Shown piece after piece: positions 1 to 64,000 of a DNA stretch of 64,000 nucleotides. The stretch spans positions 6,324,001 through 6,388,000 of the forward strand of contig NZ_JAFQ01000004.1 in NCBI RefSeq assembly GCF_000526215.1, read 5' to 3'. Made by a program: the position numbers and the translations under genes. The DNA is from Nocardia sp. BMG51109 (GTDB taxonomy: Bacteria; Actinomycetota; Actinomycetes; Mycobacteriales; Mycobacteriaceae). Numbering within the stretch: the first letter of the stretch is position 1; each line of letters opens with the position of its first letter. The notes beneath the pieces were generated by a model, which saw only the letters and a program-made list of their open reading frames with translations, had not been told where the DNA came from and searched no databases.

Positions 1-1
1 C

Positions 2-1165
2 GCGCTGGCCTACGCCACGTCGCCGTTCCTGCTGGTGCAGGGGACCCAGCTGGCCACCAACACGATCGATACCGCGCTGTGGGTGCTGATCACCTGGCTG
101 CTCGTGCGGTGGGTCCGGACTCGCCGCGATGTGCTGTTGGTGGGGGCGGGCCTGGTCACCGCACTGGATATGCAGGTCAAGTGGCTGATCCCGTTCTTCT
201 GGATAGCGATCGCCGTCGGCGCGCTGCTCTGCGGGCCCCGGGATCTGCTGCGCCGCCCGGCGCTGTGGGCGGGCGCGGTGCTGACCGTCGTGGCGATGCT
301 GCCCGGTCTGGTCTGGCAGGCCGGGCGCGGGTGGCCGCAACTGGAATTGGGCGCCGTGGTCGCCGCCGAGCAGGAGACGGTCGGCGGGCGGTTCACCTTC
401 GTGCCGCTGGCCGTCGCCGCCGCGGGGCTGCTCGGCGGGGCGCTGCTGGTGGCCGGGACGTGGGTGCTGTTGCGCTGGGATCGGTTGCGGCCGTACCGCT
501 TTCTGGGACTCACCTTGCCGCTGCTGGTGATCGTGTTCGTGATCACCGACGGGCGTCCCTACTACGTGGCCGGGTGTTATGCGGCGGTCTTCGCGGCCGG
601 GGCGGTGTGGTGCACGCGGGCGCCGGTGGCGCGGTGGCGCAAGGTCGTGGTGGTTCCGCTGGTCGCGGTGTCGGCGGCGGTCGCGCTGCTGACGATGCCG
701 TGGCGGCCCGAGAGCGAGATGACGCCGGTCGACGACCCGGAGGCGGCAGGCATGGAACTCGGTACGCTGGGCAAGTTCGGCTGGCCGGAACTGGCCGAGT
801 CGACGGCCGCCGCATACGGCGCGCTGCCCGAGCCGGAACGTGATCGCGCGGTCGTGATCGCCGACTCCTATTGGCAGGCAAGCGCTCTGGACGTCGAACG
901 AGACCGGCTGGGGTTGCCCGCCGTGTACAGCCCCAACCGCGGTTTCGGGTATTTCGGCACGCCGCCCGATACGGCGACGACGGTGATCTGGGTCGGTGGC
1001 GACGGTACCGAGCCGCGCGAGCGATGCGGTGCCGTCTCGGCGCTCGGCCGGGCCGACGCCCGCCTCGGATTTCCGGGGCTGACCCGCGACGTCACCCTGT
1101 GGCGCTGCGCCGAGCCGCGCGAGCCCTGGTCGCGAGCCTGGCCGGGGATGCTGCGCTTGGATTGA
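2..1165 (+). CDS. Glycosyltransferase family 39-like membrane protein, 5'-truncated by the window edge
   Basis: The reading frame is open from the first bases of the window and ends at a TGA, so only the C-terminal part (about 388 codons) is present. The visible protein has at least seven hydrophobic segments in its first 230 residues, separated by short Arg-rich loops, followed by a soluble C-terminal domain ending in LRLD. The opening residues (TSPFLLVQGTQLATNTID) resemble the region following the catalytic loop in GT39/ArnT/PMT-type enzymes, which transfer sugars from polyprenyl-phosphate donors at the membrane. The catalytic N-terminal acidic motif lies outside the window, so the family call rests on the topology and the local motif only. 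The 3' end runs into a relic of a different gene on the other strand. Confidence 0.6.
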   Translation, partial: ALAYATSPFLLVQGTQLATNTIDTALWVLITWLLVRWVRTRRDVLLVGAGLVTALDMQVKWLIPFFWIAIAVGALLCGPRDLLRRPALWAGAVLTVVAMLPGLVWQAGRGWPQLELGAVVAAEQETVGGRFTFVPLAVAAAGLLGGALLVAGTWVLLRWDRLRPYRFLGLTLPLLVIVFVITDGRPYYVAGCYAAVFAAGAVWCTRAPVARWRKVVVVPLVAVSAAVALLTMPWRPESEMTPVDDPEAAGMELGTLGKFGWPELAESTAAAYGALPEPERDRAVVIADSYWQASALDVERDRLGLPAVYSPNRGFGYFGTPPDTATTVIWVGGDGTEPRERCGAVSALGRADARLGFPGLTRDVTLWRCAEPREPWSRAWPGMLRLD

Positions 1166-1183
1166 TCGCGGAGCCTGCGCACT

Positions 1184-1324
1184 GCCGAGCGGGAACACCC
1201 AGCCGTAGCCGGGCACCAGGGTGTCGTCGGCGTCGCGCAGCTCCAGATGTGAGGTGATCCACTCGTCGTCGCTGCGGGCGGATCGGATGTAGGCGGGGGC
1301 GGCGACGCCGTAGCCGGGATGCCC
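1184..1324 (-). pseudogene. Relic of a geranylgeranyl-reductase family FAD oxidoreductase gene
   Basis: On the minus strand 47 codons read without a stop as a conserved internal piece of the geranylgeranyl reductase / MenJ-like flavoprotein family: GHPGYGVAAPAYIRS, then DDEWITSHLELRD, then PGYGWVFPLG. In intact proteins of this family the same order (YGVAxRxYI, DDEWIxSHLELR, LLPGYGWxFPLGxG) occurs in the middle of a protein of about 400 residues. No FAD-binding N-terminus lies upstream and no C-terminus downstream. The frame runs into sequence antisense to the glycosyltransferase end. This is best explained as debris of a deleted gene. The identification is by eye. Confidence 0.7.
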
Positions 1325-1469
1325 GGAGTTCGGCGGCTTCGAGTTTCGGTGGCTTCGGGAAAGCGGCGCCGACCGGGTGCTGCCGCGTCGTGGTCGACGC
1401 GGCGGCACGGACGATCCGGGGCGTGGGTCCGCGGGAGTTCGGGCTGTCGGTGCCGGAACCGGTTGCGGC

Positions 1470-2198
1470 TCAGCTGTGTTGGGCCGTCACCGATTCGAAG
1501 ACGATATCGGTGGCCGGGGCGCCGTCGGCGGAACCGTCCTTGGTGCCGCCGGCGGCGATGTTCTGCAGCACGTCCATTCCGGCGGTCACCCGGCCGAACG
1601 GCGTGTAGTGCGGGGGCAGCGGACTGTCGGAGTACACCAGGAAGAACTGGCTGCCGTTGGTGTCGGGCCCGGCATTCGCCATCGCGACGGTGCCCGCGGG
1701 ATATGTTGCGCCGGTGAGGTTTTCGTCGGGGAAGCGATAGCCGGGGCCGCCGCTGCCGGTGGCGGTCGGGTCGCCGCACTGCAGGACGAACAGGCCCTCG
1801 GTGGTGAGGCGGTGGCAGCGGGTGTGGTCGAAGTACTGCTCACCGGCCAGGAACGCGAACGAGTTGACCGTGCGCGGGGCGTGCGCGGCATCGAGATCGA
1901 CGGTGATGGCGCCGCAGTTGGTCTGCAGCGTCGCCGCGTAGGGGTACCCCGGATCGATGGACATTCCGGGCTCGGCCGGCCACTGCTTCCCGTTGGGCTG
2001 CGGGCCCGAGGGAGCCATGCAGCCCGGTGCCGCCGTATGCGGCCGGGCGGGCGCCGCGACGGACGGCCCGGTGCCGAGGAGCGCGATCGCCACTCCCGCG
2101 GCGGCGAACCCGAGCCCGCGCAGGACCTTGCGCTGCTTGCTGATCCGGTGCTTCGATCGGTCTGCTTCGGGCCGTGGGAGTTGCGGAAAGCTGTTCAC
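1470..2198 (-). CDS. Secreted cyclophilin-type peptidyl-prolyl cis-trans isomerase
   Basis: 242 residues from a GTG start preceded by AAGGAGAA. The N-terminus has a long basic stretch (SKHRISKQRK), a hydrophobic core of about 20 residues and a likely signal peptidase site near SVAAPA, so export is expected. The cyclophilin fold follows: TVDLDAAHAPRTVNSFAFL, the catalytic region CHRLTTEGLFVLQCGDP (Arg, Phe and Gln of the active site), NGSQFFLV (Gln and Phe of the substrate groove) and PFGRVTAGMDVLQNI. Such enzymes catalyse proline isomerisation during folding of exported proteins. It sits alone, with divergent or unrelated neighbours. Confidence 0.88.
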   Translation of the reverse strand: MNSFPQLPRPEADRSKHRISKQRKVLRGLGFAAAGVAIALLGTGPSVAAPARPHTAAPGCMAPSGPQPNGKQWPAEPGMSIDPGYPYAATLQTNCGAITVDLDAAHAPRTVNSFAFLAGEQYFDHTRCHRLTTEGLFVLQCGDPTATGSGGPGYRFPDENLTGATYPAGTVAMANAGPDTNGSQFFLVYSDSPLPPHYTPFGRVTAGMDVLQNIAAGGTKDGSADGAPATDIVFESVTAQHS

Positions 2199-2442
2199 CG
2201 GGGCGGTTCTCCTTGGTGTCGAGGACAGAGGCGATATCGCCCGGCATCATTCCACGACCCGGCGCCGGCCGGGCGGTAAGCGGCGAATCGGTATGCCCCC
2301 GGGCGCCGATGCGCGAGGGCCGATTCGGTGCGGCCGGTTCGACTCCCGGGCATCGCGCCGACGAGCGGCGGTGCGCCGGATGCCCGGCCGGGATGCCTGC
2401 GGCGGGTGGCCTGACCGGCCCGGCGGGTCGGCGCTCGGCCGG

Positions 2443-2478
2443 GCATGTCCTCGATCAGCCGAGCATGTCCTCGATCAG
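2443..2478. repeat. 20-bp tandem duplication over the Nudix stop codon
   Basis: GCATGTCCTCGATCAGCCGA at 2443 is followed immediately by a second copy of its first 16 bases at 2463. The repeat spans the last codons and stop codon of the Nudix gene, so the terminal LIEDM codons are repeated just beyond the stop. It looks like replication slippage. Confidence 0.75.
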
Positions 2479-2973
2479 TACGCGGGTGTCCGGGACGAAC
2501 GGCCAGGCCGGATCGTCCAGGTGGGCCCGGAGTTCGGCGTCGGTCCACCACCAGCCGTCGGCGATCTCCTCGGGCTGATGGCGGATCGGCCCGTCGTAGC
2601 GCAGTTCGTAGGCGAACAGGTGGCAGCGCATCGGCGCGCCGAGCCATTCGCCGTCCCAGGACGCTTTGGCCAGCGGCAGGGGCGGCTCGTCGCCGGGCTC
2701 GAGGACGATGCCGAGTTCCTCGGCCAGTTCGCGGATCGCCGCGCCCGCCGGATCCTCGCCCGGTCCCAGGACGCCGCCGGCCAGACAGTCGTGCATGCCG
2801 GCGAACACCGCCTTGGTCTCGGTGCGGCGGTGCACGTAGAGCCGTTCGCCGTCGAGCGAGCGCACCAGCACCCCGGCGCTGGCGTGCCACCGGCCCTCGG
2901 CATAGACGACGGACCGCTCGGCACTGCCGATCTCGCGGCCCGCGCGGTCGTAGACGGCGATCGTTTCACCCAC
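2455..2973 (-). CDS. Nudix hydrolase
   Basis: 172 residues from the GTG at 2973, which overlaps the end of the upstream GntR gene by 8 bp. The complete Nudix signature GX5EX7REUXEEXGU is present as GVLGPGE, seven residues, then RELAEELGI, in the middle of the protein. The N-terminal part (VYDRAGREIGSAERSVVYAEGRWHAS) resembles IPP-isomerase/YfcD-like Nudix proteins that hydrolyse nucleoside or prenyl diphosphates. The exact substrate cannot be read from the sequence. A longer upstream frame exists but would lie inside the GntR gene. Translational coupling to the regulator suggests co-expression. Confidence 0.85.
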   Translation of the reverse strand: MGETIAVYDRAGREIGSAERSVVYAEGRWHASAGVLVRSLDGERLYVHRRTETKAVFAGMHDCLAGGVLGPGEDPAGAAIRELAEELGIVLEPGDEPPLPLAKASWDGEWLGAPMRCHLFAYELRYDGPIRHQPEEIADGWWWTDAELRAHLDDPAWPFVPDTRVLIEDMLG

Positions 2974-3709
2974 GGGTGCCTCGGTCCTCCTGATCGATAT
3001 CGGCGTAGGCCGCGAGAATCCGGGCCTGCGCGTCGTCCAGATAATCGGCGAGCAGCTGTGCGGCGGTGGCGGCGTCGCCACCGGCGAGGGTGTCGAAAAC
3101 CTCGTGGTTGCGGCGCAGATACGGCCCGTGGAAGTCGCTCGGGTCGGCCACCACGTGGAAGATCAGCCGCAGCTCGTTCCAGACGCCGGCCATCAGCGCG
3201 TCGAGCAGGCGGCTGCCGTTGAGCGCGGTGACGGCGCGGTGGAACGCGACATCGGCGGTGCCGACGCCGGTCCAATCACCCTGTGCCGCACGGCGGTCCG
3301 CGTGCGCTAGGGCCTCGCGCACGGGTCCGAGGTCGGCGGGGGCGCTCGGCGGGTCGCGCAGGGCGGCGCATTCGACGATGCGGCGGCACCGGTAGACCTC
3401 GGCGACCTCCTCCGCGCTCGGGACCCGCACGAACACACCGCGATTGAGCCGGTGTACCGCGAGGCGCTCCTCGATCAGTGTGCGGAACGCCTCGCGCAGG
3501 GTGTTGCGCGAGACGGTCAGCGCGGCACAGATGTCGGGCTCCGACAGCCGGGCGCCGGGGCGGAACGTGCCGTCCAGGATGCCGGCGCGCACGATATCGG
3601 CCACCTGCGCGCTGCGGCCGGCGCGCTCGAGCCGGCCGCGATGCGCGACGAGCGACGCATAGGACCCGGGGGTGGCGCCGAAGGGCGCTCCGGCAGACGC
3701 GGACGTCAT
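2966..3709 (-). CDS. GntR-family (FadR/FCD-type) transcriptional regulator
   Basis: 247 residues; ATG start behind a strong AGGGAGG. Residues about 35-100 form the winged helix (ARLSEPDICAALTVSRNTLREAFRTLIEERL), followed by the linker HRLNRGVFVRVPS. Residues about 110-240 are an alpha-helical FCD ligand domain with the metal-binding pattern of the family (ADVAFHRAV and NHEVFDTL provide candidate His ligands). It is divergent from pxpABC, and a perfect match to the FadR-type operator TNGTNNNACNA lies in the shared intergenic region. That makes it the probable regulator of the 5-oxoproline operon and of itself. It is co-transcribed with the Nudix gene. Confidence 0.88.
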   Translation of the reverse strand: MTSASAGAPFGATPGSYASLVAHRGRLERAGRSAQVADIVRAGILDGTFRPGARLSEPDICAALTVSRNTLREAFRTLIEERLAVHRLNRGVFVRVPSAEEVAEVYRCRRIVECAALRDPPSAPADLGPVREALAHADRRAAQGDWTGVGTADVAFHRAVTALNGSRLLDALMAGVWNELRLIFHVVADPSDFHGPYLRRNHEVFDTLAGGDAATAAQLLADYLDDAQARILAAYADIDQEDRGTRG

Positions 3710-3803
3710 CGAAGCCTCCCTGTTCCTCCGGGCCGGATGTGCCGGACCGAGATTACCTGCCCGTCCGGAAGGGCACGGAACGATCCACTCGCAATATTGC
3801 AGG

Positions 3804-3816
3804 ATCGTTCAACGAT
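3804..3816. promoter_or_regulatory. Palindromic operator for the divergent GntR regulator
   Basis: A 13-bp perfect dyad, ATCGTT-C-AACGAT, contains TCGTTCAACGA, which fits the FadR-subfamily consensus TNGTNNNACNA at every fixed position. It lies 95 bp upstream of the GntR start and about 265 bp upstream of pxpA. The rest of the 370-bp region 3710-4079 holds no recognisable gene. Confidence 0.65.
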
Positions 3817-4079
3817 TTTTACGATGGAGCTCGTGCCGCACTTCCGGCGTCCGTGCCCCGGCCGCTTGCTCCGCGTCCATACTTGGCGTGTGCCCCGGCG
3901 AACGTCGTCGTCCCCGGCGGGGTCGCTGTCCCACCGCGGCGTGGTCCGGCTTCCGGCCCCGACGGCACGTGGCCGGGCGGACACGTCCGGCCCGCCATCG
4001 CGGCGCGATCGGTGCCGCGGTGACCGATGCGGCCGTGAACGGTTGTGCGGTTCGAGATTTCGAGAGGCTGGTGACTGTC

Positions 4080-4826
4080 ATGATCGATCTGAACAGTGAT
4101 CTCGGCGAGGCCTTCGGCGCCTGGTCGATGGGTGACGACGCGGCCCTGCTCGAGATCGTCACCAGCGCCAATATCGCCTGCGGATTCCATGCGGGCGATC
4201 CCGTGGTGATGCGCCGGACCTGCGAGCTGGCGGTCGCGCGCGGGGTGCGGATCGGCGCCCACATCTCCTACCGGGATCTGGCCGGATTCGGCCGCCGTGC
4301 GATGTCGGTGCCGCCGCGGGAACTGCTGGACGAATGCCTGTACCAGATCGGGGCGCTGGACGCGTTCGCGCGCGCGGCGGGGGAGCGGGTCCGATACGTG
4401 AAGCCGCACGGGGCGCTGTATCACGCGGCGGCCGCCGATCCGGCGGTGGCCGAGGCGGTGGCGGCCGCGACGGCCCGCTACGGCGGGCTCGACCTGCTGG
4501 GACTGCCCGGAACGGAGCTGTCGCACGCCGCGGCCGCCGCCGGAATCGCCTTCCACGCGGAGGGATTCGCCGACCGCGCCTACGCGCCGGCGGGCACCCT
4601 GGTCTCGCGCGAGGCGCCCGGCAGCGTGCTGGACGAGGAATCGGCACTGGCGCAGGCGGTCTCGATCGCCGTCGACGGTGCGACCCGGGACGTGGACGGC
4701 GCGCCGGTGGCGGTGCCGGCGCGCAGCCTGTGCGTGCACGGCGATTCGCCCGGCGCGGTGGCGATGGCCCGGGCGATCCGGGACACCTTGGCGGACAAGG
4801 GTATCGAGGTGACGGCGTTCTCGTGA
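4080..4826 (+). CDS. pxpA: 5-oxoprolinase subunit A (LamB/YcsF family)
   Basis: 248 residues beginning MIDLNSDLGEAFG, the standard N-terminus of the family; an in-frame GTG nine bases upstream is an alternative start. Family landmarks follow in order: ANIACGFHAGDP, VRIGAHISYRDLAGFGRR, VRYVKPHGALY, GFADRAYAPAGTLVSR and LCVHGDSPGAV near the C-terminus. PxpA works with PxpB and PxpC as an ATP-dependent 5-oxoprolinase that opens pyroglutamate to glutamate. The gene ends in GTGA, overlapping the first of three 77-bp coupling repeats that separate it from pxpB. The divergent GntR gene is the likely regulator. Confidence 0.93.
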   Translation: MIDLNSDLGEAFGAWSMGDDAALLEIVTSANIACGFHAGDPVVMRRTCELAVARGVRIGAHISYRDLAGFGRRAMSVPPRELLDECLYQIGALDAFARAAGERVRYVKPHGALYHAAAADPAVAEAVAAATARYGGLDLLGLPGTELSHAAAAAGIAFHAEGFADRAYAPAGTLVSREAPGSVLDEESALAQAVSIAVDGATRDVDGAPVAVPARSLCVHGDSPGAVAMARAIRDTLADKGIEVTAFS

Positions 4827-5057
4827 GCGAGCTTGCGAGTGAACCGGCAACACAGCGCGCCTCGCGCACGGCGGCGGCGAGCGTCGGCGAGGTGATGCTG
4901 TGAGTGAGCTTGCGAGTGAACCGGCAACACAGCGCGCCTCGCGCACGGCGGCGGCGGGCGTCGGCGAGGTGATGCTGTGAGTGAGCTTGCGAGTGAACCG
5001 GCGACACAGCGCGCTTCGCGCACGGCGGCGGCGAGCGTCAGCGAGGCGATGCCGTGA
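4823..5057 (+). repeat. Three tandem 77-bp MIRU-like units, each a 26-codon micro-ORF coupled by GTGA overlaps
   Basis: Copies start at 4823, 4900 and 4977, so the period is exactly 77 bp. Each unit reads from GTG as a 26-residue peptide (VSELASEPATQRAS, then RTAAASVGEVML in unit 1) and ends in TGA that overlaps the next GTG. The chain begins in the pxpA stop codon and ends in the pxpB start codon. Units 2 and 3 differ from unit 1 by a few bases and keep the frame. Size, tandem direct orientation, position between operon genes and overlapping start/stop codons are the defining traits of mycobacterial interspersed repetitive units. Confidence 0.8.
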
Positions 5058-5692
5058 GCGACCTGGATATCCGGCCCGCCGGGGACCGGGCGCTGCTGCT
5101 GGTCCCGGCCGAGGCCGGGACGGTGGCGGCGGTCGTGGCCGAACTGCGTCGCCGACCGGTCGCCGGGGTGCGCGACACCCTGCCCGCCGCGCGCACCGTG
5201 CTGGTGACGCTGGAACCGGGAGCCCGCCCGGAGCTGGTCGAGGCGCGACTGCGGGAAGCGGTGGAAGCGGCGGCGGCTCGGCGCGGCGAGCTCGCCGACG
5301 AGGCCGATCCGTGGGAGATCCCGGTGCGGTACGACGGCGCGGATCTGACGGAAACCGCCTCGCTGCTGGATATGTCGGAGGACGAGCTGATCGCGCGGCA
5401 CACCGGGGCGGTCTGGAGATGCGCATTCGTCGGTTTCGCGCCGGGTTTCGGTTATCTGGAATCGCCGCGGGCCGGGCTTTCGGTCGCGCGCCGGGACCGG
5501 TCGCGCACGGCGGTGCCCGCCGGATCGGTCGCCCTGGCCGGCGGCTACAGCGCGGTGTATCCGCGCAGCACACCGGGCGGCTGGCGGATCATCGGCACCA
5601 CCCGGATGCGGATGTGGGATCCCGATCGCCGCGAGCCCGCGGTGGTGCGGCCCGGCACGCGGGTGCGGTTCGTCCGGGCGGAAGACGGATGA
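5054..5692 (+). CDS. pxpB: 5-oxoprolinase subunit B (KipI family)
   Basis: 212 residues from a GTG overlapping the last micro-ORF of the 77-bp repeats. The conserved features are IRPAGDRALLL at the N-terminus, the central WEIPVRYDGADL, and the cyclophilin-like C-terminal half CAFVGFAPGFGYLE, TAVPAGSVALAGGYSAVYP, then TPGGWRIIGTT. KipI/PxpB pairs with KipA/PxpC, and the two form the ATP-dependent part of 5-oxoprolinase. The stop overlaps the pxpC start (ATGA), indicating tight translational coupling. Confidence 0.93.
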   Translation: MSDLDIRPAGDRALLLVPAEAGTVAAVVAELRRRPVAGVRDTLPAARTVLVTLEPGARPELVEARLREAVEAAAARRGELADEADPWEIPVRYDGADLTETASLLDMSEDELIARHTGAVWRCAFVGFAPGFGYLESPRAGLSVARRDRSRTAVPAGSVALAGGYSAVYPRSTPGGWRIIGTTRMRMWDPDRREPAVVRPGTRVRFVRAEDG

Positions 5693-6579
5693 AAGGCGGT
5701 GCGGCAGTGCGTGCATCGATGCTGCGCGTCGTGGCGCCCGGCCTGCTGAGCACGATCCAGGATCTCGGCCGCCCCGGCTGGTTCCACGCCGGGGTCGGGG
5801 TGTCCGGGGCGGCGGACCGGCGGTCGTTCACCTTGGCGAACCGGCTGGTCGGCAACCCGGAATCGGCCGCGGCGATCGAATGCGCGCTGGGCGGGCTGCG
5901 CCTGGAGTTTCCGGCCGGGGCGATCGCCGCGGTCACCGGCGCGTCGGCGCCGATCAGCGTCGACGGCCGCCCGGAAGCGCCGGCGTCGGTGCTCTACCTC
6001 ACCGGCCCGAGCTACCTGGAACTCGGTATCGCCGCGTCCGGATTGCGCTGTTACGTCGCCGTGCGCGGCGGTATCGACGTGCCTGCGGTGCTCGGATCGC
6101 GCAGCCGCGACACGCTGGCGGGGCTGGGACCCGAGCCGCTGGCCGCCGGGGACGCGCTGGGGATCGGACGGCCGCCGCGCGAGTGGCCGTCGGTCGAGGT
6201 CGCGCCGGTTGCCGCCCCGACGGCCGATCTCGTGACGGTCCGGGTCCGGCTCGGCCCCCGGGACGACTGGTTCCGCCGCCCGGCGGATCTGTTCATCGGA
6301 TCGTGGCAGGCCGGCACCGATTCCGACCGCGTCGGCCTGCGGCTGGACCGGATCGACGGCCCGCCGCTGACGCGCAGAACCCACGGTGAACTGCCGACGG
6401 AGGGCATGCCGCTGGGCGCGATTCAGGTCCCGCCCTCCGGCCAGCCCGTGGTCTTCCTCGCCGACCACCCGATCACCGGCGGTTATCCGGTGGTGGGCAC
6501 CGTGATCGACGCCGACGTGGACCGCCTGGCCCAGGTCCGTCCGGGCCAGCGGTTGAGATTCCGCGCCTGGATGCCGTAG
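5689..6579 (+). CDS. pxpC: 5-oxoprolinase subunit C (KipA/AHS2 family)
   Basis: 296 residues; the ATG overlaps the pxpB stop in ATGA. Typical biotin-dependent carboxyltransferase-like (AHS2) motifs are present: APGLLSTIQDLGRPGW, GVSGAADRRSFTLANRLVGN, YVAVRGGIDVP with LGSRSRDT, and near the C-terminus EGMPLGAIQVPPSGQPVVF with GGYPVVGTV. It is the last gene of the operon. The next gene is convergent, 104 bp downstream. Confidence 0.93.
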   Translation: MKGGAAVRASMLRVVAPGLLSTIQDLGRPGWFHAGVGVSGAADRRSFTLANRLVGNPESAAAIECALGGLRLEFPAGAIAAVTGASAPISVDGRPEAPASVLYLTGPSYLELGIAASGLRCYVAVRGGIDVPAVLGSRSRDTLAGLGPEPLAAGDALGIGRPPREWPSVEVAPVAAPTADLVTVRVRLGPRDDWFRRPADLFIGSWQAGTDSDRVGLRLDRIDGPPLTRRTHGELPTEGMPLGAIQVPPSGQPVVFLADHPITGGYPVVGTVIDADVDRLAQVRPGQRLRFRAWMP

Positions 6580-6683
6580 GGCGTGGCCCCGGCGCCGACG
6601 GAGGCCGACCGGAGCGGGCGGCCTCGGGCCCGCGGGGGAGCCGCGCGAGCCGAGGACGAGTTGCCACATCCGGCGAACGGAAC

Positions 6684-8042
6684 CTACCGGCCGCGGGTGA
6701 CGGCGGGAGTGTCGTCGAAGGCGCCGGAGAATCGGCCGACCTCGTCGATGCGGACGGTGGCGGTCGCCTCGTGCGCGGCCAGGCCCTCGAACGCCGAGAT
6801 CCGCTCGACCGCGGGGGCGAGGGCGGCCGTGGCCTCCCGGCGCGCTCGCTGGTAGGTGAGTGGCTTGAGGAACCGCGAGACCGAGAGGCCGGCGTTGTAC
6901 CTCGCCGTCTTCCCCGTCGGCAGAACGTGGTTGGTGCCCGCGATGCCCTTGTCGGAGTAGGCGACCGTGCTCCACGGTCCCAGGAACAGCGAACCGTAGT
7001 TGCGCAGCTCCTTCAGATAGAAGTCGTCGTCGCCGGTGTGGACCTCCAGATGTTCGGGGCCGAGGACATCGGCGATCTCCGCGGCCTGGCCGCTGTCTGC
7101 GGCGAGGATCACCGAGCCGAAGTCGCGCCACGCCGCACCGGCGATCTCCCGCGTGGCGAGGGTCTCCAGCTGCCGGTCGATCGCCTCGATCACCCGCCGC
7201 CCCACCGTTTCCGAGGTGGTGATCAGCGCGGCCGGTGAGTTCGGGCCGTGCTCGGCCTGCCCGAGCAGGTCGGCGGCCACCCATTCCGGGTCCGCGGTGT
7301 CGTCGGCGAGCACCGCGACCTCGGACGGCCCGGCGAGCAGGTCGATGCCCACCCGGCCGAACAGCTGCCGTTTCGCCTCGGTGACGAAGGCGTTGCCGGC
7401 GCCGACGAGCATGTCGACCGGCGCCTCACCGAGCAGGCCGAACGCCATCGCGCCCAGGGCCTGGACCCCGCCGATGGCGAAGACGCGGTCGGCCTGCGAC
7501 AGGTGCGCGCCGTAGAGGACCGCCGGATGGGCGCCGTACTCCCCGGACGGCGGTGTGCAGGCGACCACGGTCGGAACCCCGGCGGCCTTCGCCACGCCGA
7601 CGGTCATGAAGGCGCTCGCCAGCAGCGGGAACCGGCCGGCCGGCAGATACGCGCCCACCCGGGTGACCGGTATGTACCGCTGGCCCCCGACGACGCCGGG
7701 TGCGAGTTCGATCTCGAAATCGGTGAGATGCTCGCGCTGGGCGACGGCGAACCGGTGCGTGCGCTCGTAGCCGAGCTCGAGCGCAGTGCGCACGTCGGCG
7801 GGCAGGGAGTCCCCGCTCTTGCGCAGCTCCGCGGCGCCGATCTCCAGTTCGCCGGTCCAACCGTCGAGTTCTCGCGCGTACGAGCGCACCGCGTCCAGGC
7901 CGTCGCGCTCGATGGACGACAGCATCTCCGACACCCGCTCGACGACCATCGGGTCGCGCTGGGCCGGCGGCCCGTCGACCGCCGGCTTCTTGAGCCAGGT
8001 GAAGGGACCTAGGGCCTGGGCTTCCGCCGTAGTGATCTGCAT
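6684..8042 (-). CDS. Histidinol dehydrogenase family protein (HisD paralogue, possibly HpsN-like)
   Basis: 452 residues from an ATG with a TACCGT box 8 bp upstream; a longer start at 8072 is possible but less likely. HisD landmarks are intact: AGPSEVAVLAD, the zinc ligands in LLGQAEHGPNSPAAL (Gln, His), the catalytic GPEHLEVH (Glu-His), YSDKGIAGTNHVLPTGKTAR (Asp ligand) and EGLAAHEATATVR (His ligand). The N-terminal TWLKKPAV segment resembles HisD paralogues that oxidise other alcohols, such as sulfopropanediol dehydrogenase. Its neighbours are a LysR regulator, an organic-acid transporter and an amidase rather than his genes, so a catabolic NAD-dependent alcohol dehydrogenase is more likely than histidine synthesis. 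Confidence 0.82.
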   Translation of the reverse strand: MQITTAEAQALGPFTWLKKPAVDGPPAQRDPMVVERVSEMLSSIERDGLDAVRSYARELDGWTGELEIGAAELRKSGDSLPADVRTALELGYERTHRFAVAQREHLTDFEIELAPGVVGGQRYIPVTRVGAYLPAGRFPLLASAFMTVGVAKAAGVPTVVACTPPSGEYGAHPAVLYGAHLSQADRVFAIGGVQALGAMAFGLLGEAPVDMLVGAGNAFVTEAKRQLFGRVGIDLLAGPSEVAVLADDTADPEWVAADLLGQAEHGPNSPAALITTSETVGRRVIEAIDRQLETLATREIAGAAWRDFGSVILAADSGQAAEIADVLGPEHLEVHTGDDDFYLKELRNYGSLFLGPWSTVAYSDKGIAGTNHVLPTGKTARYNAGLSVSRFLKPLTYQRARREATAALAPAVERISAFEGLAAHEATATVRIDEVGRFSGAFDDTPAVTRGR

Positions 8043-8186
8043 GCTGTCGCACGGTAGGCCGATTCGGAGCACAGGGCTAGGTGGCCAACTCCTGCGCTTT
8101 GCACAGGGTTATCCGATGTTTGATCGGATCGGGCAGTTCAGGGGAGGGATCGGCGACCGTCGAATGCGCGGGCCGCGCAACCGCCG

Positions 8187-9194
8187 TTATCCGTTGTTAA
8201 CCCCGCTCCGGTCGCCTCGGCCGGATTCACCGCGTGCGCGCCGCCCGATCGGCGGCACCATGGCGTCCCGGCCGGGCCGGGTGCGCCCGGGCTCGGCGGC
8301 GCGCAGCTCCCGGATGGTGTCCTCGGCCAGGCGGGCGAACTCGCGCGTCGCGTTCGACAGCGGCCGGCCGCGGTGCTGGGCGAGCGCGATGGTGTCGTAG
8401 AGCGGGTCGGCGAACGGGGCGGTGTGCAGGCCCGAGGGAAACGATGCGCTGTCGACGACCGCGCTGCTCGCGATGGTGTCTCCGACCTTGTTCGCGACGA
8501 GCTTGAGCGCCGCCTCGACATGCTCGATCTCGATCTGCGGCTCGATGCGCACGCCGGCGAGCTGAGCCCGTTCGGCCAGCTGCCGCCGCGTGGGGTCCTG
8601 CCATCCGTAATGGGCGTCGTACAGAACGAGTTTCGCCTTGGCGAGCCGGGCGATCGTCATCGGTGTGCGGGTGCGTTCGGGGTCGGCGCTGATGTAGAAG
8701 ACCTCATCGCGCATCAGCGGCCGCACGGTCAGGTTCTCGTCTTCGATCGGCAGGATCACCAGTCCCGCCTCGATCTCGCCGTGCTGGATCGCGGCCGCCG
8801 TCTCGGCGGAGTTCTGGCCGACGAGGCGCACCCGCACGGCGGGGTAGCGGGAATGAAAGGTCTGAACCAGGTTCGACAGCAGGTAGTAGTCAGCATTGCG
8901 GGGCACCCCGAATGTCGCGGTTCCGCCGCCGAGGGAACCCAGTGACTGCACCGCCTGGGTGCCGCTGTCGGCGGCGTGGATCGCCTGTTGCGCATACGGC
9001 AACAGCTCCCGGCCCGCGGCGGTGAGCGACAGCCGGCGCGCACTGCGGATGAACAGTGGCGCACCCAGCTCGTCCTCGAGCCGGCGCACAAGTTCCGAGA
9101 TCGAGGCCTGCGCGACAACCAGCTCCTCGGCAGCGGCGGTGAACGAGCCGAGCCGTTCGGCCTCGACGAACGCGCGCAGTTGGTTCAGTGTCAC
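8187..9194 (-). CDS. LysR-family transcriptional regulator
   Basis: 335 residues from a GTG start with an AGGAGAG upstream. The N-terminal winged helix-turn-helix (LNQLRAFVEAERLGSFTAAAEEL, QASISELVRRLEDELGAPLF) is followed by the periplasmic-binding-like effector domain (about residues 90-300, including TFGVPRNADYYLLSNLVQTF). It lies between the HisD paralogue, in the same direction, and the divergent transporter-amidase pair. That is the usual layout for a LysR protein controlling a small catabolic island and itself. The C-terminal 30 residues are Arg-rich and poorly conserved in appearance. Confidence 0.9.
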   Translation of the reverse strand: MTLNQLRAFVEAERLGSFTAAAEELVVAQASISELVRRLEDELGAPLFIRSARRLSLTAAGRELLPYAQQAIHAADSGTQAVQSLGSLGGGTATFGVPRNADYYLLSNLVQTFHSRYPAVRVRLVGQNSAETAAAIQHGEIEAGLVILPIEDENLTVRPLMRDEVFYISADPERTRTPMTIARLAKAKLVLYDAHYGWQDPTRRQLAERAQLAGVRIEPQIEIEHVEAALKLVANKVGDTIASSAVVDSASFPSGLHTAPFADPLYDTIALAQHRGRPLSNATREFARLAEDTIRELRAAEPGRTRPGRDAMVPPIGRRARGESGRGDRSGVNNG

Positions 9195-9486
9195 GGTCTC
9201 CGCTCTCCTGTCGTGCGCCGCTCTCCTGTCGTGCCGGCGCCGGCGGTTAATGCCCGGTTACGATTCGGGGCCGGTCGGAGACCGATACCACGTCCGGTAC
9301 GAGGCACTATAGGTCGATCCTGCGGATTATCAAGGGAAGTGCCGGGTTGGCCTGTGGTGTGCGGCAGCCTATGTTGACCACCACCGGGTAGCTCATCCTG
9401 CGCCTTCGCGCCGCAGTCACAGCCTCCAGCCCGGCTCACACACCCGGACGGCACCTCGGGCCCTTCACGATCAGGAAGTACCGCAC

Positions 9487-10827
9487 ATGACCGCCTCAGC
9501 GCCACCCGCGAGCAGGAAGTCCAGCATCGCCGGAGCCATCGGCAACTTCATCGAATGGTTCGACTACGGCATCTACGGCTTCATGGCCGTGACGATCGCC
9601 GAGGTGTTCTTCGACGACAGCAATCCGACGGCGGCGCTGCTGGCCACGTTCGGTGTCTTCGCGCTGCCGGTGATCACCCGCCCGCTGGGCGGCATCGTCT
9701 TCGCCCGATACGGCGATCGGATCGGGCGAAAGAAGACGCTGGCACTGGTGCTTATCCTGATGTCGCTGTCGACCGCCTCGATCGGCATGATCCCCAGCTA
9801 CGCCTCGATCGGGGTGCTGGCGCCGATCCTGCTCGTCGTGGCCCGGATCGTGCAGGGCTTCTCCGCCGGTGGTGAATACGCGGGCGGCGCCGCGCTGATC
9901 GCCGAGTCCGCGCCGCCGCCGCGCCGCGCATTCCTGGTGAGCTGGATGCCGTCGAGCACCGGGTTCGGCCTGCTGGCCGGGTCACTGTTCTCCTTCGCGG
10001 TCGCGCATGCGGTGACCCCCGATCAGCTCACGCAGTGGGGCTGGCGGATCGGATTCCTGCTCGCCCTGCCGCTCGGACTGATCGGGCTCTACATCCGGCT
10101 GCGGCTCGAGGAGACCCAGGCGTTCCGGCAGCTCGTCGCCGACGACGAGGTGGCCTCCTCGCCGCTGCGCGAAACCCTCCGCACCCAGGGTGCGAACGTG
10201 CTGCGCGTCGCGGGTATCGCGCTCGGCCAGACCGTCTGCTACTACGTCGTTCTGGTCTACACCCCGACCTTCCTGCGCACCGAACTCGGCTACAGCCCCG
10301 ACGATTCGCTGATCACCACCTCGATCGCGATCGTCACCTACGCCGTCGCGATCCCGATCGCGGGCGGTATCTCCGACCGCATCGGCCGCAAGCCCCTGAT
10401 GTACGTGGGCGCCATTGCCATGCTGGTACTGGTCTTCCCGGCCTTCCTGCTCCTGCCGTCCGGCACGCTGGCGGTCATCGGTGTGCTCCAGGCGGCACTC
10501 GGCGGCCTGGCCCTGGGCTGCTACACCGGGCCGCTGGTGTGCACCTGGGTCGAACTGTTCCCGACGCGGGTGCGGTATTCCGGAGTCTCACTGGGATTCA
10601 ACCTCTCGGTGATCGCGTCGGTCTCCTCACCGTTCATCCTGACCTGGCTGATCGACGTCGCCGGCAGCGACCTGATGCCCGCCTGGTACATCTTCGCCGC
10701 CGTCGCGGTCTCGCTGGCCACCTTGTTCACCGTCCCCGAGACCGCGCCCCGCAAAACGGCGACCGATGCCTTCGCCGCACCCGCTACCGGCGCCGAATCC
10801 GAACTCCGGCCGGGAGCCTACGCATGA
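9487..10827 (+). CDS. MFS transporter, metabolite:H+ symporter (MHS) type
   Basis: 446 residues with 12 predicted membrane segments. The N-terminus IGNFIEWFDYGIYGFMA and the loop 2-3 signature RYGDRIGRKKTL are typical of the MHS family (shikimate, citrate, proline/betaine symporters), as is VQGFSAGGEYAGGAALIAE. A second DRIGRKPLMY motif occurs in the symmetry-related loop of the C-terminal half. The substrate is unknown, but the partner amidase suggests an amide or organic acid. The ATG lies about 10 bp after an AGGAAG. The gene overlaps the amidase start by ATGA and diverges from the LysR gene across a 292-bp region in which I see no convincing operator. Confidence 0.9.
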   Translation: MTASAPPASRKSSIAGAIGNFIEWFDYGIYGFMAVTIAEVFFDDSNPTAALLATFGVFALPVITRPLGGIVFARYGDRIGRKKTLALVLILMSLSTASIGMIPSYASIGVLAPILLVVARIVQGFSAGGEYAGGAALIAESAPPPRRAFLVSWMPSSTGFGLLAGSLFSFAVAHAVTPDQLTQWGWRIGFLLALPLGLIGLYIRLRLEETQAFRQLVADDEVASSPLRETLRTQGANVLRVAGIALGQTVCYYVVLVYTPTFLRTELGYSPDDSLITTSIAIVTYAVAIPIAGGISDRIGRKPLMYVGAIAMLVLVFPAFLLLPSGTLAVIGVLQAALGGLALGCYTGPLVCTWVELFPTRVRYSGVSLGFNLSVIASVSSPFILTWLIDVAGSDLMPAWYIFAAVAVSLATLFTVPETAPRKTATDAFAAPATGAESELRPGAYA

Positions 10828-12242
10828 CCGCCACCGAACCGACCCCGACGCCTCCGGCCGGCCGGGACTCGGAGTTGACCTGGCAGACCTCCGACGAACT
10901 CCGGCGGCTGTACGCGCGCCGGGAAGTGTCGCCGGTCGAGGTGGCCGAAGCCCACCTGTCCCGGATCGAACGGTTGGACCCACAGGTCAATGCCTTCGTG
11001 ACCGTCACCGCGGAACGGGCTCTCGCCGACGCCCGCGCGGCCGAACGGGTATGGCTGTCGTCGGAGGCCGCCGCCGTCCCGCCGATGACGGGAATTCCCT
11101 TCGCGCTCAAGGACCTCGTCCCCACCGCCGGTATCCGGACGACGAAGGGTTCCGACCGGTTCCGCGACTGGATACCGGAGCACAATTCGCCGCTGGCGCA
11201 ACGGCTGCTGGACTCCGGCGGCATCATGCTCGGCAAGACCACGACCTCCGAAGTGGGGTGGAAGGCGGCCTCCGGCAATCGCGTCAACGGACCGGTCCGC
11301 AATCCGTGCTCTCCCGAGCACACCGCCGGGGGCTCGAGCGGTGGCGCCGCGGCGGCGGTCGCCGCCGGGTTCGCCACTGTCACGCAGGGCGGCGACGGGG
11401 CCGGCTCGGTCCGCATCCCGGCCGCGTTCTGCGGTGTCGTCGGGATGAAACCCAGCACGGGGGTGATCCCGTACTTCCCACCGACGCCGCTGGGTTCCAT
11501 GGTCGCCAACGGCACACTCGCACGGACCGTCGCCGACGCCGCCCTGCTCCTCGACACCCTCAGTGGCCCCGACTACCGCGACCCCACCTCGCTGCCGGTC
11601 GTCGCGGGCGGATACCGCGCCGCCTGCGACCGTGCACCGCGGCCGCTGCGGATCGCCTACCTGCCGTCGCCCGGCGGTCGCATGCCCGAACGCGACATCG
11701 GCGACGCGGTCGCCGCCGCCGTGCGCCGGATGCGGCACGCCGGGCACCGTGTCGAGACCCTCGACGACACCCCCGCGGACCGTTTCGACCTGCTCCACGT
11801 GATCTGGACGACCGGATTCGCCTCCCTGTTCCCTGGCGGCGGGGACGATCTCGACCCGGGCCTGGCCGCGGTGATCCGCGACGCCGACCGGTTCACCGGA
11901 GCCGACCTGGCCGCCGCGCACCTCGCCCGCCAGCACTACAAGGCCGCCATGAGCGAGTTCCTCGCCCCGTACGACCTGGCCGTCACCGCGACGACCGCGG
12001 TTGCGGCGTTCGGCGCCGACGCCGACCATCCGCGCACCGTCGCGGGCGTGGCGGCGAACTATCTCGATTGGGCATGGCCCACTTACGCTTTCAACCTGAC
12101 CGAACACCCGGCGATCTCGCTGCCGTGTGCCACCACCGGCTCGGGCCTTCCCATCGGCATCCAGCTCGTCGGGCACCACCACCGCGATCATGACCTGCTC
12201 GCTGCCGCATCGGCGTTGGCGGAGGTCGTTCGGGTGGAGTGA
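10824..12242 (+). CDS. Amidase (amidase-signature family)
   Basis: 472 residues, with the start overlapping the transporter stop (ATGA). The Ser-cisSer-Lys catalytic triad of the family is recognisable. The Lys is in FALKDLVP, the cis-Ser in TAGGSSGGAAAAVAAG, and the nucleophilic Ser in GGDGAGSVRIPAAFCG, where DGAGS replaces the commoner DGGGS. The C-terminal NLTEHPAISLPCATT and GLPIGIQLVGHHHRDHDLL are also standard. It hydrolyses a carboxamide to acid and ammonia; the substrate is not predictable. Co-transcription with the MHS symporter suggests uptake and hydrolysis of the same compound, possibly followed by the HisD-like dehydrogenase. Confidence 0.92.
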   Translation: MTATEPTPTPPAGRDSELTWQTSDELRRLYARREVSPVEVAEAHLSRIERLDPQVNAFVTVTAERALADARAAERVWLSSEAAAVPPMTGIPFALKDLVPTAGIRTTKGSDRFRDWIPEHNSPLAQRLLDSGGIMLGKTTTSEVGWKAASGNRVNGPVRNPCSPEHTAGGSSGGAAAAVAAGFATVTQGGDGAGSVRIPAAFCGVVGMKPSTGVIPYFPPTPLGSMVANGTLARTVADAALLLDTLSGPDYRDPTSLPVVAGGYRAACDRAPRPLRIAYLPSPGGRMPERDIGDAVAAAVRRMRHAGHRVETLDDTPADRFDLLHVIWTTGFASLFPGGGDDLDPGLAAVIRDADRFTGADLAAAHLARQHYKAAMSEFLAPYDLAVTATTAVAAFGADADHPRTVAGVAANYLDWAWPTYAFNLTEHPAISLPCATTGSGLPIGIQLVGHHHRDHDLLAAASALAEVVRVE

Positions 12243-12452
12243 GCGGCAGAAGGGGTGCGGCGATCCGCCCGTAGCGGGCGAGCCGTGGGGCATGTCGCCG
12301 CGGCTGGCACTCCGTAGCGTTTCGGTTGGGGGACAAGGGATACGCCGGTTCGACAGCGGCCAGAGATCACCGCGACGGCCCGCGCTGTGGCGCGAACCGG
12401 GCGGGGCGGGCGTACCCTGTGCACCGAAGGCGTACTCGAGAAGGGGGCGTTC

Positions 12453-12830
12453 ATGCCGTTTCCGCGGGCGCTGGCGAAGTTCAACCGGCGGGTCACCAAC
12501 CGCGTCGCGAATCCGGTCGCCGGCCGGGTTCCCGGGATGGGGATCATCGTGCACACGGGCCGCAGTTCGGGCCGCGTCTACCGGACGCCGATCACGTTGT
12601 TCTCGCAGGACGGCGTCTATCGGGTGGCGCTCACCTACGGCCGCGACGTGGACTGGCTGAAGAACATCCTCGCCGCCGGTGAGTTCCAGGTGGAAACCGG
12701 CGGCCACACGGTGACCGTGCGGGATCCGGTCGTCCGGCACGACGCAGGGGCGAGCTGGGCCCCGCCCGGATTCCGGCAGGCGTTCGGCGCGTTCGGTGTC
12801 GAGTTCTACCTCGAGGGCCACCCCGCCTGA
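12453..12830 (+). CDS. Nitroreductase / deazaflavin (F420)-dependent oxidoreductase, DDN family
   Basis: 125 residues from the ATG that follows AAGGGGG; a longer frame upstream is untranslated leader with a TACCCT box at 12414. The protein matches the small split beta-barrel DDN/FDOR-A fold: FNRRVTNRVANPVAGRVPGMGIIVHTGRSSGRVYRTPI, read in pieces, with the cofactor-contact RSSGRxYRTPI motif. It continues with VALTYGRDVDWLKNILAAGEF and the C-terminal half of the barrel. Members use reduced F420 or bind flavins, and many reduce quinones or nitroaromatics. It is a single gene, convergent with the TAP-like hydrolase 11 bp downstream. Confidence 0.87.
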   Translation: MPFPRALAKFNRRVTNRVANPVAGRVPGMGIIVHTGRSSGRVYRTPITLFSQDGVYRVALTYGRDVDWLKNILAAGEFQVETGGHTVTVRDPVVRHDAGASWAPPGFRQAFGAFGVEFYLEGHPA

Positions 12831-12841
12831 ACCGCGCGCCG

Positions 12842-14341
12842 CTATTCGCTCGCCCGATCGGCGCGGCAGGCGATGTCCGTGGCCGGCAGGGTCCCGGTGG
12901 CGTAGTAGCCGTTGATGGTGTCGTTGACGCAGCTGCTCAGGTCGGGCCGGAAGGTCATGTGGATGCGGACGTCCTGCAGCGTCGCGAGCCGGGAGGCGGG
13001 CATGGCCCGGTGCAGGGCCAGACCGTGCGAGTAGGGCGTGCGGGGATCGCCGGTCGACTGCACGATCAGCGCGGGCACCGAATTGTGCACGGCCGTGGCG
13101 GGTTCCGCCGGACGCGGCCAGAACGCGCACGGCTGAATATTGTTCGCCATCGCCCCGAACACCGGCTGGGCCGGCCGCGCCGCCTCGATGTTGCCCCAAT
13201 ACCAGGCCGGGTCGGCCGGCGCGGGTGCGTCGCCGCACGCGATGTAGGCCAGTTCCGAATTCTCCTCGTCGCGCAGGGATTCCAGCACGGCCTGCAGCCG
13301 CGGGCCGTGCGCGGTCGTCGGCGGACCGCCGGCGGCGTCGGCGATTTCGCGCACCGTATCGGCGAGCCCCTCGTTCGACCGGACGTTGTTGAGCAGGTTG
13401 TGCAGGACGAACGGCAGCCAGTGGTCGTCGATGCGGAAGCCGTCGATGACGATCGGCTCCCGGGCCGCGGTCCGGAGCAGTTCCTCGATCGCCGCGCGAA
13501 CGTCCTGCGGCGTGGCGCCGAGGTGGTAGGTCGCGTCCCGGGCGGCCGCCCAGCCCGCCCAGTCGTCCAGCGCGGCCTCGTCCGCCGGGCCCCAATCCTG
13601 GACCAGGCCTTCCCAATACCGTCCGGGGTCGATGGCGCTGTCGAACACCATGCGGTCGCTGTGGTCCGGGAACATCTGCGTGTAGACGGCACCGAGATAG
13701 GTGCCGTAGGAGACACCGAAATAGCTGATGGACGGCTCGCCGAGCGCGGCCCGGACGACGTCCATGTCCCGGGCGGTGTTGCGGGTGGTGACCTGCCGCG
13801 CGGCGGCCGGATCCCGGCCGACGCAGTCGGTGGCCATGGTCGCCGCCTGCCCGACGTCGTGGAGGAAGCCGGACAGCGCGAGGCCCGCACCGTGCACCAT
13901 CTCGCCGGCGGGCCAGCCGCACGGCCGCGCGCCCTCCGACCGGCCGACGCCGCGCGGGTCCATCCCGATCAGGTCGTACTGCGCCCGCACCGCCGGGCCG
14001 AGCACGTCGCCGAGCAGCCCGAGGCTGTCGCGTCCGGCCGCGCCCGGGCCGCCGGGATTGGACAGCAGCACACCCCGCCGCTGCGCCGGATCGGTGGCCG
14101 GGACCCGCGAGATGGCCACGGTGAGGGTGCGCCCCAACGGATCCGAATAGTCGAGCGGAACCCGGACGGACGCGCATTCGGTGCCTGCGGTGACCGTCTC
14201 GTCACAGGCCCGCCACGCCGGACGCTGATGGTAGAACCAGTCCGGGCGGTCGAGATCCGGTCCGAACCCGGCGCCGGGGAGCGACACCAGGCCCGCCAGT
14301 ACCGCCACACCCACCACCCACCGAATCAGGTTCGCCAACAA
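12842..14341 (-). CDS. Secreted alpha/beta hydrolase of the TAP-like (tripeptidyl aminopeptidase) family
   Basis: 499 residues from a TTG start with GAGAGGCGAGG upstream. The first 25 residues form a hydrophobic signal sequence. The mature part begins with WRACDETVTAGTECASVRVPLDYSDP, typical of SlpD/SlpE/TAP exported peptidases. The oxyanion region is LLSNPGGPGAAG, the nucleophile elbow is FGVSYGTYLG, and the C-terminal domain supplies Asp (IVQSTGDPRTPY) and His (DVRIHMTF, in place of the usual GHG). Cys residues near both ends could form disulphides. A role in extracellular peptide cleavage is likely. Confidence 0.87.
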   Translation of the reverse strand: MLANLIRWVVGVAVLAGLVSLPGAGFGPDLDRPDWFYHQRPAWRACDETVTAGTECASVRVPLDYSDPLGRTLTVAISRVPATDPAQRRGVLLSNPGGPGAAGRDSLGLLGDVLGPAVRAQYDLIGMDPRGVGRSEGARPCGWPAGEMVHGAGLALSGFLHDVGQAATMATDCVGRDPAAARQVTTRNTARDMDVVRAALGEPSISYFGVSYGTYLGAVYTQMFPDHSDRMVFDSAIDPGRYWEGLVQDWGPADEAALDDWAGWAAARDATYHLGATPQDVRAAIEELLRTAAREPIVIDGFRIDDHWLPFVLHNLLNNVRSNEGLADTVREIADAAGGPPTTAHGPRLQAVLESLRDEENSELAYIACGDAPAPADPAWYWGNIEAARPAQPVFGAMANNIQPCAFWPRPAEPATAVHNSVPALIVQSTGDPRTPYSHGLALHRAMPASRLATLQDVRIHMTFRPDLSSCVNDTINGYYATGTLPATDIACRADRASE

Positions 14342-14781
14342 CCGTCCTCGCCTCTCACCCGTCCTCTCGCCGCCACGCTAGTCGGTGGCCGACCGTAACG
14401 CGGATGCGGGACCGGTGCGCGCCGGGCGGCCGGGGAGATGCGCACCCGGTTCGACCACGTGCAGCCGGTGGGAGCGGTGGACACCCGGCTGGGCTTCCCG
14501 GAAACACGCAGGACGTCACGATCCGGGTCTCCTCGGGGCAGCGTGCCCCTGGTCACGGGTGTGGCCGGAGTGGATGCACCTGCGATCGATCCGAGCGCGT
14601 CCGGTCCGTCGAGTAGGCGCGGGATGCATGCCGTCATCGGATTCGGCAGCGCCACGACCACCGTCGGCCCGCGCCGCCCGACGAGGGCGGCGCCCGGCCC
14701 GCCGCCGTCGTGGGCGGGGCCGGGCAAGGTCGATACGCCGTGCGGGGCCGGGAGCTTGCCCGCGGCCCCGGCGGCTCGCCG
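14342..14781. other. Intergenic stretch without a recognisable gene
   Basis: Neither strand gives a protein with recognisable motifs. The long frames through this GC-rich DNA read as low-complexity Arg/Pro/Gly sequence. No clear operator or terminator was seen. Confidence 0.5.
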
Positions 14782-14907
14782 TCAGCCGAGGGCCGTCGTG
14801 GTGATCCGTGCGGAACCGAACCAGCGGGTGAGTGCCTCGCGCAACCCGTCGTCGCCGGATTCGCCGGTGGCCCAGGCGATATATACGGTGGTGGATGTTT
14901 CGGACAT
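14782..14907 (-). CDS. Candidate 41-residue protein downstream of the TetR gene
   Basis: ATG to TGA encodes MSETSTTVYIAWATGESGDD followed by GLREALTRWFGSARITTTALG. It lies 49 bp after the TetR stop on the same strand. Composition is protein-like (balanced, one amphipathic helix GLREALTRWFG), but the ribosome site is weak (GGGGG 14 bp upstream) and I recognise no family. It may be a real small ORF or chance. Confidence 0.3.
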   Translation of the reverse strand: MSETSTTVYIAWATGESGDDGLREALTRWFGSARITTTALG

Positions 14908-14956
14908 GGCGCGGGAAGCCCCCAATCGGTATGGAACTGTGTGGCTGTCGGAACGG

Positions 14957-15571
14957 TCAGCGACCGGGCTCCGGCAGCCCTGCGGCGAGAGCCGAAAATG
15001 TCTGGCGCAGCACCGTTGTGATGGATTCCGGTGGGTCGGATCGGACGTAGATCTCGGTCGCCACGTAGTAGGCGGAGACGATGGTGCCCGCCATCAGGCG
15101 GGGATACAGATCGCGGTCCGGGTCGGTGTGGCTGCGCGCGGCGACCGCCGCGGCGAGGCCGTCGTAGGTGGCGCGGGTGATCGCGCCCCGGGTCTCCGGG
15201 GCCTCGACCAGCTTGCGGACCTCGACCAGTTGTTCCCGGCTGGGCCGGAAGCCGGTGGCGCCCTCGGCCTCGAACGGCTCCAGCGCGGCCGCCGTCACCG
15301 CGTCCCACATCGGCTCCCCGGCGGGGCGGGCGGCCAGCAGTGCGGTGGTGCGGTGGATCCGCTCGATCTGCCGCCAGGCCAGGGCCTCGTACTTGTTGGC
15401 GAAGTAGTTGGCGAAGGTCCGCACCGAGACGCCGGCCCGGGCGGCGATGTCCTCGCGGACGACCTCGTCGAGCCCGCGCTCGAAGGTGAGCTCGAGCGCG
15501 GCGTCGCTGAGGGCGCGGCGGGTGTCGAGCTTCTTGCGTTCGCGGAGGCCGAGGTCGGCGTCGTCGGGCAT
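14957..15571 (-). CDS. TetR-family transcriptional regulator
   Basis: 204 residues; ATG start with AGGA seven bases upstream. The N-terminal DNA-binding domain is standard: LDTRRALSDAALELTFERGLDEVVREDIAARAGVSVRTFANYFANKYEAL, read in pieces, with the helix-turn-helix IAARAGVSVRTFANYF at about residues 42-57. The remaining 140 residues form the ligand-binding helical domain, and its ligand is unknown. Two 16-17-bp palindromes lie 20-70 bp upstream, indicating autoregulation. Its regulon could include a gene outside the immediate neighbourhood. Confidence 0.92.
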   Translation of the reverse strand: MPDDADLGLRERKKLDTRRALSDAALELTFERGLDEVVREDIAARAGVSVRTFANYFANKYEALAWRQIERIHRTTALLAARPAGEPMWDAVTAAALEPFEAEGATGFRPSREQLVEVRKLVEAPETRGAITRATYDGLAAAVAARSHTDPDRDLYPRLMAGTIVSAYYVATEIYVRSDPPESITTVLRQTFSALAAGLPEPGR

Positions 15572-15590
15572 GTACCCATCCTGGCAGAAA

Positions 15591-15641
15591 AATGCCTACT
15601 AGGCAAGATTGCCAACAAGGAAAAATTGCCTGAAGGGCATT
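15591..15641. promoter_or_regulatory. Twin palindromic operators of the TetR regulator
   Basis: Site 1 at 15591-15606 is AATGCCTACTAGGCAA, with the perfect dyad TGCCTA-C-TAGGCA. Site 2 at 15625-15641 is ATTGCCTGAAGGGCATT, with matching outer arms TGCC/GGCA. The two sites have the common form AwTGCCTnnnnGGCAwT, and their centres are about 34-35 bp apart, about three helical turns. They occupy the promoter region of the TetR gene. Confidence 0.75.
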
Positions 15642-15918
15642 GTAGCTACCGGCGTATGTCGGTGCGCGTGGCGTCGGCCGATCCCGCGCGTCTGCCCGCT
15701 GAGGACGAACGTTTGTGGTGCACAACGCTATTCACGCCACTTCACCCGCAAGACGGAGGAATATCCGCGCAGCACCGGCCTCGCCGACGCCGGCATATTT
15801 ATTGCCGGTTCAAGAGGCTGCCGGCCGTTGCGCACGATCTGCGGCCGTACAAGTACACCGTGAAGAACACTGCCTGGGAATTCGGTACTTCGACGGGTGG
15901 CGCCGGCGGGGACCTGCC
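15642..15918. other. Intergenic stretch, no gene recognised
   Basis: It lies between the TetR promoter and the 3' end of the acyltransferase operon. Plus-strand frames exist but have no recognisable motif and no ribosome site. A gene transcribed rightwards from the TetR operators would have to start here, and none is convincing. Confidence 0.45.
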
Positions 15919-17292
15919 TCAGGGCCGGGCGGCGGCGTGCACCAGATCACCCAGGACGTCGAGGAATTCGCCGACAACGTTCCGGGCGACCGCGGTGCCG
16001 GGGAATCGGGTGCGCAGCGCGAGCCCGTCGTCGGTGCGGGTGAACCACAGCTGCACATCGTCGACGGGTGTCGCGCGGCTGATCTGAATCGCGTTGCGCG
16101 GCAACGGCAGTACGGTATCGCCACGGCTCCCGCCGGGTAGTTGCCGGTAGTCGGCGTAGGACACGCTGAACAGGCCGTGCCGCGCGCCGCGCAGCTGCCC
16201 CTGCGCGGCGTCGAGAACCCGGGTGGCGGGCACGCGGGCCAGCCGCCGCCCGGCCCGCACCGCCGCGGCCGCCCCGGGCACCGCGGCGGCGAGATCGCCC
16301 TCGACCGGAATGCGGGCCGGCGCGTTGGCCACCAGCCAGCCGAAGGTGTTGTGGTTGCGTGGTTCTCGGCGGATGTGCACCGGGAACACCAGGTCCGTGT
16401 GATCGCGCCCGCCGAGCTTGGCGACGGCCTGCGCGACGGCCGCGAGCAGCACGGGGAAGGTGGAATGTCCCGCCGCCCGCGCGGCACGATGCAGCACCGC
16501 GATCCCGCCCGCTCCCAGCAGGGTGCGCACGTCGGCGGCCGGCGGGGCCAGGGTGCCGTCGGGTACGCCGAGATCGATCGGGAAGTGCGGCAGGTCGTTT
16601 CCGGTCGTGCGCAGGAAGTCCCGCCAGGCGGGTACGAGTGGATCGGTGATCGCCGCGGGCACGGCCGCCTCGCGGGTGCAGTAGGACAGGAAGCTGCCCG
16701 CCTCGGGGAGTTCCCCGGCCGCCTCGGCGACCGTGCCGGAGCCGTCCTCGCGGGCCGTGCGGTACAGCCGATCGAGTTCGGTGACCGCGAGCGCGATCGA
16801 CCAGGCGTCGCATACCGCGTGATCGAATCCGCAGATCACGGTGGAGTTCTCGGCGCGGCTGACGGCCCCGAGGAAATAGGGCGGAAAGCTGAACGGCTCG
16901 CAGGCCGCATCGAGCCGGGCGCCGAGCAACTCGCGCAGCGCGTGATCGGTCGCGGCAAGCACCGGGGGCCGGGCGGTGATTCGGAGGTCGCTGTCGGACA
17001 CCAGGTTCAGGATCGGCGACCCGCCCGGGCCCGGTGCGGAGAACGAGCAGTGCAGCGCGTCGTGGCGGGGCAGCCACGCGCCGAAGGCGGCCTGCAACGC
17101 CGCCTCGTCGATCGGGCCGGGTACGTCGAAGGCGGCGGCGAGCCAGGTGGTGGGGCGGCCGCCGGCCAGGTGGATGCACTGGTTCGCGGTCGGTGGAATC
17201 GGGCCGGGCGCCGGGCCCGGCTCGGCGCCGACCGACCACTCCAGCAGGATGCCCGGCGGCAACGCGAGCTGGTCGAGAAACAGCAGGTGCAT
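15919..17292 (-). CDS. PapA-like condensation-superfamily acyltransferase (third of three)
   Basis: 457 residues from an ATG 2 bp after the stop of the preceding paralogue. It shares the N-terminal signature of the trio (LDQLALPPGILLEWSV) seen in mycobacterial PapA proteins. The acyltransferase active-site motif HxxxD(G) is GFDHAVCDAWS at about residue 150: the His and Asp are kept but the Gly is Ala. The second half includes VFPVHIRREPRNHNTFGWLVANAPARIPV, read in pieces, and VSYADYRQLPG, corresponding to the C-terminal lobe of a condensation domain. Family members esterify or amidate lipid or polyketide acceptors using CoA or carrier-bound acyl groups. The substrate is unknown. Confidence 0.8.
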   Translation of the reverse strand: MHLLFLDQLALPPGILLEWSVGAEPGPAPGPIPPTANQCIHLAGGRPTTWLAAAFDVPGPIDEAALQAAFGAWLPRHDALHCSFSAPGPGGSPILNLVSDSDLRITARPPVLAATDHALRELLGARLDAACEPFSFPPYFLGAVSRAENSTVICGFDHAVCDAWSIALAVTELDRLYRTAREDGSGTVAEAAGELPEAGSFLSYCTREAAVPAAITDPLVPAWRDFLRTTGNDLPHFPIDLGVPDGTLAPPAADVRTLLGAGGIAVLHRAARAAGHSTFPVLLAAVAQAVAKLGGRDHTDLVFPVHIRREPRNHNTFGWLVANAPARIPVEGDLAAAVPGAAAAVRAGRRLARVPATRVLDAAQGQLRGARHGLFSVSYADYRQLPGGSRGDTVLPLPRNAIQISRATPVDDVQLWFTRTDDGLALRTRFPGTAVARNVVGEFLDVLGDLVHAAARP

Positions 17293-17294
17293 GG

Positions 17295-18746
17295 CTACGC
17301 CCCGGAACGAGTTGCGGCAGAGGCGAAGTCGCCCGTCTCCGCGATCTCGACCAGGACGGTGCGCAGCCGGTCCAGATAGGCGCCGACCGAGGCGTGCGCC
17401 CGCTCGGTGTCCGGGAACATCACCGCGACGTGGACGCGGTCGGCCTCGCGATTGAACCACAACGGCGAGGGCTGACCGATCCGCGACCGCGAACCGAGGC
17501 CGCGGATGCCGTGCAGCCCGGGCAGCGACCGCTCCAGCTCGGCGCCGGAGATCTGCCGCATATCCATGTACGACACCCACGGCCAGTCCCGCACGGGCGG
17601 CAGCGGTCGCCCGGTCAGCTCGGCCGCGCGGTCGAGTGCCGCCGGGAGCGGGATGTCGGCGAGGGGTTTGATCGCGTCGAGCGCGCCGCGGGCCCGGCCG
17701 ACCACCTCGGTGAAGCGCGCGTGCGTGCCGACGTCGAAGGCGACCGGCAGCAGGTTGATGAACCAGCCGTGGGTGAACCGGAACCGCGGATCGGTGCGTG
17801 TTCCGATCACATTGAGCCCGAGATATCGTGTGCGCCCGTCGGATTCGAGTTCGGCCAGGGCGACGGCGGCATAGAGCCCGGCGGTGAAGGTGCCACCACC
17901 GTCGGCGCAGGCCGCGGCGAATGCCTCGTACTGCGCACCGGTGAGCAGGTCGGTCCGGCGGCCGGTGCTGTCGCCGACGGCGCCGGGAGCCAGGCCCAGA
18001 TCCCAGGGCAGCGGCCGGACGTGATCGGCGTTCTCGGCGAGAATGGTTGCCAGCCTGTCCAATTCGGGCGGGCCGCTGTCGACGAGTTCGCGCTCGGCGC
18101 GGGCGTGGTCGGTGTACCCGGCGACCGGCGGCAACGGCCGGGGCCGGCGGTCGGTGCGGGCGGTGTAGAGCCGATGGAGTTCGGCGATGGCCGCCACCAG
18201 CGACATGCCGTCGGAAAAGGCGTGGTCGATGCTGAAATACACGGTGAACCCGTCGGGTCCGTGGTCGATCGCGCCGCACGCGAACGCCGGCCACACCTCC
18301 GGATCCGGTGCCTGGAACCGGGCGGCGAGCCGGTCGCGCAGTTGTTCCCCGGAGGGGAAGGCGCCGGCCGGAACGGTCCGCAGCGCCACCGCGCCGGCGT
18401 CGAGAACGTGCCGTGTCATGGTGGTCTCGTGGACGTCGAAACGGCAGCGCAGGCTGTCGTGGCGGCGCAGGAAATCGGTGAACGCCTGTCGCAGCGCCTC
18501 GCGGTCCAGGGCAGCGGCGATGCTGAAGCACATCGAGAGCTCGGTGCGCACCGTGGCGGCGACCTCGTCCGGTGCGCACTCGCGGCGGCGGTCGCGCCAG
18601 TAGCGGATGTGGAAGTCCTGAATGAACGACGGCGGGACGGGGGAGGCGGGTGCGGCCGCCGCCGCCTCCACCGTGCCGGGTTCGGGAACGAATTCGAGCA
18701 GCTCGCCGGGCTTGGGCAGCCATTCGGCGAAGTGGATCATTTCCAT
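17295..18746 (-). CDS. PapA-like condensation-superfamily acyltransferase (second of three)
   Basis: 483 residues; the first ATG of MEM is taken as start and overlaps the upstream gene by 10 bp. The N-terminal FAEWLPKPGELLEFVP is the PapA-type signature, and the active site is SIDHAFSDGMS at about residue 170, a complete HxxxDG. The C-terminal lobe has LGLNVIGTRTDPRFRFTHGWFINLLPVAF, read in pieces, and VSYMDMRQISG. The match to the canonical active site suggests it is catalytically competent. The gene order implies that the three paralogues act together or on successive positions of one acceptor. Confidence 0.82.
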   Translation of the reverse strand: MEMIHFAEWLPKPGELLEFVPEPGTVEAAAAAPASPVPPSFIQDFHIRYWRDRRRECAPDEVAATVRTELSMCFSIAAALDREALRQAFTDFLRRHDSLRCRFDVHETTMTRHVLDAGAVALRTVPAGAFPSGEQLRDRLAARFQAPDPEVWPAFACGAIDHGPDGFTVYFSIDHAFSDGMSLVAAIAELHRLYTARTDRRPRPLPPVAGYTDHARAERELVDSGPPELDRLATILAENADHVRPLPWDLGLAPGAVGDSTGRRTDLLTGAQYEAFAAACADGGGTFTAGLYAAVALAELESDGRTRYLGLNVIGTRTDPRFRFTHGWFINLLPVAFDVGTHARFTEVVGRARGALDAIKPLADIPLPAALDRAAELTGRPLPPVRDWPWVSYMDMRQISGAELERSLPGLHGIRGLGSRSRIGQPSPLWFNREADRVHVAVMFPDTERAHASVGAYLDRLRTVLVEIAETGDFASAATRSGA

Positions 18747-20203
18747 GCCGGTGCTCCTTGTCCGATGCCGAGGTCCAGGGGCGCCCGGCGCAGGGGCGCG
18801 TCGCCGTGTTCGGCGAATTCGCCGAGCAGTTCGCGCAGCCGCAGCACGTGCCGGTGCACGTCGCGGGTGGCGCGGGTGCCGGCGGGATAGCGCGTGTTGA
18901 GCGTGAGCCCGGCCGGGGTGCGCAGGAACCAGAAGAAGAACTCGTCGCCGGCATAGGCGCGGCTGCGCAGCCAGCGGGTCTCCGATTCGATCCAGCGGTC
19001 GGCGTGCAGGACGCCGCGAATATCCATGTAGGACACCATGAACGAGATGCGCGGCCGGGTGCCGAGCAGTTCGCAGACCCTGGCGAAGGGCACCGACGCC
19101 GCGGCGCGCACGCGGCGCAGCTCCGCTCCGGACGGCGTGATGAGCTCGGCGAGACTGTTCGTGTCGCAGGCGATCCGGTACGGCGCCAGGCCGACGTACC
19201 AGCCGAGGCTGCCGGCCCAGCGCGGCTCGTCGCGGGTGTGCACCGGCACCACGGTGCGGAATTCGGGCGCGGCCGCCGGTTCGGTGGCGACCGCCGCGAA
19301 CGCGGCCAGCAGCGCGGCGGTCGTTCCCTGGCCGTGCTCGCGAGCGGCTGCGGCGGCGCGCTCGGTCGCCCGCGCGTCGAGCAGCTCGACGGCCAGGGCG
19401 CGTTGCGGCACCGGTCGCGCGGCGGCGAGCCGCGGCGGGGCGGTGGAAGCCGGGTCGGCGCTCACGGCCGACAGCGTGGCGGCCGGCGTCGTGGGCCCGG
19501 CCGCGGCGGCGAGGAAGTCGCGCCAGATCGTCACCGCGGTGTGCGCCGGTCCCGCTGCCTCGGCGCGAGCCCGTTCGGCGTGGCAGAAGTCGAGGTAGCT
19601 GGCCGCCTCCGGCAGATCGGCGGGCCGGCCGGCGCGGGCCGCGTCGTAGAGCAGGCGCAGCTCGCCGCCGATCCAGGTGGTCGAATACCCGTCCATCATC
19701 GAATGGTCCGCGGCGATGATCGCGGTGAACGAGTCCCGTTCCTCGATCGTCACGCACAGGTGCGCGGGCCAGTCCAGCGGCGACGTCCGCTGGTCGAGCA
19801 GCTGTTGCACGAGGCGGTAGGACGACATCGCCGAGGCGGGACGTCCCGCGTCGATCGGGCGCACCCGCACCGCCCCCGCGCCGAGCGTGTAGCGGGCCGC
19901 GCGGCCACCCTCGACCGCGACATGGCTGCGCAGCACCTCGTGCCGGTCGACCCAGCTTTCCAGCGCGCTGCGCCAGGCACGCGCGTCCAGCGGGCCGTCG
20001 ACGCGCAGCACATGACCCAGCCAGCAGTGCCGGCGGTCGCGAACACGGTTGTGCTCCAAGGCATCCCGGAGGTGGGACTCGTGATTGTGGGATATCGCGC
20101 GGTGGTCGCGCGGCCAGTCCGCCCAGTGCCGTTCGGCGGTGGGCAGCCACTCGGTCACCCGGCCGGTGGGCAATGGATAGTCGGCGAGTTCGATGAATTC
20201 CAT
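18737..20203 (-). CDS. PapA-like condensation-superfamily acyltransferase (first of three)
   Basis: 488 residues, first gene of the operon, with GAGGG upstream of its ATG. The N-terminal IELADYPLPTGRVTEWLPT is the PapA signature. The active site AADHSMMDGYS at about residue 165 keeps HxxxDG. The C-terminal lobe includes TVVPVHTRDEPRWAGSLGWY and FMVSYMDIRG. It is about as long as a stand-alone condensation domain, with no carrier or adenylation domain attached. The trio may make an acylated lipid. A role in trans for the nearby NRPS, which has an incomplete C domain in module 3, is possible but unproven. Confidence 0.82.
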   Translation of the reverse strand: MEFIELADYPLPTGRVTEWLPTAERHWADWPRDHRAISHNHESHLRDALEHNRVRDRRHCWLGHVLRVDGPLDARAWRSALESWVDRHEVLRSHVAVEGGRAARYTLGAGAVRVRPIDAGRPASAMSSYRLVQQLLDQRTSPLDWPAHLCVTIEERDSFTAIIAADHSMMDGYSTTWIGGELRLLYDAARAGRPADLPEAASYLDFCHAERARAEAAGPAHTAVTIWRDFLAAAAGPTTPAATLSAVSADPASTAPPRLAAARPVPQRALAVELLDARATERAAAAAREHGQGTTAALLAAFAAVATEPAAAPEFRTVVPVHTRDEPRWAGSLGWYVGLAPYRIACDTNSLAELITPSGAELRRVRAAASVPFARVCELLGTRPRISFMVSYMDIRGVLHADRWIESETRWLRSRAYAGDEFFFWFLRTPAGLTLNTRYPAGTRATRDVHRHVLRLRELLGEFAEHGDAPLRRAPLDLGIGQGAPAWK

Positions 20204-20720
20204 GGGTATCCCTCATCCGATGTAGCGAGAAAACTCCGGGCGGGAACGGTTTTCCCGGTCCGGCGCGGGAATTCCGGGCGCGGTCGGCGGGCGCGCCCGA
20301 TTGTCGGGAATCCGGATGTGACCTCGTTGTTCACCGGAATGGGATGACTCTAAGACATTCGCCCGAGGGGTGCGTCGGTGAACTCGATCACCGTAAAGGA
20401 AACGTCCGGAGCATGGATGTGGTTACGAGTCAGTTAATTCCGGACGGTACTATGCCGACCAGTCGTTATGACATGTCATGCATCTGGTTCACAGAGTGTT
20501 CGAATTGCCGGTGCGTATTCGTACAACGAGAATTCACTTGCGCTTCTCGCGACTTTTACGGTCCGCGCGGGTCCGTGCGCTGCTGCCCGTGCGCGGCGGC
20601 AGGATCGGTTCGGTGGACACGCGGGAGCGGTGCGGCGGCGGGACCGGAAGGGCCGACCGGTCGAACGTCCTCGGTCACGCATGGATCCGGTCCGGCGCGC
20701 CGGCCGGTATCGTTCGCCAC
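20204..20720. other. AT-richer regulatory region between the acyltransferase operon and the ArsC-like gene
   Basis: No gene is convincing here. The segment 20390-20560 is clearly lower in GC than its surroundings, as expected of promoter DNA. It contains a 12-bp perfect palindrome ATGACATGTCAT at 20468-20479, a candidate operator. The acyltransferase operon must start in the left part, and the ArsC-like gene has a leaderless promoter at the right edge. Confidence 0.5.
20708..20713 (+). promoter_or_regulatory. -10 box of a leaderless promoter for the ArsC-like gene
   Basis: TATCGT fits TAnnnT and is followed by exactly 7 nt and the ATG. No Shine-Dalgarno sequence is present. Confidence 0.55.
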
Positions 20721-21089
20721 ATGGCAGCAGAGCAGAGGGAGATCTGGCACAACCCGCGGTGCTCGAAGAGCCGCGCCGCGAAGGCCGCCCTGGACGAGGC
20801 GGGCATCGCCTACACCGAGCGCCGCTACCTCGACGATCCGCCCGGCGCCGACGAACTCCGGGACGTGCTGGGCGGGCTCGGCCTGGAACCGTGGGACATC
20901 ACCCGGACCGGCGAGAACGAGGCGAAGGAGCTCGGCATGGCGGAATGGTCGCGCACACCGGCCGATCGCGACCGCTGGATCGAGGCATTGGCGCGGCATC
21001 CCAAGCTGATCCAGCGCCCGATCGTCCTGACCGGACCGGGGCGCGCGGTGCTGGCCCGCGACGAACAATCGCTGAAATCCATACTCTGA
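20721..21089 (+). CDS. ArsC/Spx-family protein, probable arsenate reductase
   Basis: 122 residues from MAAEQREIWHNPRCSKSR. The N-terminal thioredoxin-like fold carries the redox Cys in NPRCSKSRAAK, the ArsC family motif. Further family landmarks are ERRYLDDPPGADEL, LIQRPIVLTGPGRAVLARDE (the conserved cis-Pro/Arg region) and a C-terminal short tail. Typical glutaredoxin-dependent ArsC proteins reduce arsenate to arsenite; some relatives are of unknown function. It has no arsenic-resistance neighbours here. It is convergent with the DUF418 gene. Confidence 0.85.
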   Translation: MAAEQREIWHNPRCSKSRAAKAALDEAGIAYTERRYLDDPPGADELRDVLGGLGLEPWDITRTGENEAKELGMAEWSRTPADRDRWIEALARHPKLIQRPIVLTGPGRAVLARDEQSLKSIL

Positions 21090-21168
21090 GCGTGCGTTTC
21101 GTCGTGCGGGGGACGGGCATATCGGGGGGCCGCGAACCCGTCGTGACGGTGATCGGCCCGCGGGGACT

Positions 21169-22377
21169 CTAAGCGGTCCGCTCCCGGGCGAGCACCCGAT
21201 AACCGGTGTGCCACAACCATTCCACCGGTCCCCGGTCGAAGCGCCGCAACCACAGCGGCGCGAACACCGCCAGGATCGCGGTGACGAGCAGGTAGATCCC
21301 CACCGTGAACGGCACCCGCGCGTCGGACGAGACCCGCGCGGCCAAGCCCAGACCCCAGCCGTAACACAGCGCCGACGCCACCAGGTTCTGCAGGATGTAG
21401 CAGCTCAGCGCCATCCGTCCGATATCGGCGAAGCGGCGGCCGACGACACCGGCGCGGCCCCGGCCGGCATAGAACTCGGCGGCCAGGGCCAGGATTCCGA
21501 GCGCCACCAGCGGGGCGGTGCCGTACCGGGTGAGCAGCACCAGGTTGCCGTTCGACAGGCCGAGCAGCAGATCGAGCGGCGCGGCGATTCCGAGGCCGAG
21601 CACCAGCAGCCGTCGCCGGAGCCGCCGCCCGGCCGGTTCGAAGACCCCCGCCCGGAACAGCCGGGCGCCGAGCAGGAACAGCGCGATCGACATCGGGAAC
21701 ACGAACACCGGCTCCAGCCGGAAGAGCGCCATGTGCTCCAGCCGGAACAGCACCAGATCCCAGAACGACCCGCCGGCATACGGATTGGGGTTCAGCGGCC
21801 GCGGTCCGCCCGAATCCGATTGCGCGGCAAGGGTCATCGCCAGCCCGATCAGTGTCAGCATCGCCACGTGCACCGCCGCGGCGCCGAGGAGCCAGCGCCG
21901 CCGCGCCCGCTCGCTGGTCGCGAGCAGGTAGGCCACCACCGCACCGGTCACCGCATAGCCCATCAGCACGTCGAATTCGGCGACGAGCAGGAAGTTCAGC
22001 AGACCGTCGAGGAACAGCAGCGCGGCCCGCCACGGGTAGCGCCCCGGCCAGGGCCGCCCGCTCCGCACCGCCGAACGCTGCTGAATGGCCAGCCCGATCC
22101 CGAACATGAGGGTGAGCAGGCCCAGGAACTTCCCCTGCGCGAGCTGCTGCAGCACCCGCTCGGTCCAGCCCCAGGCGTCGGTCGGGCCGCCGCTGTTCCG
22201 GAGGTAGCCGAGCAGCCCTCCCGGGTCGGTGATGATCCAGACATTGGTGCCGAGCGTGCCGAGAATGGCGACGCCGCGCAGCACGTCCAGGGCCGGCAAC
22301 CGTGCCGGACGCGAATCCTCCTGTATTACAGCCGGATTCGCGATATGTGCCGACATTCGGGCGATGGATTCGGACAT
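21169..22377 (-). CDS. DUF418-domain membrane protein (YeiB-like)
   Basis: 402 residues with 8-10 hydrophobic segments. The N-terminus RLPALDVLRGVAILGTLGTNVW is the conserved opening of the DUF418/YeiB family, often described as putative acyltransferase-like or transport proteins. The C-terminal DUF418 part contains IGRMALSCYILQNLVASALCYGWGLGL and VEWLWHTGYR, read in pieces. Function is unknown. It is divergent from prcB across 230 bp. An ATG at 22356 is an alternative start. Confidence 0.82.
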   Translation of the reverse strand: MSESIARMSAHIANPAVIQEDSRPARLPALDVLRGVAILGTLGTNVWIITDPGGLLGYLRNSGGPTDAWGWTERVLQQLAQGKFLGLLTLMFGIGLAIQQRSAVRSGRPWPGRYPWRAALLFLDGLLNFLLVAEFDVLMGYAVTGAVVAYLLATSERARRRWLLGAAAVHVAMLTLIGLAMTLAAQSDSGGPRPLNPNPYAGGSFWDLVLFRLEHMALFRLEPVFVFPMSIALFLLGARLFRAGVFEPAGRRLRRRLLVLGLGIAAPLDLLLGLSNGNLVLLTRYGTAPLVALGILALAAEFYAGRGRAGVVGRRFADIGRMALSCYILQNLVASALCYGWGLGLAARVSSDARVPFTVGIYLLVTAILAVFAPLWLRRFDRGPVEWLWHTGYRVLARERTA

Positions 22378-22609
22378 GGTCGGTAATCTAATACAATCGT
22401 ATGGACGACCGTATCGGTCGAGCGGGGGACCCGGTGTCGTCCGGAAGTACGACCGCGCAACCGCGCCGTGACCGAAACCTCATGTCGGGTCCTGTGATTG
22501 AAACGAGAGGCCGGGTCGGTGCCCGGTGTTGCGGCAGCAACCGGCCTTGTTGGCGGTGGTAGCATCGGCGTCGCAGATGACCTTGTCGACCGCGAGAGGT
22601 TTTTCAATC

Positions 22610-23455
22610 ATGGCCAAGTTCTCAGACGACCGGCCTCACCTGTTGAGGTATATGTACTCGCCGTCATCGTCGATTACCGAATTCTTGGCCGAGCACAAGC
22701 CCGAGGCGCTGGCGTGGACGCGAGCTGCGAACAACTCGGTACCTGACGGTATCACCCACGGCACCACGATCGTCGCGCTGAAATTCGCCGGCGGCGCGGT
22801 CATCGCCGGCGACCGGCAGGCCACCAGCGGAACGTCGGTCGGATATCGATACGCGAGGAAGGTGTATCCCGTCGACGCGACCTCGTGCATCGGTGTGGCC
22901 GGCACGTCTGCGCTCGCCTTCGATATGGTGCGGCTGTTTCAGCTCGAGGTCGAACATTACGAAAAGATCGAAGGCAGCTCGCTGTCCCTGGTGGGTCGGG
23001 CCAACAAGCTGGCGGGTATGGTCCGGCAGAACCTTCCCATGGCAATGCAGGGTTTGGCGGTTGTCCCCGTGTATGTCGGGTACGACGACGAATCCGATTC
23101 CGCGCGAATCTTCAGCTACGACCCGGCCGGGGCCATGACCGAGGAATACGAGGGATATCACTCGATCGGCTCCGGGTCGCTGTTCGCGATGGGCAGCCTG
23201 AAGAAGCTCTACGCGGAGGATCTCGGCGAGGACGGCGCGATCGCCGTCGCCCTCGAGGCACTCTACGACGCCGCCGAATCCGACACCGCCACCATGTTGC
23301 CCGACCTGGGCCGCGGGATCTTCCCCACGCTGCACGTCGTGACCTCCGACGGTGAACGCGGCCTGACCGACGATGAGATCGCCACCGTGGTCCAGGGCAT
23401 CCTCGACCGTCGTCGCCGGCAGCCGGACGGGCCGCGCGCCTCCATCACCACGTGA
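22610..23455 (+). CDS. prcB: Proteasome beta subunit (PrcB), displaced to the inhibitor biosynthetic cluster
   Basis: 281 residues from the ATG behind GAGAGG; a TAGCAT box lies at 22560. A 51-residue propeptide (including SSSITEFLAEHKPEAL) precedes the autocatalytic site THG/TTIVAL, making Thr-52 the catalytic Thr1. Asp17, Lys33 and Gly47 of mature numbering are present (AGDRQ, ARKVY, GVAGTS). Mature residue 49 is Ser where the Mycobacterium tuberculosis beta subunit has Ala, and positions 20, 22, 27, 31 and 45 of the substrate pocket also differ. The C-terminal regions EGYHSIGSGSLFAMGSLKKLY and LGRGIFPTLHVV are normal. It is remote from pup-prcA, where prcB belongs, and convergent with the P450, whose end it overlaps by 11 bp. 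It probably pairs with PrcA to give an inhibitor-resistant 20S core. Confidence 0.92.
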   Translation: MAKFSDDRPHLLRYMYSPSSSITEFLAEHKPEALAWTRAANNSVPDGITHGTTIVALKFAGGAVIAGDRQATSGTSVGYRYARKVYPVDATSCIGVAGTSALAFDMVRLFQLEVEHYEKIEGSSLSLVGRANKLAGMVRQNLPMAMQGLAVVPVYVGYDDESDSARIFSYDPAGAMTEEYEGYHSIGSGSLFAMGSLKKLYAEDLGEDGAIAVALEALYDAAESDTATMLPDLGRGIFPTLHVVTSDGERGLTDDEIATVVQGILDRRRRQPDGPRASITT

Positions 23456-24656
23456 CCGGTAGCGCGTCCAAGCCGTAGATGTTGGCGTCGTCCTTGAACG
23501 ACAGTTCGCCGATCGGGACGGCGAGCCGCAATCCGGGCATACGCCGGAACAACGTGTCGAACACAATGCGAAGCTCCAGGCGGGCCAGGTGCTGGCCGAT
23601 GCATTGGTGCGGGCCGTATCCGAACGCGATGTGGTGGCGGACGGGCCGTTCGATGTCGAGCTTGTCGGGATCGCTGAACGCGTCCGGGTCGCGGTTGGCC
23701 ATGCAGTCCAGCGGAACCACGCCCTCACCGGCCCGGATGAGCACGCCGCCGATCTCCACGTCCGCCGTCGCCACCCGGGCGGTGGCGAATTCGGCGACGC
23801 TCAGGTAGCGCAGCAGCTCGTCGACCGCGGCCGGCGTCTTGGCCGGGTCCTGTCGAATCTTGGCCAGCTGGTCGGGGTGCGTGAGCAGCGCCACGATACC
23901 GGTCGCGATCGTATTGGCCGTCGTCTCGTAGCCGCCGACGAGGATCAGAAATGCCAAGGCGGCCAACGCTTCCCGGTCGACCGCCCCCGCTTCCTCTCGC
24001 TGCCGCGTGATCTGCCTGCCGAGCAGGTCGTCGCTGCCGGTACGTTCCTTGCCGGCCACCAGATCGTCGAAGTAGGTACGCAATTCGGTGAAGGCGGTGA
24101 ACCGTTCCGGCACCGGCGTAGTGCGGCGAACCAGCCGGGCCGTGTGGTCCTGGAAGAACGCGTGATCGGTGTAGGGCACACCGAGCAGTTCGCAGGTGAC
24201 CAGCGAAGGCACGGGCAGCGCAAGGGTTTCGACCAGGTCCACCGGTTGTGGCAGGCCGAATATGAAATCGAGTTGATCGTCGACGATCTGCTGGATGCGC
24301 GATCGCAGCAGGTTGACCCGCCGGACAGTGAACTCCCCGGTCAGCGCGCGGCGGGCGCGCAGATGCTCCGGCTGGTCCATTCCGATCAGTGACGGTGTGA
24401 ACTCGTGGGCGGCCTGCGCAAGCTCCACCGACAGCGCGGGATAGCCGGGATTGCGGCGGTCGGAGCTGAATCGGGGATCGCTGAGCATCTGGCGAATGTC
24501 GGCGTGCCGGGTCAGCGCCCAGGCCGGCGCTCGGGTAGGCAGGACCACCCGGGCCACGGGCTCCTGCTCGCGCAGCGCTCGGTACTCCGGCGGTGGATCG
24601 AACGGGTGGGCGCGCGGCCGGGGTACCGACGTGGCGGGCTCGGTGACATCGCTCAT
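23445..24656 (-). CDS. Cytochrome P450
   Basis: 403 residues; ATG overlaps the stop of the dehydrogenase gene by ATGA. Bacterial class I P450 motifs are complete: I-helix LILVGGYETTANTI, K-helix ELLR, and the heme loop AFGYGPHQCIGQHLARLEL with the axial Cys at about residue 353. It belongs to the CYP105/107-like type that hydroxylates secondary metabolites with ferredoxin partners encoded elsewhere. In epoxyketone clusters P450s oxidise the peptide or the terminal residue, so a tailoring hydroxylation is the likely role. It is the last gene of the biosynthetic operon, and its 3' end overlaps prcB. Confidence 0.93.
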   Translation of the reverse strand: MSDVTEPATSVPRPRAHPFDPPPEYRALREQEPVARVVLPTRAPAWALTRHADIRQMLSDPRFSSDRRNPGYPALSVELAQAAHEFTPSLIGMDQPEHLRARRALTGEFTVRRVNLLRSRIQQIVDDQLDFIFGLPQPVDLVETLALPVPSLVTCELLGVPYTDHAFFQDHTARLVRRTTPVPERFTAFTELRTYFDDLVAGKERTGSDDLLGRQITRQREEAGAVDREALAALAFLILVGGYETTANTIATGIVALLTHPDQLAKIRQDPAKTPAAVDELLRYLSVAEFATARVATADVEIGGVLIRAGEGVVPLDCMANRDPDAFSDPDKLDIERPVRHHIAFGYGPHQCIGQHLARLELRIVFDTLFRRMPGLRLAVPIGELSFKDDANIYGLDALPVTW

Positions 24657-26380
24657 GATCGGTTCTCCTCCGCGGGGCGAAGCACGGTGGCGGCCAGCCG
24701 CCCGAAATGGGGACCGTCCTGCTCGGCCAGTTGATCGCGCAGGTATGCGACCCGATGGAAGGCGCTGGTGCAGTACACGTCGGCCAGATCGTCGGCGCTC
24801 GGATGCCCGTCGGCGACCAGCGTGGCGGCCTTGGCGAGCACCAAGGCCACGGTGAGCAACTCGTTGGCCAGCTCGCTCACCAGAATCAGTGGGCGCTCGT
24901 GTGCCGCGAGGGTGGCCGGGTCCGGATGCCGCCGCGCCACCGACAGGCAGATCCGCGACAGCTCCCGGACCGCCCGGGCGGCGGCGCGCAGGTGTTGTTC
25001 GTTGCGGTCGGACAGGTCGGTGCCGGTGAGGCCGTCGAACTCCACTCGATTCGCCTCGATCTCGGCGAGATTGTCCGGATCGGGATGGTAGTAGGTGAAG
25101 ATCGCCTTCTCGGCCGTCCAGTAGTCGAGCTGGAATTCGACGCCGCCGGAGATGCGGAAGTTGCGTACGTCGCGCAGTGCGCGCTCCAGCGGGAACCGGC
25201 GGGCGGAGCCCCGCTCGGCCTTGCTCGATGCTGTCTCGTAGCCCTCGCCGGCGAGGATCGACATGGTCCGATCCACGACCCGCCCGGCGATGACCGAGCC
25301 GATGTTCTTGGCGGCGTTCTGCTCGAACACCGGATTGCCGCCGTCGGCGAAGGTGGGGGAGAGCAGGCTCCACTCGGCGACCGCCTCGATAGCGAAGACG
25401 TCGGCCGCCGACTCCGCGATCCGCCGCTGGATCTCCTCGTACTCCGACAGCGGGCGGCTATCGATCTTGCGTTCGGAGACGAATCGGCACGACCAGTCGA
25501 CGCACTGGCGGGCGATCGCCAGTGACGGCGCCACGATCATGAACAGCCGACCGGCGACGATCATGGTGGACGCTTCGAGAGTGAGGCGGATATCGTCGCG
25601 CGGCGGTGTCCGGACCATCCGCGTTACCGGAACCGCGACGTCGTCGAACCGCACACCGCCGTTGGGAAAGCCCTTGACTCCCATGAACTCGTGTCGCGCG
25701 GTGTGGGTCACGCCGGCGCTGTCGGTGTCCACGACGAAGAGCCGCCGATGCTCGCCGTCGTCTTCGCGCACGGTGGCGGACACAATCAGCAGCTCGGCGA
25801 TAGGGGCGTTGCCGACATGGATCTTCTCGCCATTGATCCGGTATTCGTCACCCACCTGCGTCGCGGTCGTGAACCGTGCCAGGTTGGCCGCGCCTTCCGG
25901 TTCGGTGTCGGCTATGCCGGATATCGTTCCTTGTCGCAGCCGCGCGGCGATGAGGTCACGTAGGTCGCCTTCGGGTAGGTACGGCAGCATCGGGCCGACT
26001 CCCACCGAATTCTCGATGCCCAGCGTGAGCGCCGCCGGTATCGACACCTGCGCGGCCTGTTCGATCAGCCGGAACATCGTGAACTGAGAGACCGCCAGGC
26101 CGCCGAGTTCGGTCGGCACCCGGGCCTTGAGGAAGCCGTGCTCCTGTAGCGCATCGAGCAGGCCGTCGGGCAGCCGGCCGGTCCGGTCGACCGCATCGGA
26201 GTCGACCCGCCCGGTGAGCAGTTCCCTCAGCGAGCGGGCAAGGTCGTCGCCGATCTTGCGGTCCGCCTCGTCCTGGCGTGGGAACGGGCGGAGCAGGTCC
26301 CAGCGGAAGCGACCGAGGTACAGCTGCTCCAGAAAGCTGACCGTCTCCGGGATGCTCATCGGGTTGCGCGGCTGGCTCAT
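24653..26380 (-). CDS. Acyl-CoA dehydrogenase homologue, probable epoxyketone-forming decarboxylase-dehydrogenase-monooxygenase
   Basis: 575 residues, longer than the usual 380-400. The ATG overlaps the PKS stop (ATGA). The acyl-CoA dehydrogenase fold is clear: LQEHGFLKARVPTELGG, SGIADTEPEGAANL (flavin contact), FVVDTDSAGVTHTARHEFMGVKG, read in pieces, and GRVVDRTMSILAGEGYE. Where classical enzymes have the catalytic Glu in a YEGT motif, this protein reads RISGGVEFQ at about residues 410-418, so the base is missing. EpnF and TmcF, close in domain type and gene context, decarboxylate, desaturate and epoxidise the gem-dimethyl beta-keto acid released by the PKS, and the same reaction is inferred here. 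The C-terminal 150 residues are helical and of unknown role. Confidence 0.85.
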   Translation of the reverse strand: MSQPRNPMSIPETVSFLEQLYLGRFRWDLLRPFPRQDEADRKIGDDLARSLRELLTGRVDSDAVDRTGRLPDGLLDALQEHGFLKARVPTELGGLAVSQFTMFRLIEQAAQVSIPAALTLGIENSVGVGPMLPYLPEGDLRDLIAARLRQGTISGIADTEPEGAANLARFTTATQVGDEYRINGEKIHVGNAPIAELLIVSATVREDDGEHRRLFVVDTDSAGVTHTARHEFMGVKGFPNGGVRFDDVAVPVTRMVRTPPRDDIRLTLEASTMIVAGRLFMIVAPSLAIARQCVDWSCRFVSERKIDSRPLSEYEEIQRRIAESAADVFAIEAVAEWSLLSPTFADGGNPVFEQNAAKNIGSVIAGRVVDRTMSILAGEGYETASSKAERGSARRFPLERALRDVRNFRISGGVEFQLDYWTAEKAIFTYYHPDPDNLAEIEANRVEFDGLTGTDLSDRNEQHLRAAARAVRELSRICLSVARRHPDPATLAAHERPLILVSELANELLTVALVLAKAATLVADGHPSADDLADVYCTSAFHRVAYLRDQLAEQDGPHFGRLAATVLRPAEENRS

Positions 26381-29300
26381 GCATGTGCTCCTGTCGATAT
26401 CGGGTGCCGGCGTGCCAATGCTGTGCGCAGTTCCTCGGCGACCTGCCTGACGTGCGGTTCCTCCAGCACAGTCCAGTGCCGGCCGCCGACCGGGCGGACT
26501 ATCACGTCCCCGGCATACAGCGACGCCAGCTCCCGGCGCAGCCAGCGCGCCCGCACCGGATCGAGCCGGGTCTTGAGCACGAGCACCGCGCAGTCGACCG
26601 GTCGCGGCCGGTACCGCCACATCGCGCGGATGTTGTCGCTGAAGACCCGGCGCACGTCGGGTGCGTCGCGAACCAGCGCTCCCGCCGCCCCGACCCGCAG
26701 GGCGGCGGTCGCCTGATACCACAGCCCGATGCCGTGGAAACCCCGCAGGCTGCGGATCGGCTGCCCGTGGGTGTCGGGCACATACCCGTCGATGCACACC
26801 AGCATCTCCACCCGCTCGCCGAGTTCCCGCAGACGGCGGGCGATCTCGTGCGCGACGACGGCCCCGAAGGACCAGCCGCCGAGCAGGTAGGGCCCGTGCG
26901 GCCGAACGCGGCGAATGGCCTCGAGGTGGTGGGCAGCGATGTCCTCCACGGTGGTCTCGCCGCGAGCCGTGAGTTCTGGTTCGATGCCGTATACCGGGCG
27001 GTCGTCGAGCAGCCCGGCCAGGGCCCGGTAACTGAGCGTGGTCCCGGCTGCCGGGGCGGCGAGAAACAGCGGGGTTCGGGGGCCGCCGTCGCGGAGTACT
27101 ACCAGATGCGGGTCGCTGCCGGTGGTTTCGGCCGAATCTCCGGCGGACTGCCGGGCCAGGTCGAGCAACCGGCCGAACGTGGGCGCCCGGGTGAAGGTGG
27201 CCGTGGGCACGTTGATTCCGGTGCGGGCGCGGATCCGGCCCATGAAGTGCACGGCCATCAGCGATTCCCCACCGAGGGCGAAGAAATCGTCGTCGTCGGT
27301 GACCGCGGGCACACCGAGCACGTCGCACCACAGCGCGGTGAGCCGATCACGCAGCGGGTCGTGCGGTGCGGCGGGCGCGGTCGTGGTGACCGGATTCGGC
27401 TCCGGTGCGGCGGGCGCCTGCGCCCGGGCCGGTGGTGGTGCGAGCCGGACTGTGCCCGGCAGCCGGTCGTCGGACAGCAGCGCGGGCAGCGCCGCACTCT
27501 CGTCCGTGGCCAGTCGTGCCACGCGGACGTGGTGCCACCCGGGGTCGAGCTCGTCGACCGGATCGAGTTCGCGCCGCCACCTCTCGGCGCGCCAGCCGCC
27601 GGCCGGATCGTCCTGAGTCACTACGTATCCGCGGCCGGACACGGCGGGCGACCGGAGCAGTTGCGTCCACGTTCGGGCCGCGTCGGGGCCGAGTGGTAGG
27701 TAGAGCACGTTGTCGAAGTCGCGTCCCCGGAGCTGTTCGACCGCCCGCTCGACGGGCGGGAGGTGGTCGGTCGCGGGGATCGACCCGATCAATACCGCAT
27801 GGTCGGCGTCCTCGCCGGACGCGTGCACCGAGACGCCGGTGAACCCGGTCTCGGTCAGTGCGGCTGTCCAGGCAGGACGGGCCAGCATGATCGCGTCCGT
27901 CCGATCCGGGCCGAAGTCCCACCATCCCGGGGTGAGCCCCCACAGCACATGAGCCCACCGCGACACCGCGGTCATCTCGATGAAGCACAGCGAACCCCCG
28001 GGGCGTAACAGCCCGGCGAGGTGGCCCAGAACTGTGCGGACATCCGGCGCGACATGAACGGCGTTGTAGGCCAGGACGATATCGAAGGTGCCTCCGGGCA
28101 ACCCCTGCTCCGTCGGGTCCCGAGTCAGGTCGTATCGGGCGAACCGCATCCGATCGGCGAGGCCGAGCTCGTCGGCGCGCTGGGCCGCACGCCGCAGCAG
28201 CAGCGGGCTGATATCGGTGAAGTAGTACTCCAGGGCGGTGTCGGTGTCCCAGCCGTCCAGCAGTGGCCAGGTCAATTCGGCGTTGCCCGCGCCTATTTCG
28301 AGGATACGCAGCGTCCCCGTGGCGCCGTGTGCCGCCGCGTGGATGGCCCGGCGCACCGTGTCCATGCACACCACGACGTCGCCGGACGGATTGATCCGGT
28401 TGTCGGTCAGGCTGTCCCGAAACAAGGTCGGGTCGCCCTCCGGGTAGAGCACCGAGACGCGCTCCATCGTTCCGGAGAAGACCGCTGGGTAGGAGGCCGC
28501 GCAGTGGTCGAGAAGGCGCCGTAGCCCGGACAGTTCATCGAGATCGTTTCCCGCGCGCAGGGCGCGATCGACCTGCTCGGCCATGTCCGCGCACATCCGC
28601 ACACCATTCGATCCCCAAGCCAGCCAACCCTGCTCGGTGAGGACTCGGAGCATGAAGTCGATGAACTTCGGCAGCATGTCCTGCGGATCCAGCCGAGAGC
28701 GCAGGACAGCTGCGTCGATCACGCTGCCCGGTTCGACCTTGCCGAACCGCAACACGAAGCGGCCGACCAGGCCCGCGGAGAACAGGTCGAGGTGGTTGCG
28801 CAGGTCGGCACGCGCAGACAGCCGGTCGGCCGCGATCTCGGCGCGTGCGGCCCCCGCCATGGCCGTGGGCAGGTGCTCGGCCAGCGGCAGCATCGATGCC
28901 GGTGCGTCGGTGTCGGCGTACGCCGACACCGGGACACCGGCCGCGGCAACGGTTTCGGCGATCCGCACCCCGTCGGCGCGGCCGGCGCTGACGATCGCGA
29001 CCCGACCGGTGCCGGGCCGTGCGGCGCGCTCGGTCGCCACAGGCAGTGCCGTCCACTGCCACCACCGCCCGTCCCGCCGGGCCAGCAGCGCGGTCCGGCC
29101 CGCGGGCGCGGGGACGCGATCGGGCGGGGCCTCGGTGCCGAGATCGAGAACGGTGACATCGCCGGGTTTGTCTCGGCGGCACCGTATCCAGGACTCGATC
29201 GATGTCGCGACCGCGGCGGCGGTATCGGCGGGGGATATGGCCGTCAGACCGCGTCCGGCCACCATGAGCCGAATCCCGAGGGCGGCGAGCGCGTCGGCCG

Positions 29301-32142
29301 AGGCGTCGAGCTGGTCCACCGTTGCGTCGGTGGCGTCGGTCGGCAGCATGACCAGAACCGCGGTGGTCGTCTCATCGAGATATTCGCCGATCGCCGAAAT
29401 CGCCGGGACACAGCGAATTGCGGCGTTCGGGGCGGCCAATGCCGTGACGAGGCCGTCCGATTCGCCGGTGACGACGATCCCGGAGTGCCGCTCGACGGCA
29501 CCGGTCCGGACCTGGGCCCAGGCGTCGGTGGTCACGCCGGTGGCGGCCACCGACCGGTCCGGGCCGGGCACGGTCGTTCGACGCGGCGGGACCAGGGGCG
29601 CGAAGGGCACCGGCGGCAGGGCGCACCGCTGTGGCCGATCGTCGCCGGTGGTCTGCTCCAGCGGGATGTCCAGCCCGCGTTCCCACAGAACGCCCAGCGC
29701 GTGCAGCAGGGTCTGCTCGGTCGCGTCGGCCGGCTTGCCGAGCAGCGGCATTGCCAGCCTGTCGGCGCTCCAGTCCGGATGCCGACGCAGCGTCCCGATC
29801 ATGGAGCTGCCCGGCCCCAGTTCGACGAACGTGTCGCACCGGTCGGCCAGCAGAACACCGACGCCGTCGTCCAGCCGCATCGGGCGCAGCAGGTGCTCAG
29901 CCCAGTAGCCGGGGTCACGGAGCCGGTCGGGTCGGGCCCACGTACCGGTCAGGCCGGACACCAGGGGCAGCGTGGGCGTCTCGGTGGGAACGGCGGCGAC
30001 GGCGGTACGGACCTGGTCGGCGGCCGTCGCCATCAGCGGCGAGTGAAATGCTTGCTCGGTATCCACCGTCCGCACCTGCAGGTCGTCCAGCGCGCCGGAG
30101 GTCAGCACGGCATCGATGGCGTCGCGGGCGCCGGACAGCACGGTTGTCCCAGGTCCGCGGACGGCCACCACCACGTCCGCCCGCGATCCGAGCCGCGCCT
30201 CGAGATCCGCGGCGGGCGCGGCAACCGCCAGCATCCGGCCGGCCGGGGTGGCCCGCATAGCGGCGGCTCGGCGGTGAATCACGGTGATCGCGTCCGGCAG
30301 CGACCACAGCCCGGCCAGGGTTGCGGCGATATATTCACCGATGCTGTTGCCCAGCATGGCCGCCGGTGTGACAGCCCACTCGCGAAACTGACAGCCCAGG
30401 CCATACCCGAGAGCGAACAACCCGAGCTGCTGGTTCACGGTGTCGCGGAACCAGCCGGGATCGGCGCCCTCGGTCACCAGCGGTGACAGATCGACAGCGT
30501 GATCGCGCCGGGCCGTGGCGGCGGTCTCGTCGAAGTAGTGGCGGAAACTCGGCAGTCTGCGGTAGGCGGCCACGGCAGCCCCGGCCGCAAGCGTGCTCTG
30601 GCCCGGGAAGAGGAATGCCACCCGCGGTGTTTCGACGATCTGCGTGGGCACGCGGTCGGCGCGCAACCGGTCGGTGAGACGCGCACGGTCGTGGGCGACG
30701 ACGGCGATCCGGTGAGTGAGTCGGCGGCGTCCCGCGAGCGTCGCCGACACGTCGTCCAGCCGCGGGCAAGGCGCGGATTCCAGCCTGTCGGCGACCGCGT
30801 CGCGCAAACCGGCCAGCGCCTCGGATGTCTTGGTGGACAGCACGAACAGTCGCGGTCGCGACTGTTCGGCGGCGCGATCCCGGTCCGGCGGAGCCGCCAA
30901 GACGGCGTGCACGTTGGTACCGCCGATGCCGAACGAGCTGATCCCGGCCAGGCGCGCGGCCCGCTCGGGCCACGGCTGGTGCTCGGCAGCGATCCGGAAT
31001 GGTGTGTCGTCCAGGGCCAGAAGCGGATTCGGCTGTCGGAAGTGCACGGTCGGGGCGATCTCACCGTGCTCCAGCTGTAGTGCGGCCTTGATCAGCCCGG
31101 CGATGCCGGCCGCCGCGCCTGCGTGCCCGATATTGCTCTTCACCGATCCGAGCAGGCAGTAGCGCCGGGCCGGAGTGGACTCGCGGAACGCCTCGGTCAG
31201 CGCCTGCACCTCCACGGGATCCCCGATCCTGGTGGCGGTGCCGTGCGCCTCCACGTATCCCAGGTCGGCGGGGTCGATCTCGGCCTGTGCCAGGGCCAGC
31301 CGAATCACATCGCGTTGGCCGGTCACCGACGGCGCCGTGTAACCGATCTTGTCCGAGCCGTCGTTGTTGATCGCCGAGCCGCGCACCACGGCCACGATCC
31401 GGTCGCCGTCGGTCAGCGCGTCGGACAGCCGCTTGAGCACGACGATGCCGGCGCCTTCGCTGGCGACGGTGCCGTCGGCCTCGGCGTCGAACGGTCGACA
31501 TCGCCCGTCCCGGGACAGGATGCCGCCCTCCTGATGGAAGTAGCCGCGCTGCTGCGGGAGCGAGACCGCGACACCACCTGCCAGTGCGACGTCGCATTCG
31601 TAGCCGAGCAGGCTCTGACAGGCACTGTGCACTGCGGTGAGTGCCGTCGAACATGCGGACTGGACCGTCACCGCAGGCCCCCGCAGCCCGAGCTTGTAGG
31701 CGATCCGAGTGGCCAGGTAGTCCTTGTCGCGGCCGAGTACCTGCGCCATCACGTCCGTGTCGCCGTCGAGGTCGAGCAGTACTGGGTCGCTGCCGGCGAA
31801 GACGCCGATCCAGCCGGGAAACCGGCGGGGATCGACGCCCGCGTCGTCGACCGCCTCCGACGCGCATTCCAGCAGTACCCGCTGCTGCGGATCGATGAGT
31901 GCGGCCTCGGCCGGGCTGTAGCCGAAGAACTGCCAGTCGAACTGGTCGCCGCCGGGCAGGACACCCCGGGCGGGCACGTAATCCGGGTGTCGGGCGGCCG
32001 CCGGGTCGGCGAGTTCGTCGGGCCGGAACCGGTGTACGGTGTCCGCTCCGGCGCGCAGGTTGGCCCAGAATCGGCCGACGTTCGGTGCACCCGGGAATCG
32101 TGCAGCCATCCCTACGATTGCGATGGAGCCTTCGGTCGACAT
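26377..32142 (-). CDS. Type I polyketide synthase, KS-AT-cMT-ACP-TE
   Basis: 1921 residues, starting 3 bp after the NRPS stop. KS (1-430): active Cys in QSACSTA at about 162, His in EAHGTATRIGDP and KSNIGHAG. AT (about 500-800): nucleophile in GNSIGEY near 600, with Asn replacing the usual His before Ser, and AFHSPLM pointing to malonyl-CoA. cMT (about 1080-1450): SAM loop EIGAGNAEL near 1280. ACP (about 1580-1660): phosphopantetheine Ser in LGGESL. TE (about 1680-1915): GGWSFGAV. No KR, DH or ER. One malonate would be added to the peptide, C-methylated (probably twice) and released as a beta-keto acid. This matches EpnH/EpxE of epoxyketone pathways. Confidence 0.93.
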   Translation of the reverse strand: MSTEGSIAIVGMAARFPGAPNVGRFWANLRAGADTVHRFRPDELADPAAARHPDYVPARGVLPGGDQFDWQFFGYSPAEAALIDPQQRVLLECASEAVDDAGVDPRRFPGWIGVFAGSDPVLLDLDGDTDVMAQVLGRDKDYLATRIAYKLGLRGPAVTVQSACSTALTAVHSACQSLLGYECDVALAGGVAVSLPQQRGYFHQEGGILSRDGRCRPFDAEADGTVASEGAGIVVLKRLSDALTDGDRIVAVVRGSAINNDGSDKIGYTAPSVTGQRDVIRLALAQAEIDPADLGYVEAHGTATRIGDPVEVQALTEAFRESTPARRYCLLGSVKSNIGHAGAAAGIAGLIKAALQLEHGEIAPTVHFRQPNPLLALDDTPFRIAAEHQPWPERAARLAGISSFGIGGTNVHAVLAAPPDRDRAAEQSRPRLFVLSTKTSEALAGLRDAVADRLESAPCPRLDDVSATLAGRRRLTHRIAVVAHDRARLTDRLRADRVPTQIVETPRVAFLFPGQSTLAAGAAVAAYRRLPSFRHYFDETAATARRDHAVDLSPLVTEGADPGWFRDTVNQQLGLFALGYGLGCQFREWAVTPAAMLGNSIGEYIAATLAGLWSLPDAITVIHRRAAAMRATPAGRMLAVAAPAADLEARLGSRADVVVAVRGPGTTVLSGARDAIDAVLTSGALDDLQVRTVDTEQAFHSPLMATAADQVRTAVAAVPTETPTLPLVSGLTGTWARPDRLRDPGYWAEHLLRPMRLDDGVGVLLADRCDTFVELGPGSSMIGTLRRHPDWSADRLAMPLLGKPADATEQTLLHALGVLWERGLDIPLEQTTGDDRPQRCALPPVPFAPLVPPRRTTVPGPDRSVAATGVTTDAWAQVRTGAVERHSGIVVTGESDGLVTALAAPNAAIRCVPAISAIGEYLDETTTAVLVMLPTDATDATVDQLDASADALAALGIRLMVAGRGLTAISPADTAAAVATSIESWIRCRRDKPGDVTVLDLGTEAPPDRVPAPAGRTALLARRDGRWWQWTALPVATERAARPGTGRVAIVSAGRADGVRIAETVAAAGVPVSAYADTDAPASMLPLAEHLPTAMAGAARAEIAADRLSARADLRNHLDLFSAGLVGRFVLRFGKVEPGSVIDAAVLRSRLDPQDMLPKFIDFMLRVLTEQGWLAWGSNGVRMCADMAEQVDRALRAGNDLDELSGLRRLLDHCAASYPAVFSGTMERVSVLYPEGDPTLFRDSLTDNRINPSGDVVVCMDTVRRAIHAAAHGATGTLRILEIGAGNAELTWPLLDGWDTDTALEYYFTDISPLLLRRAAQRADELGLADRMRFARYDLTRDPTEQGLPGGTFDIVLAYNAVHVAPDVRTVLGHLAGLLRPGGSLCFIEMTAVSRWAHVLWGLTPGWWDFGPDRTDAIMLARPAWTAALTETGFTGVSVHASGEDADHAVLIGSIPATDHLPPVERAVEQLRGRDFDNVLYLPLGPDAARTWTQLLRSPAVSGRGYVVTQDDPAGGWRAERWRRELDPVDELDPGWHHVRVARLATDESAALPALLSDDRLPGTVRLAPPPARAQAPAAPEPNPVTTTAPAAPHDPLRDRLTALWCDVLGVPAVTDDDDFFALGGESLMAVHFMGRIRARTGINVPTATFTRAPTFGRLLDLARQSAGDSAETTGSDPHLVVLRDGGPRTPLFLAAPAAGTTLSYRALAGLLDDRPVYGIEPELTARGETTVEDIAAHHLEAIRRVRPHGPYLLGGWSFGAVVAHEIARRLRELGERVEMLVCIDGYVPDTHGQPIRSLRGFHGIGLWYQATAALRVGAAGALVRDAPDVRRVFSDNIRAMWRYRPRPVDCAVLVLKTRLDPVRARWLRRELASLYAGDVIVRPVGGRHWTVLEEPHVRQVAEELRTALARRHPISTGAHA

Positions 32143-32145
32143 GAA

Positions 32146-35100
32146 TCACCTCGTTCTCGGCCGAGGGCGCGCCGCCCTGGCGCGCCTGGCATGCTGGGCC
32201 CGTTCGGCTACGTCGGCGATATCGATGCCGGGCCGATCCGGGTCGTCGGCCAGCCACTGGGCCAGCAGACGGACGGTGGGGAATTCGAACAGCCGCCGGA
32301 TGGGCAGGTCCGTGGCCAACTCGGCACACAATCGGGTGTGCAGCGTCGACAGTAGGAGCGAGTGGCCTCCGAGATCGAAGAAGTTGTCGTGCACGCCGAC
32401 CGTGTCGACGCCGAGCACCGACGACCACACCCGGGCGATGCGTGTCTCCAGATCGCTGTCGGGGGCGGCGTACGGCAGCGACCCGACCAGATCCGCGCGA
32501 TGCGGTCGGGGCAACGCGGCGACATCGATCTTGCCGTTGACCGACAGCGGGATTCGATCCAGCCACACGACGGCGTCCGGGACGAGATAGGACGGCAACC
32601 GGATCTTCAGCCGGGCCAGGACGGCCGCGGTATCGCGGTCGGCCTCGGGCACCACGTAGGCGACCAGGGCGGGCACCTCGGCCGGTCGGCCGATAACAAC
32701 CGCCGTCGCGACCAGCGGGTCGTCCCGTAGCGCGCTCTCGACCTCGCCGGGTTCGACCCGGAATCCGCGGATCTTGATCTGACGGTCGCGGCGGCCGAGA
32801 TACTCCAGGGTGCCGTCGGGCAGCCAGCGGCCGAGATCGCCGGTGCGATATACGGGACCGCTGTCGTCGTCGGGGCCGTGGTCCAGGAATCGCTCCGAGG
32901 TCAACTCGGGACGACGCCAATATCCTTGCGCCACACCGGATCCGGAGATGTATATCTCACCGGCGACGCCGACCGGGCAGCGCTGTCCTGCCTCGTCGAG
33001 CACGTGGATCCGGGTTCCGGAGGTCGGCCGTCCGACGCAGTCGAGTGGCGCCGAGCCGGCGGGATCGATCAGGTGGAAGGTGGCGAAGATGGTCGTCTCG
33101 GTCGGCCCGTATCCGTTGGCGAGCCGGCCGGCCAGCGCCGCCGGCGGCCATCCGGCCAGCGCCGCGCCGCCGAAGATGAGCCACCGCACCGAATCCGGCA
33201 CCCCCTCCTGCGTCCAGAGCGCCTCGGCCAGCGGTGTCGCCGCACTCAGCACGGTGATCGCGTTGTCGTCGAGCCAGCGCGACAGCTCGGGAACGAGGAT
33301 CGGCCGTTCGTACGGCAACAGCCGGGCGCCCGCGCACAACGCCGACCAGATTTCCGCCTGCGCCACATCGAACGATACGTTCACCACCTGGCTGACTCGA
33401 TCGTTGCGGCTCATCCCGAAGGTGTCGATGTGGCCGCGCACGAGCTGGGCCAGATTGGCGTGGCCGACCGCGACCCCTTTGGGGGTGCCGGTGGTTCCCG
33501 ACGTGTAGAGCACGTACGCAACGGTGTCGGGACTCACCCGCGCCGGCGGTGCCACAGCGCCGCGCATTGTTGTCGCATGGTCGATCTCGGACAGGGCGAC
33601 GACACGAACACCGTCCGGTGGCGTCCGGGGGTGTTCGGTCACGAGCACGTGCGCGCCGACATCGCGGAGAATCTGCTCCGCCCGCGAGCCGGGATGATCG
33701 GGATCGAGGGGGCAGAATCCGCAGCCGGCGTACCAGGCGGCGAGCATGCCGACCACGAAGTGCTCGCCCCGGCCCACCGCGAGTGCGACGATCGGTGTGC
33801 CATCGCCATGGTCGTCGTCCGGTCGCAGTCGGGTGGCCAGGATGCGGGCCTTCCGGTCGAGCGTGCGGTAATCCAGCTCGCCCCGCGACGAGTGGATCGC
33901 GATGGCGTCCGGACGCTCGGCGATCCGCGCGGCCAGCAGGTCCGGCACGGTGGCCGGCGGCAGCGCGGGCGCACCGGATTCGAAGCCGCGCACGAGATCT
34001 CGCTCGCCCTCGTCGAGCAGGTCGAGGGTGGCGATCCGCGCGTCCCGGTCGCCGGTCACGGCGTCGAGCAGTCGAGCCAGCAGCCCTGCCAGCCGCGTCG
34101 CGCCGTCGAGGTCGAAGCGATCGCCTCGATAGGTGAGCGCGATGCTCGGCTCGCGTCCGGTGGCCGAGATCGCAACGCCCAGCGCGAACTTGCCGATGCC
34201 CGCGAACTCGATACCGGGATCGGTCACCGGGCGCAGGCCGAGCCCGCCGATGCGTGGGAGCGCGGCCGGTGCGGTGTTCATGACGAGGCTGACGTCGACG
34301 TACGGCGTGGATCCAGGCCGCCGCGGCGGGTTGAGCACCCGGACCACCTCTTCGAAGGGGACGGCCTGGTCGTCCAGTGCGTCGAGGATGCCGCCGCGGA
34401 CCGCGTCCAGCAGGTCACCGACCGTGGTGTCGGCGGTGCATGTTGATCGCACCACGACCGTGTTCATGCACGGGCCGATGACGTCGGTGAACTCACCGTC
34501 GCGGTTGAGGACGGGGAAACCGAGGGTGACATCGTCGCGTGCGGTCCAGCGGTGCAGCACGCCCGCCAACGCCGCCGCCACCACCATGAACCAGGACATG
34601 CCCCGCTCGGCCTGTATCCGCGTGATCCGCTCCGGCAGATGCCGCGGCAGCGGAACCGGTACCACCCCGTGCGGGCCGGGCGTGGCCGGGACGGGGAACG
34701 GCAGGTAGCTGGGTGCGTTCCGGAGCCGCTGCACAGACCTGGCCAGTGCCGCCCGGTCCACTCGGCCGCGCGCGGCGACGAAGTCGCGGTACTGCGCCCC
34801 GGTGGCACGATTATCGATCCGTGCCCCGGTGGCGGGGAGGATCTCGCGCAGCGGCGCGTCTTCGTCGGCGGGAATCCGATCCAGCAGGCGTACGACGTCC
34901 TCGGCCAGACGCTCGGCGTCCGTGCGGGAGAACCGGTCGCCGCGATAGGACAGCGTGGCACGTAACCGCCCGTTGTTCTCGAGCACCGTGAGGGTCAGGC
35001 CGAACTTGATCTCGGTCTCCCACAACGATTCCAGGATCAGTGGACGCAGTTCGGCATCACCCAGGGAGGCGGGCCGGGCGGGTAGCACATTGAGCGTCAG

Positions 35101-38100
35101 TGCGGCATCGGCGTAGGGGGTGCAGCCGAGGCGCCGGGGTGGGGCCAGGGCCTCGATCACCGCCTCGAACGGGACAGACTGGTCCTCCAGCGCGGCGAGC
35201 ACGGTGTCACGGGTTGTGGTCAGCAGGTCGGCGACGGTGCTGTCGGGGGTGCATCGTGACCGCATGACGACCGTGTTCATGCAGGGGCCGATGACATCGT
35301 CGAATTCGTTGTCGCGGTTGGAGATCGGGAAGCCGAAGGTGACGTCGTCACGTCCGGTCCAGCGGTGCAGCACAGCCGACCACGCCGCGGCCATCACCAT
35401 GAACCAGGACAAGCCGCGCTCATTCCGGAGGCGTTCGATCCGGTCCGGGAGGTCGGCGGGCAGGTCCAGGGGCACGACGCCGTGCGGTTCAGGCCGCTCG
35501 GGCGGCGTGAACGGCAGGTAGGCCGGTGCGCCACGCAGCCGGCGTATCCAGCGGTCGAGCCCGGCCTCGTCCGCCCGGCGTTGCGCGGCCGTGAAATCCA
35601 GGTATTGACTGCCCGGTGGAAGTGGCTCGGCGCCGCGGTACGCGCGTTCCAGATCGGCCAGGAACGTGGGCAGCGACGCCCCGTCGAAAACGAGGTGATG
35701 GATTGTGATGGCGAGGATTTGGTGGTCGGGGAGGTTCAGGAGGTGGGTGCGGAGTAGTGGTCCGGTGTCGAGGTTGAAGGGGTGGGTGGCTTCGGTGTGG
35801 AGCCAGTCGGTGAGTTCGGTTTCGGTGAGGGTGTGGTGGGTGATGGTGGGTGTGTAGGGGGGTTGGATGTGTTGGCGGAGTTGTCCGTTGTGTTCGGTGA
35901 AGGTGCTGCGGAGTGCTTCGTGTCGGTGGATGACGTGGGTGAGTGCGGTGGTGAGTGTGGTGGTGTCGAGGTGTCCGGTGATGTGCCAGGCGAGGGGGAT
36001 GTTGTAGAGGCCGGTGTCGGGTTCGACCTGTTCGGCCAGCCAGATCCGCTCCTGCACGCCGGAGACCGGATGGAATCCGGCCTCGTCGGAAACATTCCGC
36101 GCCGGCTCGTGGTCGGCGACCGCTCGATCGATCCGCTCGGCGAAGTCGCGCAGGACGGGACTGTCGAACAACGTCCTCAGCCGCAGCTCGACGCCGAACG
36201 CGGTGTGCACCTCGGCCAGCAGCGTCCCGCCGAGCAGGGAGTGCCCGCCCAGTTCGAAGAACGACGCGTCCCCGGAGACCACGTCGACGCCCAGAAGTCG
36301 CGACCAGATGGCGGCAAGCCGGACCATGGTGGGAGAGTCGAGGTTGTCCACCTGAAGGGTGTCCCACCGTCGACCCGTTTTCCAGAGGGTGGTGTCGTCG
36401 CGTTTGCCGTTGGCGGTGAGCGGGATCCGGTCGATCCGGCGGAATTCGGCCGGAATCATGTATTGCGGTAGCCGATCCGTCAGGAATGTGCGTAGTGGAT
36501 CCGGGGCGGCCGTGGTGCCCACGACGAATGCGACCAGCCGGTCGTCGCGGGCGAGGACGGCGGCTTCGGTCACGTCCGGGTGCTCTGCGATTGTGGACTC
36601 GATCTCGCCCGGTTCGATGCGGTAGCCGCGGATCTTGATCTGGGTGTCGGCTCGTCCGACGTATTCGAGTGATCCGTCCGGCAGGTAGCGGGCCAGGTCG
36701 CCGCTGCGGAACAGTCGGCCTTGGCCGAATGGGTTGTCCACGAACCGTTGCGCGTCCAGGTCGGGCCGTTCGAGGTATCCCGATGCCACGCCGGCTCCGC
36801 CGATATAGATTTCCCCGACAGCGCCCGACGGCAGCGGCCGCCGCCTCTCGTCGAGCAGATGGATCTCGGTGTGGGGCAGCGGCGTGCCGATGACGCTGAC
36901 GTCGGTGTCGGTATCGGCGACCGTCAGAACGCGGATCGTCGAATGCACGGTCGTCTCGGTGATGCCGTACATGTTCACCATGCGCACCGACGGTTTGGTA
37001 CGCATCCAGCCGCCGAGCCGCCTGGGCTGGAGTTTCTCCCCGCCGAAGATGACGTAGCGGAGGTGGTTGAGGGTGTCGGGCTGGTTTTTCCAGGTCTGCA
37101 GGAGTTGGGTGAATGCGCTCGGTGTCTGGTTGAGGACGGTGACGTGTTCGCGTTCGAGTATCGGGTGGAACAGGGCGGGGTCGCGGGCGGTGTCGTCGTC
37201 GACGATGACGAGTCGGCCGCCGTGGGTGAGGCAGCAGAATAGTTCCCAGACCGAGAAGTCGAAGGCGTAGGAGTGGAACAGGGTCCAGACGTCGTCGGGT
37301 CCGAAGTCGAAGGGGAAGCGGTCGCCTGTGATCAGCCGTGTGACGTTGCGATGGCTGATGATCACGCCTTTGGGCCGGCCGGTGGTGCCGGAGGTGTAGA
37401 TGCAGTAGGCGACCGAATCTGCTTTTACCGGAGGTAGTTCGGCTGTCTGTTCGTCGTCGAGTTCGGCGGGGTGGAGGACGGTGCCGTGGTATCCGGCCAG
37501 TCCTGGTGTGGCGGGGTCGTCGGTGAGTGTCCACCGGGCCTCGCAGTCGGACAGGATGAATGCCATCCGTTGGGCGGGTGCTCCGGGGTCGATCGGTACG
37601 TACCCGGCGCCGGCGAACAGTACTCCGAGGATCGCTTCGACCTGGGCCAAGCCGCGGCTCATGACGAGTGCGACCCATTCGCCGGGTTGGATCCCGCGGG
37701 CGGTCAGGCGGCCGGCGAGTGTTTCGGCTCGTTGTAGTAGTTCTCGGTACGACCATCGCGTTATGGCGTCGCCGACTGCGATCGCATCCGGTCGCTGCGT
37801 CGCGGCCTGCCGGATCGACTCCACCAACGACAGCTCCGCGGAATCGGCTCCGGCATCCGCCCGCGTCATGTGTTGTGTAGCGCGAAGCGGCGTGTGGTTC
37901 AACGGATATGCCTCGGCCAGGTCGTGGAGGAAGACCCGCGCCGACTCCATATCCCAGACCAGATGGTGCACGGTGATGGCGAGGATTTGGTGGTCGGGGA
38001 GGTTCAGGAGGTGGGTGCGGAGTAGTGGTCCGGTGTCGAGGTTGAAGGGGTGGGTGGCTTCGGTGTGGAGCCAGTCGGTGAGTTCGGTTTCGGTGAGGGT

Positions 38101-41100
38101 GTGGTGGGTGATGGTGGGTGTGTAGGGGGGTTGGATGTGTTGGCGGAGTTGTCCGTTGTGTTCGGTGAAGGTGCTGCGGAGTGCTTCGTGTCGGTGGATG
38201 ACGTGGGTGAGTGCGGTGGTGAGTGTGGTGGTGTCGAGGTGTCCGGTGATGTGCCAGGCGAGGGGGATGTTGTAGAGGCCGGTGTCGGGTTCGACCTGTT
38301 CGGCCAGCCAGACCCGTTCCTGGAAGCTCGACGCGGGCCAGGACCGATCCCCTGTCTCGGTCGCGGTGGTCCGGATCGGATCCGCCTCGGCGGGACCGGT
38401 ATTCGCCTCGACGAGCGCGGCGAAATCCAGCAACCGAGGCGTGTCGAACAGGGCGCGCACCGGCAGGTCGACACCGAGTTCGTCACGGATAGCGGCCACG
38501 ACCTTCGTGGCCACCAGCGAATGCCCGCCCAGTTCGAAGAACGATGCCGCACCGGAGACGACCTCGCGGTCGAGCATCCGTGCCCACACCTCGGCGACCT
38601 GCCGGGCGACGGGTGAGTCGATGCCGGCGGTGATCCCTTGCGGCAGTGAAGTGCCCGTTTTCCAGAGGGTGGTGTCGTCGCGTTTGCCGTTGGCGGTGAG
38701 CGGGATCCGGTCGATCCGGCGGAATTCGGCCGGAATCATGTATTGCGGTAGCCGATCCGTCAGGAATGTGCGTAGTGGATCCGGGGCGGCCGTGGTGCCC
38801 ACGACGAATGCGACCAGCCGGTCGTCGCGGGCGAGGACGGCGGCTTCGGTCACGTCCGGGTGCTCTGCGATTGTGGACTCGATCTCGCCCGGTTCGATGC
38901 GGTAGCCGCGGATCTTGATCTGGGTGTCGGCTCGTCCGACGTATTCGAGTGATCCGTCCGGCAGGTAGCGGGCCAGGTCGCCGCTGCGGAACAGTCGGCC
39001 TTGGCCGAATGGGTTGTCCACGAACCGTTGCGCGTCCAGGTCGGGCCGTTCGAGGTATCCCGATGCCACGCCGGCTCCGCCGATATAGATTTCCCCGACA
39101 GCGCCCGACGGCACTGATCGCCGATGCCCGCGGACATCGAGAACATGGACGGTGTCGGCCGGGAACGGCCGCCCGATTCCGCCGATTCCGCGGTCGAGGT
39201 CATCGGTGGTCAGACGCTTCCACGTGGTGAAAATACCGGCCTCGGTGATGCCGTAGCCGTTGATTGTGTGGACTTCGGGCCTGGCACGCAGCCAGTCGGC
39301 GATCAGCCCGGGCCGCACCGGCTCCCCGCCGAAGATGACGTAGCGGAGGTGGTTGAGGGTGTCGGGCTGGTTTTTCCAGGTCTGCAGGAGTTGGGTGAAT
39401 GCGCTCGGTGTCTGGTTGAGGACGGTGACGTGTTCGCGTTCGAGTATCGGGTGGAACAGGGCGGGGTCGCGGGCGGTGTCGTCGTCGACGATGACGAGTC
39501 GGCCGCCGTGGGTGAGGCAGCAGAATAGTTCCCAGACCGAGAAGTCGAAGGCGTAGGAGTGGAACAGGGTCCAGACGTCGTCGGGTCCGAAGTCGAAGGG
39601 GAAGCGGTCGCCTGTGATCAGCCGTGTGACGTTGCGATGGCTGATGATCACGCCTTTGGGCCGGCCGGTGGTGCCGGAGGTGTAGATGCAGTAGGCGACC
39701 GAATCTGCTTTTACCGGAGGTAGTTCGGCTGTCTGTTCGTCGTCGAGTTCGGCGGGGTGGAGGACGGTGCCGTGGTATCCGGCCAGTCCTGGTGTGGCGG
39801 GGTCGTCGGTGAGTGTCCACCGGGCCTCGCAGTCGGACAGGATGAATGCCATCCGTTGGGCGGGTGCTCCGGGGTCGATCGGTACGTACCCGGCGCCGGC
39901 GAACAGTACTCCGAGGATCGCTTCGACCTGGGCCAAGCCGCGGCTCATGACGAGTGCGACCCATTCGCCGGGTTGGATCCCGCGGGCGGTCAGGCGGCCG
40001 GCGAGTGTTTCGGCTCGTTGTAGTAGTTCTCGGTACGACCATCGCGTTATGGCGTCGCCGACTGCGATCGCATCCGGTCGCTGCGTCGCGGCCTGCCGGA
40101 TCGACTCCACCAACGACAGCTCCGCAGCAGACTCCGCCTCGGCACCGGAACGCACCCGCCGCTCCCGCTCCGTCAACGGTTCCAACTCGCCCATCGCCAA
40201 GTCGGGATCCGCGACCACGATTTCCAGTGCCCGCACCAGATGTGCGACGAACAGCCGAGCGCTACGTTCGTCCACCCGGGTCTCGTCGAAGATCAACCGA
40301 CCGTCCTCCTCGGTCAGCTGCAACGACAGGTCGTGCCCGGTCGCCCGGTCGCCCTTCGCCTCCGGCGGGCTGCCCTCGCGGTATTCGAAACCCACCCGGT
40401 AGACATTGCTACGTGATCGCTCGGCGGGCACCGCTTCGGCGACGGTGTCGACCAGGGTGCGAAAACCCTCCGCGGCAACGACATTCAGCCGCAGCTCGCT
40501 GTCGTCCACGGTCACCGCGACATCATCTCGTCCGCAATACCAGGACAGCACCGCACACACACCGGCAAGAACGACCGTCTCCACGCCGACAGCCTCGCGT
40601 GTCGCGAATCCAGCGAGATCCAGGCTCGACGGGAACGCGACTCGAACCGATCGCGAGACGGCAGCAGCCGAGCGGGCGGAGACGGTCCCGTCCGAGACCT
40701 CCGCTGTCTCGGCCGGAGCCTCGGCCAGGGCAGCCGCAGCGGGGACAGCTGCGGTGAGTTCCTCGATCGTCCGATGCGGTTCGGCACCCGCCGCCCGCAA
40801 CAGCCGAACGAACGCCACCGTTATCGCCGTGGCGGTCTCCCGGGTGAACAGATCCGTACTGAATTCCAGGAAGGCATCTATACCGCCCGGCCGTTGCTCG
40901 CCGTCGCGCCGCTCATAGCAGATGAAGGCGAGATCGAACCGGGATGCGCCCGCGCCCGCGGTCTCCAGCCGGATATTCAGCCCGGGTATGTCGACCAGGT
41001 TGTCCGGGGCGGTGAAGAACGACAACGCTACCTGGAACAGCGGATGGCGTCCGCTTACCCGCGGCGGATTGAGCCGTTCCACAAGGTATTCGAATGGCAG

Positions 41101-44100
41101 GTCCTGATTCTGAAATGCGGCCAGAGCCGTGGTGCGTACCCGGGCCAACAGCTCGGTGAAACTCGGGTCGCCCGACGTATCGTTGCGCAGCACAAGCGTA
41201 TTGACGAAACATCCGATCAAATCGTCGAGCGCGTGATCGAGCCGCCCCGCTACGGGGGCGCCGATCGGAATATCGTCACCACTGCCGAGGCCGGTCAAGA
41301 GGGCCGCGACCCCGGCCTGCAACACCATGTAGACGGTCGTCCCGGTGCGCTGTGCCACCTCTGCCAGCACGCCGTGCAGTTCGGCGTCGATGCCGAACTG
41401 CACCGCCTCCCCCCTATAGCTGGCCGTGGCGGGGCGCGGATGGTCGGTCGGGAGCCGTAGTTCCTGCGGCAACTCGGCCAGCGTCTCGGTCCAGTACTTC
41501 AGCTGGGTATTCAGCACGCTGCCGGCATCATCGGGTTCGCCGAGCACCTCGCGCTCCCAGCGGGCGTAGTCGGCGTATTGCACGGGCAGCGGCGCCGGAT
41601 CCCATGCTCGCCCGTTCCGCCGTGCCCGATAGGCGGCGGACAGATCCGCACCCAGCGGTCGCAGCGACCAGCCGTCGGAGGCGATGTGGTGCAACACGAT
41701 CAGCAGCACGTGCTCGTCGGGGCCGAGCGCGAACAGCGTTGCCCGCAGCGGTGGCTCCGAGGCCAGCTCGAAGCCGTATCCTGTGGCGGCGGCGAGCGCG
41801 GCGGGCAGGGCCCGCTCGTCGAGCGCGATGTCCGCGACCTCCGGCTCTACCGCGCCCGGATCGAGAATGCGCTGGTACGGGACGCCCGCCGCATCCGGGA
41901 CGAGCGTTCGCAGCGTCTCGTGCCGGGCAACGATATCCGAGATCGCGGCGCGCAATGCCGAAGGGTCCAGAGGCCCCCGAATCCGGAGGGTGAGCGGAAT
42001 ATTGTAGGTCCGGCTCGGCCCCTCCAGCCGGTACAGGAACCACAGGCGCTGCTGGGCATACGACAGCGGGACAACCTCCGGCCGCGGTCGCGCCACCAGC
42101 GGCGGCCTGGCTTCGCGTGCCGTGGCGACTCGCGCGGCGAACCCGGCGACGGTCGGGGATTCGAACAACTCACTGATCGTGACCTCGGTGCCGAGCTCCG
42201 ACCGGAGCCGGTTGACCAGCCGGGTGGCCAGGAGCGAATGGCCTCCGAGGGTGAAGAAATTATCGTCGGCGCGTATCACGGGCAGGCCGAGCAGGTCCGC
42301 GAAGAGGTCGGCGACGAACCGCTCCATCGGGGTTCCGGGTTCGCGTCCGCTGTCACCGGACACGGTGCGTGGCGCGGGTAGCGCGGCGCGGTCGATCTTT
42401 CCGTTGGCATTGAGCGGAAGCCGGTCCACAATCACGATCGCCGACGGAATCATGTAGTTGGGCAACAGATCCGCCAGATAGGGGCCCAGCGATCGGGCTA
42501 GCGCGCCGAGCCGGTGCGAACTCGCCGGATTGTTCGTGTAGGTGGCCGGCGGGGCGTCCGTCGCCCCTCGCTCGGTGACCGGATCGGCCATATGGTCACC
42601 AGCTCCGAACGTATAGTCCAGGCAATGCTCGGCGTCGGCCGACCACTGCGCCCGCACCCGGAAGCCGAGTCGTTCGCCGAGTTCGTATATTTCCTCGGGG
42701 TCGATGCCTCCGTCGCCGATCGCAAGAGCGGTGGCCACATCGTCGCCCTGTTCCAGCGCTCGTGTCGCGGCAGTTTCCCACCACACCCGGCGGTTGGGCA
42801 CTTTCAGCAGGCGCACTGTGATCTCGCCGATCGGGCGCTCGGATGCCTCGGCCAGGTGCGTGGACAACCGGGCCGGATCAGCTACGTCCGTTCCCCACCG
42901 CAGGGTGAGTGGCTCGCGCTCGTCCCCACGCCGCCGCGGCCCTTTGAAGAGCACGGCCTGATACCGGTACCGGGTCAGCTCGTTGTGTGCCCGGCCCCGC
43001 TTGACTTCGACGGCGACAGCGTCGATGCCCGGGAGACGGGCCGCGATCGTGGTGAAGAAGTCGGGGTCGACGAGCAGCTCGGTGTCCAGCAGTACGCCGC
43101 GGCGGGCCGCGTGCAGTAGGGCGCTCGCGCTCGCACCGGCCGTGGACCGGCGCAGCTCTATCGCGGTGCGGAAGCAGCGGTGCAGGCGCGCATTGCGGAC
43201 ATCGCCCACGAATACCGCACCACCGGGGGCGAGCAGCCCGGTCACGGCGCGTAGCACATCCACGAGATAGTCGGCGTTGGGGAAGTACTGTACGACCGAG
43301 TTGAGGATGACGGTGTCGAAGAATCCTGCCGGTAGCCCATTGGCGGAATGGGCGGGCCGGCAGAGCAGGTGCACTCGATCGGCCAGCTCGGGCAGGGTGT
43401 CGAGCTGGGTCTGCAATCCGTCGATCGCCTCGGCGGAAAAGTCCGTGGCCCAATATGTTTCGCAATCCGGCGCCAGCCCGGCCAGCAACAGGCCCGAACC
43501 CACCCCGATCTCCAGCACCCGCCGGGGACGCAGGCGCGCGATGGCGGCCACGGTCGCGTCGCGCCACTCACGCATATCGGGTAGCGGAATCGGGCGGCCG
43601 TCGTAGCTCGAGTTCCAGCCGACGAAGTTCTCCGCGAACGGGACCTCCCCGGCGCTGCGGTAGAGCGAGGCGTAGATCTCCCGCCATTCGGCCAATTGCT
43701 GATCCGGATCGGCTACCGCCGGACCGTTTTCGGCGGGTACGACATAGGCGGCGAGCTGTTTGCCGGCCGATGGGTTGTCATGGACCACCGTGACGGCCTG
43801 GGACACTTCGGGATGCCGGGTCAAGACGGCCTCGATCTCGCCGAGTTCGATCCGAAAACCACGCAGCTTGACCTGCGTGTCGATCCGCCCGACGAACTCC
43901 AGGTCGGCACGCCAGCGAACGAGATCGCCTGTCGCGTACATGCGTTGTCCCGCAGGCCCGAACGGATCCGGAACGAAACGTGTCGCGGTGTGCCCCGGCC
44001 GGGCCTGGTAGCCGCGTGAGACACCGGCGCCCGCCAGGTAGAGCTGACCGACCGCACCCTCCGGAATCGGCTCGAGCTTCTCGTCGAGCACATACACGCG

Positions 44101-46422
44101 CCGGTTGGACATCGGCCGCCCGATCGGGACGGCCTGCTGCGGGCCGAAGTCGCGCGGCAGCGGCACACTGGTGGCGAAAGTCGTTGTCTCCGTGGGCCCG
44201 TAGACGCTCACGACGGTGGTATCCGGGCACGCGTCCAGCACACGCCGGATCAGTCGACCCGATCCGGCCTCGCCGCCGGTCCACACCTCACCGACGGCGG
44301 CCAGGCAGCCCGGATCATCCTCGGCGAGCGCGCCGAACAGCGCCGTGGTCAAAAAGACGGCGTCTACGCGATGCGAATAGCGGCGCAGCAGTGCCGCATC
44401 CACCTCGCCGGTGGCGATCACCACGGTGCCGCCGTGCAACAGGGGCACCCACAGCTCATAGGTCGACGCGTCGAACGCGTGTGGCGAATGCATGAGCACT
44501 CGGTGATGGCGGCCGTCTGCCCAGGCTCGGTCGAAGGCGAACTCGACCACGTTGCGGTTGGTGACCTGGACACCCTTGGGAGTTCCGGTGGAACCCGAGG
44601 TGAACATGACGTACGCCAGGTCCTCCGGCCCGGTGGGGAGGGGCGGCCGTTCCGCGCTCCGCGGCGCATCGTCGATGTCCACTCGAAGAGTCCGGATGGC
44701 CCCGGCGCCCTTGTGATCGTGAGTGACCTCGTCGACGAGCAGCAGCGGCGAGCCCATGTCGGCGAGTACCGCGCGCATACGGGTCAACGGATAGCGCGTG
44801 TCCAGCGGTACGTAGATGCCGCCTGCCTTGGCGATCGCGAGGATCGCCACAATCAGATCGGGCGAGCGATCCAGCAGCAGCGCGACCGGTGTTCCCCGGC
44901 CCACACCGTGCCTGGCGAGGCGCCCGGCCAGCTTGTCGGCACGGGCGTCGAGGTCGGTGAAACTCAGTGTCGCATCACCGAATTCGACCGCCACCGCGTC
45001 CGGTGTGCGGGCGGCCTGCGCCTCGAACAGTAGCGCCGGGATGCCGACCGGGGCCGGATGGGCGGTGGCGTTGCGGCCGACCAGCAACGACCGGCGCTCG
45101 GCCGTATCCAGCAGATCCGCGGCGCCGATCGGTTGGTCCGGATTGTGGCCTATGACGGTGAGCAGTCGGCACAGTCGGCGATTGTGCGCCTCGGTCTCGG
45201 AGTCGGTGTAGAGGTCGGCATGTGCGTCGGTGTCGATGCGCAGCCCGCCGTCGAGGAGCCGGTAACAAACCAGGGACAGGTCGTCGACCGGCATCGTGGA
45301 CAGGTTGATCAGCGCGGCCGGGTGACCGGCGAAGAGGTAGTCGGAATCCGGGATGATGTTGACGATCGGGCCGAAGTACTGGCCCGGATGCGCCGCGACG
45401 AAGTCTCGGCGCACGTCCTCGCCCCGATACTGCTGGACAGCGGTCACCTCGCGCACCCGGGTCGCGACGTGGTCGATGAGCTCGAGCCAGGTCTGCTCCG
45501 GCCGGACCGTCAGGCGCAGCGGCAGCACATTCGAGGCCATTGTGGGCACCCGCCGGGCGAGTCGGCTGGTGCGCCCGCTGACCGCGAGGCTGAGCATGAC
45601 GTCGGTGTCGCCGCGCATCCGGCCGAGGTATGCGGCGAGGGCTGCGATGGGCGCGATCTGCCACCGGGCTCCGACTCGGCCGGTCGCCGCCGCCAGACGA
45701 TCCGTGTCGGCCGTGGACAGGATGCCGGTGCGCCGCACCACGTCGCGGGCCAACTCGGCACCGCCGGACAGATAGGTGGGCGCGGGGCGGTCTGCGAGCA
45801 GTTCGGCCCAATGCTGCGCGGCGGCAGCGAATTCCGGGCTGTCCGGGTACGCGGTGTCTTCGGCCAGGTAGTCGCCGAACGATCCGAACGGGGATTCGCT
45901 CGGTGCCCGGTCGGCCAGCAGCGCCGTGTACATGTCGGCGACCCGTCTGGTGAACAGGGTGATGCCGAAACCATCGACCAGCAGATGATGGAACTTCGAG
46001 AACCACAGGGTCTCGGTTGGTGACACAGCCAGCAGCGCGAATTCGAACAGCGGTGCCCGGCTGGTATCGAACGGCTCCCGCAGCCGGGCATGCATCCACT
46101 CCTGTGCCGCGGCCCGCGGATCGGCGGCGGCACCGAAGTCGTGTGCCGGAATCTCCCAGGCGTCGGACGGCTCGAGCACCTGTCGGATTCGATTGCCGTC
46201 CTCGATGAAACGGACCCGCAGTCCCTCGGCCTCGGCGGTGGCGTGCCGTATCGCCCGCCGCAGGGTCCGCGCGTCGATCGGACCGGAGAACTCCACGCAG
46301 GTCGCGATGTGGTACGCCGGGTTGTCGGGGCGGGCGCGGTGTGCGAACCATATCCCGCGCTGGGCGGCGGACAGGGGCCGGAGCAGATCCGGCGGAGGCA
46401 GGTGAAACACTGTGCTGGACAC
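32146..46422 (-). CDS. Four-module non-ribosomal peptide synthetase with an N-methylating first module
   Basis: 4758 residues; GTG start, GAGGA six bases upstream. Module 1: starter C (HHLLVDG near 145), A1 (about 460-860, specificity residues D A Y F W G V T F, Ile/Val-like), N-methyltransferase inserted before A10 (EIGVGSG near 965), PCP (GGHSL near 1395). Module 2: C (HHIASDG near 1577), an extra C-terminal C half (about 1910-2090), A2 (D F W N I G G I F), PCP near 2635. Module 3: only an N-terminal C half (about 2700-2855, HHLVWDM), A3 (D F W N I G M V H, the exact Thr code), PCP near 3390. Module 4: C (HHLVFDG near 3575), a second C-terminal half (about 3875-4125), A4 (D V A S I G G I F), PCP near 4685. 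No TE; the chain passes to the PKS. Expected product: N-acyl-N-Me-Ile/Val-X-Thr-X. Confidence 0.92.
35706..40124. repeat. Patchwork tandem duplication of about 2.28 kb inside the NRPS gene
   Basis: Three near-identical blocks occur twice: 35706-36044 with 37974-38312 (N-terminal C half), 36374-36833 with 38654-39113 (end of A, A8-A10), and 37036-37838 with 39322-40124 (start of A to the FGGE motif). They are separated by divergent blocks. One of these (36834-37035 and 39114-39321) holds the A5 region that differs between A2 and A3. By eye the blocks look identical or nearly so over hundreds of bases. The offsets are 2268, 2280 and 2286 bp. The pattern indicates duplication of an A-PCP-C(N-half) unit followed by local exchange. 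Confidence 0.9.
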
Positions 46423-46431
46423 GAAGATTCC

Positions 46432-47982
46432 TCACCCGTGGGCAGCGTCGGCCCGAACGGACAGCGCGTGGCGGAAGATGTTCAGGGGATCGAAGCGATG
46501 CTTGACCCGTTGCAGCCGGGCATAGTTGTCGCCGAAGTAGAGCCGATGCCAGGGCACGCCGGAGGCGTTCTCGTTCGGATCGGCGAGATCGCTGTCGGGA
46601 TAGTTGATGTAGGCGCCGTCGGCCGGATCCGGCACGCCGCCGGTGGCCGCGTACACCTCGCGGTAGAAGTCTCGGATCCAGGCGAGGTGCAGGGCGTCTT
46701 CGGCGGGATCGAGCCACGGTGCCGAGTACAGCAGCCGGGCTATGGCGCCGCGGTGTACGGTGGCCGTCGCACCGGGTGCGGGTGTGTTGATCGCCCCGCC
46801 GAAGGTGGCAATGCCCAGAGAGCCGCCGATCCCGGGGTAGTCGTCGCGGACGAGTTGGTGAAAGATCGTTGCACTCTGCTCGTCCGTGAAAGGCCGGGTG
46901 AGGAAGCCGGATTTGATTTTCAGCCGGTAGTTCTTGGTGTTGTCGGGACCGGCATACACCGAGGCCAGCCAGGGGCGCGGCGTCTTGGTCACGCTCGACG
47001 GGGGCGCGACCTGCGCACCGAGCGCGGCGAGATGCTCGTCGAGCAGCCGCTCTGCGTCCGGCCCGCTGGTCTGGCCGATCAGCACATGCTTGCCGAAGGG
47101 CTTGCGAACCAGGATGAGTTCGGCGTAGTAGCGGGAGGCGGGTGCGTCGGCCGCGTTGTTGCGCTCGCACCATTCGCCGTGATTGCGCACGAAGGTGATG
47201 AATCGCTGCTCGTCCATGCCGTCCCAGGACCACTCGCAGCTGAAGTCGAGCACCGATGCCGGTGGTGTGGGTAGCAGACGGCTCGGATCGCTCGCGGTGA
47301 CACCGGGTGAACGAAACCAATAGCGGGTAACGATCCCGAAATTCCCGCCACCGGCACCGGTGTGTGCCCACCACAGGTCGCGGTTCGGGTCGGCAGGATC
47401 GCGGGTGGCGACTACGGCGCGGGCGCGGCCGTTCAGGCCGACGACGACCACCTCGACGGCATACAGGTGGTCCGCGGCCAGCCCGTGCAGCCGCGAGAGC
47501 GTGCCGTACCCACCGCCGGGGATGTGCCCACCGACCCCGACCTTGGGGCACCAGCCTCCCGGGATCGTCACGTTCCAGCCCAGGAAGAGTCGGCGGTAGA
47601 CCTCCTCCAGTAACGCCCCGCCCTCTGCCACGAACGCGTTGTGCTCGGGGTCGAAGTCCACCGAACTCATGCCGGACAGGTCGATGATCACCTGGATGTC
47701 GGGCGTATCGACGAAGTCGTCGAGGCAGTGGCCGCCGCCCCGCACCGCGATCCGCTTGCCCGCCTGCACGGCCTCGTTCACCGCATCGATCACCTGCTCG
47801 GTCGATCCGACGATGCGCACGTAGTCGGGGCTGGCGACGAATCGTGGGTGTCCGCGGTGGACGAGGTCCTGATATCGCGGGTCGGAAGGGGCGACGGTCA
47901 CGGGTCCGAACCGGAAACGGCCGGCTGCGGAGGATGTTTCGACCCCCGCTGATGCATTCTGCTCGGTGGAATTGTCCTGCAA
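46432..47982 (-). CDS. BBE-like FAD-linked oxidase with bicovalent flavin motifs
   Basis: 516 residues from a TTG start with AGGGGG 5-6 bp upstream. It is the first gene of the biosynthetic operon, 9 bp before the NRPS. The VAO-type FAD domain contains RGGGHCLDDF (His for 8-alpha linkage) and GGWCPKVGVGGHIPGGGYG (Cys for 6-S linkage). It continues with AVEVVVVGLNGRARAVVATRD and WAHTGAGGGNFGIVTRYWF, read in pieces, and ends with the C-terminal BBE tail (YINYPDSDLADP, FGDNYARLQRVKHRFDPLNIF). Such oxidases act on alcohols, amines or carbon positions of secondary metabolites. I recall no counterpart in the described minimal epoxyketone set, so it may add a modification specific to this product. 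Confidence 0.9.
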   Translation of the reverse strand: MQDNSTEQNASAGVETSSAAGRFRFGPVTVAPSDPRYQDLVHRGHPRFVASPDYVRIVGSTEQVIDAVNEAVQAGKRIAVRGGGHCLDDFVDTPDIQVIIDLSGMSSVDFDPEHNAFVAEGGALLEEVYRRLFLGWNVTIPGGWCPKVGVGGHIPGGGYGTLSRLHGLAADHLYAVEVVVVGLNGRARAVVATRDPADPNRDLWWAHTGAGGGNFGIVTRYWFRSPGVTASDPSRLLPTPPASVLDFSCEWSWDGMDEQRFITFVRNHGEWCERNNAADAPASRYYAELILVRKPFGKHVLIGQTSGPDAERLLDEHLAALGAQVAPPSSVTKTPRPWLASVYAGPDNTKNYRLKIKSGFLTRPFTDEQSATIFHQLVRDDYPGIGGSLGIATFGGAINTPAPGATATVHRGAIARLLYSAPWLDPAEDALHLAWIRDFYREVYAATGGVPDPADGAYINYPDSDLADPNENASGVPWHRLYFGDNYARLQRVKHRFDPLNIFRHALSVRADAAHG

Positions 47983-48016
47983 TGTGGATCCCCCTGGCCG
48001 TTATTGCCGCAAAATG

Positions 48017-48068
48017 ATATCCGAGCGCTGTATTTGCCACCGGTCGGACCGGCGTGGATATCGGATAT
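48017..48068. promoter_or_regulatory. Nested dyad, candidate operator of the biosynthetic operon
   Basis: Outer arms ATATCCGA (48017-48024) and TCGGATAT (48061-48068) enclose a perfect 13-bp palindrome CCGGTC-G-GACCGG (48040-48052), itself flanked by CCAC/GTGG. The element lies 35-86 bp upstream of the TTG start of the FAD oxidase, the place for an operator or an attenuating RNA structure. Confidence 0.5.
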
Positions 48069-48518
48069 TCCGCGACTACAGTTCTGGCCATGACTCGAGC
48101 CCCGTGACGTAGCGGGCTCACCGACGATACGGGACGGAACTCGAACATCCGGAAACCGGGTGTCAAGAATTCAGGCGAAACAACGCAATATCTGCTTTGC
48201 CTCTTGCTGTATTTCAGAAGTCGACTACCCTGGTCGGCCGTGCGCACAGGCGATGTGCGGCATCTCGAGTAGGGAGTTCCACTCTGTCACAACATGAATG
48301 GCGACGAATGCGACCACAGTGCTCATCGCATGTTATGGCTATTCGTAATAGTACGACGATGTCGGCGACCGTGGATTTACCACGGCGCACCGGTGTAGTT
48401 CGAGCAGTTTAGAACCGGATCCAGATCTCATACGGGAACCCCCCGGAAAGTTGACATTCGAACCAAGACCCTGGCTCGATCCTATCGTGATCTGTTGGCC
48501 TCTTCAAGGGGCCTTCGT

Positions 48519-48540
48519 GCGTCCGAGAGTATTCGGACGC
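48519..48540. promoter_or_regulatory. Perfect hairpin upstream of dop
   Basis: GCGTCCGA and TCGGACGC form an 8-bp stem around a GAGTAT loop. There is no U tract on either strand. It could be a protein-binding dyad, or a transcript end between the divergent units. Confidence 0.4.
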
Positions 48541-48688
48541 CCATAGAAACGGGGCTTGACGCCATGTCGGTGAACAAATGGCCGATACGTACCACTGCGC
48601 CGCCCGCGCCCGAGGGCGTACCTGGGGGCCGTGTCGCACCGGTCCACCTCCTGCCGCAACCCGCAACGGAGATGTTCCGCGGCGCAGA

Positions 48689-48694
48689 TAGGAT
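48689..48694 (+). promoter_or_regulatory. -10 box of a leaderless dop promoter
   Basis: TAGGAT is followed by 6 nt and the dop ATG. There is no purine-rich ribosome site, so the transcript probably starts at or within a base or two of the start codon. Confidence 0.55.
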
Positions 48695-48700
48695 TCTGGC

Positions 48701-50200
48701 ATGCAGCGCATCATCGGAATCGAGGTCGAGTACGGCATCTCCACGCCCTCCGAGCCGTCGGCCAACCCGATTCTCACGTCCACCCAGGCGGTGCTGGCAT
48801 ACGCGGCAGCGGAGGGTGTGCCGCGTGCCAAGCGCACCCGGTGGGACTACGAGGTGGAGTCGCCGTTGCGTGACGCCCGGGGCTTCGATCTGGGGCGGCT
48901 CAACGGGCCCGCCCCGGTGATCGACGCCGATGAGGTGGGTGCGGCGAACATGATCCTCACCAACGGGGCCCGCCTGTACGTCGACCACGCCCACCCGGAG
49001 TACTCGGCGCCCGAGGTCACCGACCCGCTGGACGCGGTGATCTGGGACAAGGCGGGGGAGCGGGTGATGGAGGCGGCGGCCCGCTACGCCTCGAGCGTGC
49101 CGAACGCGCCGCGCATGCAGCTGTACAAGAACAACGTCGACGGCAAGGGCGCCTCCTACGGCACCCACGAGAACTACCTGATGAGCCGGGAGACGCCGTT
49201 CAACCAGATCATCGTCGGCCTCACGCCGTTCTTCGTATCCCGCCAGGTGGTCTGCGGGTCCGGGCGGGTCGGCCTCGGCCAGTCCGGCGATCAGGCCGGT
49301 TTCCAGCTGTCCCAGCGGTCGGACTACATCGAGGTCGAGGTCGGCCTGGAGACCACCCTGAAGCGCGGCATCATCAACACCCGCGACGAGCCGCACGCCG
49401 ACGCCGACAAGTACCGCCGGCTGCACGTCATCGTCGGCGACGCCAACCTGGCGGAATGGGCCACCTACCTGAAGGCCGGCACCTCCGCGCTGGTGCTGGA
49501 CCTGATCGAGGCGGGCGAGGATCTGTCGGATCTGCAGCTGGCCCGCCCGGTCACCGCCGTGCACACGATCAGCCACGATCCGTCGCTGCGTGCCACGGTG
49601 GCGCTGGCCGACGGCCGCGAGCTGACCGGCCTTGCGCTGCAACGGGTTTACCTCGACCGGGTGGAGAAGTTCCACGGCCGGGAGGGCACCGACGACGCGC
49701 GGGTCACCGATGTCCTGGAGAAGTGGGCGCACGTGCTGGACCTGCTCGAGCGCGATCCGATGGAGTGCGCCGATCTGTTGGACTGGCCGGCGAAGCTGCG
49801 CCTGCTGGAGGGCATGCGCAGCCGCGAGGGCCTCGGCTGGGCCGCCCCGAAGCTGCATCTGATGGACTTGCAGTACTCCGACGTGCGGCTGGACAAGGGC
49901 CTGTACAACCGCCTGGTGTCGCGCGGTTCGATGCAGCGGCTGGTCACCGAGCAGCAGGTGGTCGACGCGATGACCACCCCGCCGACCGACACCCGGGCCT
50001 ACTTCCGCGGCGAGTGCCTGCGCCGGTTCGGCGCCGATATCGCCGCCGCCAGCTGGGACTCGGTGATCTTCGACCTGGGCGGGGACTCGCTGGTCCGGAT
50101 CCCGACGCTGGAGCCGCGCCGTGGCACGAAGTCGCATGTCGGCAAGCTGCTGGAGGGTGTGGACACCGCCGCCGAACTGGTCGAAAAGCTCACCACCTGA
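48701..50200 (+). CDS. dop: Pup deamidase/depupylase
   Basis: 499 residues, the normal length. The glutamine-synthetase-like fold begins [15 protein letters not shown], with the metal-binding Glu of the family. The characteristic Dop loop is at about residues 35-75, followed by [37 protein letters not shown] and [20 protein letters not shown], motifs shared with PafA. Dop converts the C-terminal Gln of Pup to Glu and removes Pup from substrates. In mycobacteria mpa (ARC ATPase) lies upstream of dop. Here the epoxyketone operon is upstream instead, and mpa is not in the window. Confidence 0.96.
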
Positions 50201-50370
50201 CGCTCCGCGGCAGCGAGCGAACTCGACCGGAAGCCTGTGCGGCCGACGTTATTTGCTGTTGCTATCGCACGGGGAGCGGTGTGTCGGACCCGAGTGTCCG
50301 GTGAGTAATCGTGCGACTGCCAGCGAGTGAGACCAAAATGGGCACCCGGTACCGGTAGTGTTGAAGCACA

Positions 50371-50397
50371 CGAGCATCGGATTCGCTCCGATGCTCG
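50371..50397. promoter_or_regulatory. Strong 11-bp hairpin in the pup leader
   Basis: CGAGCATCGGA and TCCGATGCTCG form a perfect 11-bp stem with a TTCGC loop, 30 bp before the pup start. The following sequence lacks a T run, so it is more likely an mRNA-stabilising or regulatory structure than a simple terminator. It may help give the high pup expression seen in related species. Confidence 0.55.
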
Positions 50398-50427
50398 CCG
50401 ATATCAGTACGGAGGAGGTCGGCTGCT

Positions 50428-50622
50428 ATGGCACAAGAGCAGACCAAGCGCGCCGGTGGTGGCGACGAGGACGATGACGCGGTCGGTACTGACGCCGCGG
50501 GACAGGAGCGTCGCGAGAAGCTGGCGGACGAGACCGACGACCTGCTCGACGAGATCGATGATGTGCTCGAGGAAAACGCGGAGGACTTCGTGCGCGCATA
50601 CGTTCAGAAAGGCGGCCAGTGA
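50428..50622 (+). CDS. pup: Prokaryotic ubiquitin-like protein Pup
   Basis: 64 residues; GGAGGAGG ribosome site ten bases before the ATG. Typical disordered, acidic protein: a Gly/Asp-rich N-terminus, the central coiled-coil region EKLADETDDLLDEIDDVLEE that binds the Mpa/ARC ATPase, and the C-terminal VRAYVQKGGQ. The terminal Gln means Dop must deamidate it before PafA can ligate it to substrate lysines. The stop codon overlaps the GTG of the next ORF (GTGA), the same junction that links pup to prcB in mycobacteria. Confidence 0.97.
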   Translation: MAQEQTKRAGGGDEDDDAVGTDAAGQERREKLADETDDLLDEIDDVLEENAEDFVRAYVQKGGQ

Positions 50623-50828
50623 CACCAGGCAACCCCTTGCGGCTCCTCATGGGGTTCGCCCTGCCCTCTCGTTCCGAACGCCCCCGGAGGTATGCCCCGG
50701 ATCCGTTGCCTCGCAGCGATTTCGGTCATGCTCTCGACATCGCCTCACCCGAGGCGGTGTCGTACGGAATGGGCCTTCTCGATGATCGTCGAGGAGTCGG
50801 TGTGGAGAAAGGGAGTGTGAACGTATGA
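50619..50828 (+). CDS. 69-residue ORF in the prcB slot, unrecognised
   Basis: GTG overlaps the pup stop and TGA overlaps the prcA start (ATGA), so it occupies exactly the position and coupling of prcB. The protein (begins VTPGNPLRLLMGFALPSR, ends GLLDDRRGVGVEKGSVNV) shows none of the beta-subunit motifs: no HGTT cleavage site, no AGDR, no GSGS. Its last codons contain AAAGGGAG, the ribosome site of prcA. It may be the shrunken in-frame remnant of prcB kept to preserve translation of prcA, or a new small protein. No function can be assigned. Confidence 0.55.
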   Translation: MTPGNPLRLLMGFALPSRSERPRRYAPDPLPRSDFGHALDIASPEAVSYGMGLLDDRRGVGVEKGSVNV

Positions 50829-51628
50829 CGCTGCCGTACTACGCGTCGGCCGAACAGATCATGCGCGACAAGACCGAACTTGCGCGCAAGGGCATCGCAC
50901 GGGGCCGCAGCGTCGTGGCGTTGGTGTACGAGAAGGGTGTGCTCTTCGTCGCCGAAAACCCCTCGGCGACTCTGCACAAGGTGAGTGAGCTGTACGACCG
51001 CGTCGGCTTCGCAGCCGTCGGCAAGTACAACGAGTTCGAAAGCCTGCGGCGCGGCGGGATCGTGCAGGCGGATATACGGGGCTACCAGTACGATCGGCGG
51101 GACGTGACAGGGCGGGCGATGGCCAACCTGTACGCGCAGGCGCTCGGCGGGATCTTCACCGATCAGCTCAAACCCTACGAGGTGGAGATCTGCATCGCGG
51201 AGGTCGGCTATCCGGAGCGGGACCCGGACGCGGTGCTGTACCGGATCAACTTCGACGGCTCGATCGTGGACGAACGCGATTACGTGGTGATGGGCGGCAA
51301 CACCGAGCCGATCGTCACCGCGCTGAAGGACACGTACCAGCCCGGCCTGGACCTGCGCGCGGCGATCAAGGTCGCGTTGCAGGCACTGCAGAAGGGCGCC
51401 CCGGAGAACGACAAGGACAAGGACAAGCGGGTGCTCGGCGTCGGCACGCTCGAGGTGGCCACCCTGGAGCAGGCTCGGCCGCGGCGGGCGTTCCGCCGCA
51501 TCTCCAGTGCCGCGTTGCAGGGCCTGCTGGCCGACGACGAGGCGACGAAGGACGGAAAGGCCGCGGAACCGCCGGCCGAGGGCGACGCGCCCGAATCGCC
51601 TTCGGCGGGTGATTCTTCCGATTCCTGA
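50825..51628 (+). CDS. prcA: Proteasome alpha subunit
   Basis: 267 residues. The N-terminal YYASAEQIMRDKTELARKGIARGRSVVAL forms the gating helix region, followed by GVLFVAENPSATLHKVSELYDRVGFAAVGKYNEFE and GYQYDRRDVTGRAMANLYAQ, read in pieces, all standard for actinobacterial PrcA. The C-terminal 40 residues are an acidic, low-complexity tail. Seven copies form each outer ring of the 20S core and dock the Mpa/ARC ATPase. The partner beta subunit is not next to it, as it would normally be, but 27 kb away at 22.6 kb. A strong hairpin terminator follows. Confidence 0.97.
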   Translation: MTLPYYASAEQIMRDKTELARKGIARGRSVVALVYEKGVLFVAENPSATLHKVSELYDRVGFAAVGKYNEFESLRRGGIVQADIRGYQYDRRDVTGRAMANLYAQALGGIFTDQLKPYEVEICIAEVGYPERDPDAVLYRINFDGSIVDERDYVVMGGNTEPIVTALKDTYQPGLDLRAAIKVALQALQKGAPENDKDKDKRVLGVGTLEVATLEQARPRRAFRRISSAALQGLLADDEATKDGKAAEPPAEGDAPESPSAGDSSDS

Positions 51629-51661
51629 GATCCGCGTCCGCGCGGTGACCGATCAGACAGC

Positions 51662-51699
51662 GACCCCTTGCACTCGGCAGCACCGAGTGCAAGGGGGTC
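51662..51699 (+). terminator. Rho-independent-like terminator after prcA
   Basis: CTTGCACTCGG and CCGAGTGCAAG make an 11-bp perfect stem with a CAGCA loop. The stem extends through GACCC/GGGTC with one bulged base and is followed by TTGTCATTT. It separates the pup-prcA transcript from pafA. Confidence 0.8.
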
Positions 51700-51810
51700 T
51701 TGTCATTTGCCGAGTTCGCAGGCTGTGCGCCTGTGCATCGAGTGCGAAATCGTTGCGAACCCGTATGCATCGGCTTGCGCGCACAGCCCATTTCGGACAG
51801 GGCATGGCTG

Positions 51811-51816
51811 TAATGT
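51811..51816 (+). promoter_or_regulatory. -10 box of a leaderless pafA promoter
   Basis: TAATGT is followed by exactly 7 nt and the pafA GTG. No ribosome site is visible. Confidence 0.55.
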
Positions 51817-51823
51817 CGATGGG

Positions 51824-53182
51824 GTGCAGCGACGAATTATGGGGATCGAGACCGAGTTCGGGGTGACGTGCACGTTCCACGGCCACCGTCGGTTGAGCCC
51901 TGACGAGGTGGCCCGGTATCTGTTCCGCCGGGTGGTTTCCTGGGGCCGCAGCTCGAACGTGTTCCTCCGCAACGGTGCCCGGCTCTACCTCGATGTCGGA
52001 TCCCACCCGGAGTACGCCACGGCCGAATGCGACAGCCTGGTGCAGCTGGTCACCCACGACCGTGCCGGTGAGCGAGTGCTCGAGGAGCTACTCATCGACG
52101 CCGAGCAGCGCCTGGCGGAGGAGGGTATCGGCGGGGACATCTACCTGTTCAAGAACAACACCGACTCGGCCGGCAACTCCTACGGCTGCCACGAGAACTT
52201 CCTGGTGGTGCGGGCCGGCGAGTTCTCCCGGATCTCCGACGTGCTGCTGCCGTTCCTGGTCACCCGCCAGCTCATCTGCGGCGCGGGCAAGGTGCTGCAG
52301 ACCCCGAAGGCGGCGACGTTCTGCCTGTCGCAGCGTGCCGAGCACATCTGGGAGGGCGTCTCCTCGGCGACCACCCGCTCGCGCCCGATCATCAACACCC
52401 GCGACGAGCCGCACGCCGACGCCGAGAAGTACCGCCGCCTGCACGTGATCGTCGGCGACTCGAACATGTCCGAGACCACCACGATGCTGAAGGTCGGCAC
52501 CGCGGCGCTGGTGCTGGAGATGGTCGAGGCCGGGGTGTCGTTCCGCGACTTCGCCCTGGACAACCCGATCCGCGCGATCCGCGAGGTGAGCCACGATCTG
52601 ACCGGCCGCCGCCCGGTGCGGCTGGCCGGCGGCCGGCAGGCGAGCGCGCTGGACATCCAGCGGGAGTACTACGCCCGCGCCGTCGAGCACCTGCGCAACC
52701 GCGAGCGCGATCCGCAGGTGGACGCGGTGGTGGACCTGTGGGGCCGCACCCTGGACGCGGTGGAGGCGCAGGATTTCGCCAAGGTCGACACCGAGATCGA
52801 CTGGGTGATCAAGCGCAAGCTGTTCCAGCGCTATCAGGACCGCTACGGCATGGACCTGTCGGACCCGAAGATCGCCCAGCTCGATCTCGCCTACCACGAC
52901 ATCAAGCGCGGCCGCGGCGTATTCGACGTGCTGCAGAGCAAGGGCCTGGCCAAACGCGTCACCGAGGACGAGGCCGTCGATGCCGCGGTCACCCAGCCCC
53001 CGCAGACCACTCGCGCCAAGCTGCGCGGCGATTTCATCACCGCCGCCCAGGAGGCCGGCCGCGACTTCACCGTCGACTGGGTCCACCTGAAACTGAACGA
53101 CCAGGCCCAGCGCACGGTCCTGTGTAAAGACCCGTTCCGCTCCGTCGACGAACGAGTGGACCGGCTGATCGCGTCGATGTGA
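51824..53182 (+). CDS. pafA: Pup--protein ligase
   Basis: 452 residues from GTG, which gives the conserved N-terminus [20 protein letters not shown] and the standard length; the frame is open further upstream but through the terminator. Glutamine-synthetase-like active-site segments are intact: the catalytic Asp region [39 protein letters not shown], and [20 protein letters not shown]. The C-terminal domain ends in [22 protein letters not shown]. PafA phosphorylates the C-terminal Glu of Pup and attaches it to substrate Lys residues. It is a paralogue of Dop. Confidence 0.97.
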
Positions 53183-53229
53183 CGCGACACGAATAGTGCG
53201 CCGACGCGCATGCGTCGGGGCGGGCCGAT

Positions 53230-53235
53230 TACTCT
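53230..53235 (+). promoter_or_regulatory. -10 box of a leaderless pafB promoter
   Basis: TACTCT is followed by 7 nt and the pafB GTG, with no ribosome site. It allows pafBC to be transcribed separately from pafA. Confidence 0.5.
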
Positions 53236-53242
53236 GTGTCGC

Positions 53243-54241
53243 GTGGCGATATCCAAGGTCGAGCGGCTGATGAATCTGGTCATCGCGCTGTTGTCGACCC
53301 GGCAGTTCCTGACCGCGGAGCGGATCCGCGACAGCGTGGCCGGATACGAGGACTCCGCCAGCGACGAGGCGTTCAGCCGGATGTTCGAGCGGGACAAGAA
53401 CGAACTGCGCGATCTGGGCATCCCGCTGGAGGTCGGTCCGGTCGGCCGGTACTCCGGCCAGGAGGGCTACCGCATCGACCGGGCCGATTACGAACTCCCC
53501 GATATCGATCTGACCAGCGAGGAGTCCGCCGCGGTGGCGGTGGCCGTGCAGCTGTGGGAGTCTCCCGAGCTGGCGACGGCGGCCGAGGGCGCGCTGCTGA
53601 AACTGCGCGCGGCGGGCATCCACGTCGAGCCGGGGGCGGCCCTGGCCTCGGTGCCCGCGGTGCCGGCGCGCACCCGCGGTTCGGATGCGGCGCTTGGCAG
53701 GCTGCTGGCCGCGATCGATGCCGGGCGGGCGGTGCGGTTCGAGCACCGGGGCTCGCACAACGCGCCGTATCTGATGCGCGACGTCGAACCGTGGGGCGTG
53801 GTGACCCGGCACGGGCGCTGGTATCTGGTGGGGCACGATCGCGACCGCGACGCGGTGCGCACCTTCCGGATCTCCCGCATCGGCGACGACGTGACCGCCT
53901 ACGGCCCCGAGAACGTCGTGCACAAACCCGGCGACGCGGATCTGCGCAGAATCGTCGACCGGGTGAGCGGGAGCCTGCCGGTGAGCGGTACGGCGACGGT
54001 GTGGGTCGCCGAGGGGCGCGGCCAGGACATCCGCCGGCTCGGCGCGGTCGTGGAGGACCGCGAGCTGGGCGGGCGGTCCGGGTCGATCGTCGAGGTTCCG
54101 GTGCGCTCGCGCGACTGGCTGGCGCGCCTGATCACCGGGCTGGGCCCGGATGCGCTGGTACTCGCCCCCGCCGAGCTGCGCGAGGATGTGATCGCCCGGC
54201 TGCGGTCGGTGCGGGAGCGGACGGAGGTGGGCGCGTCGTGA
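53243..54241 (+). CDS. pafB: WYL-domain transcriptional activator PafB (DNA damage response)
   Basis: 332 residues from GTG (AISKVERLMNLVIALLSTR), matching the family's N-terminus. The winged helix-turn-helix is at residues 1-90 (FSRMFERDKNELRDLGIPLEV). The WYL domain follows at about 150-230, with RFEHRGS and WGVVTRHGRWYLVGHDRDRDAVRTFRISRI read in pieces, and then a WCX C-terminal domain. PafB and PafC form a heterodimeric activator of the LexA-independent mycobacterial DNA-damage regulon. The stop codon is linked to pafC through a 14-codon micro-ORF. Confidence 0.93.
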   Translation: MAISKVERLMNLVIALLSTRQFLTAERIRDSVAGYEDSASDEAFSRMFERDKNELRDLGIPLEVGPVGRYSGQEGYRIDRADYELPDIDLTSEESAAVAVAVQLWESPELATAAEGALLKLRAAGIHVEPGAALASVPAVPARTRGSDAALGRLLAAIDAGRAVRFEHRGSHNAPYLMRDVEPWGVVTRHGRWYLVGHDRDRDAVRTFRISRIGDDVTAYGPENVVHKPGDADLRRIVDRVSGSLPVSGTATVWVAEGRGQDIRRLGAVVEDRELGGRSGSIVEVPVRSRDWLARLITGLGPDALVLAPAELREDVIARLRSVRERTEVGAS

Positions 54242-54282
54242 GCGTGTCGGCGGGTGCCGGGAGCCGTGAGGTGAGGGCGTGA
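54238..54282 (+). other. 14-codon coupling micro-ORF between pafB and pafC
   Basis: GTG overlapping the pafB stop reads VSVSAGAGSREVRA and ends in TGA overlapping the pafC GTG. Both junctions are GTGA, the same relay logic as the 77-bp repeats between pxpA and pxpB. It lets ribosomes pass from pafB to pafC without dissociation. Confidence 0.5.
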
Positions 54283-55292
54283 GCAGCCGGCTGTCCACGC
54301 GGTTGTCCCGGCTGCTGAATATGGTGCCGTACTTCCTGGCCAATCCCGGAATCAGCGCCGCCGAGGCCGCCGCGGAACTCGGGGTGACCACCAAACAGCT
54401 GATGAACGACCTGAACCAGCTGTGGATGTGCGGCCTGCCGGGATACGGGCCGGGCGATCTGATCGATCTGTCGTTCTCCGAGGAGAGCATCGAGGTCACC
54501 TTCTCCGCCGGTATCGACCGCCCGCTGCGGCTGACCTCCACCGAGGCGACCGCGATCCTGGTGGGCCTGCGCTCGCTGGCCGATCTGCCGGGCATGGTGG
54601 ATCCCACGGCCGCGCGCTCGGCGATGGCCAAGATCGAGTCGGCGATCGCCGAGGACGCCGAGCGGGTGACCGGCCCGGAACCGCCCGCTCCGGCGGAGGC
54701 CCCGGCGGTCACCACCGTGCGCTCGGCGCTGGCCGCCAACCGCGCGTTGCGGCTGGTGTACTACTCGGCGAGCCGCGACGTGGTGTCCGAGCGGGTGGTC
54801 GACCCGATCCGGATAGTGCTGGTGGACAACAACTCCTATCTCCAGGCCTGGTGCCGCCAGGCGGAGGGGGTGCGGTTGTTCCGGTTCGACCGCATCGAGG
54901 AGGCGGCCGAACTCGACGAGCCCGCCCGGCCGCCCAGCCACGCCACCGACGAGTCGGCGGCGCTGGACCTGTTCTCCGACGACCCCGCGATACCGCTGGC
55001 GCGCTTGCGGATTCACGCCGACTACGGCTGGGTGCTGGACCAGTACCCGATGCACCGGGTGGTGGTGCATCCCGACGGGAGCGCGGAGGCGACGATGCGC
55101 TTCGCCACGCTGGACTGGATGGCGCGGCTGCTGCTGGGCTTCGGTTCGGGGGTGACGGTCCTGGCGCCGGCGGAACTGGTGGCCGCCGTGCGGGACCGGT
55201 CGGATGCCGCGCTGGCCGCCTACGCCGAGCTGGCGGAGTCCGGTGGCGCGGGCTACGAGGAGACGGTGATCGAGGAGGTCGGGCCCGCTTGA
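54279..55292 (+). CDS. pafC: WYL-domain transcriptional activator PafC
   Basis: 337 residues from GTG with GAGGTGAGG upstream. It has the same architecture as PafB: helix-turn-helix (LLNMVPYFLANPGISAAEAAAELGVTTKQLMNDLNQL, read in pieces), WYL core (LRLVYYSASRDVVSERVVDPIRI, NNSYLQAWC, RLFRFDRI) and a C-terminal WCX domain (YPMHRVVVHPDGSAEATMRF). With PafB it activates DNA-repair genes. Its stop overlaps the TTG start of the next gene. Confidence 0.93.
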   Translation: MSSRLSTRLSRLLNMVPYFLANPGISAAEAAAELGVTTKQLMNDLNQLWMCGLPGYGPGDLIDLSFSEESIEVTFSAGIDRPLRLTSTEATAILVGLRSLADLPGMVDPTAARSAMAKIESAIAEDAERVTGPEPPAPAEAPAVTTVRSALAANRALRLVYYSASRDVVSERVVDPIRIVLVDNNSYLQAWCRQAEGVRLFRFDRIEEAAELDEPARPPSHATDESAALDLFSDDPAIPLARLRIHADYGWVLDQYPMHRVVVHPDGSAEATMRFATLDWMARLLLGFGSGVTVLAPAELVAAVRDRSDAALAAYAELAESGGAGYEETVIEEVGPA

Positions 55293-56329
55293 CGTTTCGC
55301 GTGACGGTGCTCGGCGCCGGCAGCATCGGCCTCTTCGTGGGTGGGAAGCTGGCGGCCGCGGGTGCGGAGGTGACCTTCGTCGGCCGGCCGCGGCTGCTCG
55401 ACGAGATCACCGCCTCGGGGCTGCGGCTGACCGATCTGGACGGCGGTGACGACCGGGTGGCCGCGCCGGCGTTCCGCGTGGCGACCGCGCCGGACGACGC
55501 GGGCGCCGCGGATCTGGTGCTGATGACGGTGAAATCCGCGCAGACCGCGTCCGCCGCCGAACAACTCGCCGACCGGATCCGGCCCGGCACCGTGGTGCTG
55601 AGCCTGCAGAACGGGATCGGCAACGACACCGTGATCCGGGAGATCCTGCCGTCGGCCGTGGTGCCGGCCGGCATGGTCATGTTCAATGTCGTGCACCAGG
55701 GCGGCGGCCACTTCCATCGCGGCACCGAGGGCGGCCTGGCCGTCGCCGCCGACCCGGCGCTGGAGCGATTCGTCCCCCTCTTCCGCCGCGCCGGGCTCGA
55801 GCCGGCACGGCATGCCGACCTGCGTCCGGTGCAATGGGCGAAGCTGCTGCTGAATTTGAACAATCCGATCAACGCGCTGTCGGGGCGGCCGCTGCGCGAG
55901 GAGCTGGCCGATCGCGCCTACCGCCGCTGCCTGGCGCTGACCCAGACCGAGGCGCTGGCCGTGATGCGCCGCGCCCGGATCCGCCCGGCCCGCCTGACCC
56001 CGGTACCGCCGGGCCTGATGGCGCGGCTGCTGACCGTGCCGGACGCCGTATTCGGCCGGGTGGCGGGCAGCGTGCTGGCGGTGGATCCGATGGCCCGCTC
56101 GTCGATGGCCGACGATCTGGCGCGGGGCCGCCGCACCGAGATCCGATGGCTGTCGGGGGAGATCGTGCGGCTGGGCGAGATGGTCGCGGCGCCGACCCCG
56201 GTGAACGCCCGCCTGCTGGAGCTGGTCGAGGCCGCCGAGAACGGCGACCCCCGCAGGTGGTCGGGTCCGGAGCTGCTGGCACAGTTGCAGGCGGCGAGTA
56301 CCGCTCGCGCCCCCGCGAACGGGAGCTGA
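55289..56329 (+). CDS. 2-dehydropantoate 2-reductase family protein (ApbA/PanE-like)
   Basis: 346 residues from a TTG overlapping the pafC stop; a GTG at 55301 is an alternative start. The Rossmann motif VTVLGAGSIGLFVGGKLAAAG opens the protein, read with its FVGRP NADP loop. The family motifs LVLMTVKSAQT, SLQNGIGN and QWAKLLLNLNNPINAL (catalytic Lys and Asn) follow, then a helical C-terminal dimer domain. Typical members reduce 2-dehydropantoate in pantothenate synthesis. In M. tuberculosis pafC is followed directly by tatA, so this gene is an insertion in the conserved order. Its true substrate is uncertain. Confidence 0.85.
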   Translation: MTFRVTVLGAGSIGLFVGGKLAAAGAEVTFVGRPRLLDEITASGLRLTDLDGGDDRVAAPAFRVATAPDDAGAADLVLMTVKSAQTASAAEQLADRIRPGTVVLSLQNGIGNDTVIREILPSAVVPAGMVMFNVVHQGGGHFHRGTEGGLAVAADPALERFVPLFRRAGLEPARHADLRPVQWAKLLLNLNNPINALSGRPLREELADRAYRRCLALTQTEALAVMRRARIRPARLTPVPPGLMARLLTVPDAVFGRVAGSVLAVDPMARSSMADDLARGRRTEIRWLSGEIVRLGEMVAAPTPVNARLLELVEAAENGDPRRWSGPELLAQLQAASTARAPANGS

Positions 56330-56356
56330 CTAGCGGGTTCGCGTCGCCGGGTCCGG

Positions 56357-56362
56357 TAATAT
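56357..56362 (+). promoter_or_regulatory. tatA promoter -10 inside a 6-bp dyad
   Basis: TAATAT is flanked by GGTCCG (56350-56355) and CGGACC (56363-56368), an inverted repeat that could be an operator covering the -10. A GGAGG ribosome site follows at 56382. Confidence 0.5.
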
Positions 56363-56392
56363 CGGACCTACCACAGTCTTTGGAGGTAATCG

Positions 56393-56650
56393 ATGGGTTC
56401 ACTCAGCGCGACGCACTGGTTGATCATCGCCCTGGTGGTGCTGGTGCTCTTCGGTGCCAAGCGGCTGCCGGACGCGGCCCGGGGCCTGGGTCGGTCGCTG
56501 CGCATCTTCAAGAGCGAGATGAGCGAGATGCAGTCCGACGGCACCCAGAAGCAGGAGTCGTCGCAGGCCAAGGCCTCGACTCAGGAGCTGCCGCCGGCGC
56601 AGTCGGCCGACCCGGCGCCGAAGGCGAATCCGGAAACGCACAAGGCATAG
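56393..56650 (+). CDS. tatA: Twin-arginine translocase subunit TatA
   Basis: 85 residues: one N-terminal membrane helix ([25 protein letters not shown]) with the FGxKRLP hinge, an amphipathic helix ([11 protein letters not shown]) and an acidic/Gln-rich cytoplasmic tail. It forms the protein-conducting element of the Tat pathway with TatC. The order pafC-(reductase)-tatA-tatC-helY is the conserved mycobacterial arrangement apart from the reductase. Confidence 0.96.
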
Positions 56651-56788
56651 CGGAGTCATCGATCCCGGGATGAGGCGATCATCCCGGGATGAATGCTGTC
56701 GCGCGCAGTGGCCGGAGACCGGCGCCGGCGCGCGGCGGGCGGGCGTGTCCACGTATCGGGCCAGGCGATCAGCGAGGCAGTCACATCC

Positions 56789-57778
56789 ATGCGCATACCG
56801 TTCGACCCCCGGCGCAGCCGGCGCAGGACGAATCCCGACGGCACCATGCCGTTGGTCGAGCACCTGCGTGAGCTGCGTGCGAGGCTGCTCAAGTCGCTGC
56901 TGGCGGTCGCCCTCACCACGATTCTCGGCTTCCTCTGGTACGGGTACGGATTTCTGGGTGTCGAGAGCCTGGGTGACCTCCTGCGCGGCCCGTACTGTTC
57001 GCTGCCGGCGTCGTCGCGGGCCGCGCTGAGCCCGGACGGCGCCTGCCGGTTGCTGGCGACCGCGCCGTTCGAGCAGTTCATGTTGCGTCTCAAGGTGGGC
57101 CTGACCGCGGGCATCGTGATGGCCTGCCCGGTGTGGCTGTATCAGCTGTGGGCGTTCGTCACGCCGGGGCTGTACGCGAAGGAACGCAAGCATGCGATCG
57201 GCTTCGTCGGTGTGGGCGCGGTGCTGTTCGTCGCGGGGGCGGTGCTGGCGTACTGGGTCGTCGCGCACGCGCTGAGCTTCCTGATGGGCATCGGCAGCAA
57301 CGTGCAGATCACGGCGCTGAGCGGTTCGCAGTACTTCGGTTTCATCATCCAGCTTCTGATCATCTTCGGCGTCAGTTTCGAGACGCCGCTGCTGATCGTG
57401 GGGCTGAACATGATCGGCGTGCTGAGCTACGAGAAGCTCAAGAAGTGGCGCCGCGGGCTGATCTTCGGCCTGTTCGTGTTCGCCGCGATCGTCACCCCGC
57501 AGGACCCGTTCTCGATGCTGGCGCTGGCGGGGGCGCTGACGGTGCTGTTCGAGGTGGCGGTGCAGATCGCCCGGCTCAACGACAGGCGGCGCGCCCGCAA
57601 GCACGAGGACTGGAGTTCGCTGTCCGACGACGAGGCCTCGCCGCTGGACGACCGGCCGGTCGATGTCGGCGGCAGCACGCCGGTCGACGCGCCCGAACCG
57701 GTGCCCGCCGCCGGGCCGGTCGGCGCCCGGCCGGAGAAAACGCCGCGCCCGGTGTCGGACTACTCCGATACCCTCTGA
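56789..57778 (+). CDS. tatC: Sec-independent protein translocase subunit TatC
   Basis: 329 residues from the ATG giving [30 protein letters not shown], read in pieces; upstream GTG codons in frame are possible starts. It has six transmembrane segments. The conserved N-terminal HLRELRARL and the loop [15 protein letters not shown] are the signal-peptide docking sites, and [25 protein letters not shown] is typical of the fifth and sixth helices. The C-terminal 80 residues are a charged, low-complexity cytoplasmic tail. TatC recognises the twin-arginine signal. Confidence 0.95.
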
Positions 57779-57781
57779 CAG

Positions 57782-60478
57782 GTGGCACCTAGGTCGCTGA
57801 CTGGCGAACTCACGGCATTCGCCGGCGAACTCACCTTCACTCTCGATCCGTTCCAGCGGCAGGCGTGCGAGGCCCTCGAGGGCGGGCACAGTGTCCTGGT
57901 GTGCGCACCCACCGGCGCCGGCAAGACCGTGGTCGGCGAGTTCGCGGTGCATCTGGCCCTGGCGGCGGGCGGCAAGTGCTTCTACACCACGCCGATCAAG
58001 GCGCTGTCGAATCAGAAGTACGCGGATCTGGTCGAACGCTACGGCCGCGCGTCGGTGGGTTTGCTGACCGGCGACCAGTCGGTGAATCCGGGCGCCTCGG
58101 TCGTGGTGATGACCACCGAGGTGCTGCGCAACATGCTGTACGCGAGTTCGGATGCCCTCCAGGGACTTTCGTACGTCGTGATGGACGAGGTGCACTACCT
58201 GGCCGACCGCTTCCGCGGCGCGGTGTGGGAGGAGGTCATCCTGCACCTGCCGCCCGACGTGCGGCTGGTCAGCCTGTCGGCGACGGTGAGCAACGCCGAG
58301 GAGTTCGGCGCCTGGATGGAGACGGTGCGCGGCGACACCGCGGTGATCGTCGACGAGACCAGGCCGGTTCCGCTGTGGCAGCACGTGCTGGTGGGCCGGC
58401 GGATGTTCGATCTGTTCGATCAGAAGTCCAGCGAGCGGAAGGTGGTGGTGGACGAGGATCTGGTCCGCTACATCAAGCACCGCGAGGAAGCCGACCGGAT
58501 GAACGGCTCGAACGGTGGCCCGCGCGGCCGGGGCGGTCCGCGGCGCTACTACCGCCCGCTGCCGCGCCCGGAGATGCTGGCCGTGCTCGACCGGGAGGGG
58601 CTGCTTCCGGCGATCACGTTCATCTTCAGCCGCGCCGGGTGCGACGGGGCGCTGGCGCAGTGCGTGCGGTCGCGCCTGGATCTGAGCCGCGACGGCGACC
58701 ACGAGGTGATCGACGAGATCATCGACAAGCACACCGGCGATCTGCCGCGCACGGATCTGGAGGTGCTGGGCTTCTGGGAGTGGCGCGAGGCGCTGCACCG
58801 CGGGCTGGCCGCGCACCATGCGGGCATGCTGCCCGCCTTCCGGCACACCGTCGAGGACCTGTTCGTGCGCGGAATGGTGCGGTCGGTCTTCGCCACCGAG
58901 ACGCTGGCCCTGGGCATCAACATGCCCGCGCGCACGGTGGTGCTGGAGCGGCTGGTGAAGTTCAACGGCGAGACCCACGCCGAACTGACCCCCGGCGAGT
59001 ACACCCAGCTGACCGGCCGGGCGGGGCGGCGCGGAATCGACGTCGAGGGGCATGCGGTGGTGGTCTGGCATCCCGACGTCGACACCAGCGCGGTCGCGGG
59101 GCTCGCCTCCACCCGGACCTATCCGCTGCGCAGCTCGTTCCGGCCGGGCTACAACATGTCGATCAACCTGATCGACCGGACGGGCGCACAGGCGTCGCGG
59201 GCGCTGCTGGAGCGCTCGTTCGCGCAGTTCCAGGCCGATCGGTCGGTGGTGGGTCTGGTCCGCGGCATCGAGCGCAACGAGGGGCAACTACGCAAGCTGC
59301 GCTCGCAGATCGGGGACGAGGGCTTCCTCGAATATCTGTCGCTGCGGGAGCGGGTGAAGCAGCGCGAGCGCGATCTGGAACGGCAGGGGCGGGCCGATCG
59401 GAGGGGCGCCGCGGTCGCGTCGCTGACCGCGCTGCGCCGGGGTGATGTGGTGGCCATTCCGTCCGGCCGCCGCCAGGGCCTGGCCGTCATCCTGGAACCC
59501 GATGCCTCGCCCGGCGATCCGCGTCCGCTGGTGCTGACCGAGGACAAGTGGGCGGGCCGGGTCTCGGCGGCCGACTTCCCGACCCCGGCGCAGCCGCTGG
59601 GGCGGATGCGGCTGCCGCGCCACGTCGACCATCGCACCGCGCGCACCCGCCGCGATCTGGCCTCGGCGTTGCGCAGCACCGGTATCAGCGCGCCGGGCCG
59701 GCAGCGCCGCGGTTCCCGTTCCAAGGCGGCCGACGACCGGGAACTGCAGAATCTGCGGCGGGCGCTGCGCTCGCATCCGGCCCACACCCGGCCCGACCGG
59801 GAACAGCTGGCGCGCACCGGCGAACGCTACAACCGGCTGGAGCGCGAGACGGAATCCATGCGGCACAAGGTCGCGGCCACCACGAATTCGCTGGCCCGCA
59901 CCTTCGACCGGATCGTCGGGCTGCTGGAGGAGCGCGGATACGTCGACGGCGGCGAGGTGACCGCCGAGGGCCGGCGTCTCGCGCGCATCTACACCGAGGC
60001 CGATCTCGTTGTCGCCGAGAGCCTTCGGCTGGGTCTGTGGCGGGGGCTCGGCGCCGCCGAGCTGGCGGCGGTCGTGTCGACCCTGGTGTACGAGTCCCGG
60101 CAGGACACGGGCGGCTATCTCGGCGCGGCCGGGCCCACGGCGCCGATCCGGCGGGCCATCGGGGCGACGGTCGGTGTGTGGAGCGAGCTGCGCACCGACG
60201 AGGCACGGCACAAGCTGGTGCCGACCCGCGAACCCGACCTCGGATTCGTTACCGGGGTGTACAAGTGGGCCCGCGGCGACGGGCTGGCGGAATCCCTCCT
60301 CGCCAGTGGTGAGCAGGGGGATCCACTGTCGGCGGGCGATTTCGTGCGCTGGTGCCGGCAGGTGATCGACCTGCTCGACCAGATCCATCAGACCGCCGAC
60401 GACGCGGAGGTCGCCGGCACGGCGGCGAAGGCGGTGAAGGCGATCCGCCGGGGCGTGGTCGCCGTGGATGCCGCGTAG
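57782..60478 (+). CDS. helY: DEAD/DExH-box RNA/DNA helicase HelY (Ski2/Mtr4-like)
   Basis: 898 residues from GTG, 3 bp after the tatC stop. Superfamily 2 motifs are in order: Q-like FTLDPFQRQA, Walker A APTGAGKT (motif I), TPIKALSNQKY (Ia), VVMDEVHYL (II, DEVH), LSATVSN (III), FIFSRAGCD (IV), TLALGINMPAR (V) and LTGRAGRRGID (VI). The C-terminal 400 residues form an accessory arch with a DSHCT-like helical domain. Members unwind structured RNA or DNA. Co-transcription with tatAC is conserved in actinobacteria although no functional link is known. Confidence 0.95.
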   Translation: MAPRSLTGELTAFAGELTFTLDPFQRQACEALEGGHSVLVCAPTGAGKTVVGEFAVHLALAAGGKCFYTTPIKALSNQKYADLVERYGRASVGLLTGDQSVNPGASVVVMTTEVLRNMLYASSDALQGLSYVVMDEVHYLADRFRGAVWEEVILHLPPDVRLVSLSATVSNAEEFGAWMETVRGDTAVIVDETRPVPLWQHVLVGRRMFDLFDQKSSERKVVVDEDLVRYIKHREEADRMNGSNGGPRGRGGPRRYYRPLPRPEMLAVLDREGLLPAITFIFSRAGCDGALAQCVRSRLDLSRDGDHEVIDEIIDKHTGDLPRTDLEVLGFWEWREALHRGLAAHHAGMLPAFRHTVEDLFVRGMVRSVFATETLALGINMPARTVVLERLVKFNGETHAELTPGEYTQLTGRAGRRGIDVEGHAVVVWHPDVDTSAVAGLASTRTYPLRSSFRPGYNMSINLIDRTGAQASRALLERSFAQFQADRSVVGLVRGIERNEGQLRKLRSQIGDEGFLEYLSLRERVKQRERDLERQGRADRRGAAVASLTALRRGDVVAIPSGRRQGLAVILEPDASPGDPRPLVLTEDKWAGRVSAADFPTPAQPLGRMRLPRHVDHRTARTRRDLASALRSTGISAPGRQRRGSRSKAADDRELQNLRRALRSHPAHTRPDREQLARTGERYNRLERETESMRHKVAATTNSLARTFDRIVGLLEERGYVDGGEVTAEGRRLARIYTEADLVVAESLRLGLWRGLGAAELAAVVSTLVYESRQDTGGYLGAAGPTAPIRRAIGATVGVWSELRTDEARHKLVPTREPDLGFVTGVYKWARGDGLAESLLASGEQGDPLSAGDFVRWCRQVIDLLDQIHQTADDAEVAGTAAKAVKAIRRGVVAVDAA

Positions 60479-60659
60479 GCCGGAGTATGCGATCCGCCGG
60501 TGATGAGGGAGGATCGGCGGACACCTGCGTGAACGACGGCAATCCGGACGGGGCGCGAGCGACTGTGATTGGATGCTTGCAGTACCGACCGTGGTGAGTG
60601 CCCTTCTTCTCACGCGGGGGGCAAGTGTGTGTACGACGAGTGCGAGTGGAGGCAGGCAG

Positions 60660-61466
60660 ATGAGCGGCCCGTATGGACCGAGCGACACCCCTGGTCCAGG
60701 GGAGGGACGCCCGAACGATCCGACCCAGCAGTGGGGCGGTCAGCCACCGGAGCCGGCCGGTCCCACTCAGCAGTGGGGCGGTCAGCCGCCCGAATCGGCG
60801 GGGCCCACTCAGCAGTGGGGCGGCCAGCAGCCCGGTGGTGCCGCACAGCCCACGCAGCAGTGGGGTGGCCAGCAGGGCGGCGGCCAGCAGTGGGGCCAGC
60901 CGCCGCAGGGCGGTCAGCAGTGGGGGCAGCCGCAGCAGCCGCAATGGGGCCAGCAGAGCCAGCCGTCGTGGCCGCAGCAGCCGCCGCAGCAGGCCTGGGA
61001 GCCTACTCAGCAGCAGTGGAACCAGCCGCCGCAGCCGGGCCAGCCGCAGCCCGGTCAGCAGTGGGGGCAGCCGCAGCCGGGGCAGCAGTGGGGGCAGCCG
61101 CAGCAGCCCGGTCAGCAGCAGTGGGGCCAGCAGCCGCTGCAGACCACCGGCGGCGGGAAATCCAAGAAGGGCCTGTTCATCGGCGGTGCCGTGCTGGTGG
61201 TCGTGATCGTGGTGGGCGCCGTGCTGGGTTTCGTGTTCCTGTCCAGCGACAAGCTCGACAACAAGGCCGTGCAGGATGGCGTGCAGAAGGTGCTGAAGGA
61301 TTCCTACGGCATCGATGACGTGCAGAACGTGAGCTGCGCGGGCGACCACAAGGTGGAGGTCGGCAACGCCTTCGATTGCGATCTGAACGTCGGCGGCGAG
61401 AAGAAGAAGGTGACGGTCAAGGTCACGAAGGACGACGGCACCTACGAGGTAGGCCGCCCGAACTGA
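60660..61466 (+). CDS. DUF4333-domain membrane-anchored protein with QQWG repeats
   Basis: 268 residues; GGAGG seven bases before the ATG. Residues 1-165 are a low-complexity Gln/Pro/Gly/Trp domain with more than a dozen TQQWGGQ, QQWGQP or similar units. A single transmembrane helix (GLFIGGAVLVVVIVVGAVLGFVFL) follows. The C-terminal 75 residues match the DUF4333 extracytoplasmic domain: VQKVLKDSYGIDDVQNVSCAGDHKVEVGNAFDCDL, read in pieces, with two Cys likely disulphide-bonded. Topology predicts an intracellular disordered repeat tail and an external small domain. The repeat DNA shows slippage-type variation. Function is unknown. Confidence 0.85.
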   Translation: MSGPYGPSDTPGPGEGRPNDPTQQWGGQPPEPAGPTQQWGGQPPESAGPTQQWGGQQPGGAAQPTQQWGGQQGGGQQWGQPPQGGQQWGQPQQPQWGQQSQPSWPQQPPQQAWEPTQQQWNQPPQPGQPQPGQQWGQPQPGQQWGQPQQPGQQQWGQQPLQTTGGGKSKKGLFIGGAVLVVVIVVGAVLGFVFLSSDKLDNKAVQDGVQKVLKDSYGIDDVQNVSCAGDHKVEVGNAFDCDLNVGGEKKKVTVKVTKDDGTYEVGRPN

Positions 61467-61480
61467 GCGCCGGCCCGCGG

Positions 61481-62044
61481 GTGCGGGGTGCGCTGCCGTA
61501 TCCGGATCCGCCGCTGTCCGATGGCGTGGTGCTGCTGCGTCCCTGGCGCGAGTCGGATCTGGGACAGCGGTTCGCGGGTTTCTCGGATCCGCTGTGCCTG
61601 CGATTCTCCTGGCCCCTCGTCAGGCCGCTGACGGAGGCGGATGTGGTTGCCCGGTTCGCCGCGGAGGAATTCGCGCGCGAAGGCGGCCACGAACTGTCGC
61701 TGGCGGTGGCGGACGCCGGGGACCCCGACCGGGTGTGGGGCGGAACCTCGGTGTACGACACGGGTTTCGACGAGGGCCGCGCGGGGATCGGTTACTGGCT
61801 GACGGCGGCGGCGCGTGGCCGTGGTGTGGCAAGCCGCACGGTCCGGCTGCTGGCGGGATGGTCGTTCGCTCGGTTGTCGGTGCAGCGGCTGGAGCTGACC
61901 TGTGCGCCGGACAATACGGCGTCCCAGCGCGTCGCCGAGCGGTGCGGATTCGTCCGGGAAGGTGTACTGCGCGCGCACCTGCCCTTCCGGGGTAGGCGCC
62001 GAGATTCGGTGCTGTACAGCCTGCTACCGGGCGATCCAGTCTGA
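61481..62044 (+). CDS. GNAT-family N-acetyltransferase (RimJ/RimL type)
   Basis: 187 residues from GTG (VRGALPYPDPPLSDGVVLLRPW), 14 bp after the DUF4333 gene. Family landmarks: LRPWRESDLGQRF at the N-terminus, GIGYWLTAAARGRGVASRTVRLLAGWSF with the acetyl-CoA loop RGRGVA, and LELTCAPDNTASQRVAERCGFVREGVLR, read in pieces, then the C-terminal LYSLLPGDP. It resembles enzymes that acetylate protein N-termini or small amines. The target is unknown. Confidence 0.88.
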   Translation: MRGALPYPDPPLSDGVVLLRPWRESDLGQRFAGFSDPLCLRFSWPLVRPLTEADVVARFAAEEFAREGGHELSLAVADAGDPDRVWGGTSVYDTGFDEGRAGIGYWLTAAARGRGVASRTVRLLAGWSFARLSVQRLELTCAPDNTASQRVAERCGFVREGVLRAHLPFRGRRRDSVLYSLLPGDPV

Positions 62045-62533
62045 CGCGGGCTGCCCGCGTGTTGTTTCGACGGGGGTGCGCGAAGGGGCTCGGCGAGACA
62101 TGTCGACGTGGTGACAGAGCGAATCCTGTGCTCGCGCTTGCCCTCTCGATTTCCGGCGCGGCGCGCTGCCGGTGCGCACGCGACGGTCCGGCTGCCGGCG
62201 GGATGGTGGGCGGCCGATGGCGGGGCGCCGTCGGTGCTGCGAGCGGGTGCTCCTCTGCGAACCGGCGCCCTCATATGGGTCTCACGCCCCCTGGGGGCGC
62301 TCGGCGGGTTCGGTGTTGCGGGACGTGGCGAGCGGGTGCTCCTCTGAGGTCGGCGCCGTCATGTCGGTCTGATACCCCAGGGCAGTCGGCGGGGCTGCCG
62401 TGTCGCGGGAAGCGGCGCGCGTGATGGTGGGCACCACGTTCGTAACCTGCCTGAGGAGGGGCCGACGGGGCTCACCGGCCTTGGGATCACCGGTGGTCAC
62501 ACGGGCCGACAGGGCTCGTGCGATGTTCGGTGG
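62045..62533. other. Intergenic region between the GNAT gene and the exonuclease, with an imperfect repeat
   Basis: About 490 bp without a recognisable gene on either strand. Two imperfect copies of about 89 bp lie at 62239-62416. No T-rich terminator was identified for the two convergent genes. Confidence 0.5.
62239..62416. repeat. Two imperfect direct repeats of about 89 bp
   Basis: GCGAGCGGGTGCTCCTCTG occurs at 62239 and 62328. It is followed in both copies by related sequence (CGGCGCC, then TCATATGGG or TCATGTCGG, then a G/C-rich stretch ending TGTTGCGGGA or TGTCGCGGGA). The copies have diverged. Confidence 0.55.
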
Positions 62534-63526
62534 TCAGGTGCGGGCGGATCCCAGGGCGGAAATCAGGCGCTTGACGGGGCTTTCGGCGTTGTAGGCGGCG
62601 GCGAGAGCGTGCAGGCCGTCCGGGTCGGCCGGGACCGCGGGGAGCAGGTCGGGGCGGGACAGGTGGACGTCGGCGTCGCGGACGACCCGGACGACCGGGG
62701 CGGCGGCCTTCAGGTAGTCGTCGGCGGCGCGGAGCTTGGCCCGAACGCCCTGGGCCAGATCGGAATTCGGGTCGTGCACGGCGGCGACGAGGGCTTCCAG
62801 GCTGCCGAAGCGGGAGATCAGGGTCGCGGCGGACTTGTCGCCGATGCCCGCGACACCGGGCAGGCCGTCGGAGGCGTCGCCGCGCAGCGTGGCCATGTCG
62901 GCATAGGCGGCGCCCGCGTTTTGTTGCGGCACACCGTATTTGGCCGACACCTCGGCCGGGCCGAACAACTCGGCCTTGGCGAGGCCGCGGCCCACGTAGA
63001 AGACCCGCACCGGCGGTGCCGGCTCGTCGCGGACCAGTTGCAGCAGATCGCGATCGCCGCTCACGACGATCGTTTCGTGCGTGCTCTCCCGCGTGGCGAG
63101 GGTGCCGAGGACGTCGTCGGCCTCCAGGCCCTCGGCGCCCGCGGTCGCGATGCCCGCCGCCGCCAGCAGCGACAAGATCATGTCCACCTGGGGAGTCAGC
63201 GTGTCGGGGACCTCCTCGGTGTCCGGTTCGCCGGCCGCACCGGCGGGGCCCGATCCCGCCGCGCCCGCATCGGCCAGGCGATGGGCCTTGTAGGACGGCA
63301 CCAGCTGCACACGGAACCGCGGCCGCCAATCCAGATCGAGGCAGACCACCAGCCGCTCCGGGGCGTGCCGGGTGATCAGCGACGAGACCATGTCGGTGAA
63401 CCCGCGCAGCGCGTTGACCGGTTGCCCGTCGGGCGCGGTGATCTTCTCGGGGATGGCATGGAAGGCCCGGAACCACAGGCTGGCCCCGTCGAGCAGCAGC
63501 AGGGGACCGGCGGCAGGTGAGCTCAT
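62534..63526 (-). CDS. 5'-3' exonuclease (PolI N-terminal-like, flap nuclease family)
   Basis: 330 residues from ATG. The FEN-type nuclease is complete: [42 protein letters not shown] (read in pieces), the acidic metal site [14 protein letters not shown] and [12 protein letters not shown], then the helix-hairpin-helix [25 protein letters not shown]. It corresponds to the stand-alone exonuclease next to pepE in M. tuberculosis. It processes 5' flaps or RNA primers. It has a leaderless promoter. Confidence 0.92.
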
Positions 63527-63533
63527 GACCGAG

Positions 63534-63539
63534 ACGCTA
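63534..63539 (-). promoter_or_regulatory. -10 box of a leaderless promoter for the exonuclease gene
   Basis: On the minus strand TAGCGT is followed by exactly 7 nt and the ATG. No Shine-Dalgarno sequence is present. Confidence 0.55.
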
Positions 63540-63612
63540 GCCGATCCGCCCGACAGATCCGCCGCGATGCCGCCGGAGTGCCGCCCCGGCGGCGGGACGC
63601 CGTCGGGGCGCT

Positions 63613-63752
63613 GCCGTACGGTACGGCCCCCGACCGGTGCCGTACGGTACGGCCCCCGACCGGTGCCGCACGGTACGGCCCCCGACCGGTGCCGCACGGT
63701 GACTGCCTCTGGAACGGTGCCGCACGGCACGGCCGCCGGAACAGTGGCGCAC
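63613..63752. repeat. Array of 15-bp palindromes at 26-28-bp spacing
   Basis: GCCGTACGGTACGGC, a perfect dyad, occurs at 63613 and 63639. GCCGCACGGTACGGC follows at 63665, a half-degenerate copy at 63691, and GCCGCACGGCACGGC at 63719, with a decayed sixth copy near 63746. The first three are joined by the same CCCCGACCGGT-type spacer, giving a 26-bp tandem unit. The array lies between the divergent exonuclease and peptidase promoters. Confidence 0.8.
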
Positions 63753-63769
63753 GGCATCATGGCCCCGGG

Positions 63770-63775
63770 TAACGT
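63770..63775 (+). promoter_or_regulatory. -10 box of a leaderless promoter for the peptidase gene
   Basis: TAACGT is followed by exactly 7 nt and the ATG, directly after the palindrome array. Confidence 0.55.
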
Positions 63776-63782
63776 CGGAACC

Positions 63783-64000
63783 ATGAACGCGCACTCGGAG
63801 GAACGGTTCACGGCGGAGGTCTACGGCAAGCGGCTGGAGCGTGCGGCGGAACTGACCCGGGCGGCCAAGCTGGACGCCCTGCTGATCACGCCGGGGCCCG
63901 ATCTGCGGTATCTGATCGGCTCCGGGGCGCAATCGTTCGAGCGATTGACCTGCCTGGTGATCCCGGCCAGCGGCGAGACCGCGTCGGTGGTGATCCCGAA
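63783..64000 (+). CDS. Xaa-Pro peptidase (PepE/PepQ-like, M24 family), 3'-truncated by the window edge
   Basis: Only the first 72 codons are present. The creatinase-type N-terminal domain is recognisable: [34 protein letters not shown], read in pieces, and [19 protein letters not shown]. The metal-binding pita-bread domain lies beyond the window. It matches the gene that neighbours the exonuclease in M. tuberculosis (pepE). Confidence 0.82.

Follow-up and report, generated by a model that had tools for sequence, protein, structure and literature searches.

An epoxyketone-type island in the proteasome locus of a Nocardia strain and the apparent loss of the native core subunit gene

Self-resistance of producers to proteasome inhibitors is described as an extra, resistant copy. 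The locus studied here, in a window of 64,000 nucleotides from Nocardia sp. BMG51109 (contig NZ_JAFQ01000004.1, positions 6,324,001 to 6,388,000), raises the question of whether such a strain can instead do without its housekeeping copy, as a biosynthetic cluster ends in a proteasome beta subunit gene, prcB, and the native prcB slot holds a stub (Table 1). It seems that this soil bacterium no longer has the proteasome core gene native to it and now depends on the island version. The explanation that we favor, with a probability of about 75%, is that an epoxomicin/clarepoxcin-type epoxyketone island was acquired horizontally into the Pup-proteasome locus together with its own beta subunit, and that the native prcB was subsequently deleted, amounting to target replacement.

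Table 1. Features of the island and the adjoining proteasome locus, in window positions.
Feature	Position	Strand	Basis
Inserted island, ~26.3 kb, between DUF418 gene and dop	22431-48700		Comparison with four relatives; left edge approximate
prcB, sole proteasome beta gene of the genome	22604-23455	+	TIGR03690, 298.8 bits
Cytochrome P450	23445-24659	-	PF00067
EpxF orthologue (ACAD), predicted flavin decarboxylase-desaturase-epoxidase with acyl-CoA-dehydrogenase fold	24653-26380	-	67% identity to EpxF
PKS, KS-AT-cMT-ACP-TE	26377-32142	-	Pfam
NRPS, 4758 aa, C-A-MT-T, C-A-T, half C-A-T, C-A-T	32146-46422	-	Pfam and motifs
Intragenic NRPS duplication A-T-half C, two copies	35705-40125	-	89.5% DNA identity, gene self-comparison
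BBE-type FAD oxidase	46432-47982	-	PF01565 (FAD_binding_4), PF08031 (BBE)
dop (depupylase/deamidase)	48701-50200	+	TIGR03688 above cut-off
pup	50428-50622	+	TIGR03687, PF05639
Native prcB stub, 69 codons	50619-50828	+	tblastn, alignment, DNA synteny
prcA, proteasome alpha subunit	50825-51628	+	TIGR03691 above cut-off
pafA, start codon uncertain	51806-53182	+	TIGR03686 above cut-off
Two WYL-domain regulators, pafB/pafC-like	53210-55292	+	WYL, WCX, HTH_PafC

The island and its predicted product

Four relatives have an uninterrupted DUF418-dop neighborhood with a spacing of 122-157 bp. The island lies directly upstream of dop, and the proteasome operon starts 0.72 kb past the cluster; a search for repeats at both island edges found a longest common word of only 11 bp. 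Transcription on the minus strand runs from the FAD oxidase through the NRPS, PKS, and ACAD to the P450, with prcB convergent at the end, so that coordinates and Pfam domains agree with the operon described in the sequence-only reading. Gaps of 9 bp and 3 bp separate FAD oxidase from NRPS and NRPS from PKS, PKS and ACAD overlap by 4 bp, ACAD and P450 by 7 bp with the starts used here, and the 3' ends of prcB and the P450 by 11 bp. The combination that marks an epoxyketone cluster, an NRPS and a C-methylating PKS with a TE, is thereby found in one operon.

That same reading had proposed an epoxomicin-type epoxyketone cluster, a proposal that would be called into question by a dehydrogenase falling among ordinary ACADs. 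Instead, a tree places the window's ACAD with EpxF, although support at the fork is 80/68 and the outgroup branches are very long, and its best structural match is EpxF itself (PDB 9gn5; 822.8 bits versus 91.3 for the next solved structure). All 13 EpxF residues checked are conserved. Arg273, Ser406, and Phe227 of EpxF are retained, with R278 and S411 of the window's protein being equivalent to R273 and S406; across EpxF-like sequences, the arginine is present in 23 of 23 rows and the serine in 20, including the window's. Together with the identity to EpxF, the structural match and the kept residues support the proposal, and the product is likely to be an epoxyketone. The ACAD is present in one of 150 genomes of the genus.

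The NRPS had been described as a four-module enzyme. Its four A and four T domains bear this out, but the condensation set comprises three complete C domains plus one half C; module 1 contains an N-methyltransferase-like domain (Pfam and motifs). Damage to the NRPS was considered and rejected, because the half C3 recurs in the metagenomic clone AR_456 and in AB_1241. The pocket letters of A1-A3, read by motif, are identical to those of AR_456, the clarepoxcin clone, and those of A4 differ, a pattern that makes the new congener suggested earlier plausible. In the pathway that we propose, the NRPS would supply an N-methylated, N-acylated peptide, the PKS would append a C2 unit and gem-dimethylate it, and the TE would free a beta-keto acid, which the EpxF orthologue would decarboxylate, desaturate, and epoxidize.

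The native prcB slot and the island beta subunit

While dop, pup, prcA, and pafA are all intact, the start of the stub overlaps the pup stop and its stop overlaps the prcA start, which is the exact prcB slot, 1.9 kb beyond the island. Alignment with 11 native PrcBs shows that the stub retains the native N-terminus with a diverged propeptide, lacks Thr1, and has its core deleted. It matches native prcB in 10 of 11 relatives by tblastn, Pfam and NCBIfam profiles gave no match to it, and compared with relatives, DNA synteny flanks a net loss of ~645 bp. In all 88 other evaluable relatives prcB adjoins prcA, a count that leaves out the Pseudonocardiaceae-type family (249 genomes); genome G026, in which a contig ends at prcA, could not be judged for native prcB.

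The 8.79-Mb genome, rated 100% complete, contains one alpha and one beta gene. Island PrcB scores well above the TIGR03690 cut-off of 191.9 bits and conserves Thr1, Asp17, and Lys33. Constraining it to group with 17 Nocardia PrcBs is rejected (AU p=1.25e-5); it belongs to a clade with AR_456 and Pseudonocardiaceae PrcBs (support 100/99), and its identity to the Pseudonocardiaceae proteins, 61-63%, exceeds the 57% to AR_456 PrcB. Two other topologies were tried and rejected, a strict sister pairing of the window and AR_456 PrcBs narrowly (p=0.049) and an origin of the clade within Pseudonocardiaceae natives more firmly (p=0.0044). Because the island gene is the sole beta, the native slot holds a stub, and the PrcB lineage is foreign, we infer that the island beta has replaced the native target. 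Stub and sole beta are indeed what target replacement implies, namely a native target that is lost or superseded.

With the native prcB lost, the cell should have a single kind of 20S proteasome, built from native PrcA and island PrcB. Constraint on PrcA, Dop, and PafA equals that in congeners, as expected if the proteasome still works, and no acceleration of PrcA relative to congeners was found (0.230 versus 0.224). At alignment columns that do not vary among 10 congeners, PrcA carries five changes seen only in the window; taking each congener in turn as the odd one out gives 0-4. The PrcA constraint and the sole beta suggest that island PrcB assembles with the host alpha subunit.

Island PrcB retains its catalytic residues but has an altered S1 pocket with Val45/Ser49. 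Ser49 is unique among 58 PrcBs, in a pocket comparison that included 33 native ones, and position 49 is Val in 13 non-native beta copies. Phe53 is common to most of the clade, and Ala49 is retained in nine of its ten PrcBs, for which reason the pocket evidence is only suggestive. Island PrcB is probably resistant: in ordinary beta subunits Thr1 would be the site of attack by the compound, whereas the island version would be spared. In a homo-oligomeric beta ring, a sensitive native subunit would be built in alongside resistant ones, and its loss would complete resistance, making this target replacement rather than duplication.

Other carriers and competing explanations

Among the carriers of an EpxF-like gene, 15 could be judged, and 12 of these still have an intact native prcB. 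Its loss is seen in three of the four judged carriers with a beta gene inside the cluster (two of the three being sister species) and in none of the 11 others. Spongiactinospora represents a second lineage, in which two assemblies show an epoxyketone-type cluster with its own beta and a decayed native prcB. As in the window, an EpxF-like gene, FAD oxidase, and beta are adjacent there; FAD oxidase homologues adjoin EpxF-like genes both in Spongiactinospora and in genome G1005 (61% and 62% identity). Unlike in the window, a second beta is present and pup is separated from prcA by ~6 kb of other sequence. A rearrangement route is likelier for the Spongiactinospora cluster beta, which in the tree groups with the native beta of a relative in its own family. 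Beta relocation can also be independent of the cluster, because two Pseudonocardiaceae genomes, G573 and G335, have a sole relocated beta of the window's clade and lack native prcB and any EpxF or cluster.

These two genomes, along with the Ala49 kept by most of the clade, would fit a neutral history in which island PrcB is not specially resistant and a redundant native copy was deleted by chance. However, among the judged carriers native loss is confined to those with a beta inside the cluster, and Ser49 occupies the very pocket position at which non-native copies carry Val; we therefore regard drift as unlikely. The sequence-only reading had taken prcB for a SalI-like protective duplicate beside an intact housekeeping gene, for which there is precedent in the second betas of other Nocardia, in the extra beta copy of the salinosporamide cluster (PMC7888443) and the beta gene in 9 of 17 epoxyketone clusters (PMC8988807). 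Here, the genome has a single beta, of non-host lineage, and only a stub is left of the native gene, which makes a duplicate scarcely credible. That single beta could be a native gene shifted to the cluster end by rearrangement, were it not that the stub is still in place and that the grouping with Nocardia PrcBs is rejected; we consider this highly improbable. An assembly error fares no better as the cause of the missing native prcB, given that the locus lies within an 8.53-Mb contig, that a collapse would not yield a diverged propeptide without Thr1, and that the outcome is comparable in two Spongiactinospora assemblies.

Turning back to target replacement, searches of open-licence texts listed no title recognizable as a report of native prcB loss in a producer. 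We consider it rather probable that producers can drop the housekeeping beta and keep the cluster beta as the sole one, and that this occurred at least two independent times, as a foreign replacement in Nocardia and probably as a native-lineage move in Spongiactinospora; the orphan betas of cluster-free Pseudonocardiaceae may be relics. Where the cluster beta is the only one in the cell, the proteasome would not survive loss of the cluster.

Significance and known systems

In contrast to the extra-copy resistance described elsewhere, the sensitive copy is gone here, so that nature itself has put the mixed-ring problem to the test: selection should remove the sensitive gene if a single subunit of that kind is enough to spoil a chamber of many. 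The locus also raises the questions of whether a bacterial alpha ring can accept a beta that shares only about half of its residues with the native one, whether epoxyketones can be resisted through pocket changes different from those of SalI, and whether a biosynthetic cluster that has captured a housekeeping subunit can no longer be lost. For genome mining, the absence of prcB between pup and prcA offers an inexpensive marker. The SalI pocket pattern, which we take to be Phe45/Val49, was sought in the window's PrcB and is absent, Val45/Ser49 standing in its place.

The clarepoxcin cluster was reportedly described on clone AR_456 by Owen et al. in 2015. The review PMC8009326 links the clarepoxcin product to this clone. 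The window's cluster resembles AR_456 in its NRPS (60% identity by best local alignment), the half C3, the A1-A3 letters, and the clade of the cluster PrcB, and differs in the A4 letters and in PrcB identity (57%); AR_456 being a clone, the fate of its host's native prcB is not visible, and its dehydrogenase was not identified among the matches. The epx cluster of Goodfellowiella coeruleoviolacea shares EpxF (67%), EpxD (57%, best local alignment), the module 1 N-methyltransferase, and the A3 Thr code, whereas C3 of EpxD is complete; PMC8988807 reports epx without a proteasome beta gene. SalI, as described in PMC7888443, is likewise a cluster-encoded proteasome beta of a salinosporamide producer, but as an extra copy, whereas the window's PrcB is the sole one. 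Finally, according to PMC6332302, the cluster-encoded, insensitive PtmP3 takes over the job of the platensimycin target, a takeover by a cluster gene like the one proposed here. In that system, however, the housekeeping fabF locus is retained and contributes a second resistance element of its own, whereas in the window the gene for the native target, a subunit of a homo-oligomeric ring, survives as a remnant.

A single beta subunit and a remnant in the native slot

The genome of Nocardia sp. BMG51109 (8.79 Mb in 4 contigs, completeness 100) contains two matches to PF00227, namely prcB at 22604 and prcA at 50825, and prcB used as a query against this genome finds only itself at E≤0.01. The sequence-only reading had regarded prcB as a protective, SalI-like duplicate; instead, it is the only beta subunit of the strain, and the native slot between pup and prcA, where relatives carry prcB, holds a 69-codon stub. 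The GTG start of the stub overlaps the pup stop, and its own stop overlaps the prcA start. In tblastn searches, the stub hits the N-terminal part of native prcB in 10 of 11 relatives (40-58% identity, E 4e-4 to 6e-8), with no match at E≤1e-3 in the remaining one, G020. Alignment with these 11 native PrcBs shows that the propeptide motif is eroded, that Thr1 is absent, and that the stretch between roughly mature residue 20 and a point close to the C-terminus has been lost. At the DNA level, positions 50354-50765 and 50804 onwards align to 39767-40179 and 40863 onwards of the genome G022. Relative to G022, prcB is about 645 bp shorter on balance, and the reading frame of the stub is left open.

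The genes dop, pup, prcA, and pafA, all with scores exceeding their NCBIfam cut-offs, follow on the right side of the cluster together with two WYL regulators. Since the DUF418 gene and dop adjoin in four relatives with 122-157 bp between them, the island of ~26.3 kb (about 22431..48700) lies immediately upstream of dop. From dop rightwards, collinearity with these relatives holds except for prcB; to the left of the DUF418 gene, only patches of synteny are seen. The island has taken the place of most of the region upstream of dop, and the cluster and dop-pup-prcA operons therefore diverge from a shared 0.72 kb. The left flank also encodes a stand-alone condensation-domain protein (18737-20203, minus strand; PF00668, 72 bits). 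Among 150 genomes of the genus, the cluster's dehydrogenase was found in one, that of the strain itself (E≤1e-60).

Separation of prcB from prcA is rare among the relatives surveyed. In a survey of 60 genomes including that of the strain, prcA was seen in 55; leaving aside the strain, in which the pair is split, and G026, whose prcA lies at a contig end, prcB adjoins prcA in 53 of 53, and the genomes with no prcA seen comprise one with beta only and four with nothing. A survey of 41 genomes found prcA in 37, split in two Spongiactinospora and adjacent in 35 of the 35 others, along with one genome with beta only and three with nothing. Pooled, prcB lies beside prcA in 88/88 other evaluable relatives. 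Three genomes of completeness 100, G004 and G014 from the same genus and G055 from the same order, gave zero PF00227 matches, which reflects either proteasome loss or missing sequence.

The constraint on PrcA persists, its mean difference from 10 congeners being 0.230 versus 0.224 among the congeners themselves (Dop 0.077 versus 0.075, PafA 0.031 versus 0.029). Five changes in PrcA are unique to the window, and the comparison with the 10 congeners gives no sign of strong co-adaptation.

Features of the island, its surroundings, and compared loci
Feature	Position	Strand	Remark
BBE-type FAD oxidase	46432-47982	minus	first of the cluster genes
NRPS, 4758 residues	32146-46422	minus	
PKS, KS-AT-cMT-ACP-TE	26377-32142	minus	
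Acyl-CoA-dehydrogenase homologue	24653-26380	minus	
P450	23445-24659	minus	
prcB	22604-23455	plus	convergent with P450
DUF418 gene	21169-22377		left neighbour of island
dop	start 48701		right neighbour of island
Divergent stretch	47983-48700		shared by cluster and dop-pup-prcA operons
Native prcB stub, 69 codons	50619-50828		between pup and prcA
Spongiactinospora pup-prcA interval	L072:7304-13408; L073:8092-14190		
FAD oxidase relatives	L075:15398-16864; L137:8675-10147		beside EpxF-like genes and beta
G573 loci	L120, L121		dop-pup-prcA-pafA without prcB; sole beta elsewhere
G335 loci	L122, L123		dop-pup-prcA-pafA without prcB; sole beta elsewhere

The cluster and its likely product

The operon described in the sequence-only reading is present with the same genes and layout, including the convergent prcB and junctions with gaps or overlaps of the order it gave, and the comparison it proposed with the epoxomicin cluster relates the dehydrogenase to EpxF (67% identity over 97% of the query) and the NRPS to EpxD (57%, best local alignment over 59% of the query). 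The dehydrogenase is 47% identical to a protein of Streptomyces sp. BRA346 (eponemycin/TMC type), and among solved structures it scores 822.8 bits with EpxF (9gn5) and 91.3 with the next chain, ACAD9. Rather than falling among ordinary acyl-CoA dehydrogenases, it pairs in a 25-row tree with a protein from a metagenome (100/99), EpxF joining next (80/68); the tree adds little beyond this grouping because the branches of its outgroup, two ordinary dehydrogenases, are very long. Arg273 occurs in 23/23 EpxF-like rows and Ser406 in 20/23, the window dehydrogenase among them. All 13 EpxF residues named in PMC12624316 are identical in the window, including these two, whose alanine mutants are described there as making no inhibitor. 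The FAD oxidase has relatives (61-62%) that adjoin EpxF-like genes and a proteasome beta gene in Spongiactinospora and G1005.

The NRPS, arranged as C1-A1-MT-T1, C2-A2-T2, half C3-A3-T3, and C4-A4-T4, is 60% identical to its counterparts in the clones AR_456 (73% of query) and AB_1241 (78%); the top-ranked hits by bits are longer Streptomyces-type synthetases of about 42-44%. An intragenic duplication of 2.17 kb (35705-40125) comprises A-T-half C, with copies 89.5% identical, and is conserved together with the half C domain in AR_456 and AB_1241; EpxD likewise has two adjacent A-T-C stretches that are 88.5% identical. C3 retains its N-terminal part (HHLVWDM) and lacks the C-terminal lobe, a state common to both clones, unlike EpxD, whose C3 is complete. 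Read by motif, the pocket letters are DAYFWGVT for A1, DFWNIGGI for A2, and DFWNIGMV for A3, the last being the Thr code. AR_456 matches those letters visible for A1-A3, whereas the A4 letters differ among the window, AR_456, and EpxD. AR_456 directs clarepoxcin production (PMC8009326). For the product of the window cluster, a clarepoxcin-like congener is the most natural guess.

Origin and pocket of the island PrcB

The island PrcB is only 45-52% identical to Nocardia PrcBs, compared to 72-81% for PrcA and 86-98% for Dop, PafA, and Pup with their congeneric counterparts. Its closest database proteins are Pseudonocardiaceae PrcBs (61-63%), and AR_456 PrcB is 57% identical. A tree of 58 rows places it in a 10-row clade (100/99), where its own branch is long and where its companions include Amycolatopsis nigrescens, Actinophytocola gossypii, and AR_456; a tree constrained to place it among 17 Nocardia PrcBs was rejected (p=1.25e-5).

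Thr1, Asp17, and Lys33 are all present. Among the 58 PrcBs, native-slot copies have Ala49 in 33/33, with Ile45 in 31 and Tyr45 in 2, and 13 copies outside the native slot have Val49 (11 with Phe45, 2 with Tyr45), Phe45/Val49 being the pattern of SalI. Ala45/Gly49 is the combination in two cluster betas from Spongiactinospora. The window's clade has Val45, Phe53, and Ala49 in 9/10 each, and Ser49 is found in the island PrcB alone. Because position 49 forms part of the S1 pocket, Ser49 is compatible with resistance, of which it is no proof.

Six Nocardia genomes (G005, G007, G008, G009, G019, and G026; loci L040-L044 and L032) carry non-native-slot PrcBs with Phe45/Val49, which form a Nocardia-only clade (93/82). 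Within about 10 kb of these copies there is no match to the window PKS or EpxF, and L042 and L044 show only weak A-domain-like matches (25-30%), so that resistance genes without a producer cluster are possible. Further copies outside the native slot occur at G183:C90:4438-6540, L138 (G1005), and L141 (G1027), the latter two with weak adenylate-forming-enzyme-like matches (25-27%) about 1 kb away.

Loss of the native subunit in other genomes, and comparison with known systems

Two observations complicate a simple coupling of cluster acquisition to prcB loss. Among 397 genomes of the order, the only others with a beta of the window's clade (E≤1e-98) are G573 (Actinophytocola gossypii) and G335, where it is the sole beta and lies away from prcA. 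In neither does the pup-prcA interval hold a convincing remnant of prcB, EpxF is absent from both, and no NRPS, PKS, or EpxF orthologue was found near the sole beta; these betas may be left over from clusters since lost, or mobility of this PrcB clade may have arisen in the absence of clusters. Moreover, an EpxF-like match occurs in 23 genomes (the strain's own plus 5, 7, and 10), and in the 15 for which the state of native prcB is known, it is lost in three (the strain and a sister pair of Spongiactinospora) and still intact in the other 12 (G176, G177, G178, seven further genomes, G1005, and G1027). A beta lies beside the EpxF-like gene in four of the 15, namely the three with loss and G1005; loss thus affects 3/4 of these versus 0/11 of the others, whose beta genes lie elsewhere by whole-genome position. 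The association is only suggestive, because the Spongiactinospora pair is not independent.

In Spongiactinospora rosea and S. gelatinilytica, the EpxF-like gene (50%) adjoins a beta and the FAD oxidase, and a second beta is also present. About 6 kb of other sequence separates pup from prcA, and a prcB fragment of 44-47 residues, 59% identical to prcB of the relative G179 (E 4e-10 and 8e-9), flanks prcA. Their cluster beta groups with the native beta of G179 (100/99), and the route therefore differs from that of the window.

The beta ring of the proteasome is homo-oligomeric, and a sensitive native subunit would for that reason enter mixed rings; its deletion would make all rings resistant. The warhead chemistry would follow that established for EpxF, the product of this strain being predicted from its genes. 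Nine of 17 epoxyketone clusters are reported to carry a beta gene, and the epoxomicin cluster is the only one of assigned product that lacks it (PMC8988807, section 20); the first half of that section does not mention loss of native prcB. No report of such loss in a producer was recognised by title in a literature of largely non-subscription texts. In Salinispora, resistance comes from an extra beta copy (PMC7888443), whereas here the original target is lost. The housekeeping fabF locus persists alongside PtmP3 (PMC6332302), unlike native prcB in this strain. The strain would thus exemplify a target replacement in which the original gene disappears, a step further than the extra copy in Salinispora.
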